Assembly (NCBI GenBank): GCA_964019135.1
Contig: OZ025248.1
Location: forward strand, 10,051,574 to 10,115,573
From: Arenicola marina
Taxonomy: Eukaryota; Annelida; Polychaeta; Arenicolidae
Length of the DNA stretch: 64,000 bases
Reading direction: 5' to 3'
The notes under the pieces are model-generated. The model was given only the letters and a program-made list of their open reading frames with translations. It did not search any database and had not been told where the DNA came from. This document shows positions 1 to 64,000 of this stretch, piece by piece (positions within the stretch are counted from its first letter, which is position 1; every line of letters begins with the position of its first letter). Position numbers and translations under genes: made by a program.

Positions 1-192
1 GCGTAGCGCGTGACCTTAGACAGCAATAACAATGGAATTCCTCTCCCCAGATGCACCATTTGCTCATCGTATATCGTTGATGAAGTAGAAAGCAAAGTTA
101 TGAATTGTAAATGTTCAGCTTGAGTGCATCTGAGAAGACGAATGACCCTAGTGATTGCTGAAGTGACCGGAGTAGTGACGTGCTGTCATGAG

Positions 193-232
193 CTAATGGT
201 GATAATTAATTGTGTCTGGCCTGTGTTTTCAG
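193..232 (+). promoter_or_regulatory. 3' splice region of the unit: branch-site candidate, pyrimidine tract, acceptor
   Basis: CTAAT at 193-197 matches the loose animal branch consensus yTnAy, with its A 37 nt before the exon. The tract before AG is short (GTGTTTTCAG). Recurrent variants of this region mark unit types: GTGTGTTCAG in the units with CSDF read-through, CTATT instead of CTAAT in the KLLAII units (for example U41, U52, U61), CTCAT in U8, U13 and U15, TTTTTAG in U10, and GTGCTTTCAG in U145 and U154. Acceptor AG and donor GT are kept in all units. Confidence 0.7.
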
Positions 233-346
233 ATTTCGACGAATGCGCCAGCAACCCATGCCAAAATGGTGGCACGTGTACTGACGCGGTGAATGGCTAC
301 TCATGTGCTTGTGTTGCTGGTTACGTAGACAACGAGTGCCAGACAG
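233..346 (+). CDS. Reference exon U1: one calcium-binding EGF domain
   Basis: This exon is a model for the others. With the junction Asp, its residues are: D1-x-D3-E4 Ca2+-binding motif; C1 at 5, C2 at 10, C3 at 16, C4 at 25, C5 at 27, C6 at 36. CASNPC (5-10) fits the O-glucosylation consensus C1-x-S-x-P-C2. CQNGGTC (10-16) fits the O-fucosylation consensus C2-x4-[ST]-C3. [12 protein letters not shown] (16-27) fits the Asp/Asn beta-hydroxylation consensus C-x-[DN]-x4-[FY]-x-C-x-C. Between C5 and C6 the sequence is VAGYVDNE: the aromatic after Gly is present, but the second Gly usual in EGF domains is Asp. The acceptor AG is at 231-232 and the donor starts at 347. Modifications are predicted from motifs, not shown. 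Confidence 0.9.
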
Positions 347-3300
347 GTGAGTTGGAGTTTGGTGGCAAATAATACCTTTTCCGGCGTAGCGCGTAACCTT
401 AGACAGCAATAACCATGGAATACCTCTCCCCAGATGCACCATTTGCTCATCGTATATTGTTGATGAAGTAGAAAGCAAAGTTATGAATTGTAAATGTTCA
501 GCTTGAGTGCATCTGAGAAGACGAATGACCCTAGTGATTGCTGAAGTGACCGGAGTAGTGACGTGCTGTCATGAGCTAATGGTGATCATTAATTGTGTCT
601 GGCCTGTGTTTTCAGATTTCGACGAATGCGCCAGCAACCCATGCCAAAATGGTGGCACGTGTACTGACGCGGTGAATGGCTACTCATGTGCTTGTGTTGC
701 TGGTTACGTAGACAACGAGTGCCAGACAGGTGAGTTGGAGTTTGGTGGCAAATAAGACATTTTCCGGCGTAGCGCGTAACCTTAGACAGCAATAACGATG
801 GAATACCTCTCCCCAGATGCACCATTTGCTCATCGTGTATTGGTGATGAAGTAGAAAGCAAAGTTATGAATTGTAAATGTTCAGCTTGAGTGCATCTGAG
901 AAGACGAATGACCCTAGTGATTGCTGAAGTGACCGGAGTAGTGACGTGCAGTCATGAGCTAATGGTGATCATTAATTGTGTCTGGCTTGTGTTTTCAGAT
1001 TTCGACGAATGCGCCAGCAACCCATGTCAAAATGGTGGCACGTGTACTGACACGGTGAATGGCTACTCATGTGCTTGTGTTGCTGGTTACGTAGACAACG
1101 AGTGCCAGACAGGTGAGTTGGAGTTTGGTGGCAAATAAGACCTTTTCCGGCGTAGCGCGTAACCTTAGACAGCAATAACGATGGAATACTTCTCCCCATA
1201 TGAATTCATATGCTCATCGTATATTGTTGTTGAAGTAGAAAGGAAAGTTATGAATTGTAAATGTTCAGCTTGAGTGCGTCTGAGAAGACGAATGACCCTA
1301 GTGATCGCTGAAGTGACCGGAGTAGTGACGCGCAGTCATGAGCTAATGGTGATCAATAATTGTGTCTGGCTTGTGTTTTCAGATTTCGACGAATGCGCCA
1401 GCAACCCATGCCAAAATGGTGGCACGTGTACTGACACGGTGAATGGCTACTCATGTGCTTGTGTTGCTGGTTACGTAGACAACGAGTGCCAGACAGGTGA
1501 GTTGGAGTTTGGTGGCAAATAAGACCTTTTCCGGCGTACCGCGTAACCTTAGACAGCAATAACGATGGAATACTTCTCCCCATATGAATTCATTTGCTCA
1601 TCGTATATTGTTGTTGAAGTAGAAAGGAAAGTTATGAATTGTAAATGTTCAGCTTGAGTGCATCTGAGAAGACGAATGACCCTAGTGATTGCTGAAGTGA
1701 CCGGAGCAGTGACGTGCTGTCATGAGCTAATGGTGATCATTAATTGTGTCTGGCTTGTGTTTTCAGATTTCGACGAATGCGCCAGCAACCCATGCCAAAA
1801 TGGTGGCACGTGTACTGACGCGGTGAATGGCTATTCATGTGCTTGTGTTGCTGGTTACGTAGACAACGAGTGCCAGGCAGGTGAGTTGGAGTTTGGTGGC
1901 AAATAAAACCTTTTCCGGCGTAGCGCGTAACCTTAGACAGCAATAACCATGGAATACCTCTCTCCAGATGCACCATTCGCTCATCGGATATTGTTGATGA
2001 AGTAGAAAGCAAAGTTATGAATTGTAAATGTTCAGCTTGAGTGCATCTGAGAAGACGAATGACCCTAGTGATTGCTGAAGTGACCGGAGTAGTGACGTGC
2101 TGTCATGAGCTAATGGTGATCATTAATTGTGTCTGGCTTGTGTTTTCAGATTTCGCCGAATGCGCCAGCAACCCATGCCAAAATGGTGGCACGTGTACTG
2201 ACGCGGTGAATGGCTATTCATGTGCTTGTGTTGCTGGTTACGTAGACAACGAGTGCCAGACAGGTGAGTTGGGGTTTGGTGGCAAATAAGACCTTTTCCG
2301 GCGTAGCATGTGACCTTAGACAGCAATAACGATGGAATACCTCTCCCCAGATGCACCATTTGCTCATCGTATATCGTTGATGAAGTAGAAAGCAAAGTTA
2401 TGAATTGTAAATGTTCAGCTTCAGTGCATCTGAGAAGACGAATGACCCTAGTGATTGCTGAAGTGACCGGAGTAGTGACGTGCTGTCATGAGCTAATGGT
2501 GATCATTAATTGTGTCTGGCTTGTGTTTTCAGATTTCGCCGAATGCGCCAGCAACCCATGCCAAAATGGTGGCACGTGTACTGACGCGGTGAATGGCTAT
2601 TCATGTGCTTGTGTTGCTGGTTACGTAGACAACGAGTGCCAGACAGGTGAGTTGGGGTTTGGTGGCAAATAAGACCTTTTCCGGCGTAGCATGTGACCTT
2701 AGACAGCAATAACGATGGAATACCTCTCCCCAGATGCACCATTTGCTCATCGTATATCGTTGATGAAGTAGAAAGCAAAGTTATGAATTGTAAATGTTCA
2801 GCTTCAGTGCATCTGAGAAGACGAATGACCCTAGTGATTGCTGAAGTGACCGGAGTAGTGACGTGCTGTAATGAGCTCATGGTGATCATTAATTGTGTCT
2901 GGCTTGTGTTTTCAGATTTCGACGAATGCGCCAGCAACCCATGCCAAAATGGTGGCACATGTACTGACGCGGTGAATGGCTACTCATGTGCTTGTGTTGC
3001 TGGTTACGTAGACAACGAGTGCCAGACAGGTGAGTTGGAGTTTGGTGGCAAATAAAACCTTTTCCGGCGTAGCGCGTAACCTTAGACAGCAATAACCATC
3101 GAATACTTCTCCCCATATGAATTCATTTGCTCATCGTATATTGTTGTTGAAGTAGAGAGCAAAGTTATGAATTGTAAATGTTCAGCTTGAGTGCATCTGA
3201 GAAGACGAATGACCCTAGTGATTGCTGAAGTGACCGGAGTAGTGACGTGCTGTCATGAGCTAATGGTGATCATTAATTGTGTCTGGCCTGTGTTTTCAGA

Positions 3301-6300
3301 TTTCGACGAATGCGCCAGCAACCCATGCCAAAATGGTGGCACGTGTACTGACGCGGTGAATGGCTACTCATGTGCTTGTGTTGCTGGTTACGTAGACAAC
3401 GAGTGCCAGACAGGTGAGTTGGAGTTTGGTGGCAAATAAGACCTTTTCCGGCGTAGCGCGTAACCTTAGACAGCAATAACGATGGAATACCTCTCCCCAG
3501 ATGCACCATTTGCTCATCGTATATTGGTGATGAAGTAGAAAGCAAAGTTATGAATTGTAAATGTTCAGCTTGAGTGCATCTGAGAAGACGAATGACCCTA
3601 GTGATTGCTGAAGTGACCGGAGTAGTGACGTTCTGTCATGAGCTAATGGTGATCATTAATTGTGTCTGGCCTGTGTTTTTAGATTTCGACGAATGCGCCA
3701 GCAACCCATGTCACAATGGTGGCACGTGTACTGACACGGTGAATGGCTACTCATGTGCTTGTGTTGCTGGTTACGTAGACAACGAGTGCCAGACAGGTGA
3801 GTTGGAGTTTGGTGGCAAATAAGACCTTTTCCGGCGTACCGCGTAACCTTAGACAGCAATAACGATGGAATACTTCTCCGCATATGAATTCATTTGCTCA
3901 TCGTATATTGTTGTTGAAGTAGAAAGGAAAGTTATGAATTGTAAATGTTCATCTTGAGTGCATCTGAGAAGACGAATGACCCTAGTGATTGCTGAAGTGA
4001 CCGGAGTAGTGACGTGCTGTCATAAGCTAATGGTGATCATTAATTGTGTCTGGCTTGTGTTTTCAGATTTCGACGAATGCGCCAGCAACCCATGCCAAAA
4101 TGGTGGCACGTGTACTGACGCGGTGAATGGCTACTCATGTGCTTGTGTTGCTGGTTACGTAGACAACGAGTGCCAGACAGGTGAGTTGGAGTTTGGTGGC
4201 AAATAAAACCTTTTCCGGCGTAGCGCGTAACCTTAGACAGCAATAACCATGGAATACTTCTCCCCATATGAATTCATTTGCTCATCGTATATTGTTGTTG
4301 AAGTAGAAAGCAAAGTTATGAATTGTAAATGTTCAGCTTGAGTGCATCTGAGAAGACGAATGACCCTAGTGATTGCTGAAGTGACCGGAGTAGTGACATG
4401 CTGTCATGAGCTAATGGTGATCATTAATTGTGTCTGGCCTGTGTTTTCAGATTTCGACGAATGCGCCAGCAACCCATGCCAAAATGGTGGCACGTGTACT
4501 GACGCGGTGAATGGCTACTCATGTGCTTGTGTTGCTGGTTACGTAGACAACGAATGCCAGACCGGTGAGTTTGAGTTTGGTGGCAAATAAGACCTTTTCC
4601 GGCGTGGCGCGTGACCTTAGACAGCAATAACGATGGAACACCTCTCCCCAGATGCACCATTTGCTCATCGTATATCGTTGATGAGGTAGAAAGCAAAGTT
4701 ATGAATTGTAAATGTTCAGCTTGAGTGCATCTGAGAAGACGAATGACCCTAGTGATTGCTGAAGTGACCGGAGTAGTGACGTGCTGTAATGAGCTCATGG
4801 TGATCATTAATTGTGTCTGGCTTGTGTTTTCAGATTTCGACGAATGCGCCAGCAACCCATGCCAAAATGGTGGCATATGTACTGACGCGGTGAATGGCTA
4901 CTCATGTGCTTGTGTTCCTGGTTACGTAGACAACGAGTGCCAGACAGGTGAGTTGGAGTTTGGTGGCAAATAAAACCTTTTCCGGCGTAGCGCGTAACCT
5001 TAGACAGCAATAACCATGGAATACTTCTCCCCATATGAATTCATTTGCTCATCGTATATTGTTGTTGAAGTAGAGAGCAAAGTTATGAATTGTAAATGTT
5101 CAGCTTGAGGGCATCTGAGAAGACGAATGACCCTAGTGATTGCTGAAGTGACCGGAGTAGTGACGTGCTGTCATGAGCTAATGGTGATCATTAATTGTGT
5201 CTGGCCTGTGTTTTCAGATTTCGACGAATGCGCCAGCAACCCCTGCCAAAATGGTGGCACGTGTACTGACGCGGTGAATGGCTACTCATGTGCTTGTGTT
5301 GCTGGTTACGTAGACAACGAATGCCAGACCGGTGAGTTGGAGTTTGGTGGCAAATAAGACCTTTTCCGGCGTAGCGCGTGACCTTAGACAGCAATAACGA
5401 TGGAATACCTCTCCCCAGATGCACCATTTGCTCATCGCATATCGTTGATGAAGTAGAAAGCAAAGTTATGAATTGTAAATGTTCAGCTTGAGTGCATCTG
5501 AGAAGACGAATGACCCTAGTGATTGCTGAAGTGACCGGAGTAGTGACGTGCTGTAATGAGCTCATGGTGATCATTAATTGTGTCTGGCTTGTGTTTTCAG
5601 ATTTCGACGAATGCGCCAGCAACCCATGCCAAAATGGTGGCACATGTACTGACGCGGTGAATGGCTACTCATGTGCTTGTGTTGCTGGTTACGTAGACAA
5701 CGAGTGCCAGACAGGTGAGTTGGAGTTTGGTGGCAAATAAAACCTTTTCCGGCGTAGCGCGTAACCTTAGACAGCAATAACCATGGAATACTTCTCCCCA
5801 TATGAATTCATTTGCTCATCGTATATTGTTGTTGAAGTAGAGAGCAAAGTTATGAATTGTAAATGTTCAGCTTGAGGGCATCTGAGAAGACGAATGACCC
5901 TAGTGATTGCTGAAGTGACCGGAGTAGTGACGTGCTGTCATGAGCTAATGGTGATCATTAATTGTGTCTGGCTTGTGTTTTCAGATTTCGACGAATGCGC
6001 CAGCAACCCATGCCATAATGGTGGCACGTGTACTGACACGGTGAATGGATACTCATGTGCTTGTGTTGCTGGTTACGTAGACAACGAGTGCCAGACAGGT
6101 GAGTTGGAGTTTGGTGGCAAATAAAACCTTTTCCGGCGTAGCGCGTAACCTTAGACAGCAATAACCATGGAATACTTCTCCCCATATGAATTCATTTGCT
6201 CATCGTATATTGTTGTTGAAGTAGAAAGCAAAGTTATGAATTGTAAATGTTCAGCTTGAGTACATCTGAGAAGACGAATGACCCTAGTGATTGCTGAAGT

Positions 6301-6866
6301 GATCGGAGTAGTGACGTGCTGTCATGAGCTAATGGTGATAATTAATTGTGTCTGGCCTGTGTTTCCAGATTTCGACGAATGCGCCAGCAACCCATGCCAA
6401 AATGGTGGCACGTGTACTGACGCGGTGAATGGCTACTCATGTGCTTGTGTTGCTGGTTACGTAGACAACGAGTGCCAGACAGGTGAGTTGGAGTTTGGTG
6501 GCAAATAAAACCTTTTCCGGCGTAGCGCGTAACCTTAGACAGCAATAACCATGGAATACTTCTCCCCATATGAATTCATTTGCTCATCGTATATTGTTGA
6601 TGAAGTAGAAAGCAAAGTTATGAATTGTAAATGTTCAGCTTGAGTGCATCTGAGAAGACGAATGACCCTAGTGATTGCTGAAGTGACCGGAGTAGTGACG
6701 TCCTGTTATGAGCTAATGGTGATCATTAATTGTGTCTGGCTTGTGTTTTCAGATTTCGACGAATGCGCCAGCAACCCATGCCAAAATGGTGGCACCTGTA
6801 CTGACGCGGTGAATGGCTACTCATGTGCTTGTGTTGCTGGTTACGTAGACAACGAGTGCCAGACAG
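233..6866 (+). CDS. Left-flank exons U1-U18
   Basis: Eighteen 114-bp exons start at 233, 616, 999, 1383, 1767, 2150, 2533, 2916, 3300, 3683, 4067, 4451, 4834, 5218, 5601, 5985, 6369 and 6753. This flank holds most amino-acid variation. U3, U4, U10 and U16 have Thr for Ala before VNGYSC. U10 and U16 have CHNGG instead of CQNGG. U5 ends CQA instead of CQT. U6 and U7 have FAEC instead of FDEC. U13 has GGIC and CVPGY. U12 and U14 end in ACCG|GTGAG rather than ACAG|GTGAG, a silent change. All keep six cysteines and an open frame. Units here run as alternating or dimeric types rather than the core higher-order pattern. Confidence 0.88.
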
Positions 6867-9800
6867 GTGAGTTTGAGTTTGGTGTCAAATAAGACCTTTT
6901 CCGGCGTAGCGCGTGACCTTAGACAGCAATAACGATGGAATACCTCTCCCAGATGCACCATTTGCTCATCGTATATTGTTGATGGAGTAGAAAGCAAAGT
7001 TATGAATTGTAAATGTTCAGCTTGAGTGCATCTGAGAAGACGAATGACCCTAGTGATTGCTGAAGTGACCGGAGTAGTGACGTGTTGCCATGAGCTAATG
7101 GTGATCATTAATTGTGTCTGGCTTGTGTTTTCAGATTTCGACGAATGCGCCAGCAACCCATGCCAAAATGGTGGCACGTGTACTGACGCGGTGAACGGCT
7201 ACTCATGTACTTGTGTTGCTGGTTACGTAGACAACGAGTGCCAGACAGGTGAGTGGGAGTTTGGTGGCAAATAAGACCTTTTCCGGCGTAGCGCGTGACC
7301 TTAGACAGCAATAACGATGGAATACCTCTCCCCAGATGCACCATTTGCTCATCGTATATTGTTGATGAACTAGAAAGCAAAGTTATGAATTGTAAATGTT
7401 CAGCTTGAGTGCATCTGAGAAGACGAATGACCCTAGTGATTGCTGAAGTGACCGGAGTAGTGACGTGTTGCCATGAGCTAATGGTGATCATTAATTGTGT
7501 CTGGCTTGTGTTTTCAGATTTCGACGAATGCGCCAGCAACCCATGCCAAAATGGTGGCACGTGTACTGACGCGGTGAACGGCTACTCATGTGCTTGTGTT
7601 GCTGGTTACGTAGACAACGAGTGCCAGACAGGTGAGTTGGAGTTTGGTGGCAAATAAGGCCTTTTCCGGCGTAGCGCGTGACCTTAGACAGCAATAACGA
7701 TGGAATACCTCTCCCCAGAAGCACCATTTGCTCATCGTGTATCGTTGATGAAGTAGAAAGCAAAGTTATGAATTGTAAATGTTCAGCTTGAGTGCATCTG
7801 AGAAGACGAAAGACCCTAGTGATTGCTGAAGTAACCGGAGTAGTGACGTGCTGTCATAAGCTAATGGCGATCATTAATTGTGTCTGGCTTGTGTGTTCAG
7901 ATTTCGACGAATGCGCCAGCAACCCATGCCAAAATGGTGGCACGTGTACTGACGCGGTGAATGGCTACTCATGTGCTTGTGTTGCTGGTTACGTAGACAA
8001 CGAGTGCCAGACAGGTGAGTTGGAGTATGGTGGCAAATAAGACATTTTCCGGCGTAGCGCGTAACCTTAGACAGCAATAACGATGGAATACCTCTCCCCA
8101 GATGCACCATTTGCTCATCGTATATTGTTGATGAACTAGAAAGCAAAGTTATGAATTGTAAATGTTCAGCTTGAGTGCATCTGAGAAGACGAATGACCCT
8201 AGTGATTGCTGAAGTGACCAGAGTAGTGACGTGCTGTCATAAGCTAATGGCGATCATTAATTGTGTCTGGCCTGTGTTTTCAGATTTCGACGAATGCGCC
8301 AGCAACCCATGCCAAAATGGTGGCACGTGTACTGACGCGGTGAATGGCTACTCATGTGCTTGTGTTGCTGGTTACGTAGACAACGAGTGCCAGACAGGTG
8401 AGTTTGAGTTTGGTGGCAAATAAGACCTTTTCCGGCGTAGCGCGTGACCTTAGACAGCAATAACGATGGAATACCTCTCCCCAGATGCACCATTTGCTCA
8501 TCGTATATTGTTGATGAACTAGAAAGCAAAGTTATGAATTGTAAATGTTCAGCTTGAGTGCATCTGAGAAGACGAATGACCCTAGTGATTGGTGAAGTGA
8601 CCGGAGTAGTGACGTGTTGCCATGAGCTAATGGTGATCATTAATTGTGTCTGGCTTGTGTTTTCAGATTTCGACGAATGCGCCAGCAACCCATGCCAAAA
8701 TGGTGGCACGTGTACTGACGCGGTGAACGGCTACTCATGTGCTTGTGTTGCTGGTTACGTAGACAACGAGTGCCAGACAGGTGAGTTTGAGTTTGGTGTC
8801 AAATAAGACCTTTTCCGGCGTAGCGCGTGACCTTAGACAGCAATAACGATGGAATACCTCTCCCGAGATGCACCATTTGCTCATCGTATATTGTTGATGA
8901 AGTAGAAAGCAAAGTTATGAATTGTAAATGTTCAGCTTGAGTGCATCTGAGAAGACGAATGACCCTAGTGATTGCTGAAGTGACCGGAGTAGTGACGTCC
9001 TGTTATGAGCTAATGGTGATCATTAATTGTGTCTGGCTTGTGTTTTCAGATTTCGACGAATGCGCCAGCAACCCATGCCAAAATGGTGGCACCTGTACTG
9101 ACGCGGTGAATGGCTACTCATGTGCTTGTGTTGCTGGTTACGTAGACAACGAGTGCCAGACAGGTGAGTTTGAGTTTGGTGTCAAATAAGACCTTTTCCG
9201 GCGTAGCGCGTGACCTTAGACAGCAATAACGATGGAATACCTCTCCCCAGATGCACCATTTGCTCATCGTATATTGTTGATGGAGTAGAAAGCAAAGTTA
9301 TGAATTGTAAATGTTCAGCTTGAGTGCATCTGAGAAGACGAATGACCCTAGTGATTGCTGAAGTGACCGGAGTAGTGACGTGTTGCCATGAGCTAATGGT
9401 GATCATTAATTGTGTCTGGCTTGTGTTTTCAGATTTCGACGAATGCGCCAGCAACCCATGCCAAAATGGTGGCACGTGTACTGACGCGGTGAACGGCTAC
9501 TCATGTGCTTGTGTTGCTGGTTACGTAGACAACGAGTGCCAGACAGGTGAGTTGGAGTTTGGTGGCAAATAAGACCTTTTCCGGCGTAGCGCGTGACCTT
9601 AGACAGCAATAACGATGGAATACCTCTCCCCAGATGCACCATTTGCTCATCGTATATTGTTGATGAAGTAGAACGCAAAGTTATGAATTGTAAATGTTCA
9701 GCTTGAGTGCATCTGAGAAGACGAATGACCCTAGTGATTGCTGAAGTGACCGGAGTAGTGACGTGTTGCCATGAGCTAATGGCGATCATTAATTGTGTCT

Positions 9801-12800
9801 GGCTTGTGTGTTCAGATTTCGACGAATGCGCCAGCAACCCATGCCAAAATGGTGGCACGTGTACTGACGCGGTGAATGGCTACTCATGTGCTTGTGTTGC
9901 TGGTTACGTAGACAACGAGTGCCAGACAGGTGAGTTGGAGTATGGTGGCAAATAAGACATTTTCCGGCGTAGCGCGTGACCTTAGACAGCAATAACGATG
10001 GAATACCTCTCCCCAGATGCACCATTTGCTCATCGTATATTGTTGATGAAGTAGAACGCAAAGTTATGAATTGTAAATGTTCAGCTTGAGTGCATCTGAG
10101 AAGACGAATGACCCTAGTGATTGCTGAAGTGACCAGAGTAGTGACGTGCTGTCATAAGCTAATGGCGATCATTAATTGTGTCTGGCCTGTGTTTTCAGAT
10201 TTCGACGAATGCGCCAGCAACCCATGCCAAAATGGTGGCACGTGTACTGACGCGGTGAATGGCTACTCATGTGCTTGTGTTGCTGGTTACGTAGACAACG
10301 AGTGCCAGACAGGTGAGTTTGAGTTTGGTGGCAAATAAGACCTTTTCCGGCGTAGCGCGTGACCTTAGACAGCAATAACGATGGAATACCTCTCCCCAGA
10401 TGCACCATTTGCTCATCGTATATTGTTGATGAACTAGAAAGCAAAGTTATGAATTGTAAATGTTCAGCTTGAGTGCATCTGAGAAGACGAATGACCCTAG
10501 TGATTGGTGAAGTGACCGGAGTAGTGACGTGTTGCCATGAGCTAATGGTGATCATTAATTGTGTCTGGCTTGTGTTTTCAGATTTCGACGAATGCGCCAG
10601 CAACCCATGCCAAAATGGTGGCACGTGTACTGACGCGATGAACGGCTACTCATGTGCTTGTGTTGCTGGTTACGTAGACAACGAGTGCCAGACAGGTGAG
10701 TTTGAGTTTGGTGGCAAATAAGGCCTTTTCCGGCGTAGCGCGTGACCTTAGACAGCAATAACGATGGAATACCTCTCCCCAGATGCACCATTTGCTCATC
10801 GTGTATCGTTGATGAAGTAGAAAGCAAAGTTATGAATTGTAAATGTTCAGCTTGAGTGCATCTGAGAAGACGAATGACCCTAGTGATTGCTGAAGTAACC
10901 GGAGTAGTGACGTGCTGTCATAAGCTAATGGCGATCATTAATTGTGTCTGGCTTGTGTGTTCAGATTTCGACGAATGCGCCAGCAACCCATGCCAAAATG
11001 GTGGCACGTGTACTGACGCGGTGAATGGCTACTCATGTGCTTGTGTTGCTGGTTACGTAGACAACGAGTGCCAGACAGGTGAGTTGGAGTTTGGTGGCAA
11101 ATAAGACCTTTTCCGGCGTAGCGCGTGACCTTAGACAGCAATAACGATGGAATACCTCTCCCCAGATGCACCATTTGCTCATCGTATATTGTTGATGAAC
11201 TAGAAAGCAAAGTTATGAATTGTAAATGTTCAGCTTGAGTGCATCTGAGAAGACGAATGACCCTAGTGATTGGTGAAGTGACCGGAGTAGTGACGTGTTG
11301 CCATGAGCTAATGGTGATCATTAATTGTGTCTGGCTTGTGTTTTCAGATTTTGACGAATGCGCCAGCAACCCATGCCAAAATGGTGGCACGTGTACTGAC
11401 GCGGTGAACGGCTACTCATGTGCTTGTGTTGCTGGTTACGTAGACAACGAGTGCCAGACAGGTGAGTTTGAGTTTGGTGTCAAATAAGACCTTTTCCGGC
11501 GTAGCGCGTGACCTTAGACAGCAATAACGATGGAATACCTCTCCCGAGATGCACCATTTGCTCATCGTATATTGTTGATGAAGTAGAAAGCAAAGTTATG
11601 AATTGTAAATGTTCAGCTTGAGTGCATCTGAGAAGACGAATGACCCTAGTGATTGCTGAAGTAACCGGAGTAGTGACGTCCTGTTATGAGCTAATGGTGA
11701 TCATTAATTGTGTCTGGCTTGTGTTTTCAGATTTCGACGAATGCGCCAGCAACCCATGCCAAAATGGTGGCACCTGTACTGACGCGGTGAATGGCTACTC
11801 ATGTGCTTGTGTTGCTGGTTACGTAGACAACGAGTGCCAGACAGGTGAGTTTGAGTTTGGTGTCAAATAAGACCTTTTCCGGCGTAGCGCGTGACCTTAG
11901 ACAGCAATAACGATGGAATACCTCTCCCCAGATGCACCATTTGCTCATCGTATATTGTTGATGGAGTAGAAAGCAAAGTTATGAATTGTAAATGTTCAGC
12001 TTGAGTGCATCTGAGAAGACGAATGACCCTAGTGATTGCTGAAGTGACCGGAGTAGTGACGTGTTGCCATGAGCTAATGGTGATCATTAATTGTGTCTGG
12101 CTTGTGTTTTCAGATTTCGACGAATGCGCCAGCAACCCATGCCAAAATGGTGGCACGTGTACTGACGCGGTGAACGGCTACTCATGTGCTTGTGTTGCTG
12201 GTTACGTAGACAACGAGTGCCAGACAGGTGAGTTGGAGTTTGGTGGCAAATAAGACCTTTTCCGGCGTAGCGCGTGACCTTAGACAGCAATAACGATGGA
12301 ATACCTCTCCCCAGATGCACCATTTGCTCATCGTATATTGTTGATGAAGTAGAACGCAAAGTTATGAATTGTAAATGTTCAGCTTGAGTGCATCTGAGAA
12401 GACGAATGACCCTAGTGATTGCTGAAGTGACCGGAGTAGTGACGTGTTGCCATGAGCTAATGGCGATCATTAATTGTGTCTGGCTTGTGTTTTCAGATTT
12501 CGACGAATGCGCCAGCAACCCATGCCAAAATGGTGGCACGTGTACTGACGCGGTGAACGGCTACTCATGTACTTGTGTTGCTGGTTACGTAGACAACGAG
12601 TGCCAGACAGGTGAGTTGGAGTTTGGTGGCAAATAAGACCTTTTCCGGCGTAGCGCGTGACCTTAGACAGCAATAACGATGGAATACCTCTCCCCAGATG
12701 CACCATTTGCTCATCGTATATTGTTGATGGAGTAGAAAGCAAAGTTATGAATTGTAAATGTTCAGCTTGAGTGCATCTGAGAAGACGAATGACCTTAGTG

Positions 12801-15800
12801 ATTGCTGAAGTGACCGGAGTAGTGACGTGTTGCCATGAGCTAATGGTGATCATTAATTGTGTCTGGCTTGTGTTTTCAGATTTCGACGAATGCGCCAGCA
12901 ACCCATGCCAAAATGGTGGCACGTGTACTGACGCGGTGAACGGCTACTCATGTGCTTGTGTTGCTGGTTACGTAGACAACGAGTGCCAGACAGGTGAGTT
13001 GGAGTTTGGTGGCAAATAAGACCTTTTCCGGCGTAGCGCGTGACCTTAGACAGCAATAACGATGGAATACCTCTCCCCAGATGCACCATTTGCTCATCGT
13101 ATATTGTTGATGAAGTAGAACGCAAAGTTATGAATTGTAAATGTTCAGCTTGAGTGCATCTGAGAAGACGAATGACCCTAGTGATTGCTGAAGTGACCGG
13201 AGTAGTGACGTGTTGCCATGAGCTAATGGCGATCATTAATTGTGTCTGGCTTGTGTTTTCAGATTTCGACGAATGCGCCAGCAACCCATGCCAAAATGGT
13301 GGCACGTGTACTGACGCGGTGAACGGCTACTCATGTACTTGTGTTGCTGGTTACGTAGACAACGAGTGCCAGACAGGTGAGTTGGAGTTTGGTGGCAAAT
13401 AAGACCTTTTCCGGCGTAGCGCGTGACCTTAGACAGCAATAACGATGGAATACCTCTCCCCAGATGCACCATTTGCTCATCGTATATTGTTGATGAACTA
13501 GAAAGCAAAGTTATGAATTGTAAATGTTCAGCTTGAGTGCATCTGAGAAGACGAATGACCCTAGTGATTGGTGAAGTGACCGGAGTAGTGACGTGTTGCC
13601 ATGAGCTAATGGTGATCATTAATTGTGTCTGGCTTGTGTTTTCAGATTTCGACGAATGCGCCAGCAACCCATGCCAAAATGGTGGCACGTGTACTGACGC
13701 GGTGAACGGCTACTCATGTGCTTGTGTTGCTGGTTACGTAGACAACGAGTGCCAGACAGGTGAGTTTGAGTTTGGTGTCAAATAAGACCTTTTCCGGCGT
13801 AGCGCGTGACCTTAGACAGCAATAACGATGGAATACCTCTCCCGAGATGCACCATTTGCTCATCGTATATTGTTGATGAAGTAGAAAGCAAAGTTATGAA
13901 TTGTAAATGTTCAGCTTGAGTGCATCTGAGAAGACGAATGACCCTAGTGATTGCTGAAGTGACCGGAGTAGTGACGTCCTGTTATGAGCTAATGGTGATC
14001 ATTAATTGTGTCTGGCTTGTGTTTTCAGATTTCGACGAATGCGCCAGCAACCCATGCCAAAATGGTGGCACCTGTACTGACGCGGTGAATGGCTACTCAT
14101 GTGCTTGTGTTGCTGGTTACGTAGACAACGAGTGCCAGACAGGTGAGTTTGAGTTTGGTGTCAAATAAGACCTTTTCCGGCGTAGCGCGTGACCTTAGAC
14201 AGCAATAACGATGGAATACCTCTCCCCAGATGCACCATTTGCTCATCGTATATTGTTGATGAAGTAGAACGCAAAGTTATGAATTGTAAATGTTCAGCTT
14301 GAGTGCATCTGAGAAGACGAATGACCCTAGTGATTGCTGAAGTGACCAGGGTAGTGACGTGCTGTCATAAGCTAATGGCGATCATTAATTGTGTCTGGCC
14401 TGTGTTTTCAGATTTCGACGAATGCGCCAGCAACCCATGCCAAAATGGTGGCACGTGTACTGACGCGGTGAATGGCTACTCATGTGCTTGTGTTGCTGGT
14501 TACGTAGACAACGAGTGCCAGACAGGTGAGTTGGAGTTTGGTGGCAAATAAGACCTTTTCCGGCGTAGCGCGTGACCTTAGACAGCAATAACGATGGAAT
14601 ACCTCTCCCCAGATGCACCATTTGCTCATCGTATATTGTTGATGAACTAGAAAGCAAAGTTATGAATTGTAAATGTTCAGCTTGAGTGCATCTGAGAAGA
14701 CGAATGACCCTAGTGATTGGTGAAGTGACCGGAGTAGTGACGTGTTGCCATGAGCTAATGGTGATCATTAATTGTGTCTGGCTTGTGTTTTCAGATTTCG
14801 ACGAATGCGCCAGCAACCCATGCCAAAATGGTGGCACGTGTACTGACGCGGTGAACGGCTACTCATGTGCTTGTGTTGCTGGTTACGTAGACAACGAGTG
14901 CCAGACAGGTGAGTTGGAGTTTGGTGGCAAATAAGGCCTTTTCCGGCGTAGCGCGTGACCTTAGACAGCAATAACGATGGAATACCTCTCCCGAGATGCA
15001 CCATTTGCTCATCGTATATCGTTGATGAAGTAGAAAGCAAAGTTATGAATTGTAAATGTTCAGCTTGAGTGCATCTGAGAAGACGAATGACCCTAGTGAT
15101 TGCTGAAGTAACCGGAGTAGTGACGTGCTGTCATAAGCTAATGGCGATCATTAATTGTGTCTGGCTTGTGTGTTCAGATTTCGACGAATGCGCCAGCAAC
15201 CCATGCCAAAATGGTGGCACGTGTACTGACGCGGTGAATGGCTACTCATGTGCTTGTGTTGCTGGTTACGTAGACAACGAGTGCCAGACAGGTGAGTTGG
15301 AGTTTGGTGGCAAATAAGACCTTTTCCGGCGTAGCGCGTGACCTTAGACAGCAATAACGATGGAATACCTCTCCCCAGATGCACCATTGGCTCATCGTAT
15401 ATCGTTGATGAAGTAGAAAGCAAAGTTATGAATTGTAAATGTTCAGCTTGAGTGCATCTGAGAAGACGAATGACCCTAGTGATTGCTGAAGTGACCAGAG
15501 TAGTGACGTGCTGTCATAAGCTATTGGCGATCATTAATTGTGTCTGGCCTGTGTTTTCAGATTTCGACGAATGCGCCAGCAACCCATGCCAAAATGGTGG
15601 CACGTGTACTGACGCGGTGAATGGCTACTCATGTGCTTGTGTTGCTGGTTACGTAGACAACGAGTGCCAGACAGGTGAGTTTGAGTTTGGTGGCAAATAA
15701 GACCTTTTCCGGCGTAGCGCGTGACCTTAGACAGCAATAACGATGGAATACCTCTCCCCAGATGCACCATTTGCTCATCGTATATTGTTGATGAACTAGA

Positions 15801-18800
15801 AAGCAAAGTTATGAATTGTAAATGTTCAGCTTGAGTGCATCTGAGAAGACGAATGACCCTAGTGATTGGTGAAGTGACCGGAGTAGTGACGTGTTGCCAT
15901 GAGCTAATGGTGATCATTAATTGTGTCTGGCTTGTGTTTTCAGATTTCGACGAATGCGCCAGCAACCCATGCCAAAATGGTGGCACGTGTACTGACGCGG
16001 TGAACGGCTACTCATGTGCTTGTGTTGCTGGTTACGTAGACAACGAGTGCCAGACAGGTGAGTTTGAGTTTGGTGTCAAATAAGACCTTTTCCGGCGTAG
16101 CGCGTGACCTTAGACAGCAATAACGATGGAATACCTCTCCCGAGATGCACCATTTGCTCATCGTATATTGTTGATGAAGTAGAAAGCAAAGTTATGAATT
16201 GTAAATGTTCAGCTTGAGTGCATCTGAGAAGACGAATGACCCTAGTGATTGCTGAAGTGACCGGAGTAGTGACGTCCTGTTATGAGCTAATGGTGATCAT
16301 TAATTGTGTCTGGCTTGTGTTTTCAGATTTCGACGAATGCGCCAGCAACCCATGCCAAAATGGTGGCACCTGTACTGACGCGGTGAATGGCTACTCATGT
16401 GCTTGTGTTGCTGGTTACGTAGACAACGAGTGCCAGACAGGTGAGTTTGAGTTTGGTGTCAAATAAGACCTTTTCCGGCGTAGCGCGTGACCTTAGACAG
16501 CAATAACGATGGAATACCTCTCCCCAGATGCACCATTTGCTCATCGTATATTGTTGATGGAGTAGAAAGCAAAGTTATGAATTGTAAATGTTCAGCTTGA
16601 GTGCATCTGAGAAGACGAATGACCCTAGTGATTGCTGAAGTGACCGGAGTAGTGACGTGTTGCCATGAGCTAATGGTGATCATTAATTGTGTCTGGCTTG
16701 TGTTTTCAGATTTCGACGAATGCGCCAGCAACCCATGCCAAAATGGTGGCACGTGTACTGACGCGGTGAACGGCTACTCATGTGCTTGTGTTGCTGGTTA
16801 CGTAGACAACGAGTGCCAGACAGGTGAGTTGGAGTTTGGTGGCAAATAAGACATTTTCCGGCGTAGCGCGTGACCTTAGACAGCAATAACGATGGAATAC
16901 CTCTCCCCAGATGCACCATTTGCTCATCGTATATTGTTGATGAAGTAGAACGCAAAGTTATGAATTGTAAATGTTCAGCTTGAGTGCATCTGAGAAGACG
17001 AATGACCCTAGTGATTGCTGAAGTGACCAGGGTAGTGACGTGCTGTCATAAGCTAATGGCGATCATTAATTGTGTCTGGCCTGTGTTTTCAGATTTCGAC
17101 GAATGCGCCAGCAACCCATGCCAAAATGGTGGCACGTGTACTGACGCGGTGAATGGCTACTCATGTGCTTGTGTTGCTGGTTACGTAGACAACGAGTGCC
17201 AGACAGGTGAGTTGGAGTTTGGTGGCAAATAAGACCTTTTCCGGCGTAGCGCGTGACCTTAGACAGCAATAACGATGGAATACCTCTCCCCAGATGCACC
17301 ATTTGCTCATCGTATATTGTTGATGGAGTAGAAAGCAAAGTTATGAATTGTAAATGTTCAGCTTGAGTGCATCTGAGAAGACGAATGACCCTAGTGATTG
17401 CTGAAGTGACCGGAGTAGTGACGTGTTGCCATGAGCTAATGGTGATCATTAATTGTGTCTGGCTTGTGTTTTCAGATTTCGACGAATGCGCCAGCAACCC
17501 ATGCCAAAATGGTGGCACGTGTACTGACGCGGTGAACGGCTACTCATGTGCTTGTGTTGCTGGTTACGTAGACAACGAGTGCCAGACAGGTGAGTTGGAG
17601 TTTGGTGGCAAATAAGGCCTTTTCCGGCGTAGCGCGTGACCTTAGACAGCAATAACGATGGAATACCTCTCCCGAGATGCACCATTTGCTCATCGTATAT
17701 CGTTGATGAAGTAGAAAGCAAAGTTATGAATTGTAAATGTTCAGCTTGAGTGCATCTGAGAAGACGAATGACCCTAGTGATTGCTGAAGTGACCGGAGTA
17801 GTGACGTCCTGTTATGAGCTAATGGTGATCATTAATTGTGTCTGGCTTGTGTTTTCAGATTTCGACGAATGCGCCAGCAACCCATGCCAAAATGGTGGCA
17901 CCTGTACTGACGCGGTGAATGGCTACTCATGTGCTTGTGTTGCTGGTTACGTAGACAACGAGTGCCAGACAGGTGAGTTTGAGTTTGGTGTCAAATAAGA
18001 CCTTTTCCGGCGTAGCGCGTGACCTTAGACAGCAATAACGATGGAATACCTCTCCCCAGATGCACCATTTGCTCATCGTATATTGTTGATGGAGTAGAAA
18101 GCAAAGTTATGAATTGTAAATGTTCAGCTTGAGTGCATCTGAGAAGACGAATGACCCTAGTGATTGCTGAAGTGACCGGAGTAGTGACGTGTTGCCATGA
18201 GCTAATGGTGATCATTAATTGTGTCTGGCTTGTGTTTTCAGATTTCGACGAATGCGCCAGCAACCCATGCCAAAATGGTGGCACGTGTACTGACGCGGTG
18301 AACGGCTACTCATGTGCTTGTGTTGCTGGTTACGTAGACAACGAGTGCCAGACAGGTGAGTTGGAGTTTGGTGGCAAATAAGACATTTTCCGGCGTAGCG
18401 CGTGACCTTAGACAGCAATAACGATGGAATACCTCTCCCCAGATGCACCATTTGCTCATCGTATATTGTTGATGAAGTAGAACGCAAAGTTATGAATTGT
18501 AAATGTTCAGCTTGAGTGCATCTGAGAAGATGAATGACCCTAGTGATTGCTGAAGTGACCAGGGTAGTGACGTGCTGTCATAAGCTAATGGCGATCATTA
18601 ATTGTGTCTGGCCTGTGTTTTCAGATTTCGACGAATGCGCCAGCAACCCATGCCAAAATGGTGGCACGTGTACTGACGCGGTGAATGGCTACTCATGTGC
18701 TTGTGTTGCTGGTTACGTAGACAACGAGTGCCAGACAGGTGAGTTGGAGTTTGGTGGCAAATAAGACCTTTTCCGGCGTAGCGCGTGACCTTAGACAGCA

Positions 18801-21800
18801 ATAACGATGGAATACCTCTCCCCAGATGCACCATTTGCTCATCGTATATTGTTGATGAACTAGAAAGCAAAGTTATGAATTGTAAATGTTCAGCTTGAGT
18901 GCATCTGAGAAGACGAATGACCCTAGTGATTGCTGAAGTGACCGGAGTAGTGACGTGTTGCCATGAGCTAATGGTGATCATTAATTGTGTCTGGCTTGTG
19001 TTTTCAGATTTCGACGAATGCGCCAGCAACCCATGCCAAAATGGTGGCACGTGTACTGACGCGGTGAACGGCTACTCATGTGCTTGTGTTGCTGGTTACG
19101 TAGACAACGAGTGCCAGACAGGTGAGTTGGAGTTTGGTGGCAAATAAGGCCTTTTCCGGCGTAGCGCGTGACCTTAGACAGCAATAACGATGGAATACCT
19201 CTCCCGAGATGCACCATTTGCTCATCGTATATCGTTGATGAAGTAGAAAGCAAAGTTATGAATTGTAAATGTTCAGCTTGAGTGCATCTGAGAAGACGAA
19301 TGACCCTAGTGATTGCTGAAGTAACCGGAGTAGTGACGTGCTGTCATAAGCTAATGGCGATCATTAATTGTGTCTGGCTTGTGTGTTCAGATTTCGACGA
19401 ATGCGCCAGCAACCCATGCCAAAATGGTGGCACGTGTACTGACGCGGTGAATGGCTACTCATGTGCTTGTGTTGCTGGTTACGTAGACAACGAGTGCCAG
19501 ACAGGTGAGTTGGAGTTTGGTGGCAAATAAGACCTTTTCCGGCGTAGCGCGTGACCTTAGACAGCAATAACGATGGAATACCTCTCCCCAGATGCACCAT
19601 TGGCTCATCGTATATCGTTGATGAAGTAGAAAGCAAAGTTATGAATTGTAAATGTTCAGCTTGAGTGCATCTGAGAAGACGAATGACCCTAGTGATTGCT
19701 GAAGTGACCAGAGTAGTGACGTGCTGTCATAAGCTATTGGCGATCATTAATTGTGTCTGGCCTGTGTTTTCAGATTTCGACGAATGCGCCAGCAACCCAT
19801 GCCAAAATGGTGGCACGTGTACTGACGCGGTGAATGGCTACTCATGTGCTTGTGTTGCTGGTTACGTAGACAACGAGTGCCAGACAGGTGAGTTTGAGTT
19901 TGGTGGCAAATAAGACCTTTTCCGGCGTAGCGCGTGACCTTAGACAGCAATAACGATGGAATACCTCTCCCCAGATGCACCATTTGCTCATCGTATATTG
20001 TTGATGAACTAGAAAGCAAAGTTATGAATTGTAAATGTTCAGCTTGAGTGCATCTGAGAAGACGAATGACCCTAGTGATTGCTGAAGTGACCGGAGTAGT
20101 GACGTGTTGCCATGAGCTAATGGTGATCATTAATTGTGTCTGGCTTGTGTTTTCAGATTTCGACGAATGCGCCAGCAACCCATGCCAAAATGGTGGCACG
20201 TGTACTGACGCGGTGAACGGCTACTCATGTGCTTGTGTTGCTGGTTACGTAGACAACGAGTGCCAGACAGGTGAGTTGGAGTTTGGTGGCAAATAAGACA
20301 TTTTCCGGCGTAGCGCGTGACCTTAGACAGCAATAACGATGGAATACCTCTCCCCAGATGCACCATTTGCTCATCGTATATTGTTGATGAAGTAGAACGC
20401 AAAGTTATGAATTGTAAATGTTCAGCTTGAGTGCATCTGAGAAGACGAATGACCCTAGTGATTGCTGAAGTGACCAGGGTAGTGACGTGCTGTCATAAGC
20501 TAATGGCGATCATTAATTGTGTCTGGCCTGTGTTTTCAGATTTCGACGAATGCGCCAGCAACCCATGCCAAAATGGTGGCACGTGTACTGACGCGGTGAA
20601 TGGCTACTCATGTGCTTGTGTTGCTGGTTACGTAGACAACGAGTGCCAGACAGGTGAGTTGGAGTTTGGTGGCAAATAAGACCTTTTCCGGCGTAGCGCG
20701 TGACCTTAGACAGCAATAACGATGGAATACCTCTCCCCAGATGCACCATTTGCTCATCGTATATTGTTGATGGAGTAGAAAGCAAAGTTATGAATTGTAA
20801 ATGTTCAGCTTGAGTGCATCTGAGAAGACGAATGACCCTAGTGATTGCTGAAGTGACCGGAGTAGTGACGTGTTGCCATGAGCTAATGGTGATCATTAAT
20901 TGTGTCTGGCTTGTGTTTTCAGATTTCGACGAATGCGCCAGCAACCCATGCCAAAATGGTGGCACGTGTACTGACGCGGTGAACGGCTACTCATGTGCTT
21001 GTGTTGCTGGTTACGTAGACAACGAGTGCCAGACAGGTGAGTTGGAGTTTGGTGGCAAATAAGGCCTTTTCCGGCGTAGCGCGTGACCTTAGACAGCAAT
21101 AACGATGGAATACCTCTCCCGAGATGCACCATTTGCTCATCGTATATCGTTGATGAAGTAGAAAGCAAAGTTATGAATTGTAAATGTTCAGCTTGAGTGC
21201 ATCTGAGAAGACGAATGACCCTAGTGATTGCTGAAGTGACCGGAGTAGTGACGTCCTGTTATGAGCTAATGGTGATCATTAATTGTGTCTGGCTTGTGTT
21301 TTCAGATTTCGACGAATGCGCCAGCAACCCATGCCAAAATGGTGGCACCTGTACTGACGCGGTGAATGGCTACTCATGTGCTTGTGTTGCTGGTTACGTA
21401 GACAACGAGTGCCAGACAGGTGAGTTTGAGTTTGGTGTCAAATAAGACCTTTTCCGGCGTAGCGCGTGACCTTAGACAGCAATAACGATGGAATACCTCT
21501 CCCCAGATGCACCATTTGCTCATCGTATATTGTTGATGGAGTAGAAAGCAAAGTTATGAATTGTAAATGTTCAGCTTGAGTGCATCTGAGAAGACGAATG
21601 ACCCTAGTGATTGCTGAAGTGACCGGAGTAGTGACGTGTTGCCATGAGCTAATGGTGATCATTAATTGTGTCTGGCTTGTGTTTTCAGATTTCGACGAAT
21701 GCGCCAGCAACCCATGCCAAAATGGTGGCACGTGTACTGACGCGGTGAACGGCTACTCATGTGCTTGTGTTGCTGGTTACGTAGACAACGAGTGCCAGAC

Positions 21801-24800
21801 AGGTGAGTTGGAGTTTGGTGGCAAATAAGACATTTTCCGGCGTAGCGCGTGACCTTAGACAGCAATAACGATGGAATACCTCTCCCCAGATGCACCATTT
21901 GCTCATCGTATATTGTTGATGAAGTAGAACGCAAAGTTATGAATTGTAAATGTTCAGCTTGAGTGCATCTGAGAAGATGAATGACCCTAGTGATTGCTGA
22001 AGTGACCAGGGTAGTGACGTGCTGTCATAAGCTAATGGCGATCATTAATTGTGTCTGGCCTGTGTTTTCAGATTTCGACGAATGCGCCAGCAACCCATGC
22101 CAAAATGGTGGCACGTGTACTGACGCGGTGAATGGCTACTCATGTGCTTGTGTTGCTGGTTACGTAGACAACGAGTGCCAGACAGGTGAGTTGGAGTTTG
22201 GTGGCAAATAAGACCTTTTCCGGCGTAGCGCGTGACCTTAGACAGCAATAACGATGGAATACCTCTCCCCAGATGCACCATTTGCTCATCGTATATTGTT
22301 GATGAACTAGAAAGCAAAGTTATGAATTGTAAATGTTCAGCTTGAGTGCATCTGAGAAGACGAATGACCCTAGTGATTGCTGAAGTGACCGGAGTAGTGA
22401 CGTGTTGCCATGAGCTAATGGTGATCATTAATTGTGTCTGGCTTGTGTTTTCAGATTTCGACGAATGCGCCAGCAACCCATGCCAAAATGGTGGCACGTG
22501 TACTGACGCGGTGAACGGCTACTCATGTGCTTGTGTTGCTGGTTACGTAGACAACGAGTGCCAGACAGGTGAGTTGGAGTTTGGTGGCAAATAAGGCCTT
22601 TTCCGGCGTAGCGCGTGACCTTAGACAGCAATAACGATGGAATACCTCTCCCGAGATGCACCATTTGCTCATCGTATATCGTTGATGAAGTAGAAAGCAA
22701 AGTTATGAATTGTAAATGTTCAGCTTGAGTGCATCTGAGAAGACGAATGACCCTAGTGATTGCTGAAGTAACCGGAGTAGTGACGTGCTGTCATAAGCTA
22801 ATGGCGATCATTAATTGTGTCTGGCTTGTGTGTTCAGATTTCGACGAATGCGCCAGCAACCCATGCCAAAATGGTGGCACGTGTACTGACGCGGTGAATG
22901 GCTACTCATGTGCTTGTGTTGCTGGTTACGTAGACAACGAGTGCCAGACAGGTGAGTTGGAGTTTGGTGGCAAATAAGACCTTTTCCGGCGTAGCGCGTG
23001 ACCTTAGACAGCAATAACGATGGAATACCTCTCCCCAGATGCACCATTGGCTCATCGTATATCGTTGATGAAGTAGAAAGCAAAGTTATGAATTGTAAAT
23101 GTTCAGCTTGAGTGCATCTGAGAAGACGAATGACCCTAGTGATTGCTGAAGTGACCAGAGTAGTGACGTGCTGTCATAAGCTATTGGCGATCATTAATTG
23201 TGTCTGGCCTGTGTTTTCAGATTTCGACGAATGCGCCAGCAACCCATGCCAAAATGGTGGCACGTGTACTGACGCGGTGAATGGCTACTCATGTGCTTGT
23301 GTTGCTGGTTACGTAGACAACGAGTGCCAGACAGGTGAGTTTGAGTTTGGTGGCAAATAAGACCTTTTCCGGCGTAGCGCGTGACCTTAGACAGCAATAA
23401 CGATGGAATACCTCTCCCCAGATGCACCATTTGCTCATCGTATATTGTTGATGAACTAGAAAGCAAAGTTATGAATTGTAAATGTTCAGCTTGAGTGCAT
23501 CTGAGAAGACGAATGACCCTAGTGATTGGTGAAGTGACCGGAGTAGTGACGTGTTGCCATGAGCTAATGGTGATCATTAATTGTGTCTGGCTTGTGTTTT
23601 CAGATTTCGACGAATGCGCCAGCAACCCATGCCAAAATGGTGGCACGTGTACTGACGCGGTGAACGGCTACTCATGTGCTTGTGTTGCTGGTTACGTAGA
23701 CAACGAGTGCCAGACAGGTGAGTTTGAGTTTGGTGTCAAATAAGACCTTTTCCGGCGTAGCGCGTGACCTTAGACAGCAATAACGATGGAATACCTCTCC
23801 CGAGATGCACCATTTGCTCATCGTATATTGTTGATGAAGTAGAAAGCAAAGTTATGAATTGTAAATGTTCAGCTTGAGTGCATCTGAGAAGACGAATGAC
23901 CCTAGTGATTGCTGAAGTGACCGGAGTAGTGACGTCCTGTTATGAGCTAATGGTGATCATTAATTGTGTCTGGCTTGTGTTTTCAGATTTCGACGAATGC
24001 GCCAGCAACCCATGCCAAAATGGTGGCACCTGTACTGACGCGGTGAATGGCTACTCATGTGCTTGTGTTGCTGGTTACGTAGACAACGAGTGCCAGACAG
24101 GTGAGTTTGAGTTTGGTGTCAAATAAGACCTTTTCCGGCGTAGCGCGTGACCTTAGACAGCAATAACGATGGAATACCTCTCCCCAGATGCACCATTTGC
24201 TCATCGTATATTGTTGATGGAGTAGAAAGCAAAGTTATGAATTGTAAATGTTCAGCTTGAGTGCATCTGAGAAGACGAATGACCCTAGTGATTGCTGAAG
24301 TGACCGGAGTAGTGACGTGTTGCCATGAGCTAATGGTGATCATTAATTGTGTCTGGCTTGTGTTTTCAGATTTCGACGAATGCGCCAGCAACCCATGCCA
24401 AAATGGTGGCACGTGTACTGACGCGGTGAACGGCTACTCATGTGCTTGTGTTGCTGGTTACGTAGACAACGAGTGCCAGACAGGTGAGTTGGAGTTTGGT
24501 GGCAAATAAGACATTTTCCGGCGTAGCGCGTGACCTTAGACAGCAATAACGATGGAATACCTCTCCCCAGATGCACCATTTGCTCATCGTATATTGTTGA
24601 TGAAGTAGAACGCAAAGTTATGAATTGTAAATGTTCAGCTTGAGTGCATCTGAGAAGACGAATGACCCTAGTGATTGCTGAAGTGACCAGGGTAGTGACG
24701 TGCTGTCATAAGCTAATGGCGATCATTAATTGTGTCTGGCCTGTGTTTTCAGATTTCGACGAATGCGCCAGCAACCCATGCCAAAATGGTGGCACGTGTA

Positions 24801-27800
24801 CTGACGCGGTGAATGGCTACTCATGTGCTTGTGTTGCTGGTTACGTAGACAACGAGTGCCAGACAGGTGAGTTGGAGTTTGGTGGCAAATAAGACCTTTT
24901 CCGGCGTAGCGCGTGACCTTAGACAGCAATAACGATGGAATACCTCTCCCCAGATGCACCATTTGCTCATCGTATATTGTTGATGAACTAGAAAGCAAAG
25001 TTATGAATTGTAAATGTTCAGCTTGAGTGCATCTGAGAAGACGAATGACCCTAGTGATTGCTGAAGTGACCGGAGTAGTGACGTGTTGCCATGAGCTAAT
25101 GGTGATCATTAATTGTGTCTGGCTTGTGTTTTCAGATTTCGACGAATGCGCCAGCAACCCATGCCAAAATGGTGGCACGTGTACTGACGCGGTGAACGGC
25201 TACTCATGTGCTTGTGTTGCTGGTTACGTAGACAACGAGTGCCAGACAGGTGAGTTGGAGTTTGGTGGCAAATAAGGCCTTTTCCGGCGTAGCGCGTGAC
25301 CTTAGACAGCAATAACGATGGAATACCTCTCCCGAGATGCACCATTTGCTCATCGTATATCGTTGATGAAGTAGAAAGCAAAGTTATGAATTGTAAATGT
25401 TCAGCTTGAGTGCATCTGAGAAGACGAATGACCCTAGTGATTGCTGAAGTAACCGGAGTAGTGACGTGCTGTCATAAGCTAATGGCGATCATTAATTGTG
25501 TCTGGCTTGTGTGTTCAGATTTCGACGAATGCGCCAGCAACCCATGCCAAAATGGTGGCACGTGTACTGACGCGGTGAATGGCTACTCATGTGCTTGTGT
25601 TGCTGGTTACGTAGACAACGAGTGCCAGACAGGTGAGTTGGAGTTTGGTGGCAAATAAGACCTTTTCCGGCGTAGCGCGTGACCTTAGACAGCAATAACG
25701 ATGGAATACCTCTCCCCAGATGCACCATTGGCTCATCGTATATCGTTGATGAAGTAGAAAGCAAAGTTATGAATTGTAAATGTTCAGCTTGAGTGCATCT
25801 GAGAAGACGAATGACCCTAGTGATTGCTGAAGTGACCAGAGTAGTGACGTGCTGTCATAAGCTATTGGCGATCATTAATTGTGTCTGGCCTGTGTTTTCA
25901 GATTTCGACGAATGCGCCAGCAACCCATGCCAAAATGGTGGCACGTGTACTGACGCGGTGAATGGCTACTCATGTGCTTGTGTTGCTGGTTACGTAGACA
26001 ACGAGTGCCAGACAGGTGAGTTTGAGTTTGGTGGCAAATAAGACCTTTTCCGGCGTAGCGCGTGACCTTAGACAGCAATAACGATGGAATACCTCTCCCC
26101 AGATGCACCATTTGCTCATCGTATATTGTTGATGAACTAGAAAGCAAAGTTATGAATTGTAAATGTTCAGCTTGAGTGCATCTGAGAAGACGAATGACCC
26201 TAGTGATTGGTGAAGTGACCGGAGTAGTGACGTGTTGCCATGAGCTAATGGTGATCATTAATTGTGTCTGGCTTGTGTTTTCAGATTTCGACGAATGCGC
26301 CAGCAACCCATGCCAAAATGGTGGCACGTGTACTGACGCGGTGAACGGCTACTCATGTGCTTGTGTTGCTGGTTACGTAGACAACGAGTGCCAGACAGGT
26401 GAGTTTGAGTTTGGTGTCAAATAAGACCTTTTCCGGCGTAGCGCGTGACCTTAGACAGCAATAACGATGGAATACCTCTCCCGAGATGCACCATTTGCTC
26501 ATCGTATATTGTTGATGAAGTAGAAAGCAAAGTTATGAATTGTAAATGTTCAGCTTGAGTGCATCTGAGAAGACGAATGACCCTAGTGATTGCTGAAGTG
26601 ACCGGAGTAGTGACGTCCTGTTATGAGCTAATGGTGATCATTAATTGTGTCTGGCTTGTGTTTTCAGATTTCGACGAATGCGCCAGCAACCCATGCCAAA
26701 ATGGTGGCACCTGTACTGACGCGGTGAATGGCTACTCATGTGCTTGTGTTGCTGGTTACGTAGACAACGAGTGCCAGACAGGTGAGTTTGAGTTTGGTGT
26801 CAAATAAGACCTTTTCCGGCGTAGCGCGTGACCTTAGACAGCAATAACGATGGAATACCTCTCCCCAGATGCACCATTTGCTCATCGTATATTGTTGATG
26901 GAGTAGAAAGCAAAGTTATGAATTGTAAATGTTCAGCTTGAGTGCATCTGAGAAGACGAATGACCCTAGTGATTGCTGAAGTGACCGGAGTAGTGACGTG
27001 TTGCCATGAGCTAATGGTGATCATTAATTGTGTCTGGCTTGTGTTTTCAGATTTCGACGAATGCGCCAGCAACCCATGCCAAAATGGTGGCACGTGTACT
27101 GACGCGGTGAACGGCTACTCATGTGCTTGTGTTGCTGGTTACGTAGACAACGAGTGCCAGACAGGTGAGTTGGAGTTTGGTGGCAAATAAGACCTTTTCC
27201 GGCGTAGCGCGTGACCTTAGACAGCAATAACGATGGAATACCTCTCCCCAGATGCACCATTTGCTCATCGTATATTGTTGATGAAGTAGAACGCAAAGTT
27301 ATGAATTGTAAATGTTCAGCTTGAGTGCATCTGAGAAGACGAATGACCCTAGTGATTGCTGAAGTGACCGGAGTAGTGACGTGTTGCCATGAGCTAATGG
27401 CGATCATTAATTGTGTCTGGCTTGTGTTTTCAGATTTCGACGAATGCGCCAGCAACCCATGCCAAAATGGTGGCACGTGTACTGACGCGGTGAACGGCTA
27501 CTCATGTACTTGTGTTGCTGGTTACGTAGACAACGAGTGCCAGACAGGTGAGTTGGAGTTTGGTGGCAAATAAGACCTTTTCCGGCGTAGCGCGTGACCT
27601 TAGACAGCAATAACGATGGAATACCTCTCCCCAGATGCACCATTTGCTCATCGTATATTGTTGATGAACTAGAAAGCAAAGTTATGAATTGTAAATGTTC
27701 AGCTTGAGTGCATCTGAGAAGACGAATGACCCTAGTGATTGCTGAAGTGACCGGAGTAGTGACGTGTTGCCATGAGCTAATGGTGATCATTAATTGTGTC

Positions 27801-30800
27801 TGGCTTGTGTTTTCAGATTTCGACGAATGCGCCAGCAACCCATGCCAAAATGGTGGCACGTGTACTGACGCGGTGAACGGCTACTCATGTGCTTGTGTTG
27901 CTGGTTACGTAGACAACGAGTGCCAGACAGGTGAGTTGGAGTTTGGTGGCAAATAAGGCCTTTTCCGGCGTAGCGCGTGACCTTAGACAGCAATAACGAT
28001 GGAATACCTCTCCCCAGATGCACCATTTGCTCATCGTGTATCGTTGATGAAGTAGAAAGCAAAGTTATGAATTGTAAATGTTCAGCTTGAGTGCATCTGA
28101 GAAGACGAATGACCCTAGTGATTGCTGAAGTAACCGGAGTAGTGACGTGCTGTCATAAGCTAATGGCGATCATTAATTGTGTCTGGCTTGTGTGTTCAGA
28201 TTTCGACGAATGCGCCAGCAACCCATGCCAAAATGGTGGCACGTGTACTGACGCGGTGAATGGCTACTCATGTGCTTGTGTTGCTGGTTACGTAGACAAC
28301 GAGTGCCAGACAGGTGAGTTGGAGTATGGTGGCAAATAAGACATTTTCCGGCGTAGCGCGTAACCTTAGACAGCAATAACGATGGAATACCTCTCCCCAG
28401 ATGCACCATTTGCTCATCGTATATTGTTGATGAACTAGAAAGCAAAGTTATGAATTGTAAATGTTCAGCTTGAGTGCATCTGAGAAGACGAATGACCCTA
28501 GTGATTGCTGAAGTGACCAGGGTAGTGACGTGCTGTCATAAGCTAATGGCGATCATTAATTGTGTCTGGCCTGTGTTTTCAGATTTCGACGAATGCGCCA
28601 GCAACCCATGCCAAAATGGTGGCACGTGTACTGACGCGGTGAATGGCTACTCATGTGCTTGTGTTGCTGGTTACGTAGACAACGAGTGCCAGACAGGTGA
28701 GTTGGAGTTTGGTGGCAAATAAGACCTTTTCCGGCGTAGCGCGTGACCTTAGACAGCAATAACGATGGAATACCTCTCCCCAGATGCACCATTTGCTCAT
28801 CGTATATTGTTGATGAACTAGAAAGCAAAGTTATGAATTGTAAATGTTCAGCTTGAGTGCATCTGAGAAGACGAATGACCCTAGTGATTGGTGAAGTGAC
28901 CGGAGTAGTGACGTGTTGCCATGAGCTAATGGTGATCATTAATTGTGTCTGGCTTGTGTTTTCAGATTTCGACGAATGCGCCAGCAACCCATGCCAAAAT
29001 GGTGGCACGTGTACTGACGCGGTGAACGGCTACTCATGTGCTTGTGTTGCTGGTTACGTAGACAACGAGTGCCAGACAGGTGAGTTGGAGTTTGGTGGCA
29101 AATAAGGCCTTTTCCGGCGTAGCGCGTGACCTTAGACAGCAATAACGATGGAATACCTCTCCCCAGATGCACCATTTGCTCATCGTGTATCGTTGATGAA
29201 GTAGAAAGCAAAGTTATGAATTGTAAATGTTCAGCTTGAGTGCATCTGAGAAGACGAATGACCCTAGTGATTGCTGAAGTAACCGGAGTAGTGACGTGCT
29301 GTCATAAGCTAATGGCGATCATTAATTGTGTCTGGCTTGTGTGTTCAGATTTCGACGAATGCGCCAGCAACCCATGCCAAAATGGTGGCACGTGTACTGA
29401 CGCGGTGAATGGCTACTCATGTGCTTGTGTTGCTGGTTACGTAGACAACGAGTGCCAGACAGGTGAGTTGGAGTATGGTGGCAAATAAGACATTTTCCGG
29501 CGTAGCGCGTAACCTTAGACAGCAATAACGATGGAATACCTCTCCCCAGATGCACCATTTGCTCATCGTATATTGTTGATGAACTAGAAAGCAAAGTTAT
29601 GAATTGTAAATGTTCAGCTTGAGTGCATCTGAGAAGACGAATGACCCTAGTGATTGCTGAAGTGACCAGGGTAGTGACGTGCTGTCATAAGCTAATGGCG
29701 ATCATTAATTGTGTCTGGCCTGTGTTTTCAGATTTCGACGAATGCGCCAGCAACCCATGCCAAAATGGTGGCACGTGTACTGACGCGGTGAATGGCTACT
29801 CATGTGCTTGTGTTGCTGGTTACGTAGACAACGAGTGCCAGACAGGTGAGTTGGAGTTTGGTGGCAAATAAGACCTTTTCCGGCGTAGCGCGTGACCTTA
29901 GACAGCAATAACGATGGAATACCTCTCCCCAGATGCACCATTTGCTCATCGTATATTGTTGATGAACTAGAAAGCAAAGTTATGAATTGTAAATGTTCAG
30001 CTTGAGTGCATCTGAGAAGACGAATGACCCTAGTGATTGGTGAAGTGACCGGAGTAGTGACGTGTTGCCATGAGCTAATGGTGATCATTAATTGTGTCTG
30101 GCTTGTGTTTTCAGATTTCGACGAATGCGCCAGCAACCCATGCCAAAATGGTGGCACGTGTACTGACGCGGTGAACGGCTACTCATGTGCTTGTGTTGCT
30201 GGTTACGTAGACAACGAGTGCCAGACAGGTGAGTTGGAGTTTGGTGGCAAATAAGGCCTTTTCCGGCGTAGCGCGTGACCTTAGACAGCAATAACGATGG
30301 AATACCTCGCCCGAGATGCACCATTTGCTCATCGTATATCGTTGATGAAGTAGAAAGCAAAGTTATGAATTGTAAATGTTCAGCTTGAGTGCATCTGAGA
30401 AGACGAATGACCCTAGTGATTGCTGAAGTAACCGGAGTAGTGACGTGCTGTCATAAGCTAATGGCGATCATTAATTGTGTCTGGCTTGTGTGTTCAGATT
30501 TCGACGAATGCGCCAGCAACCCATGCCAAAATGGTGGCACGTGTACTGACGCGGTGAATGGCTACTCATGTGCTTGTGTTGCTGGTTACGTAGACAACGA
30601 GTGCCAGACAGGTGAGTTGGAGTTTGGTGGCAAATAAGACCTTTTCCGGCGTAGCGCGTGACCTTAGACAGCAATAACGATGGAATACCTCTCCCCAGAT
30701 GCACCATTGGCTCATCGTATATCGTTGATGAAGTAGAAAGCAAAGTTATGAATTGTAAATGTTCAGCTTGAGTGCATCTGAGAAGACGAATGACCCTAGT

Positions 30801-33800
30801 GATTGCTGAAGTGACCAGGGTAGTGACGTGCTGTCATAAGCTATTGGCGATCATTAATTGTGTCTGGCCTGTGTTTTCAGATTTCGACGAATGCGCCAGC
30901 AACCCATGCCAAAATGGTGGCACGTGTACTGACGCGGTGAATGGCTACTCATGTGCTTGTGTTGCTGGTTACGTAGACAACGAGTGCCAGACAGGTGAGT
31001 TTGAGTTTGGTGGCAAATAAGACCTTTTCCGGCGTAGCGCGTGACCTTAGACAGCAATAACGATAATAACCTCTCCCCAGATGCACCATTTGCTCATCGT
31101 ATATTGTTGATGAACTAGAAAGCAAAGTTATGAATTGTAAATGTTCAGCTTGAGTGCATCTGAGAAGACGAATGACCCTAGTGATTGGTGAAGTGACCGG
31201 AGTAGTGACGTGTTGCCATGAGCTAATGGTGATCATTAATTGTGTCTGGCTTGTGTTTTCAGATTTCGACGAATGCGCCAGCAACCCATGCCAAAATGGT
31301 GGCACGTGTACTGACGCGGTGAACGGCTACTCATGTGCTTGTGTTGCTGGTTACGTAGACAACGAGTGCCAGACAGGTGAGTTTGAGTTTGGTGTCAAAT
31401 AAGACCTTTTCCGGCGTAGCGCGTGACCTTAGACAGCAATAACGATGGAATACCTCTCCCGAGATGCACCATTTGCTCATCGTATATTGTTGATGAAGTA
31501 GAAAGCAAAGTTATGAATTGTAAATGTTCAGCTTGAGTGCATCTGAGAAGACGAATGACCCTAGTGATTGCTGAAGTGACCGGAGTAGTGACGTCCTGTT
31601 ATGAGCTAATGGTGATCATTAATTGTGTCTGGCTTGTGTTTTCAGATTTCGACGAATGCGCCAGCAACCCATGCCAAAATGGTGGCACCTGTACTGACGC
31701 GGTGAATGGCTACTCATGTGCTTGTGTTGCTGGTTACGTAGACAACGAGTGCCAGACAGGTGAGTTTGAGTTTGGTGTCAAATAAGACCTTTTCCGGCGT
31801 AGCGCGTGACCTTAGACAGCAATAACGATGGAATACCTCTCCCCAGATGCACCATTTGCTCATCGTATATTGTTGATGGAGTAGAAAGCAAAGTTATGAA
31901 TTGTAAATGTTCAGCTTGAGTGCATCTGAGAAGACGAATGACCCTAGTGATTGCTGAAGTGACCGGAGTAGTGACGTGTTGCCATGAGCTAATGGTGATC
32001 ATTAATTGTGTCTGGCTTGTGTTTTCAGATTTCGACGAATGCGCCAGCAACCCATGCCAAAATGGTGGCACGTGTACTGACGCGGTGAACGGCTACTCAT
32101 GTGCTTGTGTTGCTGGTTACGTAGACAACGAGTGCCAGACAGGTGAGTTGGAGTTTGGTGGCAAATAAGACCTTTTCCGGCGTAGCGCGTGACCTTAGAC
32201 AGCAATAACGATGGAATACCTCTCCCCAGATGCACCATTTGCTCATCGTATATTGTTGATGAAGTAGAACGCAAAGTTATGAATTGTAAATGTTCAGCTT
32301 GAGTGCATCTGAGAAGACGAATGACCCTAGTGATTGCTGAAGTGACCAGGGTAGTGACGTGCTGTCATAAGCTAATGGCGATCCTTAATTGTGTCTGGCC
32401 TGTGTTTTCAGATTTCGACGAATGCGCCAGCAACCCATGCCAAAATGGTGGCACGTGTACTGACGCGGTGAATGGCTACTCATGTGCTTGTGTTGCTGGT
32501 TACGTAGACAACGAGTGCCAGACAGGTGAGTTTGAGTTTGGTGGCAAATAAGACCTTTTCCGGCGTAGCGCGTGACCTTAGACAGCAATAACGATGGAAT
32601 ACCTCTCCCCAGATGCACCATTTGCTCATCGTATATTGTTGATGAACTAGAAAGCAAAGTTATGAATTGTAAATGTTCAGCTTGAGTGCATCTGAGAAGA
32701 CGAATGACCCTAGTGATTGGTGAAGTGACCGGAGTAGTGACGTGTTGCCATGAGCTAATGGTGATCATTAATTGTGTCTGGCTTGTGTTTTCAGATTTCG
32801 ACGAATGCGCCAGCAACCCATGCCAAAATGGTGGCACGTGTACTGACGCGGTGAACGGCTACTCATGTGCTTGTGTTGCTGGTTACGTAGACAACGAGTG
32901 CCAGACAGGTGAGTTTGAGTTTGGTGGCAAATAAGGCCTTTTCCGGCGTAGCGCGTGACCTTAGACAGCAATAACGATGGAATACCTCTCCCCAGATGCA
33001 CCATTTGCTCATCGTGTATCGTTGATGAAGTAGAAAGCAAAGTTATGAATTGTAAATGTTCAGCTTGAGTGCATCTGAGAAGACGAATGACCCTAGTGAT
33101 TGCTGAAGTAACCGGAGTAGTGACGTGCTGTCATAAGCTAATGGCGATCATTAATTGTGTCTGGCTTGTGTGTTCAGATTTCGACGAATGCGCCAGCAAC
33201 CCATGCCAAAATGGTGGCACGTGTACTGACGCGGTGAATGGCTACTCATGTGCTTGTGTTGCTGGTTACGTAGACAACGAGTGCCAGACAGGTGAGTTGG
33301 AGTTTGGTGGCAAATAAGACCTTTTCCGGCGTAGCGCGTGACCTTAGACAGCAATAACGATGGAATACCTCTCCCCAGATGCACCATTTGCTCATCGTAT
33401 ATTGTTGATGAACTAGAAAGTAAAGTTATGAATTGTAAATGTTCAGCTTGAGTGCATCTGAGAAGACGAATGACCCTAGTGATTGGTGAAGTGACCGGAG
33501 TAGTGACGTGTTGCCATGAGCTAATGGTGATCATTAATTGTGTCTGGCTTGTGTTTTCAGATTTCGACGAATGCGCCAGCAACCCATGCCAAAATGGTGG
33601 CACGTGTACTGACGCGGTGAACGGCTACTCATGTGCTTGTGTTGCTGGTTACGTAGACAACGAGTGCCAGACAGGTGAGTTGGAGTTTGGTGGCAAATAA
33701 GACATTTTCCGGCGTAGCGCGTGACCTTAGACAGCAATAACGATGGAATACCTCTCCCCAGATGCACCATTTGCTCATCGTATATTGTTGATGAAGTAGA

Positions 33801-36800
33801 ACGCAAAGTTATGAATTGTAAATGTTCAGCTTGAGTGCATCTGAGAAGACGAATGACCCTAGTGATTGCTGAAGTGACCAGGGTAGTGACGTGCTGTCAT
33901 AAGCTAATGGCGATCATTAATTGTGTCTGGCCTGTGTTTTCAGATTTCGACGAATGCGCCAGCAACCCATGCCAAAATGGTGGCACGTGTACTGACGCGG
34001 TGAATGGCTACTCATGTGCTTGTGTTGCTGGTTACGTAGACAACGAGTGCCAGACAGGTGAGTTGGAGTTTGGTGGCAAATAAGACCTTTTCCGGCGTAG
34101 CGCGTGACCTTAGACAGCAATAACGATGGAATACCTCTCCCCAGATGCACCATTTGCTCATCGTATATTGTTGATGGAGTAGAAAGCAAAGTTATGAATT
34201 GTAAATGTTCAGCTTGAGTGCATCTGAGAAGACGAATGACCCTAGTGATTGCTGAAGTGACCGGAGTAGTGACGTGTTGCCATGAGCTAATGGTGATCAT
34301 TAATTGTGTCTGGCTTGTGTTTTCAGATTTCGACGAATGCGCCAGCAACCCATGCCAAAATGGTGGCACGTGTACTGACGCGGTGAACGGCTACTCATGT
34401 GCTTGTGTTGCTGGTTACGTAGACAACGAGTGCCAGACAGGTGAGTTGGAGTTTGGTGGCAAATAAGGCCTTTTCCGGCGTAGCGCGTGACCTTAGACAG
34501 CAATAACGATGGAATACCTCTCCCGAGATGCACCATTTGCTCATCGTATATCGTTGATGAAGTAGAAAGCAAAGTTATGAATTGTAAATGTTCAGCTTGA
34601 GTGCATCTGAGAAGACGAATGACCCTAGTGATTGCTGAAGTGACCGGAGTAGTGACGTCCTGTTATGAGCTAATGGTGATCATTAATTGTGTCTGGCTTG
34701 TGTTTTCAGATTTCGACGAATGCGCCAGCAACCCATGCCAAAATGGTGGCACCTGTACTGACGCGGTGAATGGCTACTCATGTGCTTGTGTTGCTGGTTA
34801 CGTAGACAACGAGTGCCAGACAGGTGAGTTTGAGTTTGGTGTCAAATAAGACCTTTTCCGGCGTAGCGCGTGACCTTAGACAGCAATAACGATGGAATAC
34901 CTCTCCCCAGATGCACCATTTGCTCATCGTATATTGTTGATGGAGTAGAAAGCAAAGTTATGAATTGTAAATGTTCAGCTTGAGTGCATCTGAGAAGACG
35001 AATGACCCTAGTGATTGCTGAAGTGACCGGAGTAGTGACGTGTTGCCATGAGCTAATGGTGATCATTAATTGTGTCTGGCTTGTGTTTTCAGATTTCGAC
35101 GAATGCGCCAGCAACCCATGCCAAAATGGTGGCACGTGTACTGACGCGGTGAACGGCTACTCATGTGCTTGTGTTGCTGGTTACGTAGACAACGAGTGCC
35201 AGACAGGTGAGTTGGAGTTTGGTGGCAAATAAGACATTTTCCGGCGTAGCGCGTGACCTTAGACAGCAATAACGATGGAATACCTCTCCCCAGATGCACC
35301 ATTTGCTCATCGTATATTGTTGATGAAGTAGAACGCAAAGTTATGAATTGTAAATGTTCAGCTTGAGTGCATCTGAGAAGACGAATGACCCTAGTGATTG
35401 CTGAAGTGACCAGGGTAGTGACGTGCTGTCATAAGCTAATGGCGATCATTAATTGTGTCTGGCCTGTGTTTTCAGATTTCGACGAATGCGCCAGCAACCC
35501 ATGCCAAAATGGTGGCACGTGTACTGACGCGGTGAATGGCTACTCATGTGCTTGTGTTGCTGGTTACGTAGACAACGAGTGCCAGACAGGTGAGTTGGAG
35601 TTTGGTGGCAAATAAGACCTTTTCCGGCGTAGCGCGTGACCTTAGACAGCAATAACGATGGAATACCTCTCCCCAGATGCACCATTTGCTCATCGTATAT
35701 TGTTGATGAACTAGAAAGCAAAGTTATGAATTGTAAATGTTCAGCTTGAGTGCATCTGAGAAGACGAATGACCCTAGTGATTGCTGAAGTGACCGGAGTA
35801 GTGACGTGTTGCCATGAGCTAATGGTGATCATTAATTGTGTCTGGCTTGTGTTTTCAGATTTCGACGAATGCGCCAGCAACCCATGCCAAAATGGTGGCA
35901 CGTGTACTGACGCGGTGAACGGCTACTCATGTGCTTGTGTTGCTGGTTACGTAGACAACGAGTGCCAGACAGGTGAGTTGGAGTTTGGTGGCAAATAAGG
36001 CCTTTTCCGGCGTAGCGCGTGACCTTAGACAGCAATAACGATGGAATACCTCTCCCGAGATGCACCATTTGCTCATCGTATATCGTTGATGAAGTAGAAA
36101 GCAAAGTTATGAATTGTAAATGTTCAGCTTGAGTGCATCTGAGAAGACGAATGACCCTAGTGATTGCTGAAGTAACCGGAGTAGTGACGTGCTGTCATAA
36201 GCTAATGGCGATCATTAATTGTGTCTGGCTTGTGTGTTCAGATTTCGACGAATGCGCCAGCAACCCATGCCAAAATGGTGGCACGTGTACTGACGCGGTG
36301 AATGGCTACTCATGTGCTTGTGTTGCTGGTTACGTAGACAACGAGTGCCAGACAGGTGAGTTGGAGTTTGGTGGCAAATAAGACCTTTTCCGGCGTAGCG
36401 CGTGACCTTAGACAGCAATAACGATGGAATACCTCTCCCCAGATGCACCATTGGCTCATCGTATATCGTTGATGAAGTAGAAAGCAAAGTTATGAATTGT
36501 AAATGTTCAGCTTGAGTGCATCTGAGAAGACGAATGACCCTAGTGATTGCTGAAGTGACCAGAGTAGTGACGTGCTGTCATAAGCTATTGGCGATCATTA
36601 ATTGTGTCTGGCCTGTGTTTTCAGATTTCGACGAATGCGCCAGCAACCCATGCCAAAATGGTGGCACGTGTACTGACGCGGTGAATGGCTACTCATGTGC
36701 TTGTGTTGCTGGTTACGTAGACAACGAGTGCCAGACAGGTGAGTTTGAGTTTGGTGGCAAATAAGACCTTTTCCGGCGTAGCGCGTGACCTTAGACAGCA

Positions 36801-39800
36801 ATAACGATGGAATACCTCTCCCCAGATGCACCATTTGCTCATCGTATATTGTTGATGAACTAGAAAGCAAAGTTATGAATTGTAAATGTTCAGCTTGAGT
36901 GCATCTGAGAAGACGAATGACCCTAGTGATTGGTGAAGTGACCGGAGTAGTGACGTGTTGCCATGAGCTAATGGTGATCATTAATTGTGTCTGGCTTGTG
37001 TTTTCAGATTTCGACGAATGCGCCAGCAACCCATGCCAAAATGGTGGCACGTGTACTGACGCGGTGAACGGCTATTCATGTGCTTGTGTTGCTGGTTACG
37101 TAGACAACGAGTGCCAGACAGGTGAGTTTGAGTTTGGTGTCAAATAAGACCGTTTCCGGCGTAGCGCGTGACCTTAGACAGCAATAACGATGGAATACCT
37201 CTCCCGAGATGCACCATTTGCTCATCGTATATTGTTGATGAAGTAGAAAGCAAAGTTATGAATTGTAAATGTTCAGCTTGAGTGCATCTGAGAAGACGAA
37301 TGACCCTAGTGATTGCTGAAGTGACCGGAGTAGTGACGTCCTGTTATGAGCTAATGGTGATCATTAATTGTGTCTGGCTTGTGTTTTCAGATTTCGACGA
37401 ATGCGCCAGCAACCCATGCCAAAATGGTGGCACCTGTACTGACGCGGTGAATGGCTACTCATGTGCTTGTGTTGCTGGTTACGTAGACAACGAGTGCCAG
37501 ACAGGTGAGTTTGAGTTTGGTGTCAAATAAGACCTTTTCCGGCGTAGCGCGTGACCTTAGACAGCAATAACGATGGAATACCTCTCCCCAGATGCACCAT
37601 TTGCTCATCGTATATTGTTGATGGAGTAGAAAGCAAAGTTATGAATTGTAAATGTTCAGCTTGAGTGCATCTGAGAAGACGAATGACCCTAGTGATTGCT
37701 GAAGTGACCGGAGTAGTGACGTGTTGCCATGAGCTAATGGTGATCATTAATTGTGTCTGGCTTGTGTTTTCAGATTTCGACGAATGCGCCAGCAACCCAT
37801 GCCAAAATGGTGGCACGTGTACTGACGCGGTGAACGGCTACTCATGTGCTTGTGTTGCTGGTTACGTAGACAACGAGTGCCAGACAGGTGAGTTGGAGTT
37901 TGGTGGCAAATAAGACATTTTCCGGCGTAGCGCGTGACCTTAGACAGCAATAACGATGGAATACCTCTCCCCAGATGCACCATTTGCTCATCGTATATTG
38001 TTGATGAAGTAGAACGCAAAGTTATGAATTGTAAATGTTCAGCTTGAGTGCATCTGAGAAGACGAATGACCCTAGTGATTGCTGAAGTGACCAGGGTAGT
38101 GACGTGCTGTCATAAGCTAATGGCGATCATTAATTGTGTCTGGCCTGTGTTTTCAGATTTCGACGAATGCGCCAGCAACCCATGCCAAAATGGTGGCACG
38201 TGTACTGACGCGGTGAATGGCTACTCATGTGCTTGTGTTGCTGGTTACGTAGACAACGAGTGCCAGACAGGTGAGTTGGAGTTTGGTGGCAAATAAGACC
38301 TTTTCCGGCGTAGCGCGTGACCTTAGACAGCAATAACGATGGAATACCTCTCCCCAGATGCACCATTTGCTCATCGTATATTGTTGATGAACTAGAAAGC
38401 AAAGTTATGAATTGTAAATGTTCAGCTTGAGTGCATCTGAGAAGACGAATGACCCTAGTGATTGGTGAAGTGACCGGAGTAGTGACGTGTTGCCATGAGC
38501 TAATGGTGATCATTAATTGTGTCTGGCTTGTGTTTTCAGATTTCGACGAATGCGCCAGCAACCCATGCCAAAATGGTGGCACGTGTACTGACGCGGTGAA
38601 CGGCTACTCATGTGCTTGTGTTGCTGGTTACGTAGACAACGAGTGCCAGACAGGTGAGTTGGAGTTTGGTGGCAAATAAGGCCTTTTCCGGCGTAGCGCG
38701 TGACCTTAGACAGCAATAACGATGGAATACCTCTCCCGAGATGCACCATTTGCTCATCGTATATCGTTGATGAAGTAGAAAGCAAAGTTATGAATTGTAA
38801 ATGTTCAGCTTGAGTGCATCTGAGAAGACGAATGACCCTAGTGATTGCTGAAGTAACCGGAGTAGTGACGTGCTGTCATAAGCTAATGGCGATCATTAAT
38901 TGTGTCTGGCTTGTGTGTTCAGATTTCGACGAATGCGCCAGCAACCCATGCCAAAATGGTGGCACGTGTACTGACGCGGTGAATGGCTACTCATGTGCTT
39001 GTGTTGCTGGTTACGTAGACAACGAGTGCCAGACAGGTGAGTTGGAGTTTGGTGGCAAATAAGACCTTTTCCGGCGTAGCGCGTGACCTTAGACAGCAAT
39101 AACGATGGAATACCTCTCCCCAGATGCACCATTGGCTCATCGTATATCGTTGATGAAGTAGAAAGCAAAGTTATGAATTGTAAATGTTCAGCTTGAGTGC
39201 ATCTGAGAAGACGAATGACCCTAGTGATTGCTGAAGTGACCAGAGTAGTGACGTGCTGTCATAAGCTATTGGCGATCATTAATTGTGTCTGGCCTGTGTT
39301 TTCAGATTTCGACGAATGCGCCAGCAACCCATGCCAAAATGGTGGCACGTGTACTGACGCGGTGAATGGCTACTCATGTGCTTGTGTTGCTGGTTACGTA
39401 GACAACGAGTGCCAGACAGGTGAGTTTGAGTTTGGTGGCAAATAAGACCTTTTCCGGCGTAGCGCGTGACCTTAGACAGCAATAACGATGGAATACCTCT
39501 CCCCAGCTGCACCATTTGCTCATCGTATATTGTTGATGAACTAGAAAGCAAAGTTATGAATTGTAAATGTTCAGCTTGAGTGCATCTGAGAAGACGAATG
39601 ACCCTAGTGATTGGTGAAGTGACCGGAGTAGTGACGTGTTGCCATGAGCTAATGGTGATCATTAATTGTGTCTGGCTTGTGTTTTCAGATTTCGACGAAT
39701 GCGCCAGCAACCCATGCCAAAATGGTGGCACGTGTACTGACGCGGTGAACGGCTACTCATGTGCTTGTGTTGCTGGTTACGTAGACAACGAGTGCCAGAC

Positions 39801-42800
39801 AGGTGAGTTTGAGTTTGGTGTCAAATAAGACCTTTTCCGGCGTAGCGCGTGACCTTAGACAGCAATAACGATGGAATACCTCTCCCGAGATGCACCATTT
39901 GCTCATCGTATATTGTTGATGAAGTAGAAAGCAAAGTTATGAATTGTAAATGTTCAGCTTGAGTGCATCTGAGAAGACGAATGACCCTAGTGATTGCTGA
40001 AGTGACCGGAGTAGTGACGTCCTGTTATGAGCTAATGGTGATCATTAATTGTGTCTGGCTTGTGTTTTCAGATTTCGACGAATGCGCCAGCAACCCATGC
40101 CAAAATGGTGGCACCTGTACTGACGCGGTGAATGGCTACTCATGTGCTTGTGTTGCTGGTTACGTAGACAACGAGTGCCAGACAGGTGAGTTTGAGTTTG
40201 GTGTCAAATAAGACCTTTTCCGGCGTAGCGCGTGACCTTAGACAGCAATAACGATGGAATACCTCTCCCCAGATGCACCATTTGCTCATCGTATATTGTT
40301 GATGGAGTAGAAAGCAAAGTTATGAATTGTAAATGTTCAGCTTGAGTGCATCTGAGAAGACGAATGACCCTAGTGATTGCTGAAGTGACCGGAGTAGTGA
40401 CGTGTTGCCATGAGCTAATGGTGATCATTAATTGTGTCTGGCTTGTGTTTTCAGATTTCGACGAATGCGCCAGCAACCCATGCCAAAATGGTGGCACGTG
40501 TACTGACGCGGTGAACGGCTACTCATGTGCTTGTGTTGCTGGTTACGTAGACAACGAGTGCCAGACAGGTGAGTTGGAGTTTGGTGGCAAATAAGACCTT
40601 TTCCGGCGTAGCGCGTGACCTTAGACAGCAATAACGATGGAATACCTCTCCCCAGATGCACCATTTGCTCATCGTATATTGTTGATGAAGTAGAACGCAA
40701 AGTTATGAATTGTAAATGTTCAGCTTGAGTGCATCTGAGAAGACGAATGACCCTAGTGATTGCTGAAGTGACCGGAGTAGTGACGTGTTGCCATGAGCTA
40801 ATGGCGATCATTAATTGTGTCTGGCTTGTGTTTTCAGATTTCGACGAATGCGCCAGCAACCCATGCCAAAATGGTGGCACGTGTACTGACGCGGTGAACG
40901 GCTACTCATGTACTTGTGTTGCTGGTTACGTAGACAACGAGTGCCAGACAGGTGAGTTGGAGTTTGGTGGCAAATAAGACCTTTTCCGGCGTAGCGCGTG
41001 ACCTTAGACAGCAATAACGATGGAATACCTCTCCCCAGATGCACCATTTGCTCATCGTATATTGTTGATGAACTAGAAAGCAAAGTTATGAATTGTAAAT
41101 GTTCAGCTTGAGTGCATCTGAGAAGACGAATGACCCTAGTGATTGCTGAAGTGACCGGAGTAGTGACGTGTTGCCATGAGCTAATGGTGATCATTAATTG
41201 TGTCTGGCTTGTGTTTTCAGATTTCGACGAATGCGCCAGCAACCCATGCCAAAATGGTGGCACGTGTACTGACGCGGTGAACGGCTACTCATGTGCTTGT
41301 GTTGCTGGTTACGTAGACAACGAGTGCCAGACAGGTGAGTTGGAGTTTGGTGGCAAATAAGGCCTTTTCCGGCGTAGCGCGTGACCTTAGACAGCAATAA
41401 CGATGGAATACCTCTCCCCAGATGCACCATTTGCTCATCGTGTATCGTTGATGAAGTAGAAAGCAAAGTTATGAATTGTAAATGTTCAGCTTGAGTGCAT
41501 CTGAGAAGACGAATGACCCTAGTGATTGCTGAAGTAACCGGAGTAGTGACGTGCTGTCATAAGCTAATGGCGATCATTAATTGTGTCTGGCTTGTGTGTT
41601 CAGATTTCGACGAATGCGCCAGCAACCCATGCCAAAATGGTGGCACGTGTACTGACGCGGTGAATGGCTACTCATGTGCTTGTGTTGCTGGTTACGTAGA
41701 CAACGAGTGCCAGACAGGTGAGTTGGAGTATGGTGGCAAATAAGACATTTTCCGGCGTAGCGCGTAACCTTAGACAGCAATAACGATGGAATACCTCTCC
41801 CCAGATGCACCATTTGCTCATCGTATATTGTTGATGAACTAGAAAGCAAAGTTATGAATTGTAAATGTTCAGCTTGAGTGCATCTGAGAAGACGAATGAC
41901 CCTAGTGATTGCTGAAGTGACCAGGGTAGTGACGTGCTGTCATAAGCTAATGGCGATCATTAATTGTGTCTGGCCTGTGTTTTCAGATTTCGACGAATGC
42001 GCCAGCAACCCATGCCAAAATGGTGGCACGTGTACTGACGCGGTGAATGGCTACTCATGTGCTTGTGTTGCTGGTTACGTAGACAACGAGTGCCAGACAG
42101 GTGAGTTGGAGTTTGGTGGCAAATAAGACCTTTTCCGGCGTAGCGCGTGACCTTAGACAGCAATAACGATGGAATACCTCTCCCCAGATGCACCATTTGC
42201 TCATCGTATATTGTTGATGAACTAGAAAGCAAAGTTATGAATTGTAAATGTTCAGCTTGAGTGCATCTGAGAAGACGAATGACCCTAGTGATTGGTGAAG
42301 TGACCGGAGTAGTGACGTGTTGCCATGAGCTAATGGTGATCATTAATTGTGTCTGGCTTGTGTTTTCAGATTTCGACGAATGCGCCAGCAACCCATGCCA
42401 AAATGGTGGCACGTGTACTGACGCGGTGAACGGCTACTCATGTGCTTGTGTTGCTGGTTACGTAGACAACGAGTGCCAGACAGGTGAGTTGGAGTTTGGT
42501 GGCAAATAAGGCCTTTTCCGGCGTAGCGCGTGACCTTAGACAGCAATAACGATGGAATACCTCTCCCCAGATGCACCATTTGCTCATCGTGTATCGTTGA
42601 TGAAGTAGAAAGCAAAGTTATGAATTGTAAATGTTCAGCTTGAGTGCATCTGAGAAGACGAATGACCCTAGTGATTGCTGAAGTAACCGGAGTAGTGACG
42701 TGCTGTCATAAGCTAATGGCGATCATTAATTGTGTCTGGCTTGTGTGTTCAGATTTCGACGAATGCGCCAGCAACCCATGCCAAAATGGTGGCACGTGTA

Positions 42801-45800
42801 CTGACGCGGTGAATGGCTACTCATGTGCTTGTGTTGCTGGTTACGTAGACAACGAGTGCCAGACAGGTGAGTTGGAGTATGGTGGCAAATAAGACATTTT
42901 CCGGCGTAGCGCGTAACCTTAGACAGCAATAACGATGGAATACCTCTCCCCAGATGCACCATTTGCTCATCGTATATTGTTGATGAACTAGAAAGCAAAG
43001 TTATGAATTGTAAATGTTCAGCTTGAGTGCATCTGAGAAGACGAATGACCCTAGTGATTGCTGAAGTGACCAGGGTAGTGACGTGCTGTCATAAGCTAAT
43101 GGCGATCATTAATTGTGTCTGGCCTGTGTTTTCAGATTTCGACGAATGCGCCAGCAACCCATGCCAAAATGGTGGCACGTGTACTGACGCGGTGAATGGC
43201 TACTCATGTGCTTGTGTTGCTGGTTACGTAGACAACGAGTGCCAGACAGGTGAGTTGGAGTTTGGTGGCAAATAAGACCTTTTCCGGCGTAGCGCGTGAC
43301 CTTAGACAGCAATAACGATGGAATACCTCTCCCCAGATGCACCATTTGCTCATCGTATATTGTTGATGAACTAGAAAGCAAAGTTATGAATTGTAAATGT
43401 TCAGCTTGAGTGCATCTGAGAAGACGAATGACCCTAGTGATTGGTGAAGTGACCGGAGTAGTGACGTGTTGCCATGAGCTAATGGTGATCATTAATTGTG
43501 TCTGGCTTGTGTTTTCAGATTTCGACGAATGCGCCAGCAACCCATGCCAAAATGGTGGCACGTGTACTGACGCGGTGAACGGCTACTCATGTGCTTGTGT
43601 TGCTGGTTACGTAGACAACGAGTGCCAGACAGGTGAGTTGGAGTTTGGTGGCAAATAAGGCCTTTTCCGGCGTAGCGCGTGACCTTAGACAGCAATAACG
43701 ATGGAATACCTCGCCCGAGATGCACCATTTGCTCATCGTATATCGTTGATGAAGTAGAAAGCAAAGTTATGAATTGTAAATGTTCAGCTTGAGTGCATCT
43801 GAGAAGACGAATGACCCTAGTGATTGCTGAAGTAACCGGAGTAGTGACGTGCTGTCATAAGCTAATGGCGATCATTAATTGTGTCTGGCTTGTGTGTTCA
43901 GATTTCGACGAATGCGCCAGCAACCCATGCCAAAATGGTGGCACGTGTACTGACGCGGTGAATGGCTACTCATGTGCTTGTGTTGCTGGTTACGTAGACA
44001 ACGAGTGCCAGACAGGTGAGTTGGAGTTTGGTGGCAAATAAGACCTTTTCCGGCGTAGCGCGTGACCTTAGACAGCAATAACGATGGAATACCTCTCCCC
44101 AGATGCACCATTGGCTCATCGTATATCGTTGATGAAGTAGAAAGCAAAGTTATGAATTGTAAATGTTCAGCTTGAGTGCATCTGAGAAGACGAATGACCC
44201 TAGTGATTGCTGAAGTGACCAGGGTAGTGACGTGCTGTCATAAGCTATTGGCGATCATTAATTGTGTCTGGCCTGTGTTTTCAGATTTCGACGAATGCGC
44301 CAGCAACCCATGCCAAAATGGTGGCACGTGTACTGACGCGGTGAATGGCTACTCATGTGCTTGTGTTGCTGGTTACGTAGACAACGAGTGCCAGACAGGT
44401 GAGTTTGAGTTTGGTGGCAAATAAGACCTTTTCCGGCGTAGCGCGTGACCTTAGACAGCAATAACGATAATAACCTCTCCCCAGATGCACCATTTGCTCA
44501 TCGTATATTGTTGATGAACTAGAAAGCAAAGTTATGAATTGTAAATGTTCAGCTTGAGTGCATCTGAGAAGACGAATGACCCTAGTGATTGGTGAAGTGA
44601 CCGGAGTAGTGACGTGTTGCCATGAGCTAATGGTGATCATTAATTGTGTCTGGCTTGTGTTTTCAGATTTCGACGAATGCGCCAGCAACCCATGCCAAAA
44701 TGGTGGCACGTGTACTGACGCGGTGAACGGCTACTCATGTGCTTGTGTTGCTGGTTACGTAGACAACGAGTGCCAGACAGGTGAGTTTGAGTTTGGTGTC
44801 AAATAAGACCTTTTCCGGCGTAGCGCGTGACCTTAGACAGCAATAACGATGGAATACCTCTCCCGAGATGCACCATTTGCTCATCGTATATTGTTGATGA
44901 AGTAGAAAGCAAAGTTATGAATTGTAAATGTTCAGCTTGAGTGCATCTGAGAAGACGAATGACCCTAGTGATTGCTGAAGTGACCGGAGTAGTGACGTCC
45001 TGTTATGAGCTAATGGTGATCATTAATTGTGTCTGGCTTGTGTTTTCAGATTTCGACGAATGCGCCAGCAACCCATGCCAAAATGGTGGCACCTGTACTG
45101 ACGCGGTGAATGGCTACTCATGTGCTTGTGTTGCTGGTTACGTAGACAACGAGTGCCAGACAGGTGAGTTTGAGTTTGGTGTCAAATAAGACCTTTTCCG
45201 GCGTAGCGCGTGACCTTAGACAGCAATAACGATGGAATACCTCTCCCCAGATGCACCATTTGCTCATCGTATATTGTTGATGGAGTAGAAAGCAAAGTTA
45301 TGAATTGTAAATGTTCAGCTTGAGTGCATCTGAGAAGACGAATGACCCTAGTGATTGGTGAAGTGACCGGAGTAGTGACGTGTTGCCATGAGCTAATGGT
45401 GATCATTAATTGTGTCTGGCTTGTGTTTTCAGATTTCGACGAATGCGCCAGCAACCCATGCCAAAATGGTGGCACGTGTACTGACGCGGTGAACGGCTAC
45501 TCATGTGCTTGTGTTGCTGGTTACGTAGACAACGAGTGCCAGACAGGTGAGTTGGAGTTTGGTGGCAAATAAGACCTTTTCCGGCGTAGCGCGTGACCTT
45601 AGACAGCAATAACGATGGAATACCTCTCCCCAGATGCACCATTTGCTCATCGTATATTGTTGATGAAGTAGAACGCAAAGTTATGAATTGTAAATGTTCA
45701 GCTTGAGTGCATCTGAGAAGACGAATGACCCTAGTGATTGCTGAAGTGACCGGAGTAGTGACGTGTTGCCATGAGCTAATGGCGATCATTAATTGTGTCT

Positions 45801-48800
45801 GGCTTGTGTTTTCAGATTTCGACGAATGCGCCAGCAACCCATGCCAAAATGGTGGCACGTGTACTGACGCGGTGAACGGCTACTCATGTACTTGTGTTGC
45901 TGGTTACGTAGACAACGAGTGCCAGACAGGTGAGTTGGAGTTTGGTGGCAAATAAGACCTTTTCCGGCGTAGCGCGTGACCTTAGACAGCAATAACGATG
46001 GAATACCTCTCCCCAGATGCACCATTTGCTCATCGTATATTGTTGATGAACTAGAAAGCAAAGTTATGAATTGTAAATGTTCAGCTTGAGTGCATCTGAG
46101 AAGACGAATGACCCTAGTGATTGCTGAAGTGACCGGAGTAGTGACGTGTTGCCATGAGCTAATGGTGATCATTAATTGTGTCTGGCTTGTGTTTTCAGAT
46201 TTCGACGAATGCGCCAGCAACCCATGCCAAAATGGTGGCACGTGTACTGACGCGGTGAACGGCTACTCATGTGCTTGTGTTGCTGGTTACGTAGACAACG
46301 AGTGCCAGACAGGTGAGTTGGAGTTTGGTGGCAAATAAGGCCTTTTCCGGCGTAGCGCGTGACCTTAGACAGCAATAACGATGGAATACCTCTCCCCAGA
46401 TGCACCATTTGCTCATCGTGTATCGTTGATGAAGTAGAAAGCAAAGTTATGAATTGTAAATGTTCAGCTTGAGTGCATCTGAGAAGACGAATGACCCTAG
46501 TGATTGCTGAAGTAACCGGAGTAGTGACGTGCTGTCATAAGCTAATGGCGATCATTAATTGTGTCTGGCTTGTGTGTTCAGATTTCGACGAATGCGCCAG
46601 CAACCCATGCCAAAATGGTGGCACGTGTACTGACGCGGTGAATGGCTACTCATGTGCTTGTGTTGCTGGTTACGTAGACAACGAGTGCCAGACAGGTGAG
46701 TTGGAGTATGGTGGCAAATAAGACATTTTCCGGCGTAGCGCGTAACCTTAGACAGCAATAACGATGGAATACCTCTCCCCAGATGCACCATTTGCTCATC
46801 GTATATTGTTGATGAACTAGAAAGCAAAGTTATGAATTGTAAATGTTCAGCTTGAGTGCATCTGAGAAGACGAATGACCCTAGTGATTGCTGAAGTGACC
46901 AGGGTAGTGACGTGCTGTCATAAGCTAATGGCGATCCTTAATTGTGTCTGGCCTGTGTTTTCAGATTTCGACGAATGCGCCAGCAACCCATGCCAAAATG
47001 GTGGCACGTGTACTGACGCGGTGAATGGCTACTCATGTGCTTGTGTTGCTGGTTACGTAGACAACGAGTGCCAGACAGGTGAGTTTGAGTTTGGTGGCAA
47101 ATAAGACCTTTTCCGGCGTAGCGCGTGACCTTAGACAGCAATAACGATGGAATACCTCTCCCCAGATGCACCATTTGCTCATCGTATATTGTTGATGAAC
47201 TAGAAAGCAAAGTTATGAATTGTAAATGTTCAGCTTGAGTGCATCTGAGAAGACGAATGACCCTAGTGATTGGTGAAGTGACCGGAGTAGTGACGTGTTG
47301 CCATGAGCTAATGGTGATCATTAATTGTGTCTGGCTTGTGTTTTCAGATTTCGACGAATGCGCCAGCAACCCATGCCAAAATGGTGGCACGTGTACTGAC
47401 GCGGTGAACGGCTACTCATGTGCTTGTGTTGCTGGTTACGTAGACAACGAGTGCCAGACAGGTGAGTTTGAGTTTGGTGGCAAATAAGGCCTTTTCCGGC
47501 GTAGCGCGTGACCTTAGACAGCAATAACGATGGAATACCTCTCCCCAGATGCACCATTTGCTCATCGTGTATCGTTGATGAAGTAGAAAGCAAAGTTATG
47601 AATTGTAAATGTTCAGCTTGAGTGCATCTGAGAAGACGAATGACCCTAGTGATTGCTGAAGTAACCGGAGTAGTGACGTGCTGTCATAAGCTAATGGCGA
47701 TCATTAATTGTGTCTGGCTTGTGTGTTCAGATTTCGACGAATGCGCCAGCAACCCATGCCAAAATGGTGGCACGTGTACTGACGCGGTGAATGGCTACTC
47801 ATGTGCTTGTGTTGCTGGTTACGTAGACAACGAGTGCCAGACAGGTGAGTTGGAGTTTGGTGGCAAATAAGACCTTTTCCGGCGTAGCGCGTGACCTTAG
47901 ACAGCAATAACGATGGAATACCTCTCCCCAGATGCACCATTTGCTCATCGTATATTGTTGATGAACTAGAAAGTAAAGTTATGAATTGTAAATGTTCAGC
48001 TTGAGTGCATCTGAGAAGACGAATGACCCTAGTGATTGGTGAAGTGACCGGAGTAGTGACGTGTTGCCATGAGCTAATGGTGATCATTAATTGTGTCTGG
48101 CTTGTGTTTTCAGATTTTGACGAATGCGCCAGCAACCCATGCCAAAATGGTGGCACGTGTACTGACGCGGTGAACGGCTACTCATGTGCTTGTGTTGCTG
48201 GTTACGTAGACAACGAGTGCCAGACAGGTGAGTTTGAGTTTGGTGTCAAATAAGACCTTTTCCGGCGTAGCGCGTGACCTTAGACAGCAATAACGATGGA
48301 ATACCTCTCCCGAGATGCACCATTTGCTCATCGTATATTGTTGATGAAGTAGAAAGCAAAGTTATGAATTGTAAATGTTCAGCTTGAGTGCATCTGAGAA
48401 GACGAATGACCCTAGTGATTGCTGAAGTAACCGGAGTAGTGACGTCCTGTTATGAGCTAATGGTGATCATTAATTGTGTCTGGCTTGTGTTTTCAGATTT
48501 CGACGAATGCGCCAGCAACCCATGCCAAAATGGTGGCACCTGTACTGACGCGGTGAATGGCTACTCATGTGCTTGTGTTGCTGGTTACGTAGACAACGAG
48601 TGCCAGACAGGTGAGTTTGAGTTTGGTGTCAAATAAGACCTTTTCCGGCGTAGCGCGTGACCTTAGACAGCAATAACGATGGAATACCTCTCCCCAGATG
48701 CACCATTTGCTCATCGTATATTGTTGATGGAGTAGAAAGCAAAGTTATGAATTGTAAATGTTCAGCTTGAGTGCATCTGAGAAGACGAATGACCCTAGTG

Positions 48801-51800
48801 ATTGGTGAAGTGACCGGAGTAGTGACGTGTTGCCATGAGCTAATGGTGATCATTAATTGTGTCTGGCTTGTGTTTTCAGATTTCGACGAATGCGCCAGCA
48901 ACCCATGCCAAAATGGTGGCACGTGTACTGACGCGGTGAACGGCTACTCATGTGCTTGTGTTGCTGGTTACGTAGACAACGAGTGCCAGACAGGTGAGTT
49001 GGAGTTTGGTGGCAAATAAGACCTTTTCCGGCGTAGCGCGTGACCTTAGACAGCAATAACGATGGAATACCTCTCCCCAGATGCACCATTTGCTCATCGT
49101 ATATTGTTGATGAAGTAGAACGCAAAGTTATGAATTGTAAATGTTCAGCTTGAGTGCATCTGAGAAGACGAATGACCCTAGTGATTGCTGAAGTGACCGG
49201 AGTAGTGACGTGTTGCCATGAGCTAATGGCGATCATTAATTGTGTCTGGCTTGTGTTTTCAGATTTCGACGAATGCGCCAGCAACCCATGCCAAAATGGT
49301 GGCACGTGTACTGACGCGGTGAACGGCTACTCATGTACTTGTGTTGCTGGTTACGTAGACAACGAGTGCCAGACAGGTGAGTTGGAGTTTGGTGGCAAAT
49401 AAGACCTTTTCCGGCGTAGCGCGTGACCTTAGACAGCAATAACGATGGAATACCTCTCCCCAGATGCACCATTTGCTCATCGTATATTGTTGATGGAGTA
49501 GAAAGCAAAGTTATGAATTGTAAATGTTCAGCTTGAGTGCATCTGAGAAGACGAATGACCCTAGTGATTGCTGAAGTGACCGGAGTAGTGACGTGTTGCC
49601 ATGAGCTAATGGTGATCATTAATTGTGTCTGGCTTGTGTTTTCAGATTTCGACGAATGCGCCAGCAACCCATGCCAAAATGGTGGCACGTGTACTGACGC
49701 GGTGAACGGCTACTCATGTGCTTGTGTTGCTGGTTACGTAGACAACGAGTGCCAGACAGGTGAGTTGGAGTTTGGTGGCAAATAAGACCTTTTCCGGCGT
49801 AGCGCGTGACCTTAGACAGCAATAACGATGGAATACCTCTCCCCAGATGCACCATTTGCTCATCGTATATTGTTGATGAAGTAGAACGCAAAGTTATGAA
49901 TTGTAAATGTTCAGCTTGAGTGCATCTGAGAAGACGAATGACCCTAGTGATTGCTGAAGTGACCGGAGTAGTGACGTGTTGCCATGAGCTAATGGCGATC
50001 ATTAATTGTGTCTGGCTTGTGTTTTCAGATTTCGACGAATGCGCCAGCAACCCATGCCAAAATGGTGGCACGTGTACTGACGCGGTGAACGGCTACTCAT
50101 GTACTTGTGTTGCTGGTTACGTAGACAACGAGTGCCAGACAGGTGAGTTGGAGTTTGGTGGCAAATAAGACCTTTTCCGGCGTAGCGCGTGACCTTAGAC
50201 AGCAATAACGATGGAATACCTCTCCCCAGATGCACCATTTGCTCATCGTATATTGTTGATGAACTAGAAAGCAAAGTTATGAATTGTAAATGTTCAGCTT
50301 GAGTGCATCTGAGAAGACGAATGACCCTAGTGATTGGTGAAGTGACCGGAGTAGTGACGTGTTGCCATGAGCTAATGGTGATCATTAATTGTGTCTGGCT
50401 TGTGTTTTCAGATTTCGACGAATGCGCCAGCAACCCATGCCAAAATGGTGGCACGTGTACTGACGCGGTGAACGGCTACTCATGTGCTTGTGTTGCTGGT
50501 TACGTAGACAACGAGTGCCAGACAGGTGAGTTGGAGTTTGGTGGCAAATAAGACCTTTTCCGGCGTAGCGCGTGACCTTAGACAGCAATAACGATGGAAT
50601 ACCTCTCCCCAGATGCACCATTTGCTCATCGTATATTGTTGATGAACTAGAAAGCAAAGTTATGAATTGTAAATGTTCAGCTTGAGTGCATCTGAGAAGA
50701 CGAATGACCCTAGTGATTGGTGAAGTGACCGGAGTAGTGACGTGTTGCCATGAGCTAATGGTGATCATTAATTGTGTCTGGCTTGTGTTTTCAGATTTCG
50801 ACGAATGCGCCAGCAACCCATGCCAAAATGGTGGCACGTGTACTGACGCGGTGAACGGCTACTCATGTGCTTGTGTTGCTGGTTACGTAGACAACGAGTG
50901 CCAGACAGGTGAGTTTGAGTTTGGTGTCAAATAAGACCTTTTCCGGCGTAGCGCGTGACCTTAGACAGCAATAACGATGGAATACCTCTCCCGAGATGCA
51001 CCATTTGCTCATCGTATATTGTTGATGAAGTAGAAAGCAAAGTTATGAATTGTAAATGTTCAGCTTGAGTGCATCTGAGAAGACGAATGACCCTAGTGAT
51101 TGCTGAAGTGACCGGAGTAGTGACGTCCTGTTATGAGCTAATGGTGATCATTAATTGTGTCTGGCTTGTGTTTTCAGATTTCGACGAATGCGCCAGCAAC
51201 CCATGCCAAAATGGTGGCACCTGTACTGACGCGGTGAATGGCTACTCATGTGCTTGTGTTGCTGGTTACGTAGACAACGAGTGCCAGACAGGTGAGTTTG
51301 AGTTTGGTGTCAAATAAGACCTTTTCCGGCGTAGCGCGTGACCTTAGACAGCAATAACGATGGAATACCTCTCCCCAGATGCACCATTTGCTCATCGTAT
51401 ATTGTTGATGGAGTAGAAAGCAAAGTTATGAATTGTAAATGTTCAGCTTGAGTGCATCTGAGAAGACGAATGACCCTAGTGATTGGTGAAGTGACCGGAG
51501 TAGTGACGTGTTGCCATGAGCTAATGGTGATCATTAATTGTGTCTGGCTTGTGTTTTCAGATTTCGACGAATGCGCCAGCAACCCATGCCAAAATGGTGG
51601 CACGTGTACTGACGCGGTGAACGGCTACTCATGTGCTTGTGTTGCTGGTTACGTAGACAACGAGTGCCAGACAGGTGAGTTGGAGTTTGGTGGCAAATAA
51701 GACCTTTTCCGGCGTAGCGCGTGACCTTAGACAGCAATAACGATGGAATACCTCTCCCCAGATGCACCATTTGCTCATCGTATATTGTTGATGGAAGTAG

Positions 51801-54800
51801 AACGCAAAGTTATGAATTGTAAATGTTCAGCTTGAGTGCATCTGAGAAGACGAATGACCCTAGTGATTGCTGAAGTGACCGGAGTAGTGACGTGTTGCCA
51901 TGAGCTAATGGCGATCATTAATTGTGTCTGGCTTGTGTTTTCAGATTTCGACGAATGCGCCAGCAACCCATGCCAAAATGGTGGCACGTGTACTGACGCG
52001 GTGAACGGCTACTCATGTACTTGTGTTGCTGGTTACGTAGACAACGAGTGCCAGACAGGTGAGTTGGAGTTTGGTGGCAAATAAGACCTTTTCCGGCGTA
52101 GCGCGTGACCTTAGACAGCAATAACGATGGAATACCTCTCCCCAGATGCACCATTTGCTCATCGTATATTGTTGATGAACTAGAAAGCAAAGTTATGAAT
52201 TGTAAATGTTCAGCTTGAGTGCATCTGAGAAGACGAATGACCCTAGTGATTGCTGAAGTGACCGGAGTAGTGACGTGTTGCCATGAGCTAATGGTGATCA
52301 TTAATTGTGTCTGGCTTGTGTTTTCAGATTTCGACGAATGCGCCAGCAACCCATGCCAAAATGGTGGCACGTGTACTGACGCGGTGAACGGCTACTCATG
52401 TGCTTGTGTTGCTGGTTACGTAGACAACGAGTGCCAGACAGGTGAGTTGGAGTATGGTGGCAAATAAGACATTTTCCGGCGTAGCGCGTAACCTTAGACA
52501 GCAATAACGATGGAATACCTCTCCCCAGATGCACCATTTGCTCATCGTATATTGTTGATGAACTAGAAAGCAAAGTTATGAATTGTAAATGTTCAGCTTG
52601 AGTGCATCTGAGAAGACGAATGACCCTAGTGATTGCTGAAGTGACCAGAGTAGTGACGTGCTGTCATAAGCTAATGGCGATCATTAATTGTGTCTGGCCT
52701 GTGTTTTCAGATTTCGACGAATGCGCCAGCAACCCATGCCAAAATGGTGGCACGTGTACTGACGCGGTGAATGGCTACTCATGTGCTTGTGTTGCTGGTT
52801 ACGTAGACAACGAGTGCCAGACAGGTGAGTTTGAGTTTGGTGGCAAATAAAACCTTTTCCGGCGTAGCGCGTGACCTTAGACAGCAATAACGATGGAATA
52901 CCTCTCCCCAGATGCACCATTTGCTCATCGTATATTGTTGATGAACTAGAAAGCAAAGTTATGAATTGTAAATGTTCAGCTTGAGTGCATCTGAGAAGAC
53001 GAATGACCCTAGTGATTGGTGAAGTGACCGGAGTAGTGACGTGTTGCCATGAGCTAATGGTGATCATTAATTGTGTCTGGCTTGTGTTTTCAGATTTCGA
53101 CGAATGCGCCAGCAACCCATGCCAAAATGGTGGCACGTGTACTGACGCGGTGAACGGCTACTCATGTGCTTGTGTTGCTGGTTACGTAGACAACGAGTGC
53201 CAGACAGGTGAGTTGGAGTTTGGTGGCAAATAAGGCCTTTTCCGGCGTAGCGCGTGACCTTAGACAGCAATAACGATGGAATACCTCTCCCCAGATGCAC
53301 CATTTGCTCATCGTGTATCGTTGATGAAGTAGAAAGCAAAGTTATGAATTGTAAATGTTCAGCTTGAGTGCATCTGAGAAGACGAATGACCCTAGTGATT
53401 GCTGAAGTAACCGGAGTAGTGACGTGCTGTCATAAGCTAATGGCGATCATTAATTGTGTCTGGCTTGTGTGTTCAGATTTCGACGAATGCGCCAGCAACC
53501 CATGCCAAAATGGTGGCACGTGTACTGACGCGGTGAATGGCTACTCATGTGCTTGTGTTGCTGGTTACGTAGACAACGAGTGCCAGACAGGTGAGTTGGA
53601 GTATGGTGGCAAATAAGACATTTTCCGGCGTAGCGCGTAACCTTAGACAGCAATAACGATGGAATACCTCTCCCCAGATGCACCATTTGCTCATCGTATA
53701 TTGTTGATGAAGTAGAAAGCGAAGTTATGAATTGTAAATGTTTAGCTTGAGTGCATCTGAGAAGACGAATGACCCTAGTGATTGGTGAATTGACCGGAGT
53801 AGTGACGTGCTGTCATGAGCTAATGGTGATCATTAATTGTGTCTGGCTTGTGTTTTCAGATTTCGACGAATGCGCCAGCAACCCATGCCAAAATGGTGGC
53901 ACATGTACTGACGCGGTGAATGGCTACTCATGTGCTTGTGTTGCTGGTTACGTAGACAACGAGTGCCAGACAGGTGAGTTTGAGTTTGGTGTCAAATAAG
54001 ACCTTTTCCGGCGTAGCGCGTGACCTTAGACAGCAATAACGATGGAATACCTCTCCCGAGATGCACCATTTGCTCATCGTATATTGTTGATGAAGTAGAA
54101 AGCAAAGTTATGAATTGTAAATGTTCAGCTTGAGTGCATCTGAGAAGACGAATGACCCTAGTGATTGCTGAAGTGACCGGAGTAGTGACGTCCTGTTATG
54201 AGCTAATGGTGATCATTAATTGTGTCTGGCTTGTGTTTTCAGATTTCGACGAATGCGCCAGCAACCCATGCCAAAATGGTGGCACCTGTACTGACGCGGT
54301 GAATGGCTACTCATGTGCTTGTGTTGCTGGTTACGTAGACAACGAGTGCCAGACAGGTGAGTTTGAGTTTGGTGTCAAATAAGACCTTTTCCGGCGTAGC
54401 GCGTAACCTTAGACAGCAATAACGATGGAATACCTCTCCCCAGATGCACCATTTGCTCATCGTATATTGTTGATGGAGTAGAAAGCAAAGTTATGAATTG
54501 TAAATGTTCAGCTTGAGTGCATCTGAGAAGACGAATGACCCTAGTGATTGCTGAAGTGACCGGAGTAGTGACGTGTTGCCATGAGCTAATGGTGATCATT
54601 AATTGTGTCTGGCTTGTGTTTTCAGATTTCGACGAATGCGCCAGCAACCCATGCCAAAATGGTGGCACGTGTACTGACGCGGTGAACGGCTACTCATGTG
54701 CTTGTGTTGCTGGTTACGTAGACAACGAGTGCCAGACAGGTGAGTTGGAGTTTGGTGGCAAATAAGACCTTTTCCGGCGTAGCGCGTGACCTTAGACAGC

Positions 54801-57800
54801 AATAACGATGGAATACCTCTCCCCAGATGCACCATTTGCTCATCGTATTTTGTTGATGAAGTAGAACGCAAAGTTATGAATTGTAAATGTTCAGCTTGAG
54901 TGCATCTGAGAAGACGAATGACCCTAGTGATTGCTGAAGTGACCGGAGTAGTGACGTGTTGCCATGAGCTAATGGCGATCATTAATTGTGTCTGGCTTGT
55001 GTTTTCAGATTTCGACGAATGCGCCAGCAACCCATGCCAAAATGGTGGCACGTGTACTGACGCGGTGAACGGCTACTCATGTGCTTGTGTTGCTGGTTAC
55101 GTAGACAACGAGTGCCAGACAGGTGAGTTTGAGTTTGGTGGCAAATAAGACCTTTTCCGGCGTAGCGCGTGACCTTAGACAGCAATAACGATGGAATACC
55201 TCTCCCCAGATGCACCATTTGCTCATCGTATATTGTTGATGAACTAGAAAGCAAAGTTATGAATTGTAAATGTTCAGCTTGAGTGCATCTGAGAAGACGA
55301 ATGACCCTAGTGATTGCTGAAGTGACCGGAGTAGTGACGTGTTGCCATGAGCTAATGGTGATCATTAATTGTGTCTGGCTTGTGCTTTCAGATTTCGACG
55401 AATGCGCCAGCAACCCATGCCAAAATGGTGGCACGTGTACTGACGCGGTGAACGGCTACTCATGTGCTTGTGTTGCTGGTTACGTAGACAACGAGTGCCA
55501 GACAGGTGAGTTGGAGTTTGGTGGCAAATAAGGCCTTTTCCGGCGTAGCGCGTGACCTTAGACAGCAATTACGATGGAATACCTCTCCCCAGATGCACCA
55601 TTTGCTCATCGTGTATCGTTGATGAAGTAGAAAGCAAAGTTATGAATTGTAAATGTTCAGCTTGAGTGCATCTGAGAAGACGAATGACCCTAGTGATTGC
55701 TGAAGTGACCGGAGTAGTGACGTCCTGTTATGAGCTAATGGTGATCATTAATTGTGTCTGGCTTGTGTTTTCAGATTTCGACGAATGCGCCAGCAACCCA
55801 TGCCAAAATGGTGGCACCTGTACTGACGCGGTGAATGGCTACTCATGTGCTTGTGTTGCTGGTTACGTAGACAACGAGTGCCAGACAGGTGAGTTTGAGT
55901 TTGGTGGCAAATAAGACCTTTTCCGGCGTAGCGCGTGACCTTAGACAGCAATAACGATGGAATACCTCTCCCCAGATGCACCATTTGCTCATCGTATGTT
56001 GTTGATGAACTAGAAAGCAAAGTTATGAATTGTAAATGTTCAGCTTGAGTGCATCTGAGAAGACGAATGACCCTAGTGATTGGTGAAGTGACCGGAGTAG
56101 TGACGTGTTGCCATGAGCTAATGGTGATCATTAATTGTGTCTGGCTTGTGTTTTCAGATTTCGACGAATGCGCCAGCAACCCATGCCAAAATGGTGGCAC
56201 GTGTACTGACGCGGTGAACGGCTACTCATGTGCTTGTGTTGCTGGTTACGTAGACAACGAGTGCCAGACAGGTGAGTTTGAGTTTGGTGGCAAATAAGGC
56301 CTTTTCCGGCGTAGCGCGTGACCTTAGACAGCAATAACGATGGAATACCTCTCCCCAGATGCACCATTTGCTCATCGTGTATCGTTGATGAAGTAGAAAG
56401 CAAAGTTATGAATTGTAAATGTTCCGCTTGAGTGCATCTGAGAAGACGAATGACCCTAGTGATTGCTGAAGTAACCGGAGTAGTGACGTGCTGTCATAAG
56501 CTAATGGCGATCATTAATTGTGTCTGGCTTGTGTGTTCAGATTTCGACGAATGCGCCAGCAACCCATGCCAAAATGGTGGCACGTGTACTGACGCGGTGA
56601 ACGGCTACTCATGTGCTTGTGTTGCTGGTTACGTAGACAACGAGTGCCAGACAGGTGAGTTGGAGTATGGTGGCAAATAAGACATTTTCCGGCGTAGCGC
56701 GTAACCTTAGACAGCAATAACGATGGAATACCTCTCCCCAGATGCACCATTTGCTCATCGTATATTGTTGATGAAGTAGAAAGCGAAGTTATGAATTGTA
56801 AATGTTTAGCTTGAGTGCATCTGAGAAGACGAATGACCCTAGTGATTGGTGAATTGACCGGAGTAGTGACGTGCTGTCATGAGCTAATGGTGATCATTAA
56901 TTGTGTCTGGCTTGTGTTTTCAGATTTCGACGAATGCGCCAGCAACCCATGCCAAAATGGTGGCACGTGTACTGACGCGGTGAATGGCTACTCATGTGCT
57001 TGTGTTGCTGGTTACGTAGACAACGAGTGCCAGACAGGTGAGTTTGAGTTTGGTGTCAAATAAGACCTTTTCCGGCGTAGCGCGTGACCTTAGACAGCAA
57101 TAACGATGGAATACCTCTCCCGAGATGCACCATTTGCTCATCGTATATTGTTGATGAAGTAGAAAGCAAAGTTATGAATTGTAAATGTTCAGCTTGAGTG
57201 CATCTGAGAAGACGAATGACCCTAGTGATTGGTGAAGTGACCGGAGTAGTGACGTCCTGTTATGAGCTAATGGTGATCATTAATTGTGTCTGGCTTGTGT
57301 TTTCAGATTTCGACGAATGCGCCAGCAACCCATGCCAAAATGGTGGCACCTGTACTGACGCGGTGAATGGCTACTCATGTGCTTGTGTTGCTGGTTACGT
57401 AGACAACGAGTGCCAGACAGGTGAGTTTGAGTTTGGTGTCAAATAAGACCTTTTCCGGCGTAGCGCGTAACCTTAGACAGCAATAACGATGGAATACCTC
57501 TCCCCAGATGCACCATTTGCTCATCGTATATTGTTGATGGAGTAGAAAGCAAAGTTATGAATTGTAAATGTTCAGCTTGAGTGCATCTGAGAAGACGAAT
57601 GACCCTAGTGATTGCTGAAGTGACCGGAGTAGTGACGTGTTGCCATGAGCTAATGGTGATCATTAATTGTGTCTGGCTTGTGTTTTCAGATTTCGACGAA
57701 TGCGCCAGCAACCCATGCCAAAATGGTGGCACGTGTACTGACGCGGTGAACGGCTACTCATGTGCTTGTGTTGCTGGTTACGTAGACAACGAGTGCCAGA

Positions 57801-60800
57801 CAGGTGAGTTGGAGTTTGGTGGCAAATAAGACCTTTTCCGGCGTAGCGCGTGACCTTAGACAGCAATAACGATGGAATACCTCTCCCCAGATGCACCATT
57901 TGCTCATCGTATATTTTTGATGAAGTAGAACGCAAAGTTATGAATTGTAAATGTTCAGCTTGAGTGCATCTGAGAAGACGAATGACCCTAGTGATTGCTG
58001 AAGTGACCGGAGTAGTGACGTGTTGCCATGAGCTAATGGCGATCATTAATTGTGTCTGGCTTGTGTTTTCAGATTTCGACGAATGCGCCAGCAACCCATG
58101 CCAAAATGGTGGCACGTGTACTGACGCGGTGAACGGCTACTCATGTGCTTGTGTTGCTGGTTACGTAGACAACGAGTGCCAGACAGGTGAGTTGGGGTTT
58201 GGTGGCAAATAAGGCCTTTTCCGGCGTAGCGCGTGACCTTAGACAGCAATAACGATGGAATACCTCTCCCCAGATGCACCATTTGCTCATCGTGTATCGT
58301 TGATGAAGTAGAAAGCAAAGTTATGAATTGTAAATGTTCAGCTTGAGTGCATCTGAGAAGACGAATGACCCTAGTGATTGCTGAAGTGACCGGAGTAGTG
58401 ACGTCCTGTTATGAGCTAATGGTGATCATTAATTGTGTCTGGCTTGTGTTTTCAGATTTCGACGAATGCGCCAGCAACCCATGCCAAAATGGTGGCACCT
58501 GTACTGACGCGGTGAATGGCTACTCATGTGCTTGTGTTGCTGGTTACGTAGACAACGAGTGCCAGACAGGTGAGTTTGAGTTTGGTGGCAAATAAGACCT
58601 TTTCCGGCGTAGCGCGTGACCTTAGACAGCAATAACGATGGAATACCTCTCCCCAGATGCACCATTTGCTCATCGTATATTGTTGATGAAGTAGAAAGCA
58701 AAGTTATGAATTGTAAATGTTCAGCTTGAGTGCATCTGAGAAGACGAATGACCCTAGTGATTGCTGAAGTGACCGGAGTAGTGACGTGTTGCCATGAGCT
58801 AATGGTGATCATTAATTGTGTCTGGCTTGTGCTTTCAGATTTCGACGAATGCGCCAGCAACCCATGCCAAAATGGTGGCACGTGTACTGACGCGGTGAAC
58901 GGCTACTCATGTGCTTGTGTTGCTGGTTACGTAGACAACGAGTGCCAGACAGGTGAGTTTGAGTTTGGTGGCAAATAAGGCCTTTTCCGGCGTAGCGCGT
59001 GACCTTAGACAGCAATAACGATGGAATACCTCTCCCCAGATGCACCATTTGCTCATCGTATATTGTTGATGAAGTGGAACGCAAAGTTATGAATTGTAAA
59101 TGTTCAGCTTGAGTGCATCTGAGAAGACGAATGACCCTAGTGATTGGTGAATTGACCGGAGTAGTGACGTGCTGTCATGAGCTAATGGTGATCATTAATT
59201 GTGTCTGGCTTGTGTTTTCAGATTTCGACGAATGCGCCAGCAACCCATGCCAAAATGGTGGCACGTGTACTGACGCGGTGAACGGCTACTCATGTGCTTG
59301 TGTTGCTGGTTACGTAGACAACGAGTGCCAGACAGGTGAGTTTGAGTTTGGTGGCAAATAAGACCTTTTCCGGCGTAGCGCGTGACCTTAGACAGCAATA
59401 ACGATGGAATACCTCTCCCCAGATGCACCATTTGCTCATCGTATATTGTTGATGAAGTAGAAAGCGAAGTTATGAATTGTAAATGTTTAGCTTGAGTGCA
59501 TCTGAGAAGACGAATGACCCTAGTGATTGCTGAAGTGACCGGAGTAGTGACGTGCTGTCATAAACTAATGGCGATCATTAATTGTGTCTGGCTTGTGTTT
59601 TCAGATTTCGACGAATGCGCCAGCAACCCATGCCAAAATGGTGGCACGTGTACTGACGCGGTGAATGGCTACTCATGTGCTTGTGTTGCTGGTTACGTAG
59701 GCAACGAGTGCCAGACAGGTGAGTTGGAGTTTGGTGGCAAAAAAGACCTTTTCCGGCGTAGCGCGTGACCTTAGACAGCAATAACGATGGAATACCTCTC
59801 CCCAGATGCACCATTTGCTCATCGTATATTGTTGATGAAGTAGAAAGCAAAGTTATGAATTGTAAATGTTCAGCTTGAGTGCATCTGAGAAGACGAATGA
59901 CCCTAGTGATTGCTGAAGTGCCCGGAGTAGTGACGTGCTATCATAAGCTAATGGCGATCATTAATTGTGTCTGGCTTGTGTTTTCAGATTTCGACGAATG
60001 CGCCAGCAACCCATGCCAAAATGGTGGCACGTGTACTGACGCGGTGAACGGCTACTCATGTGCTTGTGTTGCTGGTTACGTAGACAACGAGTGCCAGACA
60101 GGTGAGTTTGAGTTTGGTGGCAAATAAGACCTTTTCCGGCGTAGCGCGTGACCTTAGACAGCAATAACGATGGAATACCTCTCCCCAGATGCACCAATGG
60201 CTCATCGTATATCGTTGATGAAGTAGAAAGCAAAGTTATGAATTGTAAATGTTCAGCTTGAGTGCATCTGAGAAGACGAATGACCCTAGTGATTGCTGAA
60301 GTGACCGGAGTAGTGACGTGCTGTCATAAACTAATGGCGATCATTAATGGTGTCTGGCTTGTGTTTTCAGATTTCGACGAATGCGCCAGCAACCCATGCC
60401 AAAATGGTGGCACGTGTACTGACGCGGTGAATGGCTACTCATGTGCTTGTGTTGCTGGTTACGTAGACAACGAGTGCCAGACAGGTGAGTTGGAGTTTGG
60501 TGGCAAATAAGACCTTTTCCGGCGTAGCGCGTGACTTTAGACAGCAATAACGATGGAATACCTCTCCCCAGATGCACCATTTGCTCATCGTATAATGTTG
60601 ATGAAGTAGAAAGCAAAGTTATGAATTGTAAATGTTCAGCTTGAGTGCATCTGAGAAGACGAATGACCCTAGTGATTGGTGAAGTGACCGGAGTAGTGAC
60701 GTCCTGTTATGAGCTAATGGTGATCATTAATTGTGTCTGGCTTGTGTTTTCAGATTTCGACGAATGCGCCAGCAACCCATGCCAAAATGGTGGCACGTGT

Positions 60801-63800
60801 ACTGACGCGGTGAACGGCTACTCATGTGCTTGTGTGGCTGGTTACGTAGACAACGAGTGCCAGACAGGTGAGTTGGAGTTTGGTGGCAAATAAGACTTTC
60901 CCGGCGTGGCGTGTAACCTTAGACAGCAATAACGATGGAATACCTCTCCCCAGATGCACCATTTGCTCATCGTATATTGTTGATGAAGTAGAAAGCAAAG
61001 TTATGAATTGTAAATGTTCAGCTTGAGTGGATCTGAGAAGACGAATGACCCTAGTGATTGGTGAAGTGACCGGAGTAGTGACGTCCAGTCATGAGCTAAT
61101 GGTGATCATTAATTGTGTCTGGCTTGTGTTTTCAGATTTTGACGAATGCGCCAGCAACCCATGCCAAAATGGTGGCACGTGTACTGACACGGTGAATGGC
61201 TACTCATGTGCTTGTGTTGCTGGTTACGTAGACAACGAGTGCCAGACAGGTGAGTTGGAGTATGGTGGCAAATAAGACATTTTCCGGCGTAGCGCGTAAC
61301 CTTAGACAGCAATAACGATGGAATACCTCTCCCCAGATGCACCATTTGCTCATCGTATATTGTTGATGAAGTAGAAAGCGAAGTTATGAATTGTAAATGT
61401 TTAGCTTGAGTGCATCTGAGAAGACGAATGACCCTAGTGATTGGTGAATTGACCGGAGTAGTGACGTGCTGTCATGAGCTAATGGTGATCATTAATTGTG
61501 TCTGGCTTGTTTTTTCAGATTTCGACGAATGCGCCAGCAACCCATGCCAAAATGGTGGCACGTGTACCGACGCGGTGAATGGCTACTCATGTGCTTGTGT
61601 TGCTGGTTACGTAGACAACGAGTGCCAGACAAGTGAGTTGGAGTTTGGTGGCAAATAAGACCTTTTCCGGCGTAGCACGTGACCTTAGACAGCAATAACG
61701 ATGGAATACCTCTCCCCAGGTGCACCATTTGCTCATCGTATATTGTTGATGAAGTAGAAAGCAAAGTTATGAATTGTAAATGTTCAGCTTGAGTGCATCT
61801 GAGAAGACGAATGACCCTAGTGATTGGTGAAGTGACCGGAGTAGTGACGTCCTGTTATGAGCTAATGGTGATCATTAATTGTGTCTGGCTTGTGTTTTCA
61901 GATTTCGACGAATGCGCCAGCAACCCATGCCAAAATGGTGGCACCTGTACTGACGCGGTGAATGGCTACTCATGTGCTTGTGTTGCTGGTTACGTAGACA
62001 ACGAGTGCCAGACAGGTGAGTTGGAGTTTGGTGGCAAATAAGACCTTTTCCGGCGTAGCGTGTAACCTTAGACAGCAATAACGATGGAATACCTCTCCCC
62101 AGATGCACCATTTGCTCATCGTATATTGTTGATGAAGTAGAAAGCAAAGTTATGAATTGTAAATGTTCAGCTTGAGTGGATCTGAGAAGACGAATGACCC
62201 TAGTGATTGGTGAAGTGACCGGAGTGGTGACGTGCAGTCATGAGCTAATGGTGATCATTAATTGTGTCTGGCTTCTGTTTTCAGATTTTGACGAATGCGC
62301 CAGCAACCCATGCCAAAATGGTGGCACGTGTACTGACGCGGTGAATGGCTACTCATGTGCTTGTGTTGCTGGTTACGTAGACAACGAGTGCCAGACAGGT
62401 GAGTTGGAGTATGGTGGCAAATAAGACATTTTCCGGCGTAGCGCGTAACCTTAGACAGCAATAACGATGGAATACCTCTCCCCAGATGCACCATTTGCTC
62501 ATCGTATATTGTTGATGAAGTAGAAAGCGAAGTTATGAATTGTAAATGTTTAGCTTGAGTGCATCTGAGAAGACGAATGACCCTAGTGATTGGTGAATTG
62601 ACCGGAGTAGTGACGTGCTGTCCTGAGCTAATGGTGATCATTAATTGTGTCTGGCTTGTGTTTTCAGATTTCGACGAATGCGCCAGCAACCCATGCCAAA
62701 ATGGTGGCACGTGTACTGACGCGGTGAACGGCTACTCATGTGCTTGTGTTGCTGGTTACGTAGACAACGAGTGCCAGACAGGTGAGTTGGAGTTTGGTGG
62801 CAAATAAGACCTTTTCCGGCGTAGCGTGTGACCTTAGACAGCAATAACGATGGAATACCTCTCCCCAGATGCACCATTGGCTCATCGTATATCGTTGATG
62901 AAGTAGAAAGCAAAGTTATGAATTGTAAATGTTCAGCTTGAGTGCATCTGAGAAGACGAATGACCCTAGGGATTGCTGAAGTGACCGGAGTAGTGACGTG
63001 CTGTCATAAGCTAATGGCGATCATTAATTGTGTCTGGCTTGTGTTTTCAGATTTCGACGAATGCGCCAGCAACCCATGCCAAAATGGTGGCACGTGTACT
63101 GACGCGGTGAATGGCTACTCATGTGCTTGTGTTGCTGGTTACGTAGACAACGAGTGCCAGACAGGTGAGTTGGAGTTTGGTGGCAAATAAGACCTTTTCC
63201 GGCGTAGCGCGTGACCTTAGACAGCAATAACGAGGGAATACCTCTCCCCAGATGCACCATTTGCTCATCGTATATTGTTGATGAAGTAGAAAGCAAAGTT
63301 ATGAATTGTAAATGTTCAGCTTGAGTGCTTCTGAGAAGACGAATGACCCTAGTGATTGCTGAAGTGACCGGAGTAGTGACGTGTTGCCATGAGCTAATGG
63401 TGATCATTAATTGTGTCTGGCTTGTGTTTTCAGATTTCGACGAATGCGCCAGCAACCCATGCCAAAATGGTGGCACGTGTACTGACGCGGTGAACGGCTA
63501 CTCATGTGCTTGTGTTGCTGGTTACGTAGACAACGAGTGCCAGACAGGTGAGTTGGAGTTTGGTGGCAAATAAGACCTTTTCCGGCGTAGCGCGTGACCT
63601 TAGACATCAATAACGATGGAATACCTCTCCCCAGATGCACCATTTGCTCATCGTATATTGTTGATGAAGTAGAAAGCAAAGTTATGAATTGTAAATGTTC
63701 AGCTTGAGTGCATCTGACAAGACGAATGACCCTAGTGATTGCTGAAGTGACCGGAGTGGTGACGTGCAGTCATGAGCTAATGGTGATCATTAATTGTGTC

Positions 63801-63930
63801 TGGCTTCTGTTTTCAGATTTTGACGAATGCGCCAGCAACCCATGCCAAAATGGTGGCACGTGTACTGACACGGTGAATGGCTACTCATGTGCTTGTGTTG
63901 CTGGTTACGTAGACAACGAGTGCCAGACAG
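233..63930 (+). CDS. Internal part of a giant EGF-repeat protein gene (167 exons)
   Basis: Seen: 167 exons of 114 bp, all + strand, all phase 1-1, each translating as one EGF-like domain. After splicing, the last base of one exon (G) joins AT of the next to make Asp, giving a 38-residue repeat that begins [16 protein letters not shown] and ends GYVDNECQT. The six cysteines follow EGF order, and six residues separate C6 from the next C1, the spacing found between tandem Notch domains. Known family: calcium-binding EGF arrays form stiff extracellular rods in Notch, fibrillin and fibropellin-like proteins. Inferred: a secreted or membrane-anchored adhesion, matrix or receptor protein whose ends lie outside the window. 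Exon starts: U1-U18 are listed under the left flank; U19-U81 at 7135+383k; U82-U116 at 31263+383k; U117-U135 at 44667+383k; U136-U159 at 51945+383k; U160-U167 at 61136+383k. Orthology to any named gene cannot be decided from repeats alone. Confidence 0.85.
347..615 (+). other. Reference intron (269 bp) between U1 and U2
   Basis: This phase-1 intron starts GTGAGT and ends GTTTTCAG. Reading on from the exon meets TAA about nine codons in (after FGGK), so retention truncates the protein. The intron is not a multiple of three. A good branch-point candidate, CTAAT, lies about 37 nt before the acceptor (576-580 here). A second AG preceded by TGTT lies 114 nt upstream of the true exon start and is followed at once by an in-frame TGA. 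No transposon, hairpin RNA or independent gene is visible inside it. The same intron recurs through the window with scattered substitutions. Confidence 0.88.
2150..2646 (+). CDS. Exon pair U6 and U7 lacking one Ca2+-ligand Asp (FAEC)
   Basis: Exons 2150-2263 and 2533-2646 both read GCC for GAC at the third residue, so the D-x-D-E motif becomes D-x-A-E (changed base at 2156 and 2539). The consensus position is normally Asp or Asn, so calcium affinity of these two domains should fall and the rod may flex here. Both units also share the donor-side variant GTTGGGG and the downstream GCATGTGACC, so they are a recent 383-bp duplication of one altered unit. Six cysteines and the glycosylation motifs are intact. 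Confidence 0.85.
2310..3055 (+). other. Two introns with an extended in-frame opening ahead of U7 and U8
   Basis: The TGA that normally closes the exon frame about 112 nt upstream of the exon is TCA at 2421-2423 and 2804-2806. The frame therefore stays open over 2310-2672 and 2693-3055, about 120 codons each, including most of the intron plus the exon. The same change creates a new AG (CTTCAG ending at 2424 and 2807) next to the existing TGTTCAG (ending at 2418 and 2801). Use of either would add exactly 36 or 38 in-frame codons to the exon. The added residues show no EGF features. Whether this is spliced is unknown; the constitutive acceptor is intact. Confidence 0.5.
4451..5714 (+). repeat. 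Local dimer repeat U12-U13 and U14-U15
   Basis: Two consecutive 2-unit blocks (about 767 bp each) alternate the same pair of types. The first member has GAATGCCAGACCG at the exon end. The second has GCTGTAATGAGCTCATGG in the upstream intron, and the intron after it carries AATAAAACC with the ATGAATTCAT cassette. This is a shorter-period higher-order pattern than the core and points to separate local duplication in the left flank. U13 gained private changes (Thr to Ile, Ala to Pro) after the duplication. Confidence 0.75.
4834..4947 (+). CDS. Variant exon U13: lost O-fucose site, Ala to Pro
   Basis: The codon before C3 is ATA (Ile) rather than Thr (changed base 4876). The C2-x4-[ST]-C3 consensus for protein O-fucosyltransferase 1 is therefore absent in this domain only. 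A second private change gives CVPGY instead of CVAGY (4917). The O-glucose motif, Ca2+ motif and cysteines are unchanged, and the splice sites are normal. Confidence 0.8.
7135..17589 (+). CDS. Core exons U19-U46
   Basis: Twenty-eight 114-bp exons start at 7135 and then every 383 bp, the last at 17476. Differences between them are few: AAT/AAC (silent) in NGYS, ACG/ACC (silent) in GGTC, TTC/TTT (silent) in U30, Ala to Thr between C4 and C5 (CTC) in U19, U33 and U35, and Val to Met in U28. Introns show recurrent types: TCCTGTTATGAGC (U24, U31, U37, U43), GTGTGTTCAG acceptors (U21, U26, U29, U40), GACCAGAG or GACCAGGG (U22, U27, U38, U41, U45) and GATTGGTG (U23, U28, U30, U36, U39, U42). Type order here is irregular, with 6- and 7-unit spacing between TCCTGTTATGAGC units. 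Confidence 0.88.
7135..52058 (+). CDS. Nine scattered exons with Thr between C4 and C5
   Basis: Exons starting at 7135, 12497, 13263, 27434, 40838, 45816, 49263, 50029 and 51945 read YSCTC instead of YSCAC (GCT to ACT). All but the first come from one intron type (GTGTTGCC plus ATGGCGATC). The variant is carried as part of a unit type that has been copied around the array, not as independent mutations. The residue between C4 and C5 is variable in EGF domains and Thr is common there, so no loss of function is expected. Confidence 0.82.
10582..10695 (+). CDS. Variant exon U28: Val to Met
   Basis: The codon before NGYSC is ATG instead of GTG, seen only in this unit. It falls in the spacer between C3 and C4, where many residues are tolerated. 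The Asp hydroxylation motif (C-x-D-x4-Y-x-C) stays intact. This private change helps date unit duplications: the corresponding unit 96 positions to the right (U124) still has Val, so the change came after that copying event. Confidence 0.8.
17859..21305 (+). repeat. Nine-unit higher-order segment U47-U55
   Basis: Exons start at 17859 and every 383 bp to 20923. The block opens with a TCCTGTTATGAGC unit (U47). It then runs through a common type, a GACCAGGG type with the private AAGATGAATG change (U49, near 18526), common, GTGTGTTCAG, KLLAII, common, GACCAGGG and common units. The next TCCTGTTATGAGC unit comes nine units (3,447 bp) later at U56, followed two units on by the same AAGATG variant (U58, near 21973). 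The AAGATG pair 3,447 bp apart is direct evidence of a multi-unit copy event. Confidence 0.82.
20540..31759 (+). repeat. Long-range duplication, left copy (35-unit offset)
   Basis: Unit types U54-U83 match U89-U118 in order, 13,404 bp apart, with two notable differences (AAGATG only in U58; U66 and U101 differ in type). The strongest support is in U69-U83, whose irregular order is repeated exactly. Three otherwise rare intron variants are shared at the same offset: CTCGCCC (30305 and 43709), CGATAATAACC (31061 and 44465), and GACCAGGG combined with KLLAII (U81 and U116). Exact breakpoints need a dot plot. Confidence 0.82.
21306..26667 (+). repeat. Two adjacent 7-unit higher-order repeats (U56-U62, U63-U69)
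   Basis: Blocks 21306-23986 and 23987-26667 are each seven units (2,681 bp). Both have the same type order: TCCTGTTATGAGC, common, GACCAGGG, common, GTGTGTTCAG, KLLAII (CTATT branch region) and GATTGGTG with the GTTTGAGTTTGGTGTC donor side. Exons start every 383 bp from 21306 to 26285 and are all intact. The same order returns at U91-U97 and, with one substituted type, at U98-U104. This is the basic higher-order repeat of the array core. Confidence 0.85.
26668..34440 (+). CDS. Core exons U70-U90
   Basis: Exons start at 26668 and every 383 bp to 30881 (U81), then at 31263 (U82) and every 383 bp to 34327 (U90). A repeated three-unit motif lies here: the order GTGTGTTCAG, GACCAGGG, GATTGGTG occurs at U74-U76 and again at U77-U79. 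The single 382-bp step follows a complex change in the intron before U82 (CGATAATAACC at 31061 instead of CGATGGAATACC). U72 carries the YSCTC variant. U85 has the private intron change ATCCTT (32384). Confidence 0.88.
32412..33674 (+). repeat. Four-unit segment U85-U88, copied 38 units to the right
   Basis: U85-U88 correspond to U123-U126 (46965-48227), 14,553 bp away. Shared rare variants are ATCCTTAATT (32384 and 46937) and GAAAGTAAAG (33421 and 47974), and the type order is the same. The offset differs by three units from the neighbouring 35-unit duplication. Three units were therefore gained on the right or lost on the left between the two matching stretches. Confidence 0.78.
33944..45163 (+). 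repeat. Long-range duplication, right copy (35-unit offset)
   Basis: This is the partner of 20540-31759. Exons start at 33944 and every 383 bp to 44285 (U116), then at 44667 and 45050. It contains two further 7-unit blocks (34710-37390 and 37391-40071) and the second copy of the irregular stretch U104-U118. Private changes that arose after duplication include GACCGTTTCC near 37151 and CCCAGCTGC near 39508. To the right the match with the left copy stops after U118, and a different offset (38 units) takes over at U123. Confidence 0.82.
34710..40071 (+). repeat. Two more 7-unit higher-order repeats (U91-U97, U98-U104)
   Basis: Blocks 34710-37390 and 37391-40071 repeat the order described at 21306-26667. 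In the second block the fourth unit (U101) is a GATTGGTG type instead of the common type, and its intron partner changes with it. This suggests a patch of gene conversion or a crossover inside the block. All fourteen exons (34710 to 39689 in 383-bp steps) are open. Confidence 0.82.
45433..53207 (+). CDS. Core exons U119-U139
   Basis: Exons start at 45433 and every 383 bp to 51561 (U135), then at 51945 (U136) and every 383 bp to 53094. U120, U129, U131 and U136 carry YSCTC. U126 has the silent TTT codon that also marks U30. The order of U123-U131 repeats that of U27-U35 almost unit for unit, 36,766 bp away, so this stretch is related to the left part of the core rather than to its immediate neighbours. 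Confidence 0.88.
46965..50142 (+). repeat. Segment U123-U131 related to U27-U35 (96-unit offset)
   Basis: Two rare changes are shared at 36,766 bp: the TTC to TTT exon change (11352 and 48118) and GTAACC in a TCCTGTTATGAGC unit (11663 and 48429). The surrounding type order also agrees, then continues at 97 units after one extra GATTGGTG unit (U132/U133). The left counterpart is 10199-13376. U28 Met and U123 ATCCTT are later private changes. Confidence 0.75.
51781..51810 (+). repeat. Possible recombination joint in the intron before U136
   Basis: The intron reads GATGGAAGTAGAACGC. Other units read either GATGGAGTAGAAAGC or GATGAAGTAGAACGC. The one-base-longer sequence here combines the GG of the first with the AACGC of the second and makes this unit 384 bp. 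A crossover or conversion edge with slippage explains it well; a simple one-base insertion is the alternative. Confidence 0.5.
53477..59335 (+). CDS. Exons U140-U155 with an 8-unit partial repeat
   Basis: Exons start at 53477 and every 383 bp to 59222. U140-U144 and U148-U152 match in type at an 8-unit offset (3,064 bp). Both sets contain an unusual unit with GCGAAGTT, TTTAGCTT and GGTGAATTGACC in its intron (U141 and U149), and a CGTAACC variant two units later. U145 and U154 share the GTGCTTTCAG acceptor. U141 has ACA and U153 ACC for the Thr of GGTC (silent). U155 keeps the GAATTGACC intron. This region is the transition between the homogenised core and the diverse right flank. Confidence 0.86.
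59605..59718 (+). CDS. Variant exon U156 with the canonical EGF glycine
   Basis: This is the only exon with GYVGNEC instead of GYVDNEC (GAC to GGC at 59701). It restores the Gly that most EGF domains have at this position between C5 and C6. The intron after it is also odd: T to A at 59742 removes the TAA that normally stops intron read-through, so the frame runs on for a further eight codons. Splice sites are normal. Whether Gly is ancestral or a reversion cannot be told from one copy. Confidence 0.8.
59605..63930 (+). CDS. Right-flank exons U156-U167
   Basis: Exons start at 59605, 59988, 60371, 60754, 61136, 61519, 61902, 62285, 62668, 63051, 63434 and 63817. U160 and U167 have Thr for Ala before VNGYSC, and U160, U163 and U167 have the CAGTCATGAGC intron, both otherwise found only in the far left flank. 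U163 and U167 share a CTTCTGTTTTCAG acceptor. U160, U163 and U167 use TTT for the Phe of DFDEC. The 382-bp step before U160 comes from GACTTTCCCGGCG. The array is still running at the window end. Confidence 0.88.
61519..61632 (+). CDS. Variant exon U161 with altered last base
   Basis: The exon ends CAA|GTGAGT instead of CAG|GTGAGT (61632). The donor GT is kept but the exon-end match to U1 is weaker. After splicing the junction codon becomes AAT, so the first residue of the next domain (U162) is Asn instead of Asp, still allowed by the [DN]-x-[DN]-[EQ]-C calcium motif. The acceptor of this exon is also unusual (TTGTTTTTTCAG, a longer pyrimidine run). A silent ACC for ACT lies after C3. Confidence 0.78.
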
Positions 63931-64000
63931 GTGAGTTGGAGTTTGGTGGCAAATAAGACCTTTTCCGGCGTAGCGCGTGACCTTAGACAGCAATAACGAT

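Follow-up and report, generated by a model that had tools for sequence, protein, structure and literature searches.

Coding sequences in which exons have been cloned together with their introns into tandem arrays are known in principle. In the LRR genes of Tetrahymena, arrays are built from exactly 90-bp phase 2 exons, and in the youngest LRR group of T. thermophila the introns are mostly about 257 bp long, giving a unit of 347 bp (PMC6564038). This species carries from 1 to 51 of the 90-bp LRR exons per gene, in thousands of genes, an expansion attributed to unequal crossing-over, possibly together with retrotransposition; in the portion of their report cited here, the authors state that they are unaware of tandem repeats in another eukaryote whose exons and introns are as uniform as these (PMC6564038). 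Another coding repeat with copied introns is kringle IV type 2 (KIV-2) of LPA, a coding VNTR with a 5.6-kb unit that comprises exons of 160 and 182 bp and a 4-kb intron and is present in 1 to over 40 copies (PMC6314250; see also PMC11462820). Among giant extracellular proteins, Dumpy of Drosophila contains over 300 EGF repeats as well as about 40 nearly identical 102-residue PIGSFEAST repeats that have undergone concerted evolution, probably by unequal crossing-over (PMC2930355). More generally, a survey of domain repeats has found that exon junctions are over-represented in interdomain linkers, most of all in EGF and IG repeats (PMC1553488). A flatworm adhesive protein is known to contain 17 calcium-binding EGF modules in series (PMC6410801), and in a survey of huge proteins a term search of the main text finds no mention of EGF (PMC11573180).

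The window considered here, which is the whole 64,000-nt stretch of DNA that was analysed, is occupied from base 1 to base 64000 by a single tandem array of exon-intron cassettes on the + strand, with a period of 383 bp, 167.1 copies, 97% matches and 0% indels as determined by Tandem Repeats Finder, and with both ends running off the window. It contains 167 complete 114-bp exons, all on the + strand, from the first at 233-346 to the 167th and last at 63817-63930; these were located by a scan with the exon sequence that tolerated substitutions and not indels, so that the 114-bp length of the copies is built into the scan. The distance from exon to exon is 383 bp in 152 of the 166 intervals, 384 bp in 10 and 382 bp in 4 and, as every interval thus lies at 382-384 bp, no exon copy was missed by the scan. 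The exon columns of the unit alignment are gap-free, intron lengths stay within 268-270 bp across the array, and G+C content is even along it (0.455-0.471). Exons begin and end in phase 1. The first complete one encodes one EGF domain of 38 residues, and the first codon of each such domain starts with the closing base of the preceding exon. The first complete intron (347-615, + strand, 269 bp) has a GTGAGT donor and a TTTTCAG acceptor and is copied with every exon. A chance origin of this pattern is excluded. A preliminary description of this DNA had proposed at least 167 near-identical EGF exons and an alternation of 114-bp exons with introns of ~269 bp filling 64 kb, both of which are borne out, the former by the scan together with a Pfam profile match. 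From these properties we infer that the array belongs to one gene, and the window probably represents a run of coding exons from one giant gene for an extracellular protein, most likely that of an animal to judge by domain type, motifs and introns, in which a cassette array grown by in-register unequal crossing-over would encode a rod of EGF domains.

Comparison with the known systems illustrates both the familiar and the unusual aspects of this locus. Like the Tetrahymena LRR arrays, it is a tandem series of exon-intron cassettes in which exon size is constant and the introns share one phase; unlike the ciliate exons, which encode LRRs in phase 2 and number at most 51 per T. thermophila gene (PMC6564038), its exons encode EGF domains in phase 1 and number at least 167 in one array. 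Likewise, it resembles LPA KIV-2 in being a coding tandem repeat of an extracellular domain, composed of nearly identical units that each contain exon sequence and a copied intron, although the domain in LPA is a kringle rather than an EGF, and its unit is larger, has two exons and is present in fewer copies (PMC6314250). With Dumpy it would share the character of a giant, EGF-rich extracellular protein with repeats homogenised in concert. In Dumpy, however, the repeat that evolves in concert is PIGSFEAST, contained in a large exon, most EGF domains are interspersed with DPY modules, and the cited portion of that account does not describe a cloned exon-intron cassette (PMC2930355). The earlier suggestion that cloned-intron arrays are without precedent was thus overstated, as LPA KIV-2 and the 90-bp LRR exons of Tetrahymena, in the portions of the reports cited, already exemplify the principle, in smaller copy numbers. 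What lacks a counterpart among the literature matches listed is the domain together with the purity and the copy number: these matches include no EGF exon array of such domain, purity and copy number, which is no proof of absence. If transcribed, the locus would indicate that cloned-intron coding repeats may far exceed the copy numbers cited for LPA (over 40; PMC6314250) and T. thermophila (51; PMC6564038).

The identity of the repeated domain is supported by Pfam profiles and by PDB sequence matches. A three-domain consensus scores 96.8 bits against the Pfam EGF profile (PF00008; cut-off 21.5, E 7.6e-28), in three stretches, and 49.1 bits against EGF_CA (PF07645; cut-off 27, E 6.8e-13); with these scores above the curated cut-offs and six conserved cysteines, the domain is a member of the EGF-like domains. 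In a comparison with PDB sequences, 87 reach E 0.001 or better, headed by Delta-like protein 1 (4xbm, E 2.5e-58), with Notch 1 chains next, and along the best stretch of Delta-like 1 (4xbm 386-497) the alignment is gap-free through three domains and both linkers. One 38-residue protein sequence is common to 145 of the 167 domains, and there are ten versions in total. When the domains are compared with the standard consensus patterns for calcium binding and Asp/Asn hydroxylation, the former ([DN]x[DN][EQ]C) is found in 165 of the 167, in 164 as DxDEC, and the latter (C-x-[DN]-x4-[YF]-x-C) in all 167, which is the motif content of calcium-binding EGF tandems of the Notch/Delta/fibrillin type. 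Numbering the units from unit 0, which starts with the exon at 233, the neighbouring units 5 and 6 (exons 2150-2263 and 2533-2646) have in common a replacement of Asp by Ala at a presumed calcium ligand, among the few changes that affect a motif residue. The POGLUT1 O-glucose motif C-x-S-x-P/A-C is present in 167 of 167 domains and the POFUT1 O-fucose motif C-x4-S/T-C in 166 of 167, one domain being without its O-fucose Thr (for the consensus patterns, see PMC7803782). In a scan of the 167 domains, 0 EOGT-like sites and 0 N-glycosylation sequons were found. A single-sequence AlphaFold2 model of one domain was of low confidence (mean pLDDT 62.1, pTM 0.26) and was given no weight. In their cbEGF-type domains and O-Glc/O-Fuc motifs, and in a linker spacing equal to that of Delta-like 1, the repeats are similar to those of Notch, Delta-like, fibrillin and fibropellin proteins, and they look like clones of a Notch/Delta-like calcium-binding EGF domain. 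The EGF tandems of those proteins have tens of domains, all different, and we know of no array of cloned introns among them.

Splicing signals and reading frame are preserved throughout. Donor GT and acceptor AG are intact at 167 of 167 exons, and the last two exon bases with the donor read AG/GTGAGT in 164, CG/GTGAGT in 2 and AA/GTGAGT in 1 of the 167; with the intron copied along with each exon, the expansion unit is the complete, splice-competent exon-intron cassette that had been proposed. The joined exons form a frame of 6,346 codons that is free of stops, in agreement with the initial estimate of more than 6,300 residues with both ends outside the window, and that includes 1,002 cysteines, 6 per unit, with no variant unit in which a cysteine is lost. 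Retention of an intron leads to a stop 8 codons past the exon in 166 of the 167 units and 16 codons past it in the remaining one, while upstream of the exon 36 in-frame codons with a Met stay open in 162 of 166 units. Stand-alone single-unit genes are disfavoured, as an unspliced unit would yield one domain and a tail, in a frame that closes 8 or 16 codons into the intron. Because the exons are symmetrical in phase 1, copy number can change with the frame unharmed, and therefore homologous recombination within the repeat is compatible with selection that preserves the frame. Open reading frames of 70-150 aa also recur on the reverse strand in most units (e.g. 2506-2958; called with bacterial start codons), probably as a by-product of the repeat. 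The 64-kb window is array from end to end, and within it no promoter, signal peptide or gene end was seen, nor any domain other than EGF.

Variation among the copies provides evidence of a different type. The statistics refer to the 166 complete units, with the 167th exon omitted as its full intron is not in the window. The impression that introns are almost as alike as exons holds only in part: introns are the more diverse, with a nucleotide diversity of 0.0357 against 0.0110 for exons, and variable columns amount to 106 of 271 and 21 of 114, respectively. Exons have 23 variants per 114 columns, against 43-58 in every window of that size inside the intron, and the indel columns (n = 5) are all intronic. 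When expected exon variants are computed with rates from the intron spectrum, 12 synonymous variants are seen where 11.8 are expected, whereas 11 nonsynonymous variants are seen where 36.3 are expected, so that omega is 0.30; the units are related and subject to conversion, making variants non-independent and the P values for this contrast (binomial P 0.004) and for the nonsynonymous deficit (Poisson P 9e-7), like those that follow, descriptive. With pseudocounts the expectations are 12.3 synonymous and 38.4 nonsynonymous. The contrast is found as well among variants present in at least 2 units (synonymous 8, 6.5 expected; nonsynonymous 3, 20.8 expected; P 0.0008) or at least 3 units (5, 4.8 expected; 2, 15.2 expected; P 0.011). 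In the edge units alone, 12 synonymous (9.1 expected) and 9 nonsynonymous variants (27.2 expected) give P 0.002; in the core units alone, the corresponding values are 5 (5.6 expected) and 3 (17.5 expected), P 0.024, a contrast that rests on 8 variants, and at a frequency of at least 2 they are 3 (4.3 expected) and 1 (12.5 expected), P 0.054, with 4 variants. Private variants, confined to one unit and obtained by subtraction, indicate weak constraint (nonsynonymous 8 versus 15.5 expected, synonymous 4 versus 5.3). By codon position, 14 exon variants are at the third, 6 at the first and 3 at the second, and 0 stops are seen in exons where 2.0 are expected. As amino-acid changes are depleted while synonymous changes match expectation, the array has evolved under protein-level selection. 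It seems, from this pattern of variants, to have passed most of its history as translated sequence, and the newest copies are likely to be translated still.

The distribution of variants along the array is far from even. Among the 166 complete units, 85 sequences are distinct. With core and edge limits that were picked after inspection of the data, the left part (1-7900, + strand, units 0-19) has 20 distinct units of 20, at a mean nearest-neighbour distance of 4.5 of 385 columns; the homogenised core (7901-60370, + strand, units 20-156) has 56 distinct units of 137, with an identical twin for 105 of the 137 and a mean distance of 0.53 columns; and in the right part (60371-64000, + strand, units 157-166) units 157-165 are distinct in 9 cases of 9, at a mean distance of 5.6 columns, a count from which the last exon is omitted, its intron running past the end of the window. 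No identical twin exists for any of the 20 units at the left edge or the 9 at the right. A divergent intron subtype, differing from the other units by a mean of 19.3 columns, occurs in units 2, 3, 7, 9, 10, 12, 14, 15 and 16 (~999-6752) and only there, and is perhaps a relic of an older state of the array. The divergent units at both window edges hint that the array may end not far beyond the window.

Higher-order repeats are found in the core at lags of 7, 9, 13, 16, 20 and 35 units, among others. Defining near-identical pairs as those with at most one differing column, and taking 300 shuffles of core unit order as the null, there are 31 such pairs at lag 35 and 22 at lag 7; the shuffles do not exceed 19 at any lag up to 59, or 17 at lag 7. 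The longest near-identical block comprises units 52-82 (20157-32028, + strand) and recurs 35 units on as units 87-117 (33561-45432, + strand), with 6 differing columns summed over the 31 units; exact repeats extend to 5,850 bp, the longest being that at 26104 and 39508. Higher-order blocks, including this apparent 35-unit tandem duplication, are absent from the preliminary description, which was nevertheless right about satellite-like behaviour: as in satellite DNA, the array is homogenised in its core, has higher-order repeats and is divergent at its edges, the edges being those of the window. This higher-order pattern, strongest in mid-array, is as expected of unequal crossing-over and conversion.

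Such behaviour, namely the uniform period, the higher-order repeats and the divergent edges, would also be exhibited by a non-coding satellite, in which an exon with part of its introns had been captured from an EGF gene and amplified untranslated, and the weak constraint on private variants, known by subtraction, could be read in the same way. That origin is quite improbable given amino-acid variants at about 0.3 of expectation alongside synonymous ones at expectation, stops or lost splice dinucleotides in 0 of 167 exons, indels in the exon columns of 0 of 166 units, and an exon variant density below that of every 114-column window inside the intron; satellite DNA would be free of protein-level selection, whereas nonsynonymous variants number 11 here against 36.3 expected. 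The same block structure raises the issue of assembly, in that a real array could have been inflated by an assembler that duplicated blocks (the 35-unit block, or two haplotypes placed end to end), leaving fewer true copies. The 6 columns separating units 52-82 from units 87-117 over 31 units and the exact repeats of up to 5,850 bp might be so explained, yet the block copies differ at scattered sites, and even when units 87-117 are removed 83 of the remaining 135 units are distinct, with edge units that have no identical twin. A small array blown up by the assembler is therefore untenable and inflation in general unlikely, including the assembly expansion of a few units that had been named at the outset as what would undo the finding, as 85 of 166 units are distinct.

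Two further alternatives concern how the exons are used. A signalling role would be compatible with the POGLUT1 and POFUT1 motifs that nearly every domain carries and with Delta-like 1 and Notch 1 as the best matches among PDB sequences, the product being a Notch/Delta-type ligand, receptor or decoy whose glycosylated EGF domains act as repeated binding sites rather than as a structural rod. Notch EGF domains are each individually different, however, and clone-like domains would better suit a repeated mechanical or adhesive unit; with no second domain type in a window that is array throughout, a signalling role appears rather unlikely. Tandem exons of the same size with strong splice sites could, on the other hand, form a Dscam-like pool of mutually exclusive alternatives. 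This is scarcely conceivable, because with 145 of 167 domains identical in protein the choice would yield almost no diversity, and the symmetric phase permits all exons to be joined.

If the window does hold the coding exons of one giant gene, each exon, in phase 1 at either end, encodes one complete EGF domain, such that gain, loss and skipping keep the frame, and both the expansion and the uniformity of the array would result from in-register unequal crossing-over or gene conversion between cassettes. Recombination steps, judged from the higher-order repeats and divergent edges, would range from a few to 35 units and be busiest in the middle, while selection, judged from the pattern of variants, purges amino-acid changes, stops and splice-site damage and allows introns and synonymous sites to drift. 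The exons would be joined in one transcript, and the product, presumably secreted or membrane-anchored, would be 6,346 residues long or more, consisting of a single domain repeated with little change. Canonical calcium-binding linkers between neighbours would be expected to make of it a calcium-stiffened rod, estimated from the length of an EGF domain (2.5-3 nm) at roughly 0.4-0.5 micrometre, with putative O-glucose, O-fucose and Asp hydroxylation sites on almost every domain. The least certain step is its role, which would most likely be structural, as a spacer or filament in the extracellular matrix, in a cuticle or egg coat, or in an adhesive secretion.

From sequence considerations, the chances are about even that this is a "coding satellite", in which one animal gene consists mostly of a satellite-like array of at least 167 cassettes and encodes an EGF homopolymer of more than 6,300 residues. 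In that case, recombination within the array would govern how long the molecule is, so that its length would vary between individuals and evolve fast, while selection within the array would keep nearly all units translatable and spliceable. If transcribed, the locus would be an extreme natural test of two things: the accuracy of a spliceosome that has to join well over a hundred near-identical exons separated by introns that are near-identical too, and the action of selection within a satellite-like array. It would also provide a natural polymer of a single EGF domain, of use for studying calcium-dependent rod mechanics and EGF glycosylation.

Other features of the repeat were also sought. The window has 0 matches to Rfam RNA families at gathering score and 0 tRNA-type genes by ARAGORN, and folding of one intron is unremarkable (z -0.78). 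Searches for relatives covered viral and prokaryote collections, and thus say little about animals: an exact 26-base exon pattern has 0 matches in viral contigs, an exact 31-base intron pattern has 0 in prokaryote genomes, and a pattern for the three-domain protein consensus matches 7 viral and 17 prokaryote contig stretches, none confirmed. Within the intron itself, a 21-bp stretch at alignment columns 248-268 (478-498 in the first intron, + strand) has no variant in 166 introns; this longest invariant run of the intron, chosen after looking and equalled in 0.2% of shuffles, may be a candidate splicing or recombination element.
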